Source: Pyropia yezoensis (taxonomy: Eukaryota > Rhodophyta > Bangiophyceae > Bangiales > Bangiaceae). From it: a stretch of DNA of 64,000 nucleotides. The notes beneath the pieces were generated by a model that worked only from the letters and a program-made list of their open reading frames with translations, was not told where the DNA came from and did not search any database. Positions 1-64,000 of this stretch are shown piece after piece. The stretch spans positions 32,960,894-33,024,893 of the forward strand of contig CM020618.1 in the NCBI GenBank assembly GCA_009829735.1, given 5' to 3'. The stretch's first letter is position 1. Each line of letters starts with the position of its first letter. Position numbers and translations under genes: made by a program.

Positions 1-1
1 G

Positions 2-922
2 CCGGCGGACCCCCTCTTTGATACCTTCCTCGCCACCGTTGCCACCAAGGGCAAGCGCCCAGAGTGCCCCTCCCAGGGGGTGTTCCCAACCGCCCGGCTC
101 GTCCAGAGCGTCATGGACGCCTTTGCCGAGACGGCGCCGCCCACCGCCGGCGCGCCCCGCCCGCACCCGGTCCTGGCGGCGGCAGCCGCGGCCGCAGACG
201 TGGACCAGCTGGTCCTGTACGGCCACTCTGCGGGGGCGGCGTCAGCGTTGGCCCTCGCCAGTGGCCTGTGCGCGTCCGCAGACCTGCCGCCCCCGACAGC
301 GCGGCTGTTGTGTGAGGGCGCGGGGGGCCCGCCGGCGGGCCTCGCCGGCGTTGCGTGGTACTCGGGTGCGGTTTTCTCCCCAGGCGGGGCGGCGCAGCTC
401 CCGCCGGGCGTCTGGGGCCTGGGCCTTGACGGGGACACCCCCGCGGCGGTCGAGATGCTTGCCGCCGTCACTGCCGGGCTGGCCCCCACGCCTGGCGGCA
501 AGGGGCGTGGCGTGCTGCTGACCGCGGGGCTGGATGGCGCGGGGCACTATGGGGTGGCGGGCCCCCGGTGGGCCCGCCGGCGGGGGTCCCCGGCCGACCA
601 GGGGGGGCGGCCCCCGCCGGGGGGGCCCCCGCTGTGCGCGGCGCCCAACGCGGGGGACGCCAACTTTACCACCACCCCCCGGCAGGCGGCGGCTGTGGTG
701 CGGCGGGTGGCCGCCGTGACCGCCGCGGCCATAGACGCGTACCTCCCTTTTCCACTGGCGTCTGCCGACCGGGGGACAGCGGCGACGGCGGCCACTCTCC
801 GCCGCCGCCGCGGGTGTGCCGTCCTGGCGGCCTTGGCGCGGGGGGCGCTGCCAGGCTTTGAGCGCGTCACCTTCAAGGGCACCCCGCGCGCCGCGGCGTG
901 CCCCGGGGTGGCGGGCAACTAA
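2..922 (+). CDS. alpha/beta-hydrolase fold protein, 3' part of gene
   Basis: The frame is open from base 2 to TAA at 920-922, about 306 codons, so the start lies outside the window. The motif G-H-S-A-G-A near bases 221-238 is a nucleophile elbow (G-x-S-x-G) that would supply the catalytic serine. About 100 residues on, L-D-G-A-G-H-Y-G (near 527-550) is a good place for the catalytic histidine. I cannot assign the acid residue or the substrate; lipase, esterase and chlorophyllase-like enzymes all share this layout. The C-terminal third is rich in Ala, Gly and Arg and is probably not conserved. The gene converges on the copper amine oxidase gene. The fold is reasonably clear; the exact enzyme is not. 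Confidence 0.6.
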   Translation, partial: PADPLFDTFLATVATKGKRPECPSQGVFPTARLVQSVMDAFAETAPPTAGAPRPHPVLAAAAAAADVDQLVLYGHSAGAASALALASGLCASADLPPPTARLLCEGAGGPPAGLAGVAWYSGAVFSPGGAAQLPPGVWGLGLDGDTPAAVEMLAAVTAGLAPTPGGKGRGVLLTAGLDGAGHYGVAGPRWARRRGSPADQGGRPPPGGPPLCAAPNAGDANFTTTPRQAAAVVRRVAAVTAAAIDAYLPFPLASADRGTAATAATLRRRRGCAVLAALARGALPGFERVTFKGTPRAAACPGVAGN

Positions 923-1397
923 AGTGCTGCGGCAGACGGCCGGCAAACGGCGGCAGTGGGGCGCCGTGGTGGACGTGACATGTCCGGGCCAGCGGCGGCA
1001 GAGGTGCTCAGAGGCGGTGTTGCAGCGCGGGACTTTGAGTCCTAGCTGTCTGCCCCGCGTGCTGTCGCGGCAACCCCTACGCCACTGTGAGAGAGGCACG
1101 GAGAGTCAACAGCTAGCAAGCAGGTCGATGCATAAGTACACGCCAGAGGCGGCTGCATGTTCCGCACGGCGGGCGGCACGTGCGCACGTGCGGGCACAGT
1201 ACGTTGCCCGACGAACAGTACGCACTCGGTGTCCTCATCGAGGCCCAAGCCTGCGCGGGTCACGTGGTCAGACGTAATCTACAAATGAATGCACGCCGCC
1301 TGGGCGACCCGGTCACGCCGAAGTCCAGTTGCACGGCTCGACGTGCCGCCCGCGCTCCCCCTGCCGGCCGTGCCCCCCCCCCCCCCGCACTCTGGCG
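923..1397. other. intergenic, between convergent genes
   Basis: This 475-bp spacer lies between the hydrolase stop codon and the amine oxidase stop codon, so it should hold both 3' ends. I see no gene. CACGTG-type palindromes occur near 1180, and the right end is C-rich. Confidence 0.5.
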
Positions 1398-4095
1398 TCA
1401 GCCCTCCCCGCAGCACACGCTCGCCTCCCCCCCCGCAGCCTCTGGCGGCAGGTCCACCGCCGGGTTGCCCGGGAAAAAGCCGTCTGCGACCAGCGAAAAG
1501 CCGACCGTCGTGGCGGGCATCACCGGAAAGTCCTCCACCCGCGGCACGTGCGTGACGCCAAAGGCGTGCCACAGCACCACGTCCGTGTCGACAATGGGGC
1601 GGTCCGCCGACGTCCACGCCGGGAGGCCCGTGTCGCCGCCCGCCGCGTCGGCGGGGGGGAGGGCCACCTGCTGGGTGGGAAACTCGCCGGCGGGGTACCG
1701 CTCGTCGTCGTCGTGGGGGGTGACCCACAGGGCGCGGGTGGCAAACGCCGCCCGGCGGGAGACGGCGCTGCCGGGGGCGGTGAGGAGGGGGGGGTGGACG
1801 CCCCCGCGGGTCGCTGGAACCTGCGGGCAGGGACGTGAGGGCAGCGGATGGGAGTGACACAAGGGGGGGGGGGTGCAGAGGACACAGGCAAATGGAAAGC
1901 GAGGGGGTCAGTCACCATTGGCAGACGTGCAGAACCGAGGGCAACAACGTGCCGTAACAGCCGCGGGTAGAGCAGACACCGCCGCCTCTGCCCTGGGGCG
2001 GTAGCAGCTGCTATGGCCTGAGGCAGCCGCACTACCCCGCAGGGTGTTGTGTCAGAACCTAAGGGGCACAGCCAGGCAAGCCTCCCTCGGTGCAAACCCA
2101 CCGCGCCCCCGCCACGTCCCACGCGTACCAGCTTGTACGCCACCGGCGTGCCCGTCACAGGGTTCAACACGTGCGGGTTGGCCACCCGCCACGTCCGCCC
2201 CGGCGCCGCGTGCCGTCCGCCCCCCCCATCGGTGGTGAGCACCGTCTCTGTCGGCGCAAAGGCGTTGCCGGCCGCGTTCCCCCCGCACCCCCCCGTGCGC
2301 GCAAACGCGAGCACATCCACCTCAGACACGGTGTTGCGCGCCCCGTCAATGGCCACGTCCAGGCGGCAGCAAAACATGTGCTGGTGCACCTGTGCATTCA
2401 CCCCCGGCGCCACCAGCACCCCGTGGCGCGGGGAGGCGCCGGCGGCCACCTCGGCGGCCGACGGGGGGTTGGTGGACAGCTCCCCCGTCAGGCGTACGTC
2501 AAAGTCAATGGTCCCATCCAGGGAGAGGGCCACCTGGTAGATGTACTCATAGTTGACGATCGTTGAACACACAGAGACGATCAGCCGCCGCGCCCGCCGC
2601 GTCTCGGCGTGGCCGCTGCGGTAGTCCACGTGCTTCCACAGCACCCCCGCGTCCTCCTCGTGCATGCACACCACCCGGGGGACCTCCACCGGCTCCCCCG
2701 CCGCGTCCGACAGGGTGGCCCCAAAGTAGTGGATGGCGCCGAGGCAGTCGCAGCCCAGGGCCAGCGACACGGCGCACGCGCCCAGCCCATAGTCCCCCAC
2801 ATCAAACGCGCACTTGCGGGGGTAGGGTCCCCCCGGGTCCCCATACGGGACGGCCATCTCCACCAGGCTGGCCCGGTCCACCACCCGCCGCCCCCCGTGG
2901 CAGAGGTTGTGGAGGACGAGGCCCTCCCGGGGGTTAAAGCCCACCCGAAAGGTCCACCCCTGCCAGGCCACCGCCCGGCCAGTGACGGTAAACGACGGCC
3001 CGTCTGGCTGGACGACCGACAGCGGCGACGGGGGGTGGGCGCGCCACGTGCATGGGAGGGTGGTGTTGCGCCCCACCTCCCGCCGGTGGTAGTTGATGCA
3101 CGTCTGCGCGGGCGTGCCCGCCGGCGGTGGCTCGTCGGCCCCGTGGATGGCCACCACCGCCTGGGCGTTGAGGTCCACAATGGGCAGCAGGTCCAGCGGG
3201 TGCGCATAGTGGTTGTCGTCGGGGGAGTAGCGAAGGTAGAGGAACATTTGCATCAGGCGGGGGGGGATGGGGGCCCCAGACGCAGTCCCGGCCACCCGCG
3301 TCCCGCCCCCCCCTTCCGCCGCCGCCGCCGCCGCCGCCGCCCCCGACGTCGTGACGGGCGACCCGTCAGGGGGACTGTCGCCGCTGCTGCTGCTGCCGCT
3401 GCCGCCGCCGCCCCCACCATTTGCCGGTATCCCCTTCCCCCCGCCCCCGCCCGCCTCCTCTCGCCACCGCAGGGGTGGGTAGTCGCCGTCGGTGAGGTGC
3501 ACGCTCCACGGGTCTGCCACCAGCTCCGCCCCCCCCCCCCCCCCACCCCGTACCGTTCCCGCAGCAGCCGCCCCACCGTTGGGTCTGCCCGCACCACCGC
3601 CTCTGCCAGCGTGCAATCGTCGGGGGAAAAGGCCGGCTGCGTGCCGGCGGGGAGGACCTCCCGCCCCACCACCACCGCCTCCGCCGCCGCCGCCCCGTTT
3701 GGCTCCTGCTTCCCCCCACCCCTGGGGGAACCGCCGCCGCCGCCGCCGCTGCCGCCGCCGCCGCCGCCGACCCCATCCACGCAGACGGTCAGGCGGTGGG
3801 CCCGGCCCGTCGCGGGGGTGAGCGCCAGCACCTCGGCGGTACGCGGGGGCGGCAGCGGCGTCGGCGGCGGCGGCGGCTTGCCCCCGGCGGTGGCAGCAGC
3901 GGCACTCGCGGCAGCAACCGCCGCGGCGGCGGCAGCGGCAGCGACCAGCGCCGCCTTGGGCGGCTCCCGCAGGGCGATGGAGCAAAAACGGAGGGGGGGG
4001 GTGCCCGGGAAGGCCCCCCGGGCGGCCGCCGCCGCCGCCCGCACCTCGGCGGGGGTGAGGGGGTCCAGCGGGTGGGGCGCCGGGGGGGCGCCCAT
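1398..4095 (-). CDS. copper amine oxidase (primary-amine oxidase), two exons
   Basis: Oxidises primary amines to aldehyde, NH3 and H2O2 using copper and topaquinone. The N-terminal domain (from ATG 4095) has H-P-L-D-P-L-T and R-E-P-P-K-A. The catalytic base is Asp 2801-2803 in F-D-V-G-D-Y-G. The topaquinone Tyr is codon 2549-2551 in V-N-Y-E-Y. Two copper ligands are in H-Q-H (2378-2386). The third, His 1548-1550 in T-H-V-P-R, lies in exon 2 beyond a phase-0 intron (1821-2128), so splicing is needed for activity. The frame changes at a run of 16 C (3529-3544), between the end of the N-terminal domain (R-Y-G) and D-P-W-S-V. An indel in the run is the simplest reason, because homology continues on both sides. 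Ala/Gly-rich inserts lengthen it over the usual 650-700 residues. No SKL-type peroxisomal tail is seen. A 1010-residue overlapping frame starting at 4552 has an N-terminus unlike the family, so I chose 4095. Confidence 0.88.
1821..2128 (-). other. intron of the copper amine oxidase gene
   Basis: Reading the minus strand, the donor is CTG|GTACGCGT and the acceptor CTGCCCGCAG|GTTCCAG after a pyrimidine-rich tract. The 308-bp intron is phase 0. Joining the exons gives Y-K-L then V-P-A-T, which matches the Y-K-L-V-P stretch of the family; the unspliced frame loses homology after the donor. Confidence 0.85.
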
Positions 4096-4626
4096 GGCGG
4101 TGGCGTCGGCGCGGACGTCCGCAGCGGGGGCAGCGGAGGGGGGGGGGGGGGGGTTGGGCGGTGAAGAGGGCTGCTGCTCGGTGGCTGGGCGGGGGGTGAA
4201 GCGGACCCGCGGGGCTCGGGGGGTGGAGGGGGTGAGCGGGAAAGGGAGGCGCCGCCTCTATGCGGGCGCCCCCCCCCCCCCCTTCTGGGGGGGGGGGGGC
4301 GCGTCTCCCGTCGGGCGGGGCCGCCCGAGGGCCTTGACGGGGGCGCCAGCTGGAAGAGCGGTGGCCGGGGGTGGCCCACCCCCGAGCTGGAGGCGCGCAA
4401 GCGCCAGCGTGGGGAGCGTCGCCGCCGCCACTCTCTCGGCGGGCGTCGCGCGAGGGGACCACCCTGGCCCACGGTGGAGGATCCGGGCCGCGCCCGTCAA
4501 GGGTACCGATTGGCGAGCCGAGCGTGAGCGCCTCGTGCGGTGGCTGCGGCACACCCCACGCGCGCTGCCACCCGCGGCTGTGCTATGAGCAGGGGATCCG
4601 TCCACCGCCCTCCCACCCGTCCATGT

Positions 4627-4671
4627 CATGACGTTGACGTTGACGTCAACGTCATGACGTTGACGTCAACG
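4627..4671. promoter_or_regulatory. paired CRE-like palindromes upstream of the amine oxidase gene
   Basis: TGACGTCA occurs at 4641-4648 and again at 4661-4668, exactly 20 bp apart, inside a repeated TTGACGTCAACG core. The first copy sits in an 18-bp perfect palindrome (GACGTTGACGTCAACGTC). TGACGTCA is the classic bZIP (CREB/ATF) site. It lies about 550 bp upstream of the amine oxidase start and about 530 bp past the end of the acetyltransferase gene, so it is best assigned to the amine oxidase promoter. Confidence 0.45.
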
Positions 4672-5190
4672 CCCACCGTTGTTCTGCGGCATGGACCCTT
4701 CCCCGGCCAACCCCGCCAACCCGCTGATCCTCTCCTCGCATCCTGTGTCCGTTCGCCGGTTTGCGGAAGAGAGCCCCCCTCTCGCCAGCCGCCGCCCACG
4801 CAACGGTGCCACCGGCAGTTGCCGCGCCGACGGCGACGCCCCCCCCCGCCTCCCACGCGCCCGTGGCAGAGCAGCTTTTGTGGCCGGACGCCCGGCGGTA
4901 CAAGGTACGTACATACGTGCGCCTGGCTGCAGAGCTCTGCTGTGGCCTGGCCGCGCGGCGGCCTGTCTGGCGGGGCGTCCGCCGGCGCCGTGACGGCGGA
5001 CGTTCCCCAAGATGGGGGTGGGGACCGAGTACCTACTCGAAACGAAATCGCCTTCGGGGGGGGGGGGGGGGGGGGAAAGGGCGGGGGGGGGCAGAGTGGG
5101 TGTGGTGGCGACGGGAGGTGTCAGGGACAACGTCACCCCCCCCCCCACGCATCCGCGCCAGACCACCCACAGGCGGTGCCGGCACCGGCA
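4672..5190. other. intergenic, no gene seen
   Basis: GC-rich spacer upstream of the amine oxidase gene and downstream of the acetyltransferase gene. It holds long G and C runs (5055-5095, 5140-5152). Open frames on both strands here are compositional and show no recognisable motif. Confidence 0.4.
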
Positions 5191-6717
5191 CTATCCCGTC
5201 GACGTCTCTGGCGGCGGCAGCGGCGCCTCCCGCCGCAGCCGCGCGGCCTCCGCGTCGGTCAGGACCACGTCAAAGCGGTCCGCAACGGTGGCGAGCCAGC
5301 CCGCCTCCCCCCCCGGTCCCACCTCAGCCGTGGCGGCGGCCGCCGCCCCCCCGCCCCCCGCCATGCCGGCGCTGGTGCCCACCCGCAGCGCCCCGTTGGC
5401 CATCACCACCAGCCGCCGGCCGCCGTCCACGGGGCGGGTCAGCAGGCGGCGCTGCCGAAACAGCGAGCCCGGGTCGTCCTGGTAATAGTCGCGGACGCTG
5501 TCCAGGTCGGCGAGCGCGCCAACGGGGCGGGCCGCGTCAAAGACGTAAAAGCAGTTCCACACGGCGGCGGCGGCGCGCCCGCCGGCCGGCGGGCTGGCCG
5601 GCGCGGCAGAGACGCCACCACCACCCTCCCTCCCACCACCGCTGCCGTTGCTGATGCCACCACCACCGCGGCCGCGGGGGCGGTCCCCACCGGCGGCGGC
5701 GGCGGCGGGCGTACCGTCAGAGGGGGCGGCGGGTGTGGCCCACTGCACCACCCAAAAGTCGCCCACCGCCCCCGGCAGCGTACGCAGCGTCTGCGGCGAC
5801 ACGGCCGCGGCAGTGAGGACGGCCGCCAGGGGGACCACCCGCCACCACACGCCGTCGGGCTGGCAGACGGGCTCGCCGACGCCGCCGCTGCCGCCGCCGT
5901 CGCCGGTGGGTGGGCCATCGTCCCCCGCCTCCCCCTCTTGGCCGCCACCGCCACCGCCGCCACTGCCGCCGCCGCCGCCGCCGCCGCCGCCCCCACCCAC
6001 GCGCAGCAGCAGGGGCGTCAGAAACGAACGGCCGTTGCCCGCGTCGAGCAGGTAGGACCGCGGGGGCGTCGGGGCCACCCCCCCGCCGCCCGCCACGCCC
6101 GCCACCTCCACCTCCACGACCAGGTGCCGCGGGGGCGTTGGCGGCGCGGCCGCCGGCGCACCGCCGCCGTCAACGTCGCGGTCGTCACTGCCGCCGCCGG
6201 CGGCGGCCGGCGGCCCCCCCCCAAACAGGGCGACCAGCGTGGCGGCGTCCGGGTTGGGCAGCACCCACCCCACCCGCGGGGTGACGCGCGGGTAGCCGAG
6301 CGCGCGGCACACCCCCGCCAGCAGCGCATTGTGCTCGAGGCACCAGCCGCCGCGGCGGCGGGCGACCATCTTGGCCCACGCGGCGTCCACGTCATTGGCC
6401 ATGCGGGGGGTGCAAAAGATCGACAGGTTTTCAAACGGCAGCGCCAGGAGGTGCGCCGCGTGCACCCGCGCCAGCGTCGCTGCCGTCGGGGGGGGGACCG
6501 CCCCCGCGACGGCGCCGTCGCGGCCGCCGCCGCTGCCGCCGCTGCCGCCGCTGCCGCCGCCGCCGCCGCCGTCTGACGGGGGGAGGTCCCCGTCAAAGAA
6601 GCGGATGCGGGCGAGATAGCCAGCGAGGAACGCGGCGGGCGGGACGGTCCGCGGGGAGAAGCCATCCCCGCCGCCGTCGCCGCCGCGGGGCCCACCCCCG
6701 CCCCCACCCGCTGCCAT
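5191..6717 (-). CDS. arylamine N-acetyltransferase
   Basis: Transfers acetyl from acetyl-CoA to arylamines or hydrazines through a Cys-His-Asp triad. The catalytic Cys is codon 6340-6342 in R-G-G-W-C-L-E-H-N, the family signature. The His is in P-R-H-L-V-V-E-V (near 6120) and the Asp in Y-L-L-D-A-G-N-G (near 6045). The N-terminal L-A-R-I and L-P-F-E-N-L-S and a C-terminal D-P-G-S-L-F fit the family. There is no intron. ATG 6717 is the last start before the family's N-terminal helix and is followed by an Ala/Gly leader; frames further upstream are low complexity. The protein is 508 residues against about 280 usually. The excess is Gly/Ala/Pro-rich inserts (for example 6485-6580, 5945-6000, 5630-5720) falling between conserved blocks, probably in surface loops. 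It lies on the same strand as the amine oxidase gene. Confidence 0.85.
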   Translation of the reverse strand: MAAGGGGGGPRGGDGGGDGFSPRTVPPAAFLAGYLARIRFFDGDLPPSDGGGGGGSGGSGGSGGGRDGAVAGAVPPPTAATLARVHAAHLLALPFENLSIFCTPRMANDVDAAWAKMVARRRGGWCLEHNALLAGVCRALGYPRVTPRVGWVLPNPDAATLVALFGGGPPAAAGGGSDDRDVDGGGAPAAAPPTPPRHLVVEVEVAGVAGGGGVAPTPPRSYLLDAGNGRSFLTPLLLRVGGGGGGGGGGGSGGGGGGGQEGEAGDDGPPTGDGGGSGGVGEPVCQPDGVWWRVVPLAAVLTAAAVSPQTLRTLPGAVGDFWVVQWATPAAPSDGTPAAAAAGGDRPRGRGGGGISNGSGGGREGGGGVSAAPASPPAGGRAAAAVWNCFYVFDAARPVGALADLDSVRDYYQDDPGSLFRQRRLLTRPVDGGRRLVVMANGALRVGTSAGMAGGGGAAAAATAEVGPGGEAGWLATVADRFDVVLTDAEAARLRREAPLPPPETSTG

Positions 6718-7093
6718 CCTTTTGCCCGCGACCCCCCCCCCCCCCCCGCCGGCCCGGCCGCCGTCGGCAGCAGCCCCGGGGGAATGGGTGAGAGGGGGGG
6801 ACAGTCGCTCGCGACGCAACGTCGAGGAAGGAAGGGGGGCGGGGGGGGGGGGGGGTGCGGTCAATGCGGAGCGGCCGATGGGGGGGGGGGGTGGGGGGGG
6901 GTGGGGGGGGTGGCAGCGGCTGTGCCAATGGAGAAAGCGGAGAGGGGAACGCTGGCAGGATGGAGGCGGGGGGTGGCGGCGACGTGGCGGTGTGGGAGGG
7001 GGCGAAGGCCGTGGCGGGGGGAGCACCGCCGGCACCCGCGGCAGCGCCCTTTGTAGCGCATCTGCAGCAGCAGCGGGCGGCGGTGGTGCAAAG
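6718..7093. other. upstream region of the acetyltransferase gene
   Basis: Purine-rich, with several G tracts (6841-6856, 6881-6910). I see no gene or clear core promoter. Confidence 0.3.
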
Positions 7094-7151
7094 GGGAGGC
7101 TGCTTTCCATACCAGGCGGTACGTACCGCCTGGTATGTAAAGGAGCCTCCC
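7094..7151. repeat. 58-bp near-perfect palindrome
   Basis: The arms are 29 bp with only two mismatched pairs (7102/7143 and 7107/7138). The inner 30 bp (7108-7137) is a perfect palindrome centred on GTAC. There is no spacer, so it could extrude as a cruciform. It sits about 390 bp upstream of the acetyltransferase start and 64 bp from the target site of the neighbouring TIR transposon. Confidence 0.8.
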
Positions 7152-7218
7152 GTACGTACACGGGGCGGCCGAGTGGGCATGAATTTGGCCCCCTCCAAGT
7201 CCTGCTCTGGCGTGGTAG

Positions 7219-10200
7219 CACCCCCAGTTAAGGCGTGCCCAGAGCGGACACTAGAGTTCAGAGCGATTCCGGATCAGCCATTGGCCCAGAGCGTTGCGTC
7301 AGGAGCAAATATGGCATATACTGAAAACTGTCACACTATTCCAGGGTTCAAGCGACGTGTCTGATGAGAAATGGAGCACAGCTGCCTGGGGCTGCTCTGG
7401 AGGGCCTCTTGCGTGGAAAATCGACATGGAATCAGCACATTTCTTCTCAATGAAAAAAAGCGCACAGTGCCTCACGGGCATCGCCACAGCAACGACGAAG
7501 TCACACAAGACAGCCCAAGGGGGAGCAGGTCCTCTAAGGCGGAAGGGGATCGTTGCACGGGAACAAGAGCAGCTCAGTTATTTCCCCGCATCCCAGAAGG
7601 TCTCTTTCATGAGTTGGTCGTCGTATCTTCCTCCTCGGCATGCGCGCAAGTCGCACACGGGGCACCCAGGGGAACCTAAGCGAAGACATTGGAGCCTGGA
7701 AGATGTACAAAGGAATGTCCAGAGTACACAGGTCATGTGAAAGAACAGCCAGTGTATCCTTAATCGTCAAGCAAAATGGCAAGGCACATTTCCTCTGCAG
7801 CAGCGAGCAAGGCATCGTCGGCCTCTGCTTCGGCCTCCTCCGCTGCTGCTTCCTTGTCCTTTCGCTGACGATGGGCAGCTATCTTGTTCACAGCCCCTGC
7901 CACCATAATAGTCGCCCACTTGTTCATATCGTCCTCGCGCTTCTCAAGACAGGCTGCCGACTCCTCAGGGCTGGTCCCGGCTGCTGTCTTGGCACTTGTC
8001 GTCCGCATGTCCGACTCCTTCGTCGCTTTGCGAGCTCCAGCAGCCGCTGCGGCCCGACGCTTGCCGAGGTTGAACGACGAGTCGCCCAAGCCGCATCCCA
8101 CGACCGCTGTCTGCAGCAATCGCACACAGCGCTCCAGGAAGGTGGCTCCAACCAGCGCCTTGTTGTTCTGGTTGTCATGCCCGTGCCACGCCTCCAAGCC
8201 TTGCTCACTGCAGAGGCCGATGGATCCATGCCTGTCCAGGAAGTCGGGCGCGTGACAGCAGAGGATGTGGAACTTAGGGATGACACTGCACCACTCAAAG
8301 TCCGCAATGAGGCCGTCAACAAAGGCAGCTACTCGTCGACGGAAAGAGGCTCGCTCAGCCGGCGGGATGATCTCAGCCCGGTTCATCACAGGGATGATAG
8401 AGCCCCAGAGAGTGCACGCATCGCGATAGGCACGCGCGCGCGATGCGGGAACAAACGTGTCCAGCAGGTCGCACAAGAGCTCCAGGTTGGCAGCGATCTT
8501 GTGGCACTGCTTCCCAGCGAACGATCCTCCGTGGTACGGAGCCGGGCATACACCCACGCCGGACCAGAGGGCCTAAGCCATTGCCGTGGCGTACTCAGCC
8601 GCCCTCTCAGGCCCTTGATCGAACACAACCGCTTCAACGCCAAGGATGAGAAGGTAGCCCGTGCCACACTGGGTCACGTGCAGCGGCATTGGGGCATTGT
8701 CAGCAACGTAAATGACCAGGAGGGGCTTCCGCTCAATCGACAGGTGCTCGGTCATGCCCAGGGGCTCGTCCATGCACACGAGTGGCACATCTTGGTACGC
8801 GAGGGCCATGGCCTCAGCGTCCTCGATCGTACGAAGCCGGCCCCCAGCCTTGCTTCCAGCTTGCATGTTGCCATATGTATCCAGGTGCTCGGCGTTCACC
8901 TTCGTTGGCCTCGCCCACGCAGTGCAATACAGGCAAGGCATGCGACAGGTGGCTCCGGCGTGCCCCAGGTGCGCCGTCATGAAGGCATAGTCGCCAATCA
9001 TGATGAGGTGGACTGGCCTCAGCTGGTCCCCGACAGTCACGACATTGGTCCGCAGGTCGTCAATGTCGTCCGAGAAGAGGTCCGCCATAGTTGCTTGAGC
9101 GGCGTAGTCATCCTTCGGGCATGGAAAGGCCCCAAAGAGGATGGTGTTCTCCCGGCTGCAGGGATGCTCCTCGTTGCAACATCCCAAGACCGCCTTGCAA
9201 GTGCTCTGGGTCCCCCCCTTGTCCATCCCAAAGAGCACAATGACGGCGTGGCTCGGCTTGCCAGCGAACTCGCCCTCGATGAACGTCCCATTCCTCCACA
9301 GGCGCTCAACCATCGCCTCCAGCGCTGCTCGAAAGCTTGCGAGCGTCGCTCCAACCTCCGTCGAGGTCACAAGGTTGCTGCTCTCGGAGTATTCGGCCTT
9401 CAGCTCAGCACGCATCACCTCTCGGCTAGCCAGGCCGCTTGCGGGTCCGCCCTGGAGACGACGCAGAGCAGCCCACGTCTCCTGGGTCAGGCTCCGAGAA
9501 ACCACGAACTTGGCCTGTACTTTGACGGGAAGGGGAGCCAGAGCGCGTCGCGGAACCACGGCAATGACGCCATCACGTGCCGCCCTCCGGCTGAGGTCGC
9601 CAATCAGCGTCTCGTACGTGGCCAGGCGGGAGTCGCACGGGCTCGACAGCGTGTCCGATGCAAACGAAGAGTGACGCCGCTGCTGACGAGGACCCACGTC
9701 CCCACCGAGAGGGACGCTCAGGCGCCGATAGAGCATCGGTCGGTGGTTGCCCCAGCGCGCCCGCAACTCCATGGGCTTCACCAGCTCAAGATACATCTTC
9801 ACGATGCCCAGCACCGCATCACGCTGCGCGGCGTCCATCCACGAAAACGACGACCGTACCAGGGCGATCGCCTCATTAACAGTGCGCGCGGGGGTAGTGG
9901 GTGGCACGTCCAGCGCGCATGCTCCTAGCGTCATAACGAGCCGCGGGGCGGCAGTCGAGGCCGCACACGAACCACAAGGTAGCGCTGCTGCACGTGTACG
10001 CAGCCCGTCCACAGGAGCCAACCCGCAGCTGCTGTGACGAGCTCCGGGACCACCGGGCTGGGAGGCACGTGCCTGTCGAGCAGCCAGGGACCGGCATGCA
10101 ACACAGACCATCATACGGTCTCTCGGAGCGCACGTAGCCTGCTCCAGCGCCACCTGCGGTCCCCAAAGAAGCGGGAGGATATCTGGTGTGGGGATAATGG

Positions 10201-10807
10201 TGGGGGGCTCATTGGTCGAAACCAAGGGGTGCAGAAGGGAGCAGCACGCACCAGGGGGAGTGGGGACATCGTGAGGGGCCATGGCGGTGGACCCGACGTG
10301 CACCAGATAGGATGCCACGATGCTCCACGGACGTGACGGTGGCTGATCGGGCGTGTAACACAAGGCGCCGCGTGCGACGCTCTCATGTCCGGATCTGACC
10401 GTGGGCTCTGGCAGGAGCGGGTGGGGCCGTTCGATTTGCGCTGTGGATCAGACGGATTCCCGGGAGAATTGTAAAACTTATATACAAGTGCGAGAGCCTC
10501 TGAAAGTTGCATTCGCGCGCGGACTAATTGCCGAACCACTTTGAACCATTGACTATTTATGCATGAAAAAAGGCCCTTTTTTCGGGGCATTTTTTTGTGC
10601 TACGAAAGGGATACGGCTGTACCTCTTTTTTCTCTTGTTATTTCTTTTGTGTTCTTGCTTCTTTTTTTCTTGCTGCGTATGGTCGTATATCTTTTCTCTC
10701 GTCCAACCAGGAAGCCGTATCGAAAGAGAAGTCGCCCGAACGTGGCACGTGTTGGATGTAATGCAATATTCCCTCTGAACTCCAATGTCCGCCCTTAACT
10801 GGGGGTG
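7219..10807 (-). mobile_element. TIR DNA transposon, 3.6 kb, family not assigned
   Basis: The ends are perfect 15-bp inverted repeats: CACCCCCAGTTAAGG at 7219-7233 and its complement at 10793-10807. Imperfect similarity continues inward (GCGGACA.T.GAGTTCAGAG on both sides, offset by about 10 bp at the left). Direct repeats GTAG flank it (7215-7218 and 10808-10811), consistent with a 4-bp target duplication. One long transposase-like frame fills the interior on the minus strand. The right end is unusually AT- and pyrimidine-rich for this window (10560-10770). The element ends 33 bp before the piggyBac-type element begins. Confidence 0.7.
7760..10363 (-). pseudogene. transposase-like protein interrupted by one in-frame TAG
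   Basis: From ATG 10363 to the stop at 7760 the minus strand is one reading frame of about 867 codons, broken only by TAG at 8573-8575. The first part has F-G-M-D-K-G-G, then M-I-G-D-Y-A-F-M-T-A-H-L-G-H-A-G and P-C-L-Y-C. The second part has L-C-S-E-Q-G-L-E-A-W-H. Such blocks recur in large uncharacterised transposase-like proteins of animals and protists, but I cannot name the family or place a DDE triad. The frame upstream of about 10100 is compositionally poor, so the true start may be downstream of 10363 or preceded by an intron. The TAG could be a killing mutation, an error, or part of a missed intron. Confidence 0.55.
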
Positions 10808-10811
10808 GTAG

Positions 10812-10840
10812 GCACCGTCCCTACTGATGCACCTCCATCC
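10812..10840. other. spacer between two transposons
   Basis: Host or older sequence of 29 bp between the GTAG target copy of the TIR transposon and the CTAG target copy of the piggyBac-type element. Confidence 0.5.
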
Positions 10841-10844
10841 CTAG

Positions 10845-13368
10845 TGTCTATTCTACTGCACTTGAGCCTCAAATGAGGCGGCCTCGAGCCTCAATTGAGG
10901 CTCCACCCGGATCACCGGAAATCGCCGATTTTGACATGTCTGACAAAGAAAAGGCTGTCGGTACCCTCTCCAGAAGCCTTCCGCTCTGCCCGCAGCCCCC
11001 CCTGGCCACGTCCCCCCGCTTCTCTCCCGCTCTGCACACTCCCCACTCCGTCCCCTTCCCTTTGTGCGGCGGGGGCGGGCCGCGGCGGCGGCGGCGGCGG
11101 CGGGGGCGGCCGCGGAGGCGGTGGCAAAAACGATGCCGGCCGGCCCCCGCGGCCGTGAGCGGACTGTGATGGCGCGAGCGCGCCGCTGCGTGCCATTGTC
11201 CCAACGGCCACACTCTAGCATCCGCCCACGGGCTCCATCCCCCCCACCTCCCGTCCCTAAACACTCTCACCCCGTCTCCCGCTTCTGTGAGAAAGTTTCC
11301 GGCACTGGTCCTCTTTTACTGTTGCAGGCCACCGCTGCCGTCTGTGCGGCCGTGGCAGCGGCCATAGCCTCCTCTACTGCTGCCGTACCCACTACTGCTG
11401 CAGCTTCGACAGAGGTCGGGTGTGGGGGCTGAGAAATGCTGCTCGGCAGTGGCGGCAGAGAGAGCAATGGCAGCGGGGGTGGCTGACGCGCATCATGACA
11501 TAGAAGTGGGATCTCCGTCGTCTGCAGGTCAACCGCGTCGGCCATGTACACGGCAGCCATGGATAGAGACGCGCTTCTGGCTCTGCTGCGCGGCGGCTAC
11601 CGGCAGGCCCGGCTGTGCGCCAGCCGCAGGGCTTGTTCTCTCCTCCGCAGATTTTTTCCACTGCCGCATAGAGCCACCTACGGGCGGTGGCTGCGGTGGT
11701 GGCGATGGGGACGTCGCCGGCGGCAGCAGTGGTGCGGCTGCGGGAGCGGTGTCTATTCCAGCAGCAGCGGAGAAGGCCGCGGCGGAGTCGTCGAGGACGT
11801 CACTGTGACTCGGGACCTCGTCCGAGAACAAGCTCAGCAGTCCAATTTTATTGTAATTCAAAAATTCCACAGGTTGTGTCTCTGACACGTGTGCATACAA
11901 ATCACGACTACCACGTACGGTTCTAATTCTAGTTCTCCACCTCATGCACTTCTCGCAGATGCACGTCGAGACAATGGCGCCCCGTCTTGGGGGAGCACAA
12001 AAACACCTCCTGCTCATACGTACCCCGACAGCCCGAACATACGAGACAAGACTTGAACCGCTTGCATACGCGACAACCACGCTGGGCGCGTTGATCTCCA
12101 TCCGCAGCAGACGGGCCTCGGCGCTTGAGAGTCGGCTCCAGGTGGATGCCGAGACCGTAGCGAGCGGACACGGCCATGTCGCCGGACGCGGTGCTAGCAG
12201 AGCCAGTCGTCGACCGTCGCGCCCTGATGCCGACGGCGTCAAAAGTATTACCGATCAGCTGGGCCGCCAAGTCCTCATAAAGCTGCTTCTGTGTGAGCGA
12301 GGCCGTCGCGCCCCGCGCACCCGTGTAGAGCATCCATGCATCCACAGCACACATTCCCAGGAGCGGCATGCCCACGCGCTTCGACCAATCATGTGTCACC
12401 AGCTTGTGCTCCAGCCTAAGGTCATCCTGGCGGCAGCGGTTGTGCCTGTCGATCGCAGCACAGCACTCGTAGTACTCCTGAGCAACACGAGGAAGCTTGA
12501 CCGTCAAAAGTACCCTTTTGGCTTGCCCGTCTATCTGCCGCCACCGGATGCGCTCGTACGGCTCGCCTGGCAGCGTCGTTGACGAGGATGAGATGAAGTA
12601 CCTGCGCTCGCGGTCCACCCAGACGACCGCCATGAGGTCGACCACGCCGTCTGCCGTAGTGTGCGTGTACGATGCGTAGTCCCCTCGAGCGTCCAGCTCC
12701 ATGGTGGACAGCGCTTGCATTGGAAAGCCCCGCGTCGCCGTTTTGAGGACGCCCGAAAAGCGCAAGCTTATTTTTCGCAGCTCGATGGCGGCGGCCACGC
12801 TAGCAAAGTAGGAGTCCGCGCAGACAACGCGCTGCGTGCCCGTCCAGGGAGCTGAAAGCTTCCTGAGGACTGCTGCCCCGTGCGGCACGTTGTCGTCATT
12901 CGTCATGCCCGCGGCTTTCTGGTGCTCGGCTGACGTCACGACGCTGAGCTGCAGCATGATGCCGCTTCTCCCACAGGCTGCGTTCTGCACCTCGCAGCCA
13001 TTTTCTGGCTTTCGCTGTATGGCAACGTACATGGGCAGCCCACGCTGGATCCAGCTCCCGCCAAGCCCGTACCACTTGCACATCGACTCGTCAACACAAA
13101 TGTACTCACTTGGAGACACGTGGGCACTTCGATGATCGTTGATGGAATCAACAAAGTCCGAAATTATTTCCCATCGGTGTTGCTCCGAGTTGACATCACC
13201 GCTGCTTTTCTGCTCACTAAACGTCACGCAGGACCACAGGGCATCAAAGCGCGTACGGGGGAGGCCGGTGCGCTCCCCAAAGCCAGGTGCCACGAGGCAC
13301 GAGTTACGCGCCTTGGTTGCCCACAGGTCCGCCCGCGCACTAAACTCGTACCGAGTAGCCAGGATGAT
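10845..13368 (-). mobile_element. piggyBac-like element, left part (rest is on the other side of E1)
   Basis: The 14-bp terminal repeat TGTCTATTCTACTG is at 10845-10858, with CTAG at 10841-10844. The partner terminus is at 50505-50518 in contig C (37210-37223 in B), followed by CTAG. Subterminal palindromes lie just inside: 10866-10879 and a perfect 18-bp one at 10886-10903. This part carries the C-terminal half of the transposase. It is cut at 13368 by retrotransposon E1, whose 5-bp duplication ATGAT is at 13364-13368 here and 48977-48981 in C. Without E1 the element is about 4.1 kb. The 10904-11928 stretch is GC-rich with no recognised gene. Confidence 0.75.
11929..13368 (-). CDS. piggyBac-type transposase, C-terminal part
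   Basis: DDE-type transposase of the DDE_Tnp_1_7 class. The part here has P-R-T-R-F-D-A-L-W (the piggyBac R-F entry block). The first catalytic Asp is in I-C-V-D-E-S-M, the second in V-V-C-A-D-S-Y-F, and the third probably in A-I-D-R-H-N. The C-terminus is a Cys/His-rich domain (C-x2-C, C-x2-C-x2-C, C...H-x4-H), the usual piggyBac end. The frame runs on upstream into the LTR of E1 to 13434, but those residues are not native. The N-terminal part is at 48977-49988 (C) and 37743-38757 (B). The codon phase at the ATGAT duplication matches on the two sides, so the gene was continuous before E1 landed. Confidence 0.8.
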   Translation of the reverse strand: MILATRYEFSARADLWATKARNSCLVAPGFGERTGLPRTRFDALWSCVTFSEQKSSGDVNSEQHRWEIISDFVDSINDHRSAHVSPSEYICVDESMCKWYGLGGSWIQRGLPMYVAIQRKPENGCEVQNAACGRSGIMLQLSVVTSAEHQKAAGMTNDDNVPHGAAVLRKLSAPWTGTQRVVCADSYFASVAAAIELRKISLRFSGVLKTATRGFPMQALSTMELDARGDYASYTHTTADGVVDLMAVVWVDRERRYFISSSSTTLPGEPYERIRWRQIDGQAKRVLLTVKLPRVAQEYYECCAAIDRHNRCRQDDLRLEHKLVTHDWSKRVGMPLLGMCAVDAWMLYTGARGATASLTQKQLYEDLAAQLIGNTFDAVGIRARRSTTGSASTASGDMAVSARYGLGIHLEPTLKRRGPSAADGDQRAQRGCRVCKRFKSCLVCSGCRGTYEQEVFLCSPKTGRHCLDVHLREVHEVEN

Positions 13369-13907
13369 TGTAGCAGTACTCCCAACCACCAACCCCGAGT
13401 CAGGGAAGGAAGAGGAGTATTGCCGATATCCCAACTTGGGACACCGGAAGCAAGCACATCCACACAGCCGAACACGGAACTTGCGTGTGGTGAACGGGTC
13501 AGCTCACCAAGGCACGAACAAGATGTGTCGGAGCCAGACGGTGTTTACTTGCTTGGCCAGCCAAGGTGGGCCCTCCCCGCCTTGCTGTCCCTCCTTATCA
13601 ACCCTCCTCACACGCTCACGTAACCCCTCAAAACACTCAGAAAATGAACCCTCAAACAAACCAATCATATCACTCCACATGCAAAGCACTCAAAGCGTAG
13701 AAATCCGTCTGGCTCCCGTGCAAAAATCCCAAGAAACAAATATCAGCAGCATTACCCTGCTCTAGTATGTCGGAAGTCCTAGTCGAATTTCCGTCCAGAA
13801 GTCAGAAGTTTCACCATCGTGGGTCGGGTGAATTTCGACTTCCGGTCAGGACCACTTGACCCGAATCTCCAAAGTATTGGTACCGAATTCCGGCCCAATC
13901 TCCCACA
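13369..13907 (-). repeat. E1 3' LTR
   Basis: 539 bp, TGTAGC...CCCACA on the plus strand (TGTGGG...GCTACA in the sense direction). It is flanked on the left by the target copy ATGAT (13364-13368) and on the right by the polypurine tract. It matches 38758-39296 and 48437-48976. Confidence 0.9.
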
Positions 13908-14915
13908 TTTTCCCCTTCTCAAAAGTCCAGCCGTCCCGGTGGACGTCCAATCAGCTGCGAGTCGCAGTGACCGGGAGAGGAGGATGCAATTCCCGAGTCG
14001 GGATGCAAAGTACGGTGCATCGCTGGCGTCTAGCGTGCACCAGGGTTACGCCGGGGTTGCACTCGCGTCCGGCGGGGCCCTCCGGGAGAGGCAGTCCCTC
14101 TCCGTGGGGTGCGCTCTCGGCCCTAACCTGGGTAGAGGAGCCCGCTCCACGCGAAACAGGTGTGGGGGAAAGTCGTCCCCCACCTGGTCAGGGTGCTCCA
14201 CGGGTGGACTCCCGTGTGGGTGGGCCCCCTAACCTGGGTGTCGGCGTTCCTCCGCCACACCCCCTTCCCCTCAACTGGAGGAGTAGGGCGTCGACGTTCT
14301 CACTCGGAACGTCGACCTGCACCTGCCCCTTCAGTTGGGGTACGGTTGCTCTCGGGGGGTCGGGTTGTGTCCCCCCCTTAGAGCTCGATCCACCCCCAGC
14401 TGGCTCTCTGCGGGGTGTTCCTCACTCTTTTCCCCCCCCCTTCTAGTCAGGGTTGAGGGGTGTGCGCACCCCGAGTCGGGGGTGTTGCACTCGGTCGCCG
14501 GCGGTGGTACTCGGCCGCCGGTGCGGGGTCTTCTCTCCCCTTCGTGTGTGCGCGCGGGTGTGTGTCTTCCCGCCGCTGCTCCCTCGCGTCGGCGGGTCTG
14601 TCTCTTTCCGCCGTGCGGTTTGTGTCGCCGCTTGGGGTGGTGTCTTCCCCCTCTCTGCCCCTGTGTCGGGCGTCTTCGTTGTCGGTGGGGGCGTGGGTTG
14701 TGTCCCCCCCTTGTTGCTCTTCGTCGGCGGGGTTGTGTTTTCCCCGCGCTGCTTCTTGTGTCGGGCTTCTTTGTTGTCGTTGGGGGGTGTGGGTCGTGTC
14801 CCCCCCCTGTTGTTCAAGAGCCAGGTTGAGCTAACCTGGTGGCGGTCAAGGAGGGGGAGCGGGTCGTATCCCCCCCCCGTGCTCAACCTCACCGAGTTGG
14901 TCAAGGTTATTCAAG
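13908..14915. other. E1 interval between 3' LTR and the opposite-strand frame
   Basis: About 1 kb without a recognised gene. It holds a hairpin with 10-bp perfect arms (14290-14299 and 14307-14316, loop 7). It also holds a diverged tandem repeat with GGGTTGTGTCCCCCC-type units near 14364, 14696, 14795 and 14866. As the region upstream of the plus-strand frame at 14916, it is where an antisense promoter would lie, but I see no TATA box. Confidence 0.45.
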
Positions 14916-16471
14916 ATGGCGGGTGAGCCGAGTCGGCCTTTGTCCCCGTCTCCGACGTCTCTGTCGGACAAGCGACGGGCGGGAGAGGAGGCCCTCGGGA
15001 CTGAGGAGTCTCTCAGCCGGGGGTCGGCCATGGAGACGACTCGTCCCGGGCGAGGGTCGGAGGCGGCCGCCTCAGCCGTCCCCGCTCCATCACCTCCTAC
15101 TGCCCCCTCGGCTGTGGTCCCACCGGGGGATGGGTCTTCCAACCCGGTGGCGGAAGGGGATGTGACTCCCATCCCCCGCCTTCCTGAGTCGCGGCTGCTA
15201 CTCCCGCCGCGGCCCCGTCCTCCTATGGAGCCCCGAGCCTGGGCGCCTCCCAAGTCAGTCGGGGAGCTTCCCGACTGCAAGCTCAAGGATGTCTACTTGA
15301 TCATCCCCGAGCCACGGCGGACCGACGTATGGTACCGCCGGACTCGTCGGTATCCCAACCAGGTGACTCTAACTGATGGGGTGGTCTGCGACCTACCAGC
15401 GCTACTCTGCCTGGCGGACGCGCCTGATGTCCAGGCGTTGTCAACCTCCCTCGCCATGGGGTCGGGCGACGTGGAGATCGACGACACCCACGCGGTGGTG
15501 TCTACCGCGTGGTGTGCCCTTTCTCGTCCCTACCTGGGCGGAGAGGACGCCCACGCCCAACACGGTGTGGTGCGAGAGGAGTTCCGGCTCCGTTCCTCCT
15601 CAAGGGTATGGTCACCCTGCACAATCGACTCGATTGGGCGCAGCTGGACCCCTTCCTCCGCCGCAACAAGCGTTCAGAGCCGGGGTTGGAGAGTGAGCCA
15701 CCCCGGGAGTTCGTCCATGTCACCCATACTCTGGTGCAGGGGCAGCTGCTCCTGCGTGAGGGGTTGGGGGACCCTTCCCTTCCCTACGCGAAGGGGGTTA
15801 CTCCCTCTACGTCGCCCCCTGGCTCTGGGTGGGCGACGTCATCGGCGACGACTCGTCGTGGTGCTCATCGAGGAGCCCCTCGAAGCCGCGGGCGAGCTGT
15901 GCCGACGTCTTCCCCGCGGGTCGCGACTCCGACCTCGGGGGGTGTGGAGCCGACTCAGGCTCCACCCTTCCAGTTTCTCGAACCCTTCCCCGACGTGGCG
16001 TTGGGTTCGCTACGGGTCCGAACTCCGGTCCCGATGCCGATTGCGCGTGGCGTCGGCGAGATGCTTCCCAACCTGGGAGCCATCATGTATGACGCCACGG
16101 TGGAGGCCTCACTCGTGGCCTCCCTTGACACGTTGGCTTGGGTCACCCGGCGTGTCAGTCACTTCCTCGCGTCGGGCGACTCAGCCACGGCGCGACAGTC
16201 ATTGGCAGCTGAGGTCACTCGCCTCGCGGTTGGACACGAGTTTGTCCAACGGCTGCTGTCGACTCAGCAGCAGCTTCCGCGTCACGGAGGGAGTACCTCC
16301 GGACATCTTTCTTACGACGGGGATGGGTCCGCGAGTCGGCGGGCCCCTCCCAGTGCTTCCACTCCGGGGCCCTCCCGAGTGGGTTACGCCCCTCCGCTAC
16401 CGGCCTACGACCCTGGGGGTTCGTGGTCGGGCGGTCCCTATAGTGGTGGGGGTGGGCATATGGAACGCTAG
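14916..16471 (+). pseudogene. E1 opposite-strand accessory frame, function unknown
   Basis: The frame opens at ATG 14916 and reads with good non-repetitive composition to about 15590. Coding continues in another frame from about 15595 to the stop at 16471, so there is one frameshift (mutation or error). The first part is Pro/Ser-rich, then has blocks such as L-K-D-V-Y-L-I-I-P-E-P. The second part has L-H-N-R-L-D-W-A-Q-L-D and a helical stretch with I-M-Y-D-A-T-V-E-A-S-L-V-A-S. It runs tail to tail with pol, its stop 128 bp from the pol stop. E2 has a frame in the same place and orientation. I recognise no domain. Plant Tat-lineage Ty3/gypsy elements are known to carry antisense frames at this position; homology to those is not claimed. 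Confidence 0.55.
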
Positions 16472-16599
16472 AGTCAGCGGTCGAACAACTTGTTCTTTTC
16501 TTGGCGAGACGAGTGGTGTGTGTTCTTCTCGTTTTGTATTGTGCCATAGTCGGCTTTGTTAGTAGAGAATCTTTGAAGAACCATGGTATGCGTTTGTAC

Positions 16600-19500
16600 T
16601 CATGGTTGGCTTGCCGCTTTGCTCTGACTTGGAGCAGGGACTTCATCCCCCGACGTACGAGTGCTACGTCGGCGTATAGATATGCCCGCAGCCTGGCAGT
16701 ATCTACGGACCTTCTCTACTGGTAGGTCCTCTACAAACTCCCATGTGTCGGAAGTTGGTCCATACCCGAACCACCTGACTCGGAGCATGAGTCGCCCCGA
16801 CTCATCGTATCCGTGTCCGACAAACTTGTCGAACACCGCCTCCAACGGTTTATTGGAGGAGGTCGGCAAGGATGGGACTTTCCATGCTTGCAAGGCCCTT
16901 TCCCAAGCGGGATCTCCCTCTGGGGGTTCGGGTGCGCGAGTCGCGTGATTCCCATTTATCGTCCGGATACCATCATCTCTCTCGATGGTTAACCGCCGTC
17001 CATCCGTCTTAAGGATGTGATATGGTCCCAGAGTTTTGAAGACCAATTTCCCTCCCTTATTGTCGTGGGAGTTGACATAAATCCAATCTCCAACTCGGAG
17101 CGGATCGCGACGATGTCTGACTCGGACATCGAAGTACCTCTTGTAACGAGCTTGGGCCTTCTCCATAGTAGCCCGGACAAGGGGTATCATCTCCTCCAGT
17201 CTCTGGAGTAGGGAGGCTTTCGCCTGACTCGGTGTTTGAGTCGAAGTCTCACCCTCTGTCTGGGTGAGACGCTCCTCAGCTACTGACGGAAGTCGTCGGG
17301 GGCAGACGAAGGCAAACGGTGCCTCTCCCGTACTACTGTGTACCTGGGAGTTGTATGCTGTCACGAGTAGTGACGCATAACGAGCCCATGTGACTACATG
17401 GTCATGGACATAGTGACGCAACTGGCGCACTAGAGTCCTGTTGAATCGTTCCACCTGCCCATTAGTCTGGGGGTGGTAAGGGGTTGCGAAATTCGTCTGC
17501 ACCCCCAACATCTTCATGACTCCCTGATACAGGACGGACGCAAACTGTGGTCCGTTATCCGAAAGGATAGAGTCGGGGATGCCATAACTGGCAACCCAGA
17601 CGTCGAGTAACTCACTCAGAACGTCCACGGCTGTGATATCCTTGAGTGGGGATACCCGTGTGAGCTTAGTAAAGCGATCACACATCACCAGAAGGTACTC
17701 ATATCCTTCAGGTGTTCGTGGTAGTGGACCGAGTAAGTCCACTGCTATCGCTGCAAACGGCTCTGTTGCAGGAAAGAGTCTCATGGAAGAAGTCTGCCGG
17801 GACTCCATGAGTCTATTCTTTGCGCAAGTCGCGCATGCGGCTACATACCCGTACACATCAGCCACGAGCGATGGCCAATAGTACTTCTTGCGTAGGGACT
17901 GATACATCCTCGTAGACCCTGGGTGTCCACCCAACGGTGAGGAGTGCTCCCGTTGGAGGATACTCTTGCGTAACTCCTTGGGGACGACGACTTGCTTGTC
18001 CCCCTGGGTATATCCCTTACGGCAGAGTATGCCTTTGTCATTCAGGAAGAACCGAGTCGGTTGAGCCTGGTCGAGCTCCTTCCTGAGTCGTCGACAAAGT
18101 TTGTCGCTCTCCTGTGCCTGGACAAACTCATCCAGAGACACGGGTAATAGCTTGGCCATGCCAGGCATCCTCGGGTCGAGGACAGTTCCGGAGCGAGTGG
18201 TCACTGCCACATGAGGGAGTTCCTCAGGGATGGGGGAAGAGTCTTTCCCATCCGTCGGTATGCGAGACAACGCGTCCGCAACCGCAAGCTTCGGGCCTGG
18301 CCGATACTCAACGTCATAATCGAACTCAGCGAGGCAGAGTCGCCATCGATTGAGTCGGTTATTCGTACAGGCTGTAGTGGTGAGTATCCACTTCAGAGCC
18401 TTGTGGTCACATCGAATGAGGAACTTCCTTCCTTCGATGTATGGCCGTAGCATGGAGACTGCCCATACTACGCCAAGGCCCTCTACCTCCGTCACAGAAT
18501 AGTTCTTCTGGGCCGGTGAGAGTCCTTTGCTAAAATAGCCAACGGGTAAATACTCCCCCGAAGGCTGTTGTTGGAGTAAGCAACAACCGAGTTGGTCGTG
18601 ACTTGCGTCCACATCAACAATGTAGTGAGCCCCCGGTCTGGTGATCGCTAACACCGGTGGGTTGCAGAGGAGTTCTCGCAACCTATCAAACGCTTCTTGC
18701 TCCGGGGGTTTGGGAGCATCCAAGCGCTTGGGCATCTTGGAAGTTACCAAGTGGTTCAACGGTGCAGACACTTTGGCATAGTTCGCCCCAAAGCGTCTGT
18801 ATACGTTACACATACCCAGGAAGCTCCTGAGTTGTGTCTGCGTCTGGGGGAACTTCGCCCGACGGATGGCCATGAGGTTCTTCTCATTGACCAGAATGCG
18901 ACCTGGCCGGACTATATGGCCGAGGTACTCCACCTCATTACTAAAGAGGTGACACTTCGAAGGTTTGAGTGTTACTCCTGCTTCACCCAACAGGGTAAAC
19001 ACTCTGTCCAAGTGGGACAGGTGTTCTTCGGCAGTCCCGGAGAACACAATGATATCGTCCAGATACACCAGGGCGATCTGCCACTTGACTCCGGCAAGTA
19101 TCAAGTCAATAGCACGCTGGAAAGTCGCAGGTGCATTGCAAAGCTCGAAAGGGAGCCGTGTACACTGATAAACTCCACAGTGACACGTGAAGGTGGTCAA
19201 GTGTCTGTCCCCCTTGCGGATGGGTGTCTGCCAGTACCCCGCGTTGCAGTCCAACGTGGAAAAGTACTGTGCCTCACCGAGTGAGTCGAGGCAATCGTCC
19301 ATACGGGGTAAGGGGTAACTGTCCCTTACCGTCCGCTCGTTTAGCTTACGATAATCGATGCAGAACCGCATCGTGCCGTCTGACTTGGGCACCACGACTA
19401 TGGGACTGGCCCACTCACTTGAGCAAGGCTCAATGACACCCATGTCTTGCATCCGTTGGACCTGCTCTCGGGTGAGTTCCCGTGAGTCTGGTCCCATACG

Positions 19501-20634
19501 GTAGGGACTCAGGCGAACTGGCCTAGCCCCTGGGTTCAGCACGATTCTGTGTTCGGTGGCCTTGATGAGCCCAAGGTCACCATTCCACAACTTGTGATGC
19601 TTCTGGATTAACTCATCCAGTCGTCCATGTAAACACTCCGGGATGTTCTCCCGATGTACCGTCGGCGACTTAGCCGTCGATGAACTCGATGGGTCGGCAG
19701 AGCCTGCCGTTCCAATATCCTTCCATTGCTGTTGAGTCACAGCAACGACATTCCCCTCAAAGGTAGAGATCGACGAAATCTTCATGCCTCCGGGGAGTCG
19801 TCGAGGTTCCTCCGACGTGTTGAGGACCTCCACCCACCAAGTTTGGTCATCCCCACAAGTCATGGGGCCCCATGCAGCTTGCACTTGGTGAGTATGATAG
19901 ACTCGGTCCACGGGGGAAACAAGTCCATTCCCTCGAAACCGTGTGCGTACTCGCACAAAGGTCCTTGATCGGGGCGGGACTACCGTACCCTTACATACTC
20001 TTACATGGGTCGTAGAGCCTCCACCCTTGGGAGAGTTTTCCCTAGGTTGATGAGTCGTAGGGGAAACAGTCCTCCCTTTACGCAATATGGGGACAGTCTC
20101 TCCATTACGCATTCGGATTACCCCTTCCGATCCACAGACGGCCGGGACATGGAGGTCCAGATAGTCAGTTCCCAGGAGTACGGGGACTGACATATTGGAG
20201 ACTACTCCAAAGTTCACCTGCGTCTGGTAGAACCCAATGCAAACAGTCAATGCAATAGACCCAACAATGGGGAGGATTCCCCCATTGACATCGAACATAC
20301 GCCACTCGGGTGAGCCGGCGAGACTCACATCCGTCCCCTCTGGCAATAAGTCTTGCCTAATGAGAGAGGCAGCAGAGCCTGTGTCGACTATGACACGAGA
20401 GGAAAACTCATATCCATCCTGCAGCCAGAGTCGAGCTGCGACCTCGTAGTTACTCCCTACCAGCACTGACACAATCCGACTCGGGTCGTGCTTCTGAGGA
20501 GGGACCTTGTCTCTAGGCCTCACCCCTCGAGGTCGAGTCAGGACCTTCACTCTCCCATGGGTCGGTGAGTGTGAAGCAACCCGCTTCATTACCGCTGGAG
20601 CCTGTGGGTCAGTCTTAGTCCCAGCGGCTAGGCG
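16600..20634 (-). CDS. pol: E1 pol: protease, reverse transcriptase, RNase H, integrase, chromodomain
   Basis: About 1340 codons in one frame, entered from gag by a -1 shift at 20634-20640; the first ATG is 20589. Order: aspartic protease (V-D-T-G-S-A-A-S-L-I); reverse transcriptase with Y-L-D-D near 19055; RNase H (D-V-D-A-S-H near 18610); integrase with an H-H-C-C finger (C-A-T-C-A-K near 17820) and catalytic D-L-L-G-P-L, S-D-N-G-P-Q-F and Q-V-E-R-F-N; a GPY/F-like module; and a C-terminal chromodomain (V-R-W-F-G-Y...D-T-W-E-F) around 16720-16860. Chromodomains of chromoviruses target insertion to marked chromatin. One oddity: the usual L-P-F-G-L of the reverse transcriptase reads L-P-F-E-L here. 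No stop codon breaks the frame. Confidence 0.92.
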   Translation of the reverse strand, partial: RLAAGTKTDPQAPAVMKRVASHSPTHGRVKVLTRPRGVRPRDKVPPQKHDPSRIVSVLVGSNYEVAARLWLQDGYEFSSRVIVDTGSAASLIRQDLLPEGTDVSLAGSPEWRMFDVNGGILPIVGSIALTVCIGFYQTQVNFGVVSNMSVPVLLGTDYLDLHVPAVCGSEGVIRMRNGETVPILRKGRTVSPTTHQPRENSPKGGGSTTHVRVCKGTVVPPRSRTFVRVRTRFRGNGLVSPVDRVYHTHQVQAAWGPMTCGDDQTWWVEVLNTSEEPRRLPGGMKISSISTFEGNVVAVTQQQWKDIGTAGSADPSSSSTAKSPTVHRENIPECLHGRLDELIQKHHKLWNGDLGLIKATEHRIVLNPGARPVRLSPYRMGPDSRELTREQVQRMQDMGVIEPCSSEWASPIVVVPKSDGTMRFCIDYRKLNERTVRDSYPLPRMDDCLDSLGEAQYFSTLDCNAGYWQTPIRKGDRHLTTFTCHCGVYQCTRLPFELCNAPATFQRAIDLILAGVKWQIALVYLDDIIVFSGTAEEHLSHLDRVFTLLGEAGVTLKPSKCHLFSNEVEYLGHIVRPGRILVNEKNLMAIRRAKFPQTQTQLRSFLGMCNVYRRFGANYAKVSAPLNHLVTSKMPKRLDAPKPPEQEAFDRLRELLCNPPVLAITRPGAHYIVDVDASHDQLGCCLLQQQPSGEYLPVGYFSKGLSPAQKNYSVTEVEGLGVVWAVSMLRPYIEGRKFLIRCDHKALKWILTTTACTNNRLNRWRLCLAEFDYDVEYRPGPKLAVADALSRIPTDGKDSSPIPEELPHVAVTTRSGTVLDPRMPGMAKLLPVSLDEFVQAQESDKLCRRLRKELDQAQPTRFFLNDKGILCRKGYTQGDKQVVVPKELRKSILQREHSSPLGGHPGSTRMYQSLRKKYYWPSLVADVYGYVAACATCAKNRLMESRQTSSMRLFPATEPFAAIAVDLLGPLPRTPEGYEYLLVMCDRFTKLTRVSPLKDITAVDVLSELLDVWVASYGIPDSILSDNGPQFASVLYQGVMKMLGVQTNFATPYHPQTNGQVERFNRTLVRQLRHYVHDHVVTWARYASLLVTAYNSQVHSSTGEAPFAFVCPRRLPSVAEERLTQTEGETSTQTPSQAKASLLQRLEEMIPLVRATMEKAQARYKRYFDVRVRHRRDPLRVGDWIYVNSHDNKGGKLVFKTLGPYHILKTDGRRLTIERDDGIRTINGNHATRAPEPPEGDPAWERALQAWKVPSLPTSSNKPLEAVFDKFVGHGYDESGRLMLRVRWFGYGPTSDTWEFVEDLPVEKVRRYCQAAGISIRRRSTRTSGDEVPAPSQSKAASQP

Positions 20635-20640
20635 TTTCCC
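20592..20640 (-). promoter_or_regulatory. E1 gag-pol -1 frameshift signal
   Basis: On the minus strand the gag frame reads GAG GGA AAC GCC TAG. This places the heptamer G-GGA-AAC (20634-20640) in the X-XXY-YYZ register two codons before the gag stop (20628-20630). After a 6-nt spacer comes a perfect 7-bp stem CCGCTGG/CCAGCGG (20621-20627 with 20592-20598, loop 22 nt). The -1 frame is open through the gag stop into pol, while the 0 frame ends. Confidence 0.75.
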
Positions 20641-22333
20641 TCATCCGACTCGGATGATGGAGTATCCTTGCCACTTGAGCTGGGGGAAGAGGTTTCCCCC
20701 TTCTCAAGCGTGGACTCATTCTCTGACTGAGGTTGAGTCATGGCCGTCACACGTGTGGTGTGCGGCCGGGTATCCGAATCAGTCCTCGGAATACCGAGCT
20801 TCCCAATACGAGCCAACAGGGCTCTCAGTCGAACGTCCAGAGTGGGGCATTGGGCTGCCCAGTGTCCCGACTTGGAACACTGCCAACACGGCCGATCACT
20901 CATTGACGCCGATGGCCCCGCTTTTCCCTGTGACTTATCAGGGATAGCGGCCACCATACCTTCCGTCTCTCGAGTTGAGGACGAAGGTACTGCAGGGTAC
21001 GTCCGCGTGTAGGAAGGCACCCTCGCAGTTCTGCGGAAGCGACTTGCTTCCACTCCCTGAGCTTCTTTCTCTCGTTCCTTCCGCTGCTCAGACACGAGCC
21101 AGCGGTACTCATCACCCTTAGTCTGGGCGATGCGTGCCAACTCCGCCAGAGTCATGGTCGGAGTATTACGCTCTCGCACAGTCGCTCGAGCTGCTCGTTG
21201 GACACCCTCCACAAAGCGTCCCTTAATGACTCCTTGGGGATATAGGAATCCACAGAGGACGTTCAGCTGACGGAGTCGTTCAGCGAACTCCCGTTCCTCT
21301 TCACCCTTACTCTGGGTGGCGCGGTTGAACTCTTCAACCTGCGCAGCCAAGGAAGCCTCGTCTGCGTGAAGACAAAGGATCCAATTAACCAACTCCAGGT
21401 AGGAGGTCACCTCACCCGGGTTCCCACCATGCCGACTTGGCATGACGTTCATCACCTCGGAGCGGAGTGGCTCCTTGGTGAAGTCCTGAAGCATGAAAAA
21501 CGCTTCAGCTTCAGAGACATCATTGTCATCGCAGGCTTTTGCGAACTTCCGCAAAAACTGGAAGACCTTCAGGGGTGGTGTCCCGTCCCATTCTGAACGG
21601 ACCCCGAAGGATTGCGCAACGTGTTTCTTGCGCCGGCCCAGGGTACGGGCCTGACTATTCGAGTAGGTCAACGACTTGTTGACCAACGCATATGTCTCAC
21701 AGTCGAAGTCATCCTTGAACAATGGATTATTCACCACTATCTTTCCTGGGACGACTCTAGTCCCAAGACGGTCCGTGTGAGTCACACGACCACGTCGGGT
21801 AAGATCCTCTTCACCCGACTTGCCACTTGCAGAGGACTCAGACTCTGAGTCCACCTCACGACGGAGAGTACGTCGAATCTCCCGTCGCTTCTGACGCCTC
21901 GAGGCCTGCTCAGGCGGAGGGGTGTTCCCCTTCAACGCCTTCCCCACCTCCTCTCGCACGACTTGTGCGATGGCGGTCATCGCCGAATCATCCATGACTC
22001 CGGATGATCCAGGTGGAGCTTGACTCGAGCTCCCACCTGGCCCTTCCGGCACCAGTCGTGGCGCGGACCCACCAACCCGGGGTACGGAACTCCCCGTCCC
22101 GTCACCTCTGCCGGTCGGCGGTCCCATGCCGAAGTGAGTGTCGTCACTCCCCGAAGAGGTTGCCGGAACCTGACGCTGGCTCGGCGCTCCCACCGGAGAA
22201 GGGCGAACTCCGCCCGTCTCTTCCGGGGACGGCCTGAGAAGGAACCTGGCCGACCGCCGTCGGGGTCCAACCTCTGGACCCACCACATCCGCACTGCCCG
22301 GCCTGGGTGGTACTCCGCCCGTCGGGGGAGGAC
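20628..22333 (-). CDS. gag: E1 gag, interrupted by E2 near its start
   Basis: Capsid/nucleocapsid protein. It has a low-complexity Pro/Gly/Ser N-terminus, a capsid-like helical region (F-Q-F-L-R-K-F-A-K-A-C-D-D-N-D-V-S-E near 21520-21570) and a C-x2-C-x4-H-x4-C zinc knuckle near 20865-20910. The capsid block matches that of E2. The frame as written runs on to 22403, but everything upstream of 22333 is E2 LTR. The native start is ATG 39614 in contig B, whose frame joins in phase at the duplicated AGGAC. The stop at 20628-20630 overlaps the frameshift signal. Confidence 0.8.
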
Positions 22334-22904
22334 TGTAGCATCCCTGGCCCCGACTTGGCGCCGACCCGGGACTACAACCAGAGGGCACCAGGTGCCAGAA
22401 CACGCCCGCCGTGTGGTGATGGTTGGCGGCCGTGGCCCGTGCCCGGCACTGGGATGCGGTGGACTACGCTATCCACACGTGAGAGAGGGATTTCTGATGG
22501 GTTTTTGCATACTTGTGAGGGACTTGATTTGAGAGAATTTGAGTGTGAGATTAGTGAGTGGGAATAGAATTAGTAGTGATAGTGGCCCCCGACCTGACGA
22601 GGTTAGACTCGGGTCGGGGCCACTCGGGGTTATGGGGGGGCTACCTGGCCAACGTGCCGAGGCTGCCCCAGATGCACGTTAAGAGGGACAGCGAGGCGCC
22701 CTTGGCCCGCGCCCTCAGGAAAAAGACAACTGCGCGTTTGCTTTCCTCTTCCCCGTGTGCACCACCGTGCGTCTCTGTTTGCTCTGCGAGCAGGCACGTG
22801 AGGCAACAGGCATACCATTCTCGTAGTTCCCCTTTCTGTGTTACCTGTCCCTTTCCCCCGAGGGATATTGACACGTGTCTGAGAGGATCGAGTTTTATAC
22901 CACA
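22334..22904 (+). repeat. E2 5' LTR
   Basis: 571 bp, TGTAGC...ACCACA, matching the reverse complement of 39677-40247 with about two differences, so E2 is recent. Left flank AGGAC (22329-22333) is the target copy. A strong hairpin, AGTGGCCCC..GACC against GGTCGGGGCCACT (22581-22594 with 22612-22624), lies in the middle. A TATAAAA box occurs only on the opposite strand, near the 3' end. Confidence 0.92.
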
Positions 22905-22908
22905 TATT

Positions 22909-22926
22909 TGGTGGAGCAGCAGGGGA
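22909..22926 (+). other. E2 primer-binding site
   Basis: TGGTGGAGCAGCAGGGGA, 4 bases past the LTR, matches the expected complement of a tRNA 3' end (...TCCACCA). The E1 site at 39299-39316 differs at only two positions. The tRNA is not identified. Confidence 0.6.
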
Positions 22927-23168
22927 TGATTGGAGTGTTTGAGAAGAGACATTTGGGAGCAGCGGTTGGGATGTTCCTGTTCTGTCTTTTTCTGTGGTTT
23001 GGGAATTATTTGCACCCGTTCACGGGAATCCCATTCCTGGCTCTCCAACCCCTCTCTTGTGGTCTGGCGATCTTTGGACACGCAGGCAACTGGACTGTGG
23101 CTGTCAAGAGACCAACATGGCGACCCTCCCTGGCACGACGGTGCCCGAAGGGGTAGACCCCGCGTCCC

Positions 23169-24878
23169 TTGATGCATCCCTGGTCACCGCGGGGGACGGT
23201 GCCCAACCCCGGCGTTCTCCCTACGGGTGAAGCAGACCTGGGTGTGACATCCGGTAGCGGACTGGAGTCCACAGGGGGCCAAGCACCACCTGCTCCCGTT
23301 CCTCCGGCTGTTCCTCCTGTGGGAGCCACCCCGGGGTCAACGGCGTTTGAGTCCGCTCGCAGCAGACGTCTCCCTCCTGTCGGTTCTACTCCTCAACCTC
23401 CAGGGATAGCCCCTGGTGTGTTTACTCCTGGACCCACACATGGCAGCTGGGTGTATACACCTCTTCCTGTGGGCACTAGCGATGCCAGAGGCACCGTTGT
23501 GACGGGTTCTACGGGTCTCCCTGAGACCTCGACTCCTGGGACCGGCCAAGCTTTGCCTCCCCTTGCATCCTATGGGGCGGGGAGCCCCAAGGCCGGTAAC
23601 CGGAGCAGCCGAAGGCGTCGGCGTCATTGCCGTCGCTCTAGCACCAGCGAGACCAGTTCCTCCAGCTCTGAGGAGGGATATGATTGGGATGCATCTCCCG
23701 GTCCCATCCGGCGCAGGCTAGTCGAGTTTGACTTCCCTGCCCACCAAGTGGGAGATGCCACCCTGAACAAGGTCACGTATTGGGGTAACTACCGGCTGGA
23801 GAACCAAGACCAAGGTTACACCCGGAAGATGGCCAAGAAGATGGCGTCCCTGAACCGGCGAATGCAGCCGAGCTTCGGGGGACATCCTAAGTTTTCCGGG
23901 AAGAGACCGGCGCTCATCTTTGCCTTCCTGCGCCGGTTTGTCAAGGCATGCAATGACAACGATGTGTCCGAGGGCAAGGCTCTCTACCTCCTGGTTAACT
24001 TCATGACCGGAGAAGCGGAACAGCGGTTTGCACAGGTTCTACCAGACTCTGCCGGACACATTGTCGGACGTACCGTCGCGAGTTATCCGGAGGCGGTCAA
24101 CTGGCTCCTGTCCAACTACGCTGACGCGGACTTTCTGCGTAAAGCAGTCGGCAGGCTGAACCGGGCAGCCATGGAAAGACAAGAGACTCCCGAGGCGTTC
24201 GCCCGTCGTGTCCGGGAGATGAGCGATGCTTGTGGCAACATTTACCCTGAGGACAGGCTCAAGATGATCTTCTCGGAAGGGCTTCCTGAATATCTTCAAG
24301 TGGATGCGGAGAACTACAACCAGAAACATCAAGAACATACCTTCCAGCAGTTGATGGCCTACACCCAGGGCAAGTACCGGCAAGCCAGGGCCCTCCAAGC
24401 TCCCATGGTATCAACTCCCAAGCCGTTGTCGCGAGTTCGACCCGGACCCGACAAGTATAAGGGAGGTGATAGCCCTGGACCGGTACTCGCAGTTGGCGAG
24501 GCCTCACCCATGGGGTCAGGGGACAAGTGGGGCGGCTTCGTTTCCAAGGAGCAACCATCCCTGGTCGCCCCCAAGCAAGTCAAGAACCAGCGGTTCCGGT
24601 CTTGTTGGCTGTGCCAGAAGGAGGATCACATGTCCTACCAGTGCCCGACCATTCCCAAGGACCTCCAGGAGAAACTCAAGCGTCAAGGACTGGTGTTTGC
24701 AAAGGCGGTCAACTGGGCTGACCGGCGGGCACCCTCCAAGATGGACAAGGCACAGGTACATGCAATCCGAGTGGCAACCTTACAGAGCATCACGGAGGCT
24801 CTGGCAAGGGAAGCTCCTACGGACTTCGACCTGGAGACCGAAACCTCTAAGGACTCCTCGGACCCGGGAAACGAGTAG
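23169..24878 (+). CDS. gag: E2 gag
   Basis: About 569 codons from ATG 23169. The protein has a Pro/Gly/Thr-rich N-terminus, a Ser-rich acidic patch (23640-23700), and a capsid-like region with F-L-R-R-F-V-K-A-C-N-D-N-D-V-S-E near 23930-23980. A C-x2-C-x4-H-x4-C knuckle (C-W-L-C...H-M-S-Y-Q-C) lies near 24604-24645. A better-placed ATG at 23117 is in another frame and joins this one only if the G run at about 23192-23196 holds an indel, so the true start is uncertain. The stop TAG 24876-24878 overlaps a -1 frameshift site. Contig B repeats the 3' part at 46782-47607. Confidence 0.82.
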   Translation: MMHPWSPRGTVPNPGVLPTGEADLGVTSGSGLESTGGQAPPAPVPPAVPPVGATPGSTAFESARSRRLPPVGSTPQPPGIAPGVFTPGPTHGSWVYTPLPVGTSDARGTVVTGSTGLPETSTPGTGQALPPLASYGAGSPKAGNRSSRRRRRHCRRSSTSETSSSSSEEGYDWDASPGPIRRRLVEFDFPAHQVGDATLNKVTYWGNYRLENQDQGYTRKMAKKMASLNRRMQPSFGGHPKFSGKRPALIFAFLRRFVKACNDNDVSEGKALYLLVNFMTGEAEQRFAQVLPDSAGHIVGRTVASYPEAVNWLLSNYADADFLRKAVGRLNRAAMERQETPEAFARRVREMSDACGNIYPEDRLKMIFSEGLPEYLQVDAENYNQKHQEHTFQQLMAYTQGKYRQARALQAPMVSTPKPLSRVRPGPDKYKGGDSPGPVLAVGEASPMGSGDKWGGFVSKEQPSLVAPKQVKNQRFRSCWLCQKEDHMSYQCPTIPKDLQEKLKRQGLVFAKAVNWADRRAPSKMDKAQVHAIRVATLQSITEALAREAPTDFDLETETSKDSSDPGNE

Positions 24879-24905
24879 GGCAGGCGCTCTCCCCAAGCGT
24901 CTTCC
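24866..24905 (+). promoter_or_regulatory. E2 gag-pol -1 frameshift signal
   Basis: The gag frame reads CCG GGA AAC GAG TAG, so G-GGA-AAC (24866-24872) is again in X-XXY-YYZ register, one codon before the stop. The -1 frame is open from here through the protease. A weaker stem follows (GGCGCT with AGCGTC, one G-T pair, about 10 nt downstream). The heptamer is the same as in E1; the structure is less convincing. Confidence 0.6.
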
Positions 24906-25705
24906 CGAATCTCCAACGGCAGGGTACTTCTACCCGTTCTCCCCTTGCGTACCGGGAGAAAGGACGGCAGTTACCTGCTCAACCGGTAGCCGCCTGGACA
25001 CCCTGTTTGTTCAAGGGGACATTGCTCGTCCTGCGTAAAGAAAACCTCAAGATTAATGCTCGTATGCATGTGGGGGATAGCCTCCCCCAAGCTGTAACGC
25101 CGGTGGTTGACACGGGAGCCGGACCAAGCGTCATCACTGAGAACCTGTTACCTCCGGGCTGGCGTCGACATGCCTGGAGAGCGCCTACCCGGACCCATAT
25201 CGTCGACGCTTCGGGTCAAACCCTACGACCGCTTGGCCGTCTTCCTGTCGCCATCTATGTCAACAATGAACCAATGCTTTTTCCCTTTCTAGTAGTCAAG
25301 ACCCTATCAGTCCCCCTCATCCTAGGCTGGGACTTCCAGAAGCAGCATGTCAAGAGCATCCTACCCGGAGAAGGGAAGGTCCAGTTCAACCATGGGTTTG
25401 TGTCACTGGTATTGGAACATCTGGACGCCAAGGTTCGTGTAGCCAAGAGCAAGAGGGAACGCATCCCACCCTCTACCTTGACTCTCTTCAAACCGGTGCT
25501 CCTACCTCCTCGCTCGGAGACCAAGGTTCAAGTAACGACCCGGATTGCAGGTCAATGCCTGATCTACGGACGTAAGGAATTTCTGGCAAAACACCGGTTC
25601 TACTTGGCCCACGGACATCACAAGAAGGTAGAAAGGCACACCCCGTTCTCGGTGCTAATCGTCAACGTGAGCCGGAAGCCAGTAACCCTCGCCAAGGGCA
25701 CCTGA
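24872..25705 (+). CDS. pol: E2 pol, first segment: aspartic protease
   Basis: Read in the -1 frame after gag. The active site V-V-D-T-G-A-G-P-S-V-I is near 25104-25136, followed by a flap and L-I-L-G-W-D-F near 25317-25337, as in retroelement proteases. The frame ends at TGA 25703-25705. After that stop the same frame stays open and enters the reverse transcriptase segment, whose first ATG is 25745. Contig B shows the same TGA in its copy (45954-45956), so it is not a random read error. E1 has a sense codon at this point. Confidence 0.8.
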   Translation, partial: RVGQALSPSVFPNLQRQGTSTRSPLAYREKGRQLPAQPVAAWTPCLFKGTLLVLRKENLKINARMHVGDSLPQAVTPVVDTGAGPSVITENLLPPGWRRHAWRAPTRTHIVDASGQTLRPLGRLPVAIYVNNEPMLFPFLVVKTLSVPLILGWDFQKQHVKSILPGEGKVQFNHGFVSLVLEHLDAKVRVAKSKRERIPPSTLTLFKPVLLPPRSETKVQVTTRIAGQCLIYGRKEFLAKHRFYLAHGHHKKVERHTPFSVLIVNVSRKPVTLAKGT

Positions 25706-25744
25706 GTTGGTACAGCAGAGCCTTACCGGGGATCCGCCCGTGCT

Positions 25745-26636
25745 ATGAGCAAGGAAGACCTCCTGAACCTGCAACAAGAACTGGCATCCAACTTGACGGC
25801 CTTAGACGTACCTCCGAAGCAAGAGCAGGCTGGCAGCGCTACTCCGAAACCCGAACAAGTACCACCCGGGATGCCGAAGGTCAAGCAAGAAAATGTCCCT
25901 CCCGACTTGAAGGAGGCACTGGAGAAGCTTCTCCAGGAATATCGGCACCTGTGGTCGGGAGAGCTGGGCAAGATGGACGCCACTCTACACCGGATTCAAC
26001 TCAAGCCGGAAGCTAAACCAGTGCACATGCAACCATATCGGGCTGGACCTCATCGCCGGGATGAGATTGAGAAGCAGGTTAACAAGATGCTCAAGATGGG
26101 ATGTTATCGAGCCGTCTGATGGCGAGTGGCTTTCCCGGTGGTAGTCGTCCCGAAAACCGGCGGTCACTTCCGTTTCTGCGTTGACTACCGGCGCCTGAAC
26201 GAGATGACAGTCAAGGACGTATACCCGATACCCCGGATGGATGATTGCCTCGACTTTCTGGTGATGCCACCCTCTTCTCGACGCTGGATTGTAATGCCGG
26301 TTCCTGGCAGATCCCTCTCGCTGACGAGGACAAGGACAAGACCACCTTCACGTGCCACCTGGGACTATTCCGGTGCAAGCGTCTTCCTTTTGGTCTCACA
26401 ATGCTCCGGCCACCTTCCAAAAGCCCATCGACATCATCCTGTCCGGGCTAGGGTGGAGAACATGTTTGGTCTACCTGGACGACATTATGGTTTTCTCCAA
26501 GACCCCAGCGGAACACCTGGAGAACCTTCGGGAGGTCCTGGCCTCCTGTCCAAGGCTGGAGTTACCCTCAAAGGCCGAGAAGTGCCACCTGTTTGAGACT
26601 GAGGTGGAGTATCTGGGGCATGTGCTGAGTCCGGGG
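25745..26636 (+). pseudogene. pol: E2 reverse transcriptase, start of domain (frameshifted contig end)
   Basis: Same gene as 44190-45914 of contig B. From ATG 25745 it reads well to about 26095. Then several one-base indels scatter the domain over three frames: F-C-V-D-Y-R-R-L-N at 26172, L-D-C-N-A-G at 26286, Y-L-D-D-I at 26470. The contig B copy is free of these, so they are probably errors at the contig end. Confidence 0.8.
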
Positions 26637-27136
26637 NNNNNNNNNNNNNNNNNNNNNNNNNNNNNNNNNNNNNNNNNNNNNNNNNNNNNNNNNNNNNNNN
26701 NNNNNNNNNNNNNNNNNNNNNNNNNNNNNNNNNNNNNNNNNNNNNNNNNNNNNNNNNNNNNNNNNNNNNNNNNNNNNNNNNNNNNNNNNNNNNNNNNNNN
26801 NNNNNNNNNNNNNNNNNNNNNNNNNNNNNNNNNNNNNNNNNNNNNNNNNNNNNNNNNNNNNNNNNNNNNNNNNNNNNNNNNNNNNNNNNNNNNNNNNNNN
26901 NNNNNNNNNNNNNNNNNNNNNNNNNNNNNNNNNNNNNNNNNNNNNNNNNNNNNNNNNNNNNNNNNNNNNNNNNNNNNNNNNNNNNNNNNNNNNNNNNNNN
27001 NNNNNNNNNNNNNNNNNNNNNNNNNNNNNNNNNNNNNNNNNNNNNNNNNNNNNNNNNNNNNNNNNNNNNNNNNNNNNNNNNNNNNNNNNNNNNNNNNNNN
27101 NNNNNNNNNNNNNNNNNNNNNNNNNNNNNNNNNNNN
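26637..27136. other. assembly gap, 500 N
   Basis: A run of exactly 500 N, a placeholder length. In the corrected order no sequence is missing here. Confidence 0.99.
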
Positions 27137-27728
27137 TAAGCAGCTGTGGCGTTACACTCAGCAGCAACCGCATGCGCATGTCCCTCGCAAGAATATCGTG
27201 TTTGAGGAGTACCTTGCCTGGTCGAAAAAAAAATCATGAGCTGCTCTGGTTATTGACTTGCCTTGACTTGAGGGAGTTGTCAAGTGTGAATTCTGGCTCG
27301 GATTGTCGGTGCGGCCTGCGCGGCGGCCCCGTGCACGGCTGGGGGGGGTGCCGCTGCTTTCAAGGGCCCCCGCGCCCAGCTGCAGCGCGCCCCCTCGCCA
27401 CTGCCCTGGTGACACCGCCGTTGCCCATCCCCTGCCGAGCTGGCGGCGGCAGGGTGGGGGGGGTAGCCGCCCGGACGCTGGTGGCGGCTGACCAGCCCAT
27501 CGTCGCCGTGCCACTCACGCCGCCGGGGTGGCGGTCGTTTGCCGGAGGCGGCCGCCGCGCTAGCCGCGATGGCGGCGGCAGCGGCCACGGCGGCGGATGG
27601 CGGCGACCGCGGCGGCGGCGGCACCACGACGGTCAGCGGGGGCGGGGGCACTCGCCGCCGCTCTTGCCCCTCTCCACCACCCCCACCTCCGATGGTGGCG
27701 GCCGTGGCCGTAAGCCTCATGGGCGTGC

Positions 27729-30371
27729 TCAAGGGGGTTCGGGCGACGGCGGCGACGGCGGCGGCACGCTGGATACGGCTACCAGCAAAGCCGGTACTGG
27801 CGGTGCTCCTGACGGACCCGTCCCCGGTGGAGGCGGGGGGGTCTGAAAGAAAAAAGTCGTTAGGGCAAGGCAGCGAATGGTCAACGTGGAGGTGGAGGCG
27901 GTGGCGGCGGTCGGAAGGGGGGGGGGGGGGGCGGGGGAGGCCGTAGCGGCCCTCAGCGCCGACACACCCCGCAAGAGCAACATGCATGGGCTGTTCACCC
28001 TCCGAGAGTCCCGCCACCTATGGGGGCGCCGCCCCGCGAGCTGGGGGCCTGGCGCGACGCGCGGCCGACCCCGCAACGCGTCCTGAGGGCGCGCGCTTGG
28101 CGCATGTCTGCATGTCCTGTACATATGTCACTGTACCGTACTGCACATACCTACATACCTACCCTCTGCCAAGCCGCAGCCCCCAGCCGCCCCTCCCGCC
28201 GCTCATCGGCCACCGCCACCCCGCCCTCGCCATCCGTTAGGGGCCCGCACCGCCGGGTGCGGGCGTCCGCAGCCCCCGCCGGCAGGGGCGGCGGCGACAG
28301 CAGTGTCGGCGGCATGGGCGGCGGCGGCGACTGTGGCAGGCCGCCGCTGCCGCCGCCGACGCTGCTGTCGCCGCCGCCCGCGTCGGCCGCCCCCCCCGAC
28401 ACCATGCTCATGGTGATTTCCGACAGCGGGCCATAGGTGGGGGGCCCGCCCCGCACGGCCTGTGGCGGAGGACCGCCGCCGCCGCCGCCACCCTTTTCCT
28501 TTGCACTCCACTCGGGGTGTGGCTGGCGAGCCGCGCCGGCGGGACGCCCCGCCGTTGGGGGCTCGGGGGTGTAGAGCGCGTCAACGGCGGCAAGGATGTT
28601 CTCCTCCATCGCCACCTCGGCTTCAGCTGCGGCCAGAGACCACGGCGACGGCGCACCGCCGCCGCCGCCGTCGACGCCGCCGCCGCCGCCGCTGCTGCTG
28701 GTATCGGGATGGGCGGCCCAGCCTTCCCACGCGGGCGCATTGTCCAGCGTCGCCACCCCGCGGGCCGCGGCGCCGCCCGCACTCGCCTCGCGGCCGTCAC
28801 GGGGGCCACTGCGAAACGGGCGGGCAAGGGCGGCAACGACACTGCAGAAGCCGCCGCCGCCGCCACCGCCGCCGCCACCGCCACCGCCGCCCGCCACCGC
28901 CGCTGCCCGCTGCCACTGCCGCTGCCACTGCCGCCGCTGCTGCCGTAGCCGCAGGCGCCCCGCCCCGGCGCCGACGCGGGCCCGTCGGGCGCTCGCCCCC
29001 CCCCGGCCGGCGGCCCGCAGCAGCACGGCGGCTGGCAATGGTGCGGGCACCAGCGGCGGCGGCCGCCACCATCACCACCACCCCCGCGACGGCCACGCCG
29101 ACAATGGCGCCCGTGGACAGCCCCCCCCCCTCCTCCCCCCCGCCGTAGTCATTGCCGCCAGCAGCGCCGCCCGCATCGGCGGCGGCCGACGCGGGCGGGG
29201 GGACCGCGGCGGCGCGGCAGGCGCGGCCGCGGCGGCCACGCACGGCGCGGTCGGCAGCGTCGGGGAACGGAGGGCCACCCAGGTGGCGCCCCCCGGCGGG
29301 GCCCCCCCCGGCGTCGTGCCCGCTGCCTCGGGGAGCGCCACGTGCGCGGAGCCGGTGGGGCTGACGCGCGAAAGGCGGCGGCCACCGCCGCCGACACGTC
29401 GGCGGCGGGCGGCCCAGTCGGGGGTGGCGGTGGCGTTGGCGGCGGCGGCGGCGGCGGCATCCGCCGGCCCCTCCCCCCCCCCCAGGCGGTCGCCCACGCG
29501 CGTGACACGCGCGCGGCGGTCCAGGTGGCGGCCGACGACACGATGGGATTGCTGGCGGCGGCGGCTGCCACGGGGTCGGTCCACGTCAGCCGCACCGCCG
29601 CGGCGGGGGTGTCGGGGTTAACGTCCCGGTGGCCAGTGAGGCCAAGCCGCCCGCCCGGCGGGATGGCAAGCGTCACCACGTGGTTGGGCGCCTCCCCGAC
29701 GGGCGGCTCGTACTGCAGCGCGCCATCCTGTGGGAGGTGGGATGGGGTGGGAGAGAAAAACGGCAAGGCAGCAGGAGGGCCGAGGTAGGGAAGCGGGCGG
29801 TGGCGGAGGCGGAGCGCCGGCCAAGCCATGGCTCGGGGTCGTCAGTCGACAGCGCCGCTGCTACGACGGCGCGCCCAGTCTACCTCCCGCCGCCCCACTC
29901 TTGGGCAGACCGGGATTCTCAGCCGGCAATCCCCGCCCCACTCACCAACACTCTCCCCCAACACGTGCAGCTTCCCCCCCCCCCCCCCGCCCCCTGTATA
30001 CCACCTCCATCTCCCCCCTTCCTCTTCCACGCGGCACGCACCACAAATACGCGGAGGGAGGTGTAGAAAAACTGGATCTCCACCGTCGCGTTGCACGCCG
30101 CCGCGGCCGCCGCCCGCGGCGCTGCCGCCACCACCGCCGCCGCCGCTGCCGCCGCTGTCGTCAATGCAACTCGTGCGGCCGCGGGACGCGCATGCACCCG
30201 CCGGCAACGCCGGGAGCACCCCAGCGAGCGGGGTGGGAGGTGGTCGCTGGGGAGCAGCGACAGGGGGCAAGCCCCTCTCGGGGAATGGGCGGTGGTGGTG
30301 GTGGTGGCGGTGACGGTGGCGGCGGAGGTGCCGGTGGTGGGCGCGCCCGTCCCCATCGTGGGTGACCTCAT
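27729..30371 (-). CDS. single-pass membrane protein, three exons (B copy)
   Basis: Same gene as 57363-60002 in contig C, described there. Exons by my splice calls: 30371-30042, 29727-28163 and 27842-27729. In this copy the G run near 28270 has five bases, which keeps the frame open through A-A-W-Q-R to the second donor; contig C has four and stops early. Conversely a C run near 29470-29480 breaks exon 2 here and not in C. Neither copy is fully open alone, but the damage is at different homopolymers. Confidence 0.5.
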
Positions 30372-32755
30372 GGTGCTCCGGGGGGGGGGGGGGGGCAAAG
30401 AGCGGACGGGCTGTCACAGAGACCAGCGGCCGCCGCCGGCGGGGTGACAGAAGGCTGCTATCAAGGGCAGCGCGACGAGGCAACTGCCGGCGCCGGGGGG
30501 GAGGGAAAGGGGGGTGCAGCGCAAAGCGTCAAGAGGTCTGGCAGCAGGGAACGGAAAGGGGCAAGCGGGAGGGGGCCCTTGCCGTGTCTCCCCGCGGTGG
30601 CCAGACAGAACACGCCGGGGCGGCGCAGGTGGAGCGGCGCGCTCATGGCGGCCACGGCAGGGGCTGTCTCGCGGTGGTGGCGACGGCCGCCCCAATCTCT
30701 GGGGGCGGGAGGAAGGGGCAGGGGCGGCCGCACCCGCACCGAGCGGGCGCGGTGGCCGCGTCGTCTTCCTCACCCCCCCTCGGCCCCCCCCCCCACGCAT
30801 GCGCCCACGTCCGCCAGTGGCCCCTCCCCGCCGGGTCGGCGGCGGTCACGCGGCGGCCGACGCGGCCGACGCGGGAGCAGCAGGGGGCCGGGGCGGGGTG
30901 TGTGGAGAGAGCGTGGCGTGCTACGGCGCGACACCGCCCCCGCGCTCTCCCCTGCTCTCCCCCTCCGCTCCCCCCCCATATCCTCCGCCTCTTTCCCTGC
31001 CACCAGCACCGCCACCCCCCCTTCCTCCCCACCCTCCCCCCCCCCCCCCAACCCCGCAGCATCCCGAGGGGCTGACCGGCCACCGCCGCCCTTTTGCCAA
31101 CGGTGCAGCCGTCGGATGAACGGGGGCAGGGCACCGGCGGTGGGGGTGCACACGTCAGGGTGGCGGTGGCGGTGGTGGGGGCGGCCGGCTGCACAGGCGC
31201 TGCACTCCCCCCCCCCCCCCCGCACGGCCCCCTGCTGGTAGGGCCACCGCCGGCCTCGAGGGACGGCCTGCAGCGACGGGCAGCCAGCGCACGGGGTGCA
31301 CGCGGTGGCCGCGCGCGCGTGATCCCGCTGCAGAGCTCTGCTACCGAGATAGACCTTCTAGCCATAGTAGAGGTGGGAAGGAGGGGCACGTGACGAGGGG
31401 GAGGCACGATGTTGGGTGGGGACAGAGCACCGGAGGGGGGGGGATAGCTAGAAGGGGAGGACGTCCCCCGCCGTCGGCCACCTGCCGCAAAGGCTGACGA
31501 GGCGACGCTGCCGACGGGGCGTCGCGGAGCCGGCCGCCACCGCCAGCGACGACGCCGCCGACGCGGCCCGCCACGTCGACTTGGCTGGAGGGGTCCGTCG
31601 CGGCTGCCCGAGCTGCTCTCTCGTGGGCCACCCGATCGTGGGATGAAAGCTACGGGGGGGGGAGATTTCAGAGCCCCGCAATCCCAAGCCCTTGATAGCA
31701 ACGAATGTATTTGTTGTATAGTTGTCTGACTTGTCTGTATTTGATGGGCGGCTGAGGACAGCCTGCTCACGCGACACATTTGCCAGGTGTTGATTGGGCA
31801 GGGTGTCGCACAATGAACGAGATGATGGTCTTAGCGGCACCCCATTGGCCGATGTGTACACAGGGCTGTTGGGAGATAAGGCCTGTGACGCCACACGCAC
31901 CGCATCCCCCCGCACCAACATGTGACAGTTTGCCTCTGGTTATTCTTGCCGCCGTCGGCTCGGCGCCCGCGTGCGCGTGCGCGCGCCCTCGGCGCGACGG
32001 CGGGCGCACGTCGCCGCCTCGAAAGTGGTGTCAAGTGCTGTCACCTATTTTGAGGCGACGACGACCGGCGGGTCGTCCCGCGAGCTCTTTGCAGCCCCCC
32101 CCCCCCCCCCCAACAACGCAACGCGCCGATAAGCGATTGTTCCGGCCGCCCGTCGCCCCTACAGTGCCCAGCCAGGCCCCCCCCCCCGACAGGCATTGGC
32201 GGGGGAGTTGTGGGGGTGATGAGTCGGCGCGCCGCTGGTCGCAACGCGGCCTTGCCCTGCACGCGCGTGTGCGACGTCGCGTCTTCCTCCCCAGGCAGGG
32301 CAACACCGTTGCGGGGGGGGGTCTTGACCAGGGTCTTGACCAGGGGGGTTCCGGGGATACGCGGGCGGGCTGCTCTCTTCCCTCGCCCCGCCGCCGGCGG
32401 TTCTCCTTGCTCGTCGGCGTCTGCGCGTCTGTCCGCGACGGTGGCGGCGGAGGGGCGGGGGGGGTTGGGAGTTGGCGGTTGTCGCTGCAGCTCGTGGGCG
32501 GCTCCAAGCGCAGCCCTGCATTGACGGCGCGGCCCCACCTGGTAAGGGAGGGCGCGTCCTTTCCCGCGGCTACCCGTCTTCCGACGACGCCCCCCCCCCC
32601 CCCCCCCCCTTGCTCCCTGCCCGTTCGCGCCAGACGCGTGCCGCCGCTGCGACCTGTGGCTGTCGACGGCGCGTCGGGCGGACCCCGCCCCCGCCCCCCC
32701 GCCCGTGCCCCCCCGTCCCCCTGCCGTCGTCACGTTGCCCCACTCCCTGCCAACG
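30372..32755. other. unrecognised GC-rich interval (B copy)
   Basis: Lies between the divergent starts of the membrane-protein and phosphatase genes. It contains several C/G homopolymers (31028-31049, 31206-31222, 32096-32112, 32590-32609) and a less GC-rich patch at 31680-31950. Open frames on both strands are compositional. I see no recognised gene. Confidence 0.35.
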
Positions 32756-33801
32756 ATGGCGCCTGTCCGGGTGCTCTTCTCCGATCTGGACGGCACGCTC
32801 GCGCACTATGAGAAGGACATGAAGGAGTATGCGTCCATTGTCGGGAGCCCGCCAAGGACGGGTCTGTTACCATTGAGTACAACCAGCTGGGGGTGCAGCG
32901 GGAGTGTGCGGTGCTGGGCTCCCTCTCCTCCTCCACCGCCTACATGAGCCACGAGACGACGCGGCTGGTGCAGCACCTCCGCGCGGCGGGGGTCTTGATT
33001 GTCATCATTACGGGCGCGCGATCGTCCACCTACCTTGGCCGCCGTGCGGCGCTGCCCGCAGCGGACTATGAGTTCTTTGAGAATGGGGGACGGATGCTCG
33101 CGTCAGGGGAGCTGGTGCCCGAGTGGACCGCCACCTTTGCCGACGAGGTGGGGCCCGTCAAGGCCACCATTGAGCCAGGCGATGACGCGGCGCCGCCGCC
33201 GTCTGACCGGACGGGTAAGCTGTGGGATCTGTACCGAGAGATGAAGGAGGCGGGCTGGAAGGTGGACGCCCGCGACTACTACACCTCCTTCCGGGTGGAC
33301 GTGGCGGGCACCACCACACCCGGCCTGGATGACGCGGCGTTTGCCGGGTGGGATTTTCGCGGCCTGGCGTACAGCTTCAACCTGGGTAAGGCCGACATCT
33401 ACCCGTCGACGAGCGGAAAGGCGGCCGCCGCCAAAGAGGTCCTCCGTCGCCACGGCCTGCGGTCTGCCCACGCGGTGGCGATGTTTGACGACCACAACGA
33501 CCTGGAGCTGGGGGAGCTGGCCTCCCGCTCCTTCTTACCGGGTGTCACCCACGACAGCGTCCTCGACGCGCTGCACCGGCACGACAACTGGGAGATGACC
33601 AACAGTCGCGGTGTGCTGGGCACGGAGGAGGCGCTCGCGGCGGTGATGCGGCTCGTCGCCGCGGGGGATGCGGTGGAGGAGCCGCCGCCGGTGGATGATG
33701 CGGGGGCGGGTGCGCCAAGGAGCGCAGACGGAGAAGCGGAGGAGGACGTGCCGGTGAGCGCCGCCGTTGCCTCCTCGATTGAGATATCTAGGGAACAGTA
33801 A
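32756..33801 (+). pseudogene. HAD-type phosphatase, frameshifted copy (B)
   Basis: Same gene as 53928-54974. Here one G is missing in the run near 32842-32848, so the frame from ATG 32756 is lost after about 30 residues; the rest (from about 32890) reads normally to TAA 33799-33801. Given the overlap of B and C this is most simply a sequencing difference, not a second broken gene. Confidence 0.8.
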
Positions 33802-34305
33802 AGCCGCCGGCGCAAGCGCGACTGGCGTTGATGATCCGCGGTCTGGGTAGTTGCTGCGTCTGGGGATGGCAGGGTGGGTGGGTGCGGAGGGGGGGGGGGG
33901 CTGTCGGCCCGACCCGCAGTGAGGTGCCACGGGAGGTGTGGCGCTGCGGCCATGCTGTCTGGCGCCTGGTGTGTCTGACGGGCTGGCGTGGTGTAGGTCC
34001 AGGCCGGAGGGCGCCCCAGGGTGCGGTGGGAGGGAGACAAGTGCTGTGGGTTGTTGGCGGCGGCATAGAATATTCCGCCTGCGTACGCCCCTTAACGGGG
34101 TGGCCGCCCCCTTTGCGTCTGGTCCCAGTCGCTTTACGACCCGCCGTGGCCGCTGCGCCATGCCCACCATGACGTGCGTGGAGCGACGGCTCACCACCGC
34201 GGTCGCAGCACCGTCTTCACAGCGCGTCCACGAGGGGGGCGTCCCAGTCACCACAGGCAGGCAGCCGCAACCAGCTTCATCCCCCACTTCTACTCCCCCC
34301 CACCG

Positions 34306-35436
34306 TCACACGCTGGACGGGTAAAAGCCGTCCCACTCGGGCCCGTCGCCTGCGAGGAGCCCTCCCCCCGCCGGGGCGTAGAGCCCCCCACTCCCCCCCG
34401 TCCCCGTCTCCACCCCCCCCACCCGTACTTGCCGGAGCGGCAGCACCTCCCCCTCCTCCCACACACACACCACACATGCACAAAGCGTCTTTGTACACGC
34501 CGACAGGACGGTCGGACCGCAGTCACAGCAGCCAGCCACCCACCGGCGGGCGGCGTCGCGGGTGAGTGGGAACAGTGCCACCGACGGCAGCCCACACGCG
34601 GCGCGGACGTCGGGGATGCCCCCGCGGCGGCGGCGCCCGGCGGCGGCGGCAGAGGCGGCGTCGCCGGCGGCGGGGCGGGTGCACACGGCCCAACCGTGGT
34701 GGGTCTCGAGGAGCTCCAGGCCGACGGCGGCCAGGTCGGGCGCCCGCGCGAGCACGCGGGGCAGGTGCGCCGCGGGGAGGGCCACGTCCAGCACCTCTTG
34801 GTGGCGGCCCAGACGACCAATGAGGGGCGGGGGGGACGACCCGGCGGCGGCCACGTCTGTGGCGGCAGCGGCAGCAGAGGACGCGGCGTCGGCGGCGGCG
34901 GTGGCGGCGGCGGCGGCAGCGGCGGCCGACGGCGACGCCACCGACGGGGGCTCGGGCGGCAACAAGGATGCGCCCGGCAGGAGCCAGTGGGTGACGTTGG
35001 CAGCGTTCAGCTGGGCGGCCACCTCTGCCACCACCTCGCCCAGAGTGCGGAACGGGTCTGCGGGGAGGACGTCCTTGTCAGCCCGCAGCAGCGCGTGCAC
35101 CGGCGCGGCGGCGCGGCCGGTGCCGGCGCCGGTGCCGGTGGCGACCGGGGGGACGGGCGGTGGCAGCCACCCGCTGCCACCCCCCCCGGCCGCCACAATG
35201 TGCAGTACAACGGCGGCAAGGGTGGCCAGCACCGCCCGCGGTGCGAGGTAGGTGACGTGGACGAGTGCCGTCCAGGCGGCGGTGTCTTCCAGCCGCTTGG
35301 GGGAGGGCATGGCGGGCGGGGAGGAGGGCATTGCCAGCGCGGGAGGGGGAGGCGAGGGCGGGGACAGTGCTTCCCGCTCCCACGTGTTAATTTCCATTGA
35401 ATAGATATCGACTCGAACAGCGGTCGGTGGCATCAT
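34306..35436 (-). CDS. putative type II membrane protein, LicD/fukutin-like (B copy, intact)
   Basis: 376 residues from ATG 35436 to TGA 34306-34308. An N-terminal hydrophobic helix (A-V-L-A-T-L-A-A-V-V-L-H-I-V, near residues 62-75) follows a short basic/Pro-rich stretch, as in Golgi type II proteins. The lumenal part has V-T-H-W-L-L-P-G-A-S-L-L, then G-R-H-Q-E-V-L-D-V-A-L. Near the end are L-Y-A-P-A and D-G-P-E-W-D-G-F-Y-P-S. Order and spacing resemble LicD/fukutin-type transferases (W-L-x-x-G-x-L-L, D-x-D block, Y-G-x-D-W tail), which modify glycans, but the double-Asp motif is incomplete, so the family call is tentative. A poly-Ala stretch splits the domain. A second start (about 35338, M-P-S-S-P-P) is possible. 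It converges on the phosphatase gene. Confidence 0.5.
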   Translation of the reverse strand: MMPPTAVRVDIYSMEINTWEREALSPPSPPPPALAMPSSPPAMPSPKRLEDTAAWTALVHVTYLAPRAVLATLAAVVLHIVAAGGGGSGWLPPPVPPVATGTGAGTGRAAAPVHALLRADKDVLPADPFRTLGEVVAEVAAQLNAANVTHWLLPGASLLPPEPPSVASPSAAAAAAAATAAADAASSAAAAATDVAAAGSSPPPLIGRLGRHQEVLDVALPAAHLPRVLARAPDLAAVGLELLETHHGWAVCTRPAAGDAASAAAAGRRRRGGIPDVRAACGLPSVALFPLTRDAARRWVAGCCDCGPTVLSACTKTLCACVVCVWEEGEVLPLRQVRVGGVETGTGGSGGLYAPAGGGLLAGDGPEWDGFYPSSV

Positions 35437-37205
35437 TTGAAGCCTAAACTTTGGTGGCTAAAGTTCGATACCAACTTTAACACTCCAGAACCGACGTGCA
35501 CCCAGCTCTTCAACGCGAGCAAAGGGTGCACACAAGAGCAGAGAGTAGCGTAGAATACGTATGTACTGTACGAAGGCACGCTGTGAAGAGGCTTCTCGGT
35601 CGTCTGCCACCGGCGAATATTGCTCACTAAACAGCCGCGCTCGTTGTGATGCTGCTTGTAAATACATACAGATACAAATACGAGACGAAGCGCTTCGACG
35701 GTGCGAAAATCCCCTTATCAAGGCGGAGCTGGAGGGGAGACGAGCGATGACCAGGCTGTCGTCTCGCGCGCACCGCTCCCATGCGCAGCATGCAATCTCA
35801 CAGAACGGGACGTCGTCAGCCCGTCAGAGCCCACCCGTCGCGCCAGCCACAGTGGCCCGCCGCGAGATGCAGCAGGGGCGGGGAAGGCCGTTTTGCGGCA
35901 CGGTGGCGTTGACGACGCAGGCGGCGTAGGGGTGGTTTGGGCGGCACAAAAGAGGCCCAGACAGGCGCCGCTCACCGCCGACGGGTGGGTCCCACGGGGC
36001 GCCGCAGCACGCTGCTCAGTACCGAGCAGCGTCGTAGACGGAGGGGGGGGGGGCCGAAAAAAAAGTAGACCAGCGAAGCCACTAGCGGGGTGACGGGCGG
36101 CGCACGGAAAGCGTGGTGCCGCCGCGGCGCGTGGCAGACGGCTCGGGATGGGGCCACCGTGTGGGGCGGAGGGGGTGGTTGGCAGTGCCGCCGTCGGCCC
36201 TGCCGGTAAGGACCGCCGCGGCGGCGGTGCGCACACCCGCGGGAGGTACGTCGCGGCGCGTCTCGGGGGCGGGGGACTGGTGGCCATTGGCAGTGGCGGC
36301 GGCTGCGGCAGCGGCAGTGGCAGACGCGCCGGCTGGACGACGCGGGACTGCCGCACCACGGACGACGGGCAGAGGCACAGCGGGAGCCTTTGCGCGGCGG
36401 CGGGGCGACGGCCAAGACGTGCCGCGCATGGCCAAACGCGTACGTACCGTACGCGCCGCGCGCGGGCGCCGGTGCGAAGACCGGGGGGCCCCGTCGTCGT
36501 CCGCACCGCCCCCGACGACGGCCATGACAGCGCGGGTGTGGGAGCGCGGGCAGGGCCGGGGACGGCCTGGGCGCCCACTGCCGCGTGGGGCGGGCCAGGC
36601 CTGCACCGCGGCCGACCACCCCCGTACGGTGCGGGCAGCGTCCTTGGCAGGCGTGCCCGCGCGCTGCAAAGCGCACCGCCAGGGGAGGGTGGCCCGGGTG
36701 GGAGCTGAGCGGGGGGGAGGGGGGGGAGAACGCGCGTTGGGGAGCGGTGCACCCCCGGCGAGGAGGACCTCCGCGCTCGGCGGCACCTTCGGTGGGCGGG
36801 CGCTCGTCGGGCCGCGGCCCACGGGCGTCCACTGCCAGCAGCCTGTTCCCCCCCCCCCTCCCCCCATCGCCGCCCTTGCCGGCGGCGTCTGGTGACAGGG
36901 CGCGAGGAGTGGCGCGCAATGAGAGCCCGCAGTGGTAGACCCGGCGGGTTGTTGTGTGTCGCCGCAGCGGGCCTCGAGGGGGGAAGGTGGCGGCGGGGGG
37001 GGGGGGGGGGGGGACGCCGCGCCCGCACCGCGAGGGGAGGGGGGGAAGCACGCGGCAGGGGCGGTCGCCCCGCTGGCGACGCCACCCGCCGGCGGGCGGG
37101 CGGGACGGGGCGCCGCCGCCGCCCGGGTGGTCGCGGCGGCGGCGGCTGCCGCGCCGCTCGTCCGCAGAAAACCCCCCCACACCAGCGGGTGTTCTTGGGG
37201 CGTTG
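35437..37205. other. unrecognised GC-rich interval (B copy)
   Basis: Between the membrane-protein start and the piggyBac-type element. 35437-35760 is less GC-rich. A 9-bp-arm hairpin (ACGCTGCTC/GAGCAGCGT) lies at about 36009-36032. 36050-37200 is very GC-rich, with long frames on both strands and no recognisable domain. Confidence 0.35.
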
Positions 37206-37209
37206 CTAG

Positions 37210-38757
37210 TGTCTATTCTACTGACCGCCTCATTTGAGGCGATTCGCCTCATTTGAGGCGGTTTTTGGGTGCCCTTTTTCAAGGTCTTCCGCTCGTCAGA
37301 CGAGGATTCTGACGCCAGAAACGGACTCAGCGCAGTCTGTTTGTCCTTGGGGGAAACGGAGTGCGTCCAACGACGATGGACGGCCATCGGTTGGCGCCTT
37401 TTCTTCCGCGCCACGGAACGGTTCCTGGCGATGCAGCAACCGCCCGAACCGCGCCCCAGAGCGCTCAGAGACCGAAGTGCCCGACCTGTAGAGGCTCGGC
37501 TGATGGCGCGCGCGCGCTTCTCTTCGTTTGGACTGCCGCGCCGCGACCCGAGCCGCAAGCAGGTCCCAGCAGCGGCCGCGCATGCGCCCGTTCCATGCCT
37601 GGTTCCCGTCGTCCACCTCTGCACTGTCGCGCACCGGCCGACGACGCACCCGTCCCTGCACCGTCTCTCTTTTGTCTTGTGCCTGCCTTCGCGTGGGGTT
37701 CCCCCCCACCCCCCCCCCTGTTTAGCTCAATCTCTTTTTACTATGGACGAGCGGCCGACCGCTGGCGGGTCGACCACGTTGGCCCCCATGGCTGACTCTG
37801 CCGGTCCCTCTGCGCTTGCCCGGCCGGTTACCCCCTCCCCCGCTGCCACCGTGGCCCTCTCTTCAACCCCCTACCGCCCCCCCATGGCTGACTCTGCCGG
37901 TCCCTCTGCGCTTGCCCGGCCGGTTACCCCCTCCCCCGGTGCCACCGTTGCTCCCTCTGCAATCCCCCCCCGTCGTCGCCGACGTTCTCTGGGTCCTGGC
38001 AAGGACCCTCGCCTGGATGTGGGCGCGGAAGTGCACACCAAGGCTACCAACGTGACCAGCTTTGCCGAGTGTTCGCGCCTGTTTGGGTCCTTGGCATCCG
38101 AGAAGCTGCTGGGCGGGCGCGTGCAGGAGGTCGTGGCGGGCTTCCACAAGGAGGGTCGCCGCAAAACAAATCTACGGGTGCTGTGGACGGTGAAGACAAG
38201 CACTGTGGTCAAGACGCTGGCTTTGGGGACCGTCAAGGCTGGCCCCCCCCCCGCGCCCATCCATGGTCCAAGTCCCTCCGTCGTGAGGGGAGGCGCACGC
38301 GCGGCGCAGCAGTCTCAGTCGAGCATCTCTCTGCCGAGTGAGGCCACCGACCTCCCCCCTCTCCCGCCCTCAAGCACCACGGGCCCTCACCCCCCCCCCC
38401 CTCTCCCTCTGTGGCTCCGTCGAGTGCGTCCCCGGCGGTGTTAGCGGCGCCGGCGGCCGCCCCTGCCACGGCAACTGTTCATGGGGTGACCTGGACTGCG
38501 GGGTCGGTGTTGGAACCCATCGGTGGTCCCGTGGCGCGTCGCACTTGGTCGGTGCGGACCTTGTCTGGCGAGGTCATCATCGAGGACGGTGACTCGGTGG
38601 GTGACGGAAGGACGCGCTCTGCCTACGACTACTTCCTGGCCATGTTCCCCATGCCACAGCTCACGCGCATGGCCCGCCTGACCTCGTCCAAGTTGGAGGC
38701 GCAAGGCTCGCGGCCGACTACCAGGGGGGAGCTGCTCAAGTTTTTCGGTGTGATCAT
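37210..38757 (+). mobile_element. piggyBac-like element, other end (B copy)
   Basis: Terminal repeat TGTCTATTCTACTG at 37210-37223 preceded by CTAG (37206-37209), then paired palindromes GCCTCATTTGAGGC. Transposase N-terminal part inside. Ends at the E1 target copy ATCAT (38753-38757). The C copy is 48977-50518. Confidence 0.75.
37743..38757 (+). pseudogene. piggyBac-type transposase, N-terminal part (B copy)
   Basis: ATG 37743. The N-terminus holds a 96-bp tandem duplication (starts 37788 and 37884, each opening M-A-D-S-A-G-P-S), then a basic patch. After a two-base difference at the C run 38390-38401 the frame changes. The conserved piggyBac entry domain follows (Y-D-Y-F-L-A-M-F-P and T-T-R-G-E-L-L-K-F-F-G-V). 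Coding is cut by E1 at 38758 and resumes at 13368 in contig A. The C copy (48977-49988) is open across the C run but shifted further upstream, so each copy has one homopolymer-linked break. Confidence 0.72.
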
Positions 38758-39296
38758 TGTGGGAGATTGGGCCGGAATTCGGTACCAATACTTTGGAGAT
38801 TCGGGTCAAGTGGTCCTGACCAGAAGTCGAAATTCACCCGACCCACGATGGTGAAACTTCTGACTTCTGGACGGAAATTCGACTAGGACTTCCGACATAC
38901 TAGAGCAGGGTAATGCTGCTGGTATTTGTTTCTTGGGATTTTTGCACGGGAGCCAGACGGATTTCTACGCTTTGAGTGCTTTGCATGTGGAGTGATATGA
39001 TTGGTTTGTTTGAGGGTTCATTTTCTGAGTGTTTTGAGGGGTTGCGTGAGCGTGTGAGGAGGGTTGATAAGGAGGGACAGCAAGGCGGGGAGGGCCCACT
39101 TTGGCTGGCCAAGCAAGTAAACACCGTCTGGCTCCGACACATCTTGTTCGTGCCTTGGTGAGCTGACCCGTTCACCACACGCAAGTTCCGTGTTCGGCTG
39201 TTTGGAGGTGCTTGCTTCCGGTGTCCCAAGTTGGGATATCGGCAATACTCCTCTTCCTTCCCTGACTCGGGGTTGGTGGTTGGGAGTACTGCTACA
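38758..39296 (+). repeat. E1 5' LTR (B copy)
   Basis: 539 bp, TGTGGG...GCTACA, in the sense direction of E1. It is preceded by the target copy ATCAT and followed after 2 bases by the primer-binding site. It pairs with 13369-13907. Confidence 0.9.
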
Positions 39297-39298
39297 GT

Positions 39299-39316
39299 TG
39301 GTGGATCAGCGGGGGA
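39299..39316 (+). other. E1 primer-binding site
   Basis: TGGTGGATCAGCGGGGGA, 2 bases past the LTR; differs from the E2 site at two positions. It predicts a tRNA 3' end of the form ...GCTGATCCACCA. Confidence 0.6.
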
Positions 39317-39613
39317 GAGGATATCGACTTTGGTACCTCCCTTGACCGGAGACGGGACCAAGTTGGCCCCTCTCCCCCTTCGGCACCGAGACTTCCGGTG
39401 ACACGATCGACTCGCCTACGTTCCGAGCGTTCGCTGGGTGACGAGGTTGGCCACCGTGAGTCTTGGTGGGAGACCCGGAGTTTCGGGAAACCTCACCGCC
39501 TTCCTTGAGGTAGGTGGATGGGTGGAACGTGCTCTAGGAACTCCCTAGCTGACGATCCCCGACTCTGGACACCGTTTGGTATTTTTGGTTGACTCCACGT
39601 GACTCTTGTGGAG

Positions 39614-39676
39614 ATGGCTGGTGAGGGAGACCCCCCCATTGCGCCGAGTGTACCTGGGGAGGGGGAGCGTAGTCCT
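39614..39676 (+). CDS. gag: E1 gag, first 21 codons (then cut by E2)
   Basis: ATG 39614 follows a 317-bp leader. The frame reaches the E2 insertion at 39676, and GTCCT (39672-39676) is the target copy. The phase agrees with the gag frame at 22333 in contig A, so the two segments were one gene. It begins M-A-G-E-G-D. Confidence 0.7.
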
Positions 39677-40247
39677 TGTGGTATAAAACTCGATCCTCTC
39701 AGACACGTGTCAATATCCCTCGGGGGAAAGGGACAGGTAACACAGAAAGGGGAACTACGAGAATGGTATGCCTGTTGCCTCACGTGCCTGCTCGCAGAGC
39801 AAACAGAGACGCACGGTAGTGCACACGGGGAAGAGGAAAGCAAACGCGCAGTTGTCTTTTTCCTGAGGGCGCGGGCCAAGGGCGCCTCGCTGTCCCTCTT
39901 AACGTGCATCTGGGGGAGCCTCGGCACGTTGGCCAGGTAGCCCCCCCATAACCCCGAGTGGCCCCGACCCGAGTCTAACCTCGTCAGGTCGGGGGCCACT
40001 ATCACTACTAATTCTATTCCCACTCACTAATCTCACACTCAAATTCTCTCAAATCAAGTCCCTCACAAGTATGCAAAAACCCATCAGAAATCCCTCTCTC
40101 ACGTGTGGATAGCGTAGTCCACCGCATCCCAGTGCCGGGCACGGGCCACGGCCGCCAACCATCACCACACGGCGGGCGTGTTCTGGCACCTGGTGCCCTC
40201 TGGTTGTAGTCCCGGGTCGGCGCCAAGTCGGGGCCAGGGATGCTACA
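39677..40247 (-). repeat. E2 3' LTR
   Basis: 571 bp; reverse complement of 22334-22904 with about two differences. On the plus strand it begins TGTGGTATAAAACT: a TATA box at 39682-39688 points away from the element's sense direction, towards the plus-strand frame at 40431. Confidence 0.92.
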
Positions 40248-40430
40248 TAGCTCCCTCCCTAGTCCGGCACGTCCTTGGGCCGAACCAGGTGCCACCGTGC
40301 ACAGCCTCGAGCACGTCCACACCGGTGCCGAGGTCGAGCGTCTTCACCCCGGTTACGACCACCTGCTCCGATTCTGCCCACCCCATTCTCCTTCACCTTG
40401 GCCCTCTCGTTCCCCCGGAGTCTGGACGTC

Positions 40431-42548
40431 ATGTCCAGTTCCGAGATCCAAGCTGGGCCCGTGGTTCCGGCGGCGAGTGTTGCGGAGGAGAACTCGGGTA
40501 GTCGCGCCCCTCTCCTGCCTCCGGTTCCTCGGGTGTCGATGTCGGCGCCGGTCGCCACGGCGGGGACGGATCGGGTTCCCCCGGCTTCTGTGATGCACCC
40601 GGTCGAGACCCCCCCGGTGGGTCTCCCGGAGATGCTTCTTGGGCAGGACCCTCTGGCGGCCCGGCGTTACTCCACGGTGGTCGGCAACGCCGGCGCGGCC
40701 CAGTGCCAGCAGGATTGCTTGGACCTCTGGCGCAAGGAACTCCAGCGCGGGGTCTTGACAGAGATGGATGAGGCTCGTCTTCACACGGCGGACCAGATGC
40801 GCCTGGCACAAGACCGCTCCCAGAGCTTCTCGGGTTCCTCTTGGGTTGCTCGTCTGGAGGATCTCCCCTTCGCGCTGGTGCTGGATCTACCCTTGACCGA
40901 ACGTCGCGTGTCCGCGTCCGTTCTCCGGTGGCCGGAGGAGGAAGGGTACGTCCACCGGGCGCTCAAGGTCTGGGACGAGGCGCTCAAGGGGTCGGGGAGC
41001 CTGAACTGCGACCCCCGTCCGAGCATGGTCGCTCTGGAGCCGCCTTTCCTGACCCGGAAGTACTCCAAGTTGTCACCGGCACGGGAGCAAGGCGAGCGAT
41101 GCGGCCGTCAGCGTGACTTCCTCGTGAGCTGCAACCATCAGGAGTTCTGGAAGCTGGATAAGGCTAACCGGGCGGCGTACTACCCCAAGGTCATCCCGCA
41201 GCAGCAGGAAGTCGAGATCCCGGTCGGGTTTGCTCCTTCCAGCATCCCCTTCACCTGGTACTTCTTGGACGCCTTGACTCAGGCGTCGATCAAGGGCTTC
41301 TTCCACTCGATCCCGTACATGATGTACACGTCCGAGATGACAGTCTTGGCGGCCAACCACTGGCTTCACGAGGTCTTGGTGTCCAACCGGCTTTGGTTTC
41401 TCCCTGACCTCCTGATGGTCTGGATTGTCGACAAGTTGACCGTCGACTTCCTGTGCAGCCAGGACGAAGAGTACAAGGGGCTCTTCCGGGCGATGATTGA
41501 CTTCCGGCGTCTGGTGCCGGTGCATGACCGGAACTTCTTGAATGCGATTGCCGACCAGAACCGCCCGCGTCGGGATGGCTTCGGTTGGGCGCAGGTGGTC
41601 TACCAGTCTTCTCCGGCCAAGGTGCAGCTGGCGACGCCGCTTCCGGCGTGGCCGCAGCTAGGTAGCTTTCCTGCCCCGGCTGCCCTTGATCTTCTGCCAG
41701 TTGGGCCGCCGGTGCAAGAGTCGGGATGGGCCGCGGCGGTCGGTCGGGCGTCTGCGGCGGCTCCGCTTCCTCCTGTTGCACCTGTCGCCCCGGTGGCCTC
41801 GCCTGAACCGTCGCCGGCGCGTTCACGCCCTGTTCCGGCTGTGCCGGCACTTCAAGCTCCTCCGGCACCGCGCCTGTTTGCGGCGAGTCTGGGGGTGACC
41901 GTGCGGTCGCCTACCACTCCGGCCGCTCCGCCTCGGACGCCTTCTTCCAACGCCGGCGGCGCTGTGCCTCCGCTGGAGTTGGGTACTCCGGTTTCGGGGG
42001 CCGTTGTGGACCGTCCGGTGGTGTCATCCTCGGGGCGGTTTGAGATTCCGGCGCCGACTCTGCGCCTTACCCGCTTCCGGGTGCCTGACTGGTACCTGAT
42101 CCAAGGTGGTCCGACATGCGACCAGTACGACGTCGGTATGATTGAAGACGAGCTGGGTCGTCTTCCGGTGCAGGTTGAAGGCGTTGGGTCCTCCCTGGTG
42201 CTGGGCACTTACGCCAGCGTCTTGAACAACGTGGTTGACCGGGTGTTTGCTTGCGCGGACAGCGGCCAGATGTCGAACAGCCCGGTGGTTGGCGAACTTC
42301 TGGCGACCTTGACGCGGCATGGCTTGGCCCAGCAGTGGTCAGAAACCTTCACTGGCTTCCAGGGGCGCCGACGGGCATATCTGGATGAGCGGGAGCCCCC
42401 GGCAACTACCGGTACTACTCCGATGGCGTCATACCGGGATGCACCGCGTCCACCGCACTACGTCATCCCTTCTTCCTCCGGTTCCCGTCGTGCCGCGGAG
42501 GCAGCGCTGGAGGACACTCCCGCCGCTCAGCGTCCGCGCCGGGAGTAG
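40431..42548 (+). CDS. E2 opposite-strand accessory protein, 705 residues, function unknown
   Basis: Uninterrupted from ATG 40431 to TAG 42546-42548, on the strand opposite gag-pol. It sits between the 3' LTR (ends 40247) and the pol stop (42694), tail to tail with pol at 145 bp. The N-terminus is Pro/Val-rich. A well-mixed globular segment follows (about residues 90-420), with P-F-T-W-Y-F-L-D-A-L and A-N-H-W-L-H-E-V-L and several aromatic clusters. Then comes a Pro/Ala linker and a C-terminal helical domain (Y-A-S-V-L-N-N-V-V-D-R-V-F). I see no transmembrane helix or known motif. A TATA box in the LTR reads towards it. E1 has a frame in the same place; I see no clear residue-level similarity beyond a Pro-rich start and helical end. 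This is the best candidate in the window for an undescribed function. Confidence 0.7.
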   Translation: MSSSEIQAGPVVPAASVAEENSGSRAPLLPPVPRVSMSAPVATAGTDRVPPASVMHPVETPPVGLPEMLLGQDPLAARRYSTVVGNAGAAQCQQDCLDLWRKELQRGVLTEMDEARLHTADQMRLAQDRSQSFSGSSWVARLEDLPFALVLDLPLTERRVSASVLRWPEEEGYVHRALKVWDEALKGSGSLNCDPRPSMVALEPPFLTRKYSKLSPAREQGERCGRQRDFLVSCNHQEFWKLDKANRAAYYPKVIPQQQEVEIPVGFAPSSIPFTWYFLDALTQASIKGFFHSIPYMMYTSEMTVLAANHWLHEVLVSNRLWFLPDLLMVWIVDKLTVDFLCSQDEEYKGLFRAMIDFRRLVPVHDRNFLNAIADQNRPRRDGFGWAQVVYQSSPAKVQLATPLPAWPQLGSFPAPAALDLLPVGPPVQESGWAAAVGRASAAAPLPPVAPVAPVASPEPSPARSRPVPAVPALQAPPAPRLFAASLGVTVRSPTTPAAPPRTPSSNAGGAVPPLELGTPVSGAVVDRPVVSSSGRFEIPAPTLRLTRFRVPDWYLIQGGPTCDQYDVGMIEDELGRLPVQVEGVGSSLVLGTYASVLNNVVDRVFACADSGQMSNSPVVGELLATLTRHGLAQQWSETFTGFQGRRRAYLDEREPPATTGTTPMASYRDAPRPPHYVIPSSSGSRRAAEAALEDTPAAQRPRRE

Positions 42549-42693
42549 TAGTTGGAGGCAAGGAGGGTGAGGGTCTTGGGAGAAGCGAGGAGGGAAGAGG
42601 CGGAGAGAAGGGTTGCCCGAGCGGGTGCTTGTTTTCCTTGATTGTTCCATGCTTGTATTGCGTGTTCTCCTTGATATACCCGTTCCCTTCTTC

Positions 42694-44217
42694 TCAATCC
42701 TCTTGTTCCGCATCCGTTGCGGATGAACTCGGCTCGTCCCGAGGGTCTTGGTTGGCCCCATCCTCTTGGTCCTCCTCCGAGTCCGACTCCAGAATCTTGC
42801 CGGCTCTGGCCACTGGAGTGCCCTCTATCCCGTTCCGTCGCGTGTAGGCACAGACATCCGCGATGGGTAGCCGGTTTGAGGGTTCCCAGGTATCATCTGC
42901 CGGGTTAAAACCGAACCAGCGTACTCGCAGGTACAGGCGTCCGTCTCTCCAGGCATGGTCCACAAACTTGACGTAGACATATTCCCGACCTTCTTCTTGG
43001 GATAGCCAGGGTACTGCGGCCCGCTTGCGCCGGGTCAAGTCCCGTTGGCTTGGCGGTGGAGCTCGGGTGACATGGTCGCTGCTCACGCGGTACGGGGAGC
43101 CATCCACGTCTAGAAGAAAGGTCCAACCGTCCGTATTCAGGATCTCATAAGGTTCATCCGTCTTCGAGTCCAGCTTCCCCCGGGTCTTGCTATGGTTGTC
43201 CACAAAAACCCAGTCGCCACCACCCAGTTCCTTGTTCTTTTCCCGAACGCCCTTGTCATAGCCCCGCTTGTATCGCTCCTGGGTCTTCGAGATTGACTCC
43301 TTGACTCTTGGGAGCAGGAGCTTCAGTTGTTCCAGGAACTCATCCTTTGCCTTGGGACCTGACTTCAGTGCAGGCTGGAGACCGTCTGGTATTCTTTCCA
43401 GGGAGAAGTTGGTCAGCCGCCTTGGGGTGACAAAGTCGAGTGGAGCGACCCCCGTTGTCCTGTGAACTCGGGAGTTGTAGGCTAGAGTGAGGACAGCCAG
43501 GAGCTCGTCCCAGTCTTCTTGGTGCTCCTCCACGTAGTGCCGTAGCATGTCTACTAGGGTCCGGTTGAATCGTTCCACCTGGCCGTTCGTTTGAGGGTGG
43601 TACGTCGTAGTGTACAAGTTCTTGATGCCCATCAGGTCACAGACTCCTTGGAAGAACAGGGATGCAAACTGGGGACCGTTGTCGGTTAAGACGGAGTCTG
43701 GAGGGCCGTAGGCAGCTATCCAGTACTCGCAGAAGGCTGACGTGACATCCAGAGCCGTGATGGTCCTCAGCGGGATTGCTCGAGTGAACTTGGAGAACCG
43801 GTCACATATGATGAGCAGGTATATGTTGCCACTGGACGTTTCAGGTAGGGGCCCCAGGATGTCCATGCTTAAGCTTGCAAAGGGCTCCGCCGCAGGGAAT
43901 AGGCGTAGCTTAGAAGTCTTCTTCCTCTGGGACAACCAGTTCCTTGCACACGAAACACAAGCCTCCAGGTACTTATGGACGTCACTGGCCATGGTTTCCC
44001 AGTAATAGTGTCGTCTCATGGAAGCATACATCCGATTGATACCAGGATGTCCGGCCTGGGGAGACGAGTGCTCCAGGCGTAGGATGTCAGCTTGTAGGCC
44101 CCGGGGTACGTAGACTTGAGTGGCCCCATCGAAGGGTGACACCCGTACTAGGAGTCCGTCCGTAGACTCGGAGAAACGACTGCTCCGGTTCAGGTCCATT
44201 TGGTGGCGAAGCTCCAA
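42694..44217 (-). CDS. pol: E2 pol, integrase with chromodomain
   Basis: The frame has an H-H-C-C finger (H-S-S...H-P-G, C-V-S-C-A), the catalytic core (D-I-L-G-P-L, T-D-N-G-P-Q-F-A, Q-V-E-R-F-N), a GPY/F-like part and a C-terminal chromodomain (V-R-W-F-G-F...D-D-T-W-E-P) near 42870-42960. An acidic Ser/Glu/Asp tail ends at 42694. It is shifted by one base from the RNase H frame upstream; the overlap is 44190-44217. E1 has no break here, so this is probably a mutation or error. Confidence 0.9.
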   Translation of the reverse strand: MELRHQMDLNRSSRFSESTDGLLVRVSPFDGATQVYVPRGLQADILRLEHSSPQAGHPGINRMYASMRRHYYWETMASDVHKYLEACVSCARNWLSQRKKTSKLRLFPAAEPFASLSMDILGPLPETSSGNIYLLIICDRFSKFTRAIPLRTITALDVTSAFCEYWIAAYGPPDSVLTDNGPQFASLFFQGVCDLMGIKNLYTTTYHPQTNGQVERFNRTLVDMLRHYVEEHQEDWDELLAVLTLAYNSRVHRTTGVAPLDFVTPRRLTNFSLERIPDGLQPALKSGPKAKDEFLEQLKLLLPRVKESISKTQERYKRGYDKGVREKNKELGGGDWVFVDNHSKTRGKLDSKTDEPYEILNTDGWTFLLDVDGSPYRVSSDHVTRAPPPSQRDLTRRKRAAVPWLSQEEGREYVYVKFVDHAWRDGRLYLRVRWFGFNPADDTWEPSNRLPIADVCAYTRRNGIEGTPVARAGKILESDSEEDQEDGANQDPRDEPSSSATDAEQED

Positions 44218-45914
44218 GCATTGAGGATTGTCAGTTGTGCCTCCAGCATCCGGTGAATGGTCACCGGTTGATGAGCTTCAGGTGTCTCATACAGGGGAGC
44301 GTGCCAGCCACGTCCGACATTCGGGAGGATGAAGCAAGGTATTTCCTCCGGGATAGGACCGGTATCGGCTGCAGGAGTCTCCAGCCGGGACATGGTGTCG
44401 GCGCAGTGGTGCTCCCTCCCTGCTCTGGTGCACACCTTGTACTTGAACTCCGAAAGGCGTAGGCGCCACCGGGCGACCCTTCCTTGACTGCTGTCCATAC
44501 ATAGCAGCCACCTTAGGCTGGCGTGGTCCGTCCGGATGAGGAACTCTTGTCCTTCAAGATATGGCCGTAACAGGAAGCAAGCCCAGACGACTGCCAAGCA
44601 CTCGCGCTCGGTCGTGGAATAGTTCTTCTCAGCTGGAGTCAAGACGCGACTGTAGTAGCCCATCGGGAGAAAGTGCCCATCAGGTTGCTGCTGGAGTAGT
44701 GAGCACCCCACCTGGACGCCACAGGCATCCGTCTCCAGAACAAACTGGCCCTCCCGCTTGGGTAACGCCAGTACTGGAGTGGTGGTCAGGCGCTTCTTGA
44801 GCTCTTCGAAGGCCGCGGTCTGCTTCTCGTCGAACACCGGGAGTTGTGCGGGAAGCTTCTTGCTGGTCAGCTTGGTCAGTGGCCGGGCAATCAGAGCATA
44901 GTCCCGTACGAACCGGCGATAGACGTTGCACATACCCAGGAAGCTCTTGAGTTCCGTCTGGGTTTTGGGTTGCCGTGCATGCCGGAGGGCCTTGATGTTC
45001 TTCTCATTGACTCGGAGCTCCCCCGGACTCAGCACATGCCCCAGATACTCCACCTCAGTCTCAAACAGGTGGCACTTCTCGGCCTTGAGGGTAACTCCAG
45101 CCTTGGACAGGAGGGCCAGGACCTCCCGAAGGTTCTCCAGGTGTTCCGCTGGGGTCTTGGAGAAAACCATAATGTCGTCCAGGTAGACCAAACATGTTCT
45201 CCACCCTAGCCCGGACAGGATGATGTCGATGGCTCTTTGGAAGGTGGCCGGAGCATTGGTGAGACCAAAAGGAAGACGCTTGCACCGGAATAGTCCCAGG
45301 TGGCACGTGAAGGTGGTCTTGTCCTTGTCCTCGTCAGCGAGAGGGATCTGCCAGGAACCGGCATTACAATCCAGCGTCGAGAAGAGGGTGGCATCACCAA
45401 GAAAGTCGAGGCAATCATCCATCCGGGGTATCGGGTATACGTCCTTGACTGTCATCTCGTTCAGGCGCCGGTAGTCAACGCAGAAACGGAAGTGACCGCC
45501 GGTTTTCGGGACGACTACCACCGGGAAAGCCCACTCGCCATCAGACGGCTCGATAACATCCATCTTGAGCATCTTGTTAACCTGCTTCTCAATCTCATCC
45601 CGGCGATGAGGTCCAGCCCGATATGGTTGCATGTGCACTGGTTTAGCTTCCGGCTTGAGTTGAATCCGGTGTAGAGTGGCGTCCATCTTGCCCAGCTCTC
45701 CCGACCACAGGTGCCGATATTCCTGGAGAAGCTTCTCCAGTGCCTCCTTCAAGTCGGGAGGGACATTTTCTTGCTTGACCTTCGGCATCCCGGGTGGTAC
45801 TTGTTCGGGTTTCGGAGTAGCGCTGCCAGCCTGCTCTTGCTTCGGAGGTACGTCTAAGGCCGTCAAGTTGGATGCCAGTTCTTGTTGCAGGTTCAGGAGG
45901 TCTTCCTTGCTCAT
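44190..45914 (-). CDS. pol: E2 pol, reverse transcriptase and RNase H
   Basis: From ATG 45914; the frame is also open upstream to the in-frame TGA at 45954-45956. Reverse transcriptase blocks: [29 protein letters not shown] (near 45174-45188), Y-L-G-H-V. RNase H: L-E-T-D-A-C-G, T-E-R-E-C-L-A, R-T-D-H-A-S-L. It ends at 44190 where the frame is lost; homology continues in the integrase frame. The start of this domain is repeated, with errors, at 25745-26636. Confidence 0.92.
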   Translation of the reverse strand: MSKEDLLNLQQELASNLTALDVPPKQEQAGSATPKPEQVPPGMPKVKQENVPPDLKEALEKLLQEYRHLWSGELGKMDATLHRIQLKPEAKPVHMQPYRAGPHRRDEIEKQVNKMLKMDVIEPSDGEWAFPVVVVPKTGGHFRFCVDYRRLNEMTVKDVYPIPRMDDCLDFLGDATLFSTLDCNAGSWQIPLADEDKDKTTFTCHLGLFRCKRLPFGLTNAPATFQRAIDIILSGLGWRTCLVYLDDIMVFSKTPAEHLENLREVLALLSKAGVTLKAEKCHLFETEVEYLGHVLSPGELRVNEKNIKALRHARQPKTQTELKSFLGMCNVYRRFVRDYALIARPLTKLTSKKLPAQLPVFDEKQTAAFEELKKRLTTTPVLALPKREGQFVLETDACGVQVGCSLLQQQPDGHFLPMGYYSRVLTPAEKNYSTTERECLAVVWACFLLRPYLEGQEFLIRTDHASLRWLLCMDSSQGRVARWRLRLSEFKYKVCTRAGREHHCADTMSRLETPAADTGPIPEEIPCFILPNVGRGWHAPLYETPEAHQPVTIHRMLEAQLTILNAWSFATKWT

Positions 45915-45953
45915 AGCACGGGCGGATCCCCGGTAAGGCTCTGCTGTACCAAC

Positions 45954-46791
45954 TCAGGTGCCCTTGGCGAGGGTTACTGGCTTCCGGCTCACGTTGACGA
46001 TTAGCACCGAGAACGGGGTGTGCCTTTCTACCTTCTTGTGATGTCCGTGGGCCAAGTAGAACCGGTGTTTTGCCAGAAATTCCTTACGTCCGTAGATCAG
46101 GCATTGACCTGCAATCCGGGTCGTTACTTGAACCTTGGTCTCCGAGCGAGGAGGTAGGAGCACCGGTTTGAAGAGAGTCAAGGTAGAGGGTGGGATGCGT
46201 TCCCTCTTGCTCTTGGCTACACGAACCTTGGCGTCCAGATGTTCCAATACCAGTGACACAAACCCATGGTTGAACTGGACCTTCCCTTCTCCGGGTAGGA
46301 TGCTCTTGACATGCTGCTTCTGGAAGTCCCAGCCTAGGATGAGGGGGACTGATAGGGTCTTGACTACTAGAAAGGGAAAAAGCATTGGTTCATTGTTGAC
46401 ATAGATGGCGACAGGAAGACGGCCAAGCGGTCGTAGGGTTTGACCCGAAGCGTCGACGATATGGGTCCGGGTAGGCGCTCTCCAGGCATGTCGACGCCAG
46501 CCCGGAGGTAACAGGTTCTCAGTGATGACGCTTGGTCCGGCTCCCGTGTCAACCACCGGCGTTACAGCTTGGGGGAGGCTATCCCCACATGCATACGAGC
46601 ATTAATCTTGAGGTTTTCTTTACGCAGGACGAGCAATGTCCCCTTGAACAAACAGGGTGTCCAGGCGGCTACCGGTTGAGCAGGTAACTGCCGTCCTTTC
46701 TCCCGGTACGCAAGGGGAGAACGGGTAGAAGTACCCTGCCGTTGGAGATTCGGGGAAGACGCTTGGGGGAGAGCGCCTGCCCTACTCGTTT
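45954..46791 (-). pseudogene. pol: E2 protease, contig B copy
   Basis: Same gene as 24872-25705. The G run near 46584-46588 is one base shorter than in contig A, so the frame is open only from about 46556, just before V-D-T-G-A-G. The final TGA is the same as in A. Confidence 0.75.
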
Positions 46792-47607
46792 CCCGGGTCC
46801 GAGGAGTCCTTAGAGGTTTCGGTCTCCAGGTCGAAGGTCCGTAGGAGCTTCCCTTGCCAGAGCCTCCGTGATGCTCTGTAAGGTTGCCACTCGGATTGCA
46901 TGTACCTGTGCCTTGTCCATCTTGGAGGGTGCCCGCCGGTCAGCCCAGTTGACCGCCTTTGCAAACACCAGTCCTTGACGCTTGAGTTTCTCCTGGAGGT
47001 CCTTGGGAATGGTCGGGCACTGGTAGGACATGTGATCCTCCTTCTGGCACAGCCAACAAGACCGGAACCGCTGGTTCTTGACTTGCTTGGGGGCGAACCA
47101 GGGATGGGTTGCTCCTTGGAAACGAAGCCGCCCCACTTGTCCCCTGACCCCATGGGTGAGGCCTCGCCAACTGCGAGTACCGGTCCAGGGCTATCACCTC
47201 CCTTATACTTGTCGGGTCCGGGTCGAACTCGCGACAACGGCTTGGGAGTTGATACCATGGGAGCTTGGAGGGCCCTGGCTTGCCCGGTACTTGCCCTGGG
47301 TGTAGGCCATCAACTGCTGGAAGGTATGTTCTTGATGTTTCTGGTTGTAGTTCTCCGCATCCACTTGAAGATATTCAGGAAGCCCTTCCGAGAAGATCAT
47401 CTTGAGCCTGTCCTCAGGGTAAATGTTGCCACAAGCATCGCTCATCTCCGGACACGACGGGCGAACGCCTCGGGAGTCTCTTGTCTTTCCATGGCTGCCC
47501 GGTTCAGCTGCCGACTGCTTTACGCAGAAAGTCCGCGTCAGCGTAGTTGGACAGGAGCCAGTTGACCGCCTCCGGATAACTCGCGACGGTACGTCCGACA
47601 ATGTGTC
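46782..47607 (-). pseudogene. gag: E2 gag 3' part, contig B copy
   Basis: Same DNA as 24055-24878, with several one-base differences that move the frame. The zinc knuckle and the stop codon at 46782-46784 are visible. It is cut by the N gap. Confidence 0.8.
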
Positions 47608-48107
47608 NNNNNNNNNNNNNNNNNNNNNNNNNNNNNNNNNNNNNNNNNNNNNNNNNNNNNNNNNNNNNNNNNNNNNNNNNNNNNNNNNNNNNNNNNNNNN
47701 NNNNNNNNNNNNNNNNNNNNNNNNNNNNNNNNNNNNNNNNNNNNNNNNNNNNNNNNNNNNNNNNNNNNNNNNNNNNNNNNNNNNNNNNNNNNNNNNNNNN
47801 NNNNNNNNNNNNNNNNNNNNNNNNNNNNNNNNNNNNNNNNNNNNNNNNNNNNNNNNNNNNNNNNNNNNNNNNNNNNNNNNNNNNNNNNNNNNNNNNNNNN
47901 NNNNNNNNNNNNNNNNNNNNNNNNNNNNNNNNNNNNNNNNNNNNNNNNNNNNNNNNNNNNNNNNNNNNNNNNNNNNNNNNNNNNNNNNNNNNNNNNNNNN
48001 NNNNNNNNNNNNNNNNNNNNNNNNNNNNNNNNNNNNNNNNNNNNNNNNNNNNNNNNNNNNNNNNNNNNNNNNNNNNNNNNNNNNNNNNNNNNNNNNNNNN
48101 NNNNNNN
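47608..48107. other. assembly gap, 500 N
   Basis: Placeholder run of exactly 500 N. With contig B reversed, the DNA on its two sides is not adjacent. Confidence 0.99.
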
Positions 48108-48436
48108 CCTCACCAGCCATCTCCACAAGAGTCACGTGGAGTCAACCAAAAATACCAAACGGTGTCCAGAGTCGGGGATCGTCAGCTAGGGAGTTCCTAG
48201 AGCACGTTCCACCCATCCACCTACCTCAAGGAAGGCGGTGAGGTTTCCCGAAACTCCGGGTCTCCCACCAAGACTCACGGTGGCCAACCTCGTCACCCAG
48301 CGAACGCTCGGAACGTAGGCGAGTCGATCGTGTCACCGGAAGTCTCGGTGCCGAAGGGGGAGAGGGGCCAACTTGGTCCCGTCTCCGGTCAAGGGAGGTA
48401 CCAAAGTCGATATCCTCTCCCCGCTGATCCACCAAC

Positions 48437-48976
48437 TGTAGCAGTACTCCCAACCACCAACCCCGAGTCAGGGAAGGAAGAGGAGTATTGCCGATATCCC
48501 AACTTGGGACACCGGAAGCAAGCACCTCCAAACAGCCGAACACGGAACTTGCGTGTGGTGAACGGGTCAGCTCACCAAGGCACGAACAAGATGTGTCGGA
48601 GCCAGACGGTGTTTACTTGCTTGGCCAGCCCAAAGTGGGCCCTCCCCGCCTTGCTGTCCCTCCTTATCAACCCTCCTCACACGCTCACGCAACCCCTCAA
48701 AACACTCAGAAAATGAACCCTCAAACAAACCAATCATATCACTCCACATGCAAAGCACTCAAAGCGTAGAAATCCGTCTGGCTCCCGTGCAAAAATCCCA
48801 AGAAACAAATACCAGCAGCATTACCCTGCTCTAGTATGTCGGAAGTCCTAGTCGAATTTCCGTCCAGAAGTCAGAAGTTTCACCATCGTGGGTCGGGTGA
48901 ATTTCGACTTCTGGTCAGGACCACTTGACCCGAATCTCCAAAGTATTGGTACCGAATTCCGGCCCAATCTCCCACA
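48437..48976 (-). repeat. E1 5' LTR (C copy)
   Basis: 540 bp, one base longer than the B copy owing to an extra C near 48629. Flanked at 48977-48981 by ATGAT. The E1 leader and gag start occupy 48108-48436 on the minus strand. Confidence 0.9.
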
Positions 48977-49988
48977 ATGATCACACCGAAAAACTTGAGC
49001 AGCTCCCCCCTGGTAGTCGGCCGCGAGCCTTGCGCCTCCAACTTGGACGAGGTCAGGCGGGCCATGCGCGTGAGCTGTGGCATGGGGAACATGGCCAGGA
49101 AGTAGTCGTAGGCAGAGCGCGTCCTTCCGTCACCCACCGAGTCACCGTCCTCGATGATGACCTCGCCAGACAAGGTCCGCACCGACCAAGTGCGACGCGC
49201 CACGGGACCACCGATGGGTTCCAACACCGACCCCGCAGTCCAGGTCACCCCATGAACAGTTGCCGTGGCAGGGGCGGCCGCCGGCGCCGCTAACACCGCC
49301 GGGGACGCACTCGACGGAGCCACAGAGGGAGGGGGGGGGGGGTGAGGGCCCGTGGTGCTTGAGGGCGGGAGAGGGGGGAGGTCGGTGGCCTCACTCGGCA
49401 GAGAGATGCTCGACTGAGACTGCTGCGCCGCGCGTGCGCCTCCCCTCACGACGGAGGGACTTGGACCATGGATGGGCGCGGGGGGGGGGCCAGCCTTGAC
49501 GGTCCCCAAAGCCAGCGTCTTGACCACAGTGCTTGTCTTCACCGTCCACAGCACCCGTAGATTTGTTTTGCGGCGACCCTCCTTGTGGAAGCCCGCCACG
49601 ACCTCCTGCACGCGCCCGCCCAGCAGCTTCTCGGATGCCAAGGACCCAAACAGGCGCGAACACTCGGCAAAGCTGGTCACGTTGGTAGCCTTGGTGTGCA
49701 CTTCCGCGCCCACATCCAGGCGAGGGTCCTTGCCAGGACCCAGAGAACGTCGGCGACGACGGGGGGGATTGCAGAGGGAGCAACGGTGGCACCGGGGGAG
49801 GGGGTAACCGGCCGGGCAAGCGCAGAGGGACCGGCAGAGTCAGCCATGGGGGGGCGGTAGGGGGTTGAAGAGAGGGCCACGGTGGCAGCGGGGGAGGGGG
49901 TAACCGGCCGGGCAAGCGCAGAGGGACCGGCAGAGTCAGCCATGGGGGCCAACGTGGTCGACCCGCCAGCGGTCGGCCGCTCGTCCAT
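48977..49988 (-). CDS. piggyBac-type transposase, N-terminal part (C copy)
   Basis: Same as 37743-38757. From about 49713 to the E1 junction this copy is one open frame containing Y-D-Y-F-L-A-M-F-P and L-L-K-F-F-G-V. The codon phase at ATGAT continues into 13368 of contig A. Upstream, a C run near 49761-49767 has seven bases here against eight in B, which shifts the ATG at 49988 out of frame. Taken together the two copies suggest an intact transposase before E1 inserted. Confidence 0.75.
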
Positions 49989-50518
49989 AGTAAAAAGAGA
50001 TTGAGCTAAACAGGGGGGGGTGGGGGGGAACCCCACGCGAAGGCAGGCACAAGACAAAAGAGAGACGGTGCAGGGACGGGTGCGTCGTCGGCCGGTGCGC
50101 GACAGTGCAGAGGTGGACGACGGGAACCAGGCATGGAACGGGCGCATGCGCGGCCGCTGCTGGGACCTGCTTGCGGCTCGGGTCGCGGCGCGGCAGTCCA
50201 AACGAAGAGAAGCGCGCGCGCGCCATCAGCCGAGCCTCTACAGGTCGGGCACTTCGGTCTCTGAGCGCTCTGGGGCGCGGTTCGGGCGGTTGCTGCATCG
50301 CCAGGAACCGTTCCGTGGCGCGGAAGAAAAGGCGCCAACCGATGGCCGTCCATCGTCGTTGGACGCACTCCGTTTCCCCAAGGACAAACAGACTGCGCTG
50401 AGTCCGTTTCTGGCGTCAGAATCCTCGTCTGACGAGCGGAAGACCTTGAAAAAGGGCACCCAAAAACCGCCTCAAATGAGGCGAATCGCCTCAAATGAGG
50501 CGGTCAGTAGAATAGACA
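48982..50518 (-). mobile_element. piggyBac-like element, right part (C copy)
   Basis: Right terminus CAGTAGAATAGACA at 50505-50518, then CTAG (50519-50522). Just inside are two identical hairpin units CGCCTCAAATGAGGCG (50468-50483 and 50487-50502), similar to the left subterminal palindromes at 10866-10903. These are plausible transposase-binding sites. Confidence 0.75.
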
Positions 50519-50522
50519 CTAG

Positions 50523-52288
50523 CAACGCCCCAAGAACACCCGCTGGTGTGGGGGGTTTTCTGCGGACGAGCGGCGCGGCAGCCGCCGCCGCCGCGACCAC
50601 CCGGGCGGCGGCGGCGCCCCGTCCCGCCCGCCCGCCGGCGGGTGGCGTCGCCAGCGGGGCGACCGCCCCTGCCGCGTGCTTCCCCCCCTCCCCTCGCGGT
50701 GCGGGCGCGGCGTCCCCCCCCCCCCCCCCCCGCCGCCACCTTCCCCCCTCGAGGCCCGCTGCGGCGACACACAACAACCCGCCGGGTCTACCACTGCGGG
50801 CTCTCATTGCGCGCCACTCCTCGCGCCCTGTCACCAGACGCCGCCGGCAAGGGCGGCGATGGGGGGAGGGGGGGGGGGAACAGGCTGCTGGCAGTGGACG
50901 CCCGTGGGCCGCGGCCCGACGAGCCGCCCGCCCACCGAAGGTGCCGCCGAGCGCGGAGGTCCTCCTCGCCGGGGGGTGCACCGCTCCCCAACGCGCGTTC
51001 TCCCCCCCCTCCCCCCCGCTCAGCTCCCACCCGGGCCACCCTCCCCTGGCGGTGCGCTTTGCAGCGCGCGGGCACGCCTGCCAAGGACGCTGCCCGCACC
51101 GTACGGGGGTGGTCGGCCGCGGTGCAGGCCTGGCCCGCCCCACGCGGCAGTGGGCGCCCAGGCCGTCCCCGGCCCTGCCCGCGCTCCCACACCCGCGCTG
51201 TCATGGCCGTCGTCGGGGGCGGTGCGGACGACGACGGGGCCCCCCCGGTCTTCGCACCGGCGCCCGCGCGCGGCGCGTACGGTACGTACGCGTTTGGCCA
51301 TGCGCGGCACGTCTTGGCCGTCGCCCCGCCGCCGCGCAAAGGCTCCCGCTGTGCCTCTGCCCGTCGTCCGTGGTGCGGCAGTCCCGCGTCGTCCAGCCGG
51401 CGCGTCTGCCACTGCCGCTGCCGCAGCCGCCGCCACTGCCAATGGCCACCAGTCCCCGCCCCCGAGACGCGCCGCGACGTACCTCCCGCGGGTGTGCGCA
51501 CCGCCGCCGCGGCGGTCCTTACCGGCAGGGCCGACGGCGGCACTGCCAACCACCCCTCCGCCCCACACGGTGGCCCCATCCCGAGCCGTCTGCCACGCGC
51601 CGCGGCGGCACCACGCTTTCCGTGCGCCGCCCGTCACCCCGCTAGTGGCTTCGCTGGTCTACTTTTTTTTCGGCCCCCCCCCCTCCGTCTACGACGCTGC
51701 TCGGTACTGAGCAGCGTGCTGCGGCGCCCGTGGGACCCACCCGTCGGCGGTGAGCGGCGCCTGTCTGGGCCTCTTTTGTGCCGCCCAAACCACCCCTACG
51801 CCGCCTGCGTCGTCAACGCCACCGTGCCGCAAAACGGCCTTCCCCGCCCCTGCTGCATCTCGCGGCGGGCCACTGTGGCTGGCGCGACGGGTGGGCTCTG
51901 ACGGGCTGACGACGTCCCGTTCTGTGAGATTGCATGCTGCGCATGGGAGCGGTGCGCGCGAGACGACAGCCTGGTCATCGCTCGTCTCCCCTCCAGCTCC
52001 GCCTTGATAAGGGGATTTTCGCACCGTCGAAGCGCTTCGTCTCGTATTTGTATCTGTATGTATTTACAAGCAGCATCACAACGAGCGCGGCTGTTTAGTG
52101 AGCAATATTCGCCGGTGGCAGACGACCGAGAAGCCTCTTCACAGCGTGCCTTCGTACAGTACATACGTATTCTACGCTACTCTCTGCTCTTGTGTGCACC
52201 CTTTGCTCGCGTTGAAGAGCTGGGTGCACGTCGGTTCTGGAGTGTTAAAGTTGGTATCGAACTTTAGCCACCAAAGTTTAGGCTTCAA
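50523..52288. other. unrecognised GC-rich interval (C copy)
   Basis: Same DNA as 35437-37205. Extremely GC-rich to about 51660, with several overlapping open frames and no identifiable domain; less GC-rich at 51900-52290. It probably contains the promoter of the membrane-protein gene. Confidence 0.35.
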
Positions 52289-53421
52289 ATGATGCCACCG
52301 ACCGCTGTTCGAGTCGATATCTATTCAATGGAAATTAACACGTGGGAGCGGGGAAGCACTGTCCCCGCCCTCGCCTCCCCCTCCCGCGCTGGCAATGCCC
52401 TCCTCCCCGCCCGCCATGCCCTCCCCCAAGCGGCTGGAAGACACCGCCGCCTGGACGGCACTCGTCCACGTCACCTACCTCGCACCGCGGGCGGTGCTGG
52501 CCACCCTTGCCGCCGTTGTACTGCACATTGTGGCGGCCGGGGGGGGTGGCAGCGGGTGGCTGCCACCGCCCGTCCCCCCGGTCGCCACCGGCACCGGCGC
52601 CGGCACCGGCCGCGCCGCCGCGCCGGTGCACGCGCTGCTGCGGGCTGACAAGGACGTCCTCCCCGCAGACCCGTTCCGCACTCTGGGCGAGGTGGTGGCA
52701 GAGGTGGCCGCCCAGCTGAACGCTGCCAACGTCACCCACTGGCTCCTGCCGGGCGCATCCTTGTTGCCGCCCGAGCCCCCGTCGGTGGCGTCGCCGTCGG
52801 CCGCCGCTGCCGCCGCCGCCGCCACCGCCGCCGCCGACGCCGCGTCCTCTGCTGCCGCTGCCGCCACAGACGTGGCCGCCGCCGGGTCGTCCCCCCCGCC
52901 CCTCATTGGTCCGTCTGGGCCGCCACCAAGAGGTGCTGGACGTGGCCCTCCCCGCGGCGCACCTGCCCCGCGTGCTCGCGCGGGCGCCCGACCTGGCCGC
53001 CGTCGGCCTGGAGCTCCTCGAGACCCACCACGGTTGGGCCGTGTGCACCCGCCCCGCCGCCGGCGACGCCGCCTCTGCCGCCGCCGCCGGGCGCCGCCGC
53101 CGCGGGGGCATCCCCGACGTCCGCGCCGCGTGTGGGCTGCCGTCGGTGGCACTGTTCCCACTCACCCGCGACGCCGCCCGCCGGTGGGTGGCTGGCTGCT
53201 GTGACTGCGGTCCGACCGTCCTGTCGGCGTGTACAAAGACGCTTTGTGCATGTGTGGTGTGTGTGTGGGAGGAGGGGGAGGTGCTGCCGCTCCGGCAAGT
53301 ACGGGTGGGGGGGGTGGAGACGGGGACGGGGGGGAGTGGGGGGCTCTACGCCCCGGCGGGGGGAGGGCTCCTCGCAGGCGACGGGCCCGAGTGGGACGGC
53401 TTTTACCCGTCCAGCGTGTGA
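52289..53421 (+). pseudogene. putative type II membrane protein, LicD/fukutin-like (C copy, two frameshifts)
   Basis: Same gene as 34306-35436, where the frame is intact and the features are described. Here an extra G near 52351-52354 and an extra C near 52905-52908 put the start, middle and end in three frames. Both are single-base length differences at short runs, so error is more likely than real decay. Confidence 0.5.
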
Positions 53422-53927
53422 CGGTGGGGGGGAGTAGAAGTGGGGGATGAAGCTGGTTGCGGCTGCCTGCCTGTGGTGACTGGGACGCCCCCCTCGTGGA
53501 CGCGCTGTGAAGACGGTGCTGCGACCGCGGTGGTGAGCCGTCGCTCCACGCACGTCATGGTGGGCATGGCGCAGCGGCCACGGCGGGTCGTAAAGCGACT
53601 GGGACCAGACGCAAAGGGGGGCGGCCACCCCGTTAAGGGGCGTACGCAGGCGGAATATTCTATGCCGCCGCCAACAACCCACAGCACTTGTCTCCCTCCC
53701 ACCGCACCCTGGGGCGCCCTCCGGCCTGGACCTACACCACGCCAGCCCGTCAGACACACCAGGCGCCAGACAGCATGGCCGCAGCGCCACACCTCCCGTG
53801 GCACCTCACTGCGGGTCGGGCCGACAGCCCCCCCCCCCCCTCCGCACCCACCCACCCTGCCATCCCCAGACGCAGCAACTACCCAGACCGCGGATCATCA
53901 ACGCCAGTCGCGCTTGCGCCGGCGGCT
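53422..53927. other. intergenic, between convergent genes
   Basis: About 500 bp holding the 3' ends of the membrane-protein and phosphatase genes (B: 33802-34305). No gene seen. Confidence 0.45.
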
Positions 53928-54974
53928 TTACTGTTCCCTAGATATCTCAATCGAGGAGGCAACGGCGGCGCTCACCGGCACGTCCTCCTCCGCTTCTCCG
54001 TCTGCGCTCCTTGGCGCACCCGCCCCCGCATCATCCACCGGCGGCGGCTCCTCCACCGCATCCCCCGCGGCGACGAGCCGCATCACCGCCGCGAGCGCCT
54101 CCTCCGTGCCCAGCACACCGCGACTGTTGGTCATCTCCCAGTTGTCGTGCCGGTGCAGCGCGTCGAGGACGCTGTCGTGGGTGACACCCGGTAAGAAGGA
54201 GCGGGAGGCCAGCTCCCCCAGCTCCAGGTCGTTGTGGTCGTCAAACATCGCCACCGCGTGGGCAGACCGCAGGCCGTGGCGACGGAGGACCTCTTTGGCG
54301 GCGGCCGCCTTTCCGCTCGTCGACGGGTAGATGTCGGCCTTACCCAGGTTGAAGCTGTACGCCAGGCCGCGAAAATCCCACCCGGCAAACGCCGCGTCAT
54401 CCAGGCCGGGTGTGGTGGTGCCCGCCACGTCCACCCGGAAGGAGGTGTAGTAGTCGCGGGCGTCCACCTTCCAGCCCGCCTCCTTCATCTCTCGGTACAG
54501 ATCCCACAGCTTACCCGTCCGGTCAGACGGCGGCGGCGCCGCGTCATCGCCTGGCTCAATGGTGGCCTTGACGGGCCCCACCTCGTCGGCAAAGGTGGCG
54601 GTCCACTCGGGCACCAGCTCCCCTGACGCGAGCATCCGTCCCCCATTCTCAAAGAACTCATAGTCCGCTGCGGGCAGCGCCGCACGGCGGCCAAGGTAGG
54701 TGGACGATCGCGCGCCCGTAATGATGACAATCAAGACCCCCGCCGCGCGGAGGTGCTGCACCAGCCGCGTCGTCTCGTGGCTCATGTAGGCGGTGGAGGA
54801 GGAGAGGGAGCCCAGCACCGCACACTCCCGCTGCACCCCCAGCTGGTTGTACTCAATGGTAACAGACCCGTCCTTGGCGGGCTCCCCGACAATGGACGCA
54901 TACTCCTTCATGTCCTTCTCATAGTGCGCGAGCGTGCCGTCCAGATCGGAGAAGAGCACCCGGACAGGCGCCAT
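53928..54974 (-). CDS. HAD-superfamily phosphatase (sucrose-phosphatase/Cof-like)
   Basis: 348 residues from ATG 54974; the frame also allows a start 17 codons upstream (55025), but that extension is low complexity. Motif I is F-S-D-L-D-G-T-L (nucleophile Asp and acid/base Asp near residues 9-11). Motif II is I-I-T-G-A-R. A lysine in the F-N-L-G-K region can serve as motif III. Motif IV is F-D-D-H-N-D-L-E-L. The cap lies between motifs II and III, as in the Cof/sucrose-phosphatase type, which act on sugar phosphates and similar small substrates. The C-terminal 60 residues are acidic and Pro/Ala-rich. No targeting peptide is seen. The B copy (32756-33801) has lost one base. The substrate cannot be told from sequence. 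Confidence 0.8.
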   Translation of the reverse strand: MAPVRVLFSDLDGTLAHYEKDMKEYASIVGEPAKDGSVTIEYNQLGVQRECAVLGSLSSSTAYMSHETTRLVQHLRAAGVLIVIITGARSSTYLGRRAALPAADYEFFENGGRMLASGELVPEWTATFADEVGPVKATIEPGDDAAPPPSDRTGKLWDLYREMKEAGWKVDARDYYTSFRVDVAGTTTPGLDDAAFAGWDFRGLAYSFNLGKADIYPSTSGKAAAAKEVLRRHGLRSAHAVAMFDDHNDLELGELASRSFLPGVTHDSVLDALHRHDNWEMTNSRGVLGTEEALAAVMRLVAAGDAVEEPPPVDDAGAGAPRSADGEAEEDVPVSAAVASSIEISREQ

Positions 54975-57362
54975 CGTTGGCAGGGAGTGGGGCAACGTGA
55001 CGACGGCAGGGGGACGGGGGGGCACGGGCGGGGGGGCGGGGGCGGGGTCCGCCCGACGCGCCGTCGACAGCCACAGGTCGCAGCGGCGGCACGCGTCTGG
55101 CGCGAACGGGCAGGGAGCAACGGGGGGGGGGGGGGGGGGGCGTCGTCGGAAGACGGGTAGCCGCGGGAAAGGACGCGCCCTCCCTTACCAGGTGGGGCCG
55201 CGCCGTCAATGCAGGGCTGCGCTTGGAGCCGCCCACGAGCTGCAGCGACAACCGCCAACTCCCAACCCCCCCCGCCCCTCCGCCGCCACCGTCGCGGACA
55301 GACGCGCAGACGCCGACGAGCAAGGAGAACCGCCGGCGGCGGGGCGAGGGAAGAGAGCAGCCCGCCCGCGTATCCCCGGAACCCCCCTGGTCAAGACCCT
55401 GGTCAAGACCCCCCCCCGCAACGGTGTTGCCCTGCCTGGGGAGGAAGACGCGACGTCGCACACGCGCGTGCAGGGCAAGGCCGCGTTGCGACCAGCGGCG
55501 CGCCGACTCATCACCCCCACAACTCCCCCGCCAATGCCTGTCGGGGGGGGGGGGCCTGGCTGGGCACTGTAGGGGCGACGGGCGGCCGGAACAATCGCTT
55601 ATCGGCGGGTTGCGTTGTTGGGGGGGGGGGGGGGGGCTGCAAAGAGCTCGCGGGACGACCCGCCGGTCGTCGTCGCCTCAAAATAGGTGACAGCACTTGA
55701 CACCACTTTCGAGGCGGCGACGTGCGCCCGCCGTCGCGCCGAGGGCGCGCGCACGCGCACGCGGGCGCCGAGCCGACGGCGGCAAGAATAACCAGAGGCA
55801 AACTGTCACATGTTGGTGCGGGGGGATGCGGTGCGTGTGGCGTCACAGGCCTTATCTCCCAACAGCCCTGTGTACACATCGGCCAATGGGGTGCCGCTAA
55901 GACCATCATCTCGTTCATTGTGCGACACCCTGCCCAATCAACACCTGGCAAATGTGTCGCGTGAGCAGGCTGTCCTCAGCCGCCCATCAAATACAGACAA
56001 GTCAGACAACTATACAACAAATACATTCGTTGCTATCAAGGGCTTGGGATTGCGGGGCTCTGAAATCTCCCCCCCCCGTAGCTTTCATCCCACGATCGGG
56101 TGGCCCACGAGAGAGCAGCTCGGGCAGCCGCGACGGACCCCTCCAGCCAAGTCGACGTGGCGGGCCGCGTCGGCGGCGTCGTCGCTGGCGGTGGCGGCCG
56201 GCTCCGCGACGCCCCGTCGGCAGCGTCGCCTCGTCAGCCTTTGCGGCAGGTGGCCGACGGCGGGGGACGTCCTCCCCTTCTAGCTATCCCCCCCCCTCCG
56301 GTGCTCTGTCCCCACCCAACATCGTGCCTCCCCCTCGTCACGTGCCCCTCCTTCCCACCTCTACTATGGCTAGAAGGTCTATCTCGGTAGCAGAGCTCTG
56401 CAGCGGGATCACGCGCGCGCGGCCACCGCGTGCACCCCGTGCGCTGGCTGCCCGTCGCTGCAGGCCGTCCCTCGAGGCCGGCGGTGGCCCTACCAGCAGG
56501 GGGCCGGGCGGGGGGGGGGGGGGGGAGTGCAGCGCCTGTGCAGCCGGCCGCCCCCACCACCGCCACCGCCACCCTGACGTGTGCACCCCCACCGCCGGTG
56601 CCCTGCCCCCGTTCATCCGACGGCTGCACCGTTGGCAAAAGGGCGGCGGTGGCCGGTCAGCCCCTCGGGATGCTGCGGGGTTGGGGGGGGGGGGGGGAGG
56701 GTGGGGAGGAAGGGGGGGTGGCGGTGCTGGTGGCAGGGAAAGAGGCGGAGGATATGGGGGGGGAGCGGAGGGGGAGAGCAGGGGAGAGCGCGGGGGCGGT
56801 GTCGCGCCGTAGCACGCCACGCTCTCTCCACACACCCCGCCCCGGCCCCCTGCTGCTCCCGCGTCGGCCGCGTCGGCCGCCGCGTGACCGCCGCCGACCC
56901 GGCGGGGAGGGGCCACTGGCGGACGTGGGCGCATGCGTGGGGGGGGGGGCCGAGGGGGGGTGAGGAAGACGACGCGGCCACCGCGCCCGCTCGGTGCGGG
57001 TGCGGCCGCCCCTGCCCCTTCCTCCCGCCCCCAGAGATTGGGGCGGCCGTCGCCACCACCGCGAGACAGCCCCTGCCGTGGCCGCCATGAGCGCGCCGCT
57101 CCACCTGCGCCGCCCCGGCGTGTTCTGTCTGGCCACCGCGGGGAGACACGGCAAGGGCCCCCTCCCGCTTGCCCCTTTCCGTTCCCTGCTGCCAGACCTC
57201 TTGACGCTTTGCGCTGCACCCCCCTTTCCCTCCCCCCCGGCGCCGGCAGTTGCCTCGTCGCGCTGCCCTTGATAGCAGCCTTCTGTCACCCCGCCGGCGG
57301 CGGCCGCTGGTCTCTGTGACAGCCCGTCCGCTCTTTGCCCCCCCCCCCCCCCCCGGAGCACC
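54975..57362. other. unrecognised interval between divergent genes (C copy)
   Basis: Counterpart of 30372-32755. It contains the phosphatase promoter and perhaps upstream exons of the membrane protein. A frame opening M-A-R-R-S-I-S-V at 56366, and a good acceptor-like CTTCCTCCCGCCCCCAG ending near 57032, are the only hints of coding. G/C homopolymers at 55121-55140, 55621-55636 and 56511-56525 make frame calls unreliable. Confidence 0.35.
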
Positions 57363-57692
57363 ATGAGGTCACCCACGATGGGGACGGGCGCGCCCACCAC
57401 CGGCACCTCCGCCGCCACCGTCACCGCCACCACCACCACCACCGCCCATTCCCCGAGAGGGGCTTGCCCCCTGTCGCTGCTCCCCAGCGACCACCTCCCA
57501 CCCCGCTCGCTGGGGTGCTCCCGGCGTTGCCGGCGGGTGCATGCGCGTCCCGCGGCCGCACGAGTTGCATTGACGACAGCGGCGGCAGCGGCGGCGGCGG
57601 TGGTGGCGGCAGCGCCGCGGGCGGCGGCCGCGGCGGCGTGCAACGCGACGGTGGAGATCCAGTTTTTCTACACCTCCCTCCGCGTATTTGTG
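57363..57692 (+). CDS. single-pass membrane protein, exon 1 (start uncertain)
   Basis: ATG 57363 opens a Thr/Ala-rich stretch, then a hydrophobic Ala/Val segment that could be a signal peptide or anchor, then A-C-N-A-T-V-E-I-Q-F-F-Y-T-S. The donor after GTATTTGTG is GTGCGTGCC (57693). Phase-0 joining to 58007 gives a continuous, less biased segment. Upstream exons cannot be excluded. Confidence 0.45.
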
Positions 57693-58006
57693 GTGCGTGC
57701 CGCGTGGAAGAGGAAGGGGGGAGATGGAGGTGGTATACAGGGGGCGGGGGGGGGGGGGGGAAGCTGCACGTGTTGGGGGAGAGTGTTGGTGAGTGGGGCG
57801 GGGATTGCCGGCTGAGAATCCCGGTCTGCCCAAGAGTGGGGCGGCGGGAGGTAGACTGGGCGCGCCGTCGTAGCAGCGGCGCTGTCGACTGACGACCCCG
57901 AGCCATGGCTTGGCCGGCGCTCCGCCTCCGCCACCGCCCGCTTCCCTACCTCGGCCCTCCTGCTGCCTTGCCGTTTTTCTCTCCCACCCCATCCCACCTC
58001 CCACAG
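57693..58006 (+). other. intron 1 of the membrane-protein gene
   Basis: 314 bp, GTGCGT...CCCACAG with a pyrimidine-rich end. Phase 0. Size and phase match the amine oxidase intron. Confidence 0.6.
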
Positions 58007-59571
58007 GATGGCGCGCTGCAGTACGAGCCGCCCGTCGGGGAGGCGCCCAACCACGTGGTGACGCTTGCCATCCCGCCGGGCGGGCGGCTTGGCCTCACTG
58101 GCCACCGGGACGTTAACCCCGACACCCCCGCCGCGGCGGTGCGGCTGACGTGGACCGACCCCGTGGCAGCCGCCGCCGCCAGCAATCCCATCGTGTCGTC
58201 GGCCGCCACCTGGACCGCCGCGCGCGTGTCACGCGCGTGGGCGACCGCCTGGGGGGGGGGGGAGGGGCCGGCGGATGCCGCCGCCGCCGCCGCCGCCAAC
58301 GCCACCGCCACCCCCGACTGGGCGCCCGCCGCCGACGTGTCGGCGGCGGTGGCCGCCGCCTTTCGCGCGTCAGCCCCCACCGGCTCCGCGCACGTGGCGC
58401 TCCCCGAGGCAGCGGGCACGACGCCGGGGGGGGCCCCGCCGGGGGGCGCCACCTGGGTGGCCCTCCGTTCCCCGACGCTGCCGACCGCGCCGTGCGTGGC
58501 CGCCGCGGCCGCGCCTGCCGCGCCGCCGCGGTCCCCCCCGCCCGCGTCGGCCGCCGCCGATGCGGGCGGCGCTGCTGGCGGCAATGACTACGGCGGGGGG
58601 GAGGAGGGGGGGGGGCTGTCCACGGGCGCCATTGTCGGCGTGGCCGTCGCGGGGGTGGTGGTGATGGTGGCGGCCGCCGCCGCTGGTGCCCGCACCATTG
58701 CCAGCCGCCGTGCTGCTGCGGGCCGCCGGCCGGGGGGGGGGCGAGCGCCCGACGGGCCCGCGTCGGCGCCGGGGCGGGGCGCCTGCGGCTACGGCAGCAG
58801 CGGCGGCAGTGGCAGCGGCAGTGGCAGCGGCAGCGGCGGTGGCGGCGGCGGTGGCGGTGGCGGCGGCGGTGGCGGCGGCGGCGGCTTCTGCAGTGTCGTT
58901 GCCGCCCTTGCCCGCCCGTTTCGCAGTGGCCCCCGTGACGGCCGCGAGGCGAGTGCGGGCGGCGCCGCGGCCCGCGGGGTGGCGACGCTGGACAATGCGC
59001 CCGCGTGGGAAGGCTGGGCCGCCCATCCCGATACCAGCAGCAGCGGCGGCGGCGGCGGCGTCGACGGCGGCGGCGGCGGTGCGCCGTCGCCGTGGTCTCT
59101 GGCCGCAGCTGAAGCCGAGGTGGCGATGGAGGAGAACATCCTTGCCGCCGTTGACGCGCTCTACACCCCCGAGCCCCCAACGGCGGGGCGTCCCGCCGGC
59201 GCGGCTCGCCAGCCACACCCCGAGTGGAGTGCAAAGGAAAAGGGTGGCGGCGGCGGCGGCGGTCCTCCGCCACAGGCCGTGCGGGGCGGGCCCCCCACCT
59301 ATGGCCCGCTGTCGGAAATCACCATGAGCATGGTGTCGGGGGGGGCGGCCGACGCGGGCGGCGGCGACAGCAGCGTCGGCGGCGGCAGCGGCGGCCTGCC
59401 ACAGTCGCCGCCGCCGCCCATGCCGCCGACACTGCTGTCGCCGCCGCCCCTGCCGGCGGGGCTGCGGACGCCCGCACCCGGCGGTGCGGGCCCCTAACGG
59501 ATGGCGAGGGCGGGGTGGCGGTGGCCGATGAGCGGCGGGAGGGGCGGCTGGGGGCTGCGGCTTGGCAGAGG
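58007..59571 (+). CDS. single-pass membrane protein, exon 2
   Basis: Begins D-G-A-L-Q-Y-E-P-P-V-G-E. A probable extracellular part of about 190 residues follows, then a hydrophobic helix (G-A-I-V-G-V-A-V-A-G-V-V-V-M-V, near 58627-58680) followed by basic residues (type I topology). The long cytoplasmic tail is dominated by Gly runs, with one mixed-composition block (E-A-E-V-A-M-E-E-N-I-L-A-A-V-D). In this contig a G run near 59457-59460 has four bases and the frame stops at 59497; contig B has five and stays open to the donor AGG|GTAGGT at 59572. No family recognised; a receptor-like or cell-surface role is only a guess from topology. Confidence 0.55.
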
Positions 59572-59888
59572 GTAGGTATGTAGGTATGTGCAGTACGGTA
59601 CAGTGACATATGTACAGGACATGCAGACATGCGCCAAGCGCGCGCCCTCAGACGCGTTGCGGGGTCGGCCGCGCGTCGCGCCAGGCCCCCAGCTCGCGGG
59701 CGGCGCCCCCATAGGTGGCGGGACTCTCGGAGGGTGAACAGCCCATGCATGTTGCTCTTGCGGGGTGTGTCGGCGCTGAGGGCCGCTACGGCCTCCCCCG
59801 CCCCCCCCCCCCCCTTCCGACCGCCGCCACCGCCTCCACCTCCACGTTGACCATTCGCTGCCTTGCCCTAACGACTTTTTTCTTTCAG
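59572..59888 (+). other. intron 2 of the membrane-protein gene
   Basis: 317 bp. Donor GTAGGTATG; the end has branch-like CTAAC, then ACTTTTTTCTTTCAG, the best acceptor in the window. Phase 0 using the contig B frame. Confidence 0.55.
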
Positions 59889-60002
59889 ACCCCCCCGCCT
59901 CCACCGGGGACGGGTCCGTCAGGAGCACCGCCAGTACCGGCTTTGCTGGTAGCCGTATCCAGCGTGCCGCCGCCGTCGCCGCCGTCGCCCGAACCCCCTT
60001 GA
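59889..60002 (+). CDS. single-pass membrane protein, exon 3
   Basis: 37 codons of Pro/Val/Ser-rich tail ending E-P-P and TGA at 60000-60002. Supported by the strong acceptor and matching phase, not by homology. B copy 27729-27842. Confidence 0.45.
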   Translation, partial: TPPPPPGTGPSGAPPVPALLVAVSSVPPPSPPSPEPP

Positions 60003-60985
60003 GCACGCCCATGAGGCTTACGGCCACGGCCGCCACCATCGGAGGTGGGGGTGGTGGAGAGGGGCAAGAGCGGCGGCGAGTGCCCCCGCCCCCGCTGACC
60101 GTCGTGGTGCCGCCGCCGCCGCGGTCGCCGCCATCCGCCGCCGTGGCCGCTGCCGCCGCCATCGCGGCTAGCGCGGCGGCCGCCTCCGGCAAACGACCGC
60201 CACCCCGGCGGCGTGAGTGGCACGGCGACGATGGGCTGGTCAGCCGCCACCAGCGTCCGGGCGGCTACCCCCCCCACCCTGCCGCCGCCAGCTCGGCAGG
60301 GGATGGGCAACGGCGGGTGTCACCAGGGCAGTGGCGAGGGGGCGCGCTGCAGCTGGGCGCGGGGGGCCCTTGAAAGCAGCGGCACCCCCCCCAGCCGTGC
60401 ACGGGCCGCCGCGCAGGCCGCACCGACAATCCGAGCCAGAATTCACACTTGACAACCTCCCTCAAGTCAAGGCAAGTCAATAACCAGAGCAGCTCATGAT
60501 TTTTTTTCGACCAGGCAAGGTACTCCTCAAACACGATATTCTTGCGAGGGACATGCGCATGCGGTTGCTGCTGAGTGTAACGCCACAGCTGCTTATAATG
60601 GAGCCCATGTCCACGTCTGCCCCACCCCACTACCGGCATCGCCACACCAGCCACCGCCACTACCAGCACCATCACGACGATCACGAGCACATCCACCTCC
60701 ACCATCACCACCGCCCGCTGAGGTAGTTGGCCGGAACGACGACTGCAGCTGAACATAGGCAGCGATAGGGCGAGCGCGGAAAGCGAACCAGCGGGGGGCG
60801 CAGCCTCCGGCGAGTGCGACTACCGACGACAAGAGATTCCTGTGATATCATCGTACACCTGCTCCCGACTCCAGCGCAGACCCAGCCCATCGCCGGCGGC
60901 CCCGGTAGGTCACCCAGCGCGTCACGAGGCCCAAGGTCATCACAAAGAAGGGTGTACTTATCTCTCCACACGATGCCCACAGACG
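60003..60985. other. interval without recognised gene; end of B/C overlap
   Basis: The B/C similarity ends at 60595. On the minus strand about 60480-60620 gives a less biased peptide (Q-L-W-R-Y-T-Q-Q-Q and N-I-V-F-E-E-Y-L-A-W-S) that could be an exon, but I cannot connect it to anything. Confidence 0.3.
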
Positions 60986-61870
60986 GGCACGCCAACCTCT
61001 CGCACTCACGCTCTCGCCACCCCCATCACCGCCCCACCCAACCGCAAACCCGCTCCCACACACACACCGCACCTCCTCAACCTTCCCTCGACCAACCAGA
61101 ACAGCACACACTCACGCTCCCACACAACAGTCACACCCAACTCCAAAAGCACCACCACCCACACCGCAACGACAACTCCCCTCACTCAAAACACAAAACA
61201 AAAAAGAACGCGTCCCTTGTCTCCCAGTCCGCCTCCTGCACGTCATTCGTCTTGTGCCGCTCGCTACTCTTGTGCCGCTCGCCCGCCTCGCGCTGCTCGC
61301 CCGCCACGCCGCCCGTCCGCCTTGACCTCGCTCCGCCTACACCCCTTGTGCCGCTTGCCCGCCGCCTTGTCACCACCAACGCCGCGACAGCACCGCCCGG
61401 GCCGCGTCACAGCAACCGCACCGCCAGCAAGGCCACCCCCTCGGTCACCCCAGCGACACCACACCGCACAAGGACACCCACCCCCTCTGACGCTCCAACA
61501 GTGCAACGGGACGTCCACCCCCTCGGGTCACTCCACCCCCCGGCTGGCCGCCCGGCCTCATGGCCCACCCTCCACCCCCCAGCCGGACCCCGTCCCTCCT
61601 CTCCAGCAACCTCATCCCCTGGCGGTCCCTTAGCCGCGCCCCCCCGACCGGCCTCTTGCCCTCCGCCCTGGCCAGTCTTATCTGCCCGCTCCCCACAACC
61701 CCTGGCAGCCTCTTGTGCCTCCCATCCCGACCAGCCTCGCTTCCCACCCCCCCCCCGGCTGGCCTCTTCGACCCCCCCCCCCACTCCCATCCACCGCTTC
61801 CTCGGCAGCCTCTAAGCTGCCCTCTCCCGGCCAGCCTCTCTTACCGCCACTCCCCGGCTGGCCTCCCGCT
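60986..61870. repeat. strand-asymmetric C/A-rich tract with degenerate minisatellite
   Basis: The plus strand is almost free of G at 61010-61200 (CCAC/CACA-rich). It then becomes C/T-rich, with repeated cores like CCGGCTGGCC and CCAGCCTC at irregular 30-60 bp spacing (61540-61870). Long open frames here are a result of composition. Confidence 0.6.
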
Positions 61871-61984
61871 GATGTCACCCCCGCACGTCCACCACCCCCA
61901 AAAGTCAGTAGGCCGCACGACAGGTGGTCCCACCCCCACGCCACCGTCAAGGCACACAAGGCTACCGACGGGACAGCGGTGGCA

Positions 61985-62118
61985 GAGCGTGGTTAGTGGT
62001 GGTGGTCGGGTGGTGGTGGGGTGGTAGTATGGTGATGGTGATGTGGTGGTGATGTGGTGGTGGTGGTGATGTGGTGGTGGTGGTGGTGGTGTTGTGTGTG
62101 GGATGGGGTGGTCAGTCA
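61985..62118. repeat. GGT/GTGAT microsatellite
   Basis: Imperfect (GGT)n and GATGTGGTGGT units on the plus strand, G/T-rich. This is complementary in character to the CACC-rich tract about 800 bp to the left. Confidence 0.8.
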
Positions 62119-62220
62119 GTGTGGGGGTGACGGGTGGCGGTGGTTAAATAGCGCCGCCAGCCGTCCCAGGTGCGGGCGTAGCCGCCTTGTGTCGGGCGGC
62201 CGTGGCATGCAAACCCCCGC

Positions 62221-62221
<1 letters not shown>

Positions 62222-62257
<36 letters not shown>
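62222..62257. repeat. poly-C run of 36
   Basis: The longest homopolymer in the window (36 C). Such runs are frequent here and explain many of the frame breaks. Confidence 0.9.
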
Positions 62258-62259
<2 letters not shown>

Positions 62260-62418
62260 GGCCCGTCCCCCACCTCCCTCTCCCCCCCCCCCGCCGCAGC
62301 CCGTCTGCCACCGCCCCGGCCCCCGCGCCGCCGCCCACACACCGGCAGTCCAGAGTACGCCTCCGCCGTCAGGCCGCCAACCCGGGCGGTGAGTGCGGCG
62401 ACGGCAGCAGCCCGCCCA

Positions 62419-62454
62419 CCGGTGAATGACCGTTTGCCGGTGAAGGACCGTTTG
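62419..62454. repeat. 18-bp tandem duplication
   Basis: Two units, CCGGTGAATGACCGTTTG and the same with one base changed, head to tail. Confidence 0.85.
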
Positions 62455-64000
62455 CCTTTGGTGGCTGTCGCAGCCCGTGGCCGGCGCCGCGTGCGGGGGC
62501 GGGGGGTCACCCGCGAGTGCGCCCGCAGCATCGGGTGGGCAGGCCGCGCGCGCGCCCGCCGCCGCCGCCCCCCCCCCCCCCCCGGGGGGGAGGAAGAGAG
62601 AGAGGGCGGGGGGTGCCGTGCCCCCCCGGCTGGGTGGGGAGGCGCGGGGGTTCTGACACCGGCCACGGCCTATCACGCCGCCCGCCGACGCCCCCCCGTC
62701 TGTTGGGCGCCAAGGCGGGAGAGTTCGTGCGGTAACGGGGGGCGTGGCGGACGCATGCTGTCCCAGGTCGGGAGGGGAGGGGCAGCGACGGGTGGGCGGC
62801 CGCTTGTGGCCAATGCGCGGGGCGCGGCACTACGGTCTTCCGACCAGTGCCTACGCGGGAGCGCGGGGGGTGGGGAGGGGCTGGGGCTTGTGACGAAGCA
62901 ACGGCCGACGCTGCCGCCGCGCACGCTGCGCGCACGCGCGGCGGGGGCGGGCGGGGGCGGGCGGGGGCGGCACGCCACGGCGGCTCCCCGCGTCACCACC
63001 CTCCACGAGCGCCGTGCCACGCCGCATCTGCGGCAGATCTGCCCGCCTGCAGAGCTTAGCCACCCGCCCCCCCGCCCAGGCGCGACCTAGGCGCGGGGGG
63101 CCTGCAGCCGGGTCGTTGGCCGCCGAGTGACGTCGCGACGAGTGGGGGGAGGCGGTGATAGCAGCCGGGCCCCTGCAGGGTTAGCGCCGGCGTGATCCCA
63201 GAGATCAGTGGAGGGGGGCTGGCGGCAGGAGCTGGGAGGAAAGGGTCCCTGGGTGCCGGACCCCCTGGCCCGTCCCGTCCAATCAACGGGAGAGCCGTCA
63301 CCTACGGCTCATACAATTGCGAGAGTCACTCGGTGGCCGTACAAAGTCCGCCCACTCAGACGCCGACACGCAGCGGGGCGGATTTGAAAGGAAAAAGGGC
63401 AGACGGCCGGGCCAAGCACGTGGCACTTGCCCAACCGGCCCCGCCCTCCATCCCCCCCCCCCCCCCCCTTTTGGCTGGCCCGGAAGCGCGCAAGATATTT
63501 TTCTCGACATTGGCCGACGCTTTGTGCGCACAACGGAGGGGGTCTCTGCCACCAAAGATGGGTGCGCGGAAAGAGAGGACCCACCACCACGTGGGGCGGC
63601 GGGGTGGACAGACTGTGCAGTCCCGCCGCGAGTTCCCTCCCCGTTCTGCGCCCATGCGAGGCACAAGGGGGATGCTTGGGCGATGAAAGGGGGGGGGAGG
63701 GATCCGCAGGCGGCGCGCTATGTGGCCCGCGCAGCGACACGGGTGCCGCTTGGCCTTCCCCACCGAATCTCCTCCCCAGCCCTCCCCCACCCTCCACACC
63801 GCATTTGGCTCCCCCTGTTCAGGGGGAGGGACTTGCTGGACGTGCGCTGGGGTGGTGGCCAAAGCGGGGTGGGGTTTGCAGTCGGGGAGGGAGCAAAGCG
63901 ATCCGTGAGGGCGGCCCCCGCGCGGGCGCAAACGGCCACCTCACCTGTTGCACACGGCGCCCTTACCTAGGAATGCCCATGGCGCGCTCGCCTCCGGCCA
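62455..64000. other. no recognised gene
   Basis: GC-rich. Three perfect copies of GCGGGGGCGG lie at 62941-62970 (possible G-quadruplex). Open frames run through 62389-63090 and 63192-63970 on both strands, but I see no motif or splice logic that supports a gene. Confidence 0.35.

What the first reader, a model, noticed from the sequence alone, without database searches (positions are those of the whole stretch)
24055..60595. Contig B (27137-47607) is scaffolded in the wrong orientation; the 12.5-kb palindrome is probably an artefact
The reverse complement of B overlaps A (24055-26636 with 47607-45021) and C (39626-27137 with 48108-60595), and each overlap ends exactly at contig edges. Reversing B gives correct LTR pairs, two matching target duplications (ATGAT and AGGAC), an in-phase gag for E1 and an in-phase piggyBac transposase. 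A true palindrome would have no reason to end at the N gaps or to repair three unrelated features.
Basis: seen in the sequence. Interest (0 to 1): 0.88.

Follow-up and report, generated by a model that had tools for sequence, protein, structure and literature searches.

The report
Small contig scaffolded backwards; palindrome false
The apparent 12.5-kb palindrome in this red-alga genome is very probably an assembly mistake: a 20-kb piece that overlaps both of its neighbours was placed back to front, so DNA that exists once appears twice, once in each direction.

Summary
Observation confirmed to the base; interpretation supported. The window is three contigs (A, B, C) split by two 500-N gaps. 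rc(B) dovetails with A (2.6 kb) and C (12.5 kb), with all four overlap ends on contig edges. The overlaps differ almost only by one-base homopolymer indels (B/C: 3 substitutions, 40 indels), while seven other copies of the repeat spanning the A/B overlap differ from A by 38-47 mismatches (A vs B: 0). Reversing B gives the inner Gypsy element direct LTRs (2 of 571 differences) and matching AGGAC target sites. In nine other copies A's half and rc(B)'s half abut with no base between. A 3-kb sample of the arm has no other strong match in the genome. Contig edges lie in or beside repeats. Scaffold lengths match the Pyropia yezoensis reference (PacBio, BioNano, Hi-C). Three more 500-N gaps, met through the same Gypsy family, also carry redundant sequence; one has an apparently chimeric contig end. 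Ordinary artefact, useful as a correction. Reads could not be inspected.

The parts
1..26636 (+). contig A (right end); its last 2,582 bases (24055-26636) are the same DNA as the end of B
26637..27136 (.). 500-N placeholder gap
27137..47607 (-). contig B, 20,471 bases, placed in the wrong orientation; true orientation is the reverse complement
24055..26636 (+). A/B dovetail, copy in A (entirely inside the inner Gypsy element)
   Evidence: 0 BLAST mismatches to B, against 38-47 to seven other copies
45021..47607 (-). A/B dovetail, copy in B
27137..39626 (-). B/C dovetail, copy in B (first arm of the false palindrome)
   Evidence: a sampled 3-kb stretch has only the two window copies as strong matches
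48108..60595 (+). B/C dovetail, copy in C (second arm of the false palindrome)
39627..45020 (-). the part of B not duplicated in A or C: 3' part of the inner Gypsy plus 50 bases of the outer one
47608..48107 (.). 500-N placeholder gap
22334..22904 (+). inner Gypsy, left LTR (target duplication AGGAC at 22329-22333)
   Evidence: 2 of 571 positions differ from its partner
39677..40247 (-). inner Gypsy, right LTR (target duplication AGGAC next to it)
42694..45953 (-). inner Gypsy pol ORFs: RT and RNase H (44190-45953), integrase (42694-44277) with a chromodomain match below the cut-off
   Evidence: PF00078, PF17917, PF17921, PF00665; PF00385 21.2 bits, cut-off 25.1
13369..13907 (+). outer Gypsy, LTR in A (target duplication ATGAT at 13364-13368)
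   Evidence: 6 of 539 positions differ from the B copy
38758..39296 (-). outer Gypsy, partner LTR, copy in B
48437..48976 (+). outer Gypsy, partner LTR, copy in C (ATGAT at 48977-48981)
16600..22463 (-). outer Gypsy coding region (ORF 20628-22463 with a zinc-knuckle match just below the cut-off, pol ORF 16600-20640); the inner Gypsy inserts after 22333
11929..13503 (-). piggyBac-type transposase, C-terminal part (PF13843), cut by the outer Gypsy after 13368
48977..50523 (-). other part of the same piggyBac-type element (C copy)
   Evidence: overlaps A's part by exactly 5 bases in five other copies; in phase; its own ORF 48880-49839 gave no Pfam match
60451..62610 (+). one arm of a genuine long-inverted-repeat element (60451-66327) inside contiguous C; B's left edge lies 145 bases inside it

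Best explanation
Contig B was put into the chromosome-scale scaffold in the wrong orientation and its overlaps with A and C were not merged. The real chromosome reads A, then the reverse complement of B, then C, with 2.6 kb of A and B and 12.5 kb of B and C being one and the same DNA. Shown: the exact dovetails, the error-type differences, the restored insertion footprints and the continuity of the element in other copies. Inferred: that the assembler broke at repeats (a young high-copy Gypsy and a long-inverted-repeat element), left B as a short bridging contig with uncorrected homopolymer errors, and that long-range scaffolding had too few contacts over 20 kb to orient it.
For: Four of four contig edges are exact overlap ends. 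B/C overlap: 3 substitutions to 40 indels, 38 of the 40 of one base; 35 of 40 in runs of 3 or more equal bases, which hold 22% of arm bases. A vs B over the 2.6-kb overlap: 0 BLAST mismatches; A vs the same stretch of seven other copies: 38-47 mismatches in 7 of 7. Inner LTR pair and AGGAC line up only with B reversed. A's 22334-26636 and rc(B)'s 45020-39677 abut with zero bases between, same strand, in 8 non-self copies found by matching the listings, plus one. The outer Gypsy without the inner one: the two pieces overlap by exactly 5 bases in 7 of the 14 non-self copies listed to the insertion point (the other 7 have no partner in the truncated list). piggyBac parts overlap by exactly 5 bases in 5 copies. 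A 3,001-base stretch of the arm has two strong matches in the genome, both in this window. The source was homozygous thalli sequenced on PacBio RSII, scaffolded with mate pairs, BioNano and Hi-C (PMC7423979, passages). Misorientation of short contigs is a documented Hi-C failure (PMC7672694, passages).
Against: No read, mate pair, optical map or depth could be examined. MAFFT shows one block of three adjacent substitutions in the A/B overlap (26422-26424), and the B/C overlap has three substitutions. Indels are not cleanly concentrated at the two contig edges. The species was inferred from scaffold lengths, not from a name. The inner-Gypsy hit lists are truncated (28 of 1,919 and 34 of 1,802 candidates scored).
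Confidence: 0.97

Rival explanations
1. A genuine inverted segmental duplication: a real 12.5-kb palindrome with a spacer of about 8.5 kb, whose ends happen to fall at gaps.
For: The arms are present as drawn. Genuine inverted repeats do exist nearby in sequence without N gaps, e.g. 60451-62610 vs 66327-64143 and 111034-117273 vs 126648-120411 in window coordinates.
Against: Needs two inverted duplications that both end exactly on contig edges. Differences are 3 substitutions to 40 indels, whereas in the other regional repeats of 700 bases or more listed mismatches outnumber gap openings (e.g. 237:2, 245:3, 291:5, 120:1, 101:3; lowest 173:101 in a 73%-identical simple-looking array, 42:21 for the 60451 element). 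Would leave the inner Gypsy with inverted LTRs and no partner for its target site.
Confidence: 0.015
2. B is a chimeric contig joined through the high-copy inner Gypsy, not a true bridge, so that its two overlaps are real but A and C are not joined through it.
For: A contig end of this kind appears to exist on C3: up to about 22036839 it carries another Gypsy copy, after about 22037323 it matches this window's locus, and it ends at a 500-N gap. The 5.4 kb of B that neither A nor C holds lies almost wholly inside the Gypsy.
Against: B's overlap matches A's own copy of the Gypsy (0 BLAST mismatches vs 38-47 for A and 38-47 for B against seven others). The AGGAC site, the outer Gypsy and the piggyBac are each split between A and B/C at the exact insertion points. 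B is still reversed under this reading.
Confidence: 0.01
3. B is an allelic (haplotig) contig of the same locus placed beside the primary contigs.
For: The main source of false duplications in the assemblies studied in PMC9516828 was haplotype divergence (passages).
Against: The sequenced material is described as homozygous thalli, and the differences are nearly all homopolymer indels with 3 substitutions in 12.5 kb. B also bridges 5.4 kb that neither A nor C holds.
Confidence: 0.005

Closest known systems
Hi-C misorientation of short contigs (PMC7672694, passages seen)
   Same: A short contig (20 kb) in the right place and the wrong orientation between two long contigs.
   Different: The scaffolder used here is not named in the passages seen; 500 N as a program's default gap is recalled, not tested.
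False duplication with a gap between the copies (PMC9516828, passages seen)
   Same: Two copies of one locus on one scaffold separated by a gap; sequencing errors are named there as a minor source.
   Different: Here the copies are inverted because the contig was also flipped, so they mimic a palindrome.
Ty3/Gypsy LTR retrotransposons (inner and outer elements)
   Same: RT, RNase H and integrase domains, LTRs beginning TGTAG and ending CACA, 5-base target duplications; chromodomain matches below cut-off.
   Different: Nothing unusual seen; they matter here as footprints for orientation.

Membership tests
Misoriented, unmerged contig (assembly artefact) | Overlap ends coincide with contig edges in dovetail arrangement after reversal | tested here: met
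   4 of 4 contig edges exact
Misoriented, unmerged contig (assembly artefact) | Differences between copies look like sequencing error, not divergence | tested here: met
   3:40 and 0:17 mismatches to gap openings, against mismatch-rich repeats nearby
Misoriented, unmerged contig (assembly artefact) | Independent sequence features become continuous only after reversal | tested here: met
   inner LTR pair and AGGAC; A and rc(B) halves abut in 9 other copies; gag phase
Misoriented, unmerged contig (assembly artefact) | Reads join A to reversed B, single-copy depth over arms | not testable with these tools
   no reads held
True palindrome / inverted segmental duplication | Arm boundaries continuous with their flanks without gaps | tested here: not met
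   one boundary of each arm is a gap (27137 for the first, 48108 for the second)
True palindrome / inverted segmental duplication | Arm divergence by substitutions, as in genuine repeats nearby | tested here: not met
Ty3/Gypsy element (inner) | RT, RNase H, integrase in that order, direct LTRs, 5-base target duplication | tested here: met
   direct LTRs only with B reversed
piggyBac-type transposon | DDE_Tnp_1_7 transposase | tested here: met
   PF13843 over cut-off at 11929-13503 (-)
piggyBac-type transposon | TTAA target sites and terminal inverted repeats (recalled features) | not tested
   element ends were not mapped

The most novel reading that the evidence does not exclude
The fault is systematic: the young high-copy Gypsy family breaks this reference assembly at many of its copies, leaving unmerged overlaps, flipped short contigs and chimeric contig ends, so that some duplications and inversions read from the nori reference are artefacts. 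Five of the five 500-N gaps seen here carry redundant sequence, but they were met through this family or this locus and are not a random sample.
Probability: 0.4. Interest if true: 0.3.

Novelty: not a real feature. Interest (0 to 1): 0.12.

Why it matters
The false palindrome doubles about 15 kb of a crop seaweed's reference chromosome and would be read as an inverted duplication. Reversing B and counting each overlap once removes 16,072 bases including Ns. The same kind of error at other copies of this Gypsy family could affect counts of duplicated genes and apparent synteny breaks. It bears on no long-standing open question in biology.

Tried and rejected
True palindrome: rejected on contig-edge coincidence, difference spectrum and broken insertion footprints. 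Haplotig: rejected on source material and spectrum. Chimeric B: considered because such a contig end appears to exist on C3; rejected by copy-specific substitutions, though only the part of B that overlaps A could be tested that way.

A possible host gene in the arms: window:53928-55184 (-) gave a weak haloacid-dehalogenase match (PF08282, 29.8 bits, no single stretch passing), but the six-frame genome search with that family listed four places and not this one, so no falsely duplicated gene is claimed. The other nine arm ORFs sent to Pfam, chosen from the list, gave nothing. No RNA family reached its threshold and no tRNA was found in the window.

The search with C's 11.6-kb arm did not list its own locus or B's, so it cannot show that the arm is single-copy; a 3-kb part was searched instead. 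That search gave two strong matches, and 29 others of at most 209 bases and at most 89% identity.

On C3 the contig after the gap (from 22043675) begins inside a Gypsy copy identical to the one before the gap over the 2,325 bases first compared, with the first MAFFT substitution at 22036839 and 8 mismatches and 4 gap openings in 4,695 columns overall. But the flanks (CGCAC left, TATTT right) do not match as a target duplication, so I do not claim that these two contigs are continuous.

Papers: searches gave listings; passages of PMC7423979, PMC7672694, PMC8081667 and PMC9516828 were seen through 'find', the third without use here. I did not search specifically for a published report of this misorientation.
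Full report
What is there. The window has two runs of exactly 500 N, at 26637-27136 and 47608-48107, and there are no others within 100 kb on either side (264,000 bases read). It is therefore the end of one long contig (A), a 20,471-base contig (B) and the start of another long contig (C). Self-comparison gives two long inverted matches: 27137-39626 with 60595-48108 and 24055-26636 with 47607-45021. Each match ends on two contig edges, one at each end. This is what two dovetail overlaps look like when the middle contig has been flipped.

Source. The genome has 11 sequences; C1, C3 and C2 are 43,592,136, 29,385,039 and 34,331,705 bases. These match scaffolds S3, S1 and S2 (43.6, 29.4, 34.3 Mbp) of the Pyropia yezoensis reference (PMC7423979; passages seen through 'find'). 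The species is inferred from that match. According to those passages the DNA came from homozygous thalli, was assembled from PacBio RSII reads with HGAP, scaffolded with mate pairs, gap-filled, polished with Quiver, then scaffolded with BioNano maps and Hi-C.

Nature of the differences. Aligned with MAFFT, the B/C overlap has 43 events: 40 indels (38 of one base, two of two bases) and 3 substitutions. The A/B overlap has 15 one-base indels and one block of three adjacent substitutions; BLAST shows that overlap as 0 mismatches and 17 gap openings. Of the 40 B/C indels, 35 lie in runs of three or more equal bases, which hold 22% of the arm's bases. The LTR pairs of the two retrotransposons, which are real old duplicates, show 8 substitutions and no indels (inner pair, and outer pair A against B; the outer pair A against C has the same 6 substitutions and one indel). 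The contrast 6:55 against 8:0 gives P = 3.6e-7 by Fisher's test (events treated as independent). In the other repeats of 700 bases or more listed for the surrounding 264 kb, mismatches outnumber gap openings, for example 237:2, 245:3, 291:5, 120:1 and 101:3. The least clear are 173:101 in a 73%-identical stretch and 42:21 for a long-inverted-repeat element. The two disputed overlaps (3:40, 0:17) fall on the other side.

Same copy on both sides. The A/B overlap lies wholly inside a high-copy Gypsy element, so it might have been two different copies. It is not: A and B have 0 BLAST mismatches, while A against the same stretch of seven other copies has 38, 38, 41, 43, 44, 47 and 47, and B against them has 38-47 as well.

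Insertion footprints. With B reversed, an inner Gypsy element runs from 22334 in A to 39677 in B. It has 571-base LTRs in direct orientation (2 differences) and AGGAC on both sides. It sits inside an outer Gypsy element (LTRs 13369-13907 and 48437-48976 or, in B, 39296-38758; 6 substitutions; ATGAT on both sides), which sits inside a piggyBac-type transposase gene. The nesting order agrees with the LTR divergence. The gag-like frame of the outer element continues in phase from B (Met at 39614) into A (20628-22463, minus strand), and the piggyBac parts of C and A are in phase. Domains: RT, RNase H and integrase in both elements, and PF13843 in the piggyBac; zinc-knuckle and chromodomain matches are below their cut-offs. 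The outer LTRs, ATGAT and the piggyBac phase hold between A and C whatever B's orientation; the inner LTRs, AGGAC and gag phase need B reversed.

Other copies as rulers. The genome was searched with A's half of the inner element (22334-26636) and with rc(B)'s half (45020-39677), separately. Matching the two listings, eight non-self copies have the halves abutting with zero bases between, on one strand: C1:3540888/3540889, C1:13601098/13601099, C1:15296984/15296985, C1:30683243/30683244, C1:42955405/42955406, C2:20802582/20802583, C2:31174131/31174132, C3:13773713/13773714. A ninth is at C3:22032577/22032578. Apart from the window itself, no listed pair has the halves adjacent in opposite orientation. 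The listings are truncated (34 and 28 candidates scored), so unpaired entries are expected. For the outer element, the piece left of the inner insertion and the piece right of it overlap by exactly five bases in 7 of the 14 non-self copies listed to the insertion point; the other 7 have no partner in the truncated list. The piggyBac parts overlap by exactly five bases in five copies: C1:18347295-18347299, C3:16754842-16754846, C3:6226399-6226403, C3:19583375-19583379 and C1:25944746-25944750. One more, at C1:12735343-12735346, overlaps by four, and one at C2:5461615/5461640 does not align up to the site.

Copy number. A 3,001-base stretch of the arm (54000-57000) has two strong matches in the genome, C itself and B reversed; the other 29 listed matches are at most 209 bases long and at most 89% identical.

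Why the contigs broke there. A ends inside the inner Gypsy; C starts 51 bases past its right LTR; B's left edge (27137, equal to 60595 in C) lies 145 bases inside a genuine element with inverted arms of about 2.2 kb (60451-66327); B's right edge is again inside the inner Gypsy. The breakpoints therefore sit in or next to repeats, and B is the short bridge across the inner Gypsy. That short contigs are hard to orient by Hi-C is documented (PMC7672694, passages). That this is what happened here is inference.

Not an isolated case. Three more 500-N gaps were met, all through this Gypsy family or the arm, so they are not a random sample. C2:32307562-32308061 and C1:16513150-16513649 each lie in a Gypsy copy, and the contig after the gap repeats the contig before it in the same orientation (673 columns with 0 mismatches and 1 gap; 718 identical; only the fetched part was compared). 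On C3, the contig ending at 22043174 carries a different Gypsy copy up to about 22036839 and, after about 22037323, this window's locus: BLAST gives 0 mismatches and 52 gap openings over 5,237 columns against C (MAFFT against B shows three clusters of adjacent substitutions beside indels there). It looks chimeric, so part of this locus appears a third time on another chromosome.

Verdict. The palindrome is not a real feature of the chromosome. Reversing B and counting each overlap once removes 16,072 bases including Ns.

Noticed in passing
G000 C3:22036839-22043174 (L030), before the 500-N gap at 22043175-22043674: Apparently chimeric contig end: it switches inside a Gypsy copy from another copy to this window's locus (0 BLAST mismatches, 52 gap openings over 5,237 columns to C). 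The contig after the gap starts in a Gypsy copy identical to the one before over 2,325 bases, but flanks CGCAC and TATTT do not match.
   Followed up: partly
G000 C2:32307562-32308061 (L032) and C1:16513150-16513649 (L033): Two more 500-N gaps inside copies of the inner Gypsy, with same-orientation unmerged overlaps (673 and 718 columns compared).
   Followed up: partly
window coordinates -43637 to -14070 (C1:32917256-32946823; L014-L017): Satellite array of 88 copies of a 337-base unit, most alike at every third unit (98.65% at an offset of about 1,005 bases against 96.5% at one unit); related copies were listed on all three chromosomes (the positions printed are off by one). A centromere role is only a guess.
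   Followed up: partly
60451-66327 (runs past the window end into L019): Genuine element with inverted arms of about 2.2 kb (96.4%); relatives with paired inverted arms at C2:27225582/27229523, C1:12776031/12779574, C1:13502703/13511986 and C1:18027976/18031729.
   Followed up: partly
103914-132258 in window coordinates (C1:33064807-33093151; L022-L025): Cluster of direct and inverted duplications of 3-6 kb at about 95-97% identity in sequence without N gaps.
   Followed up: no
near 15586: This outer Gypsy copy lacks about 361 bases that the 14 other listed copies have, with 16 bases of repeat at the joint, as after a small deletion.
   Followed up: no
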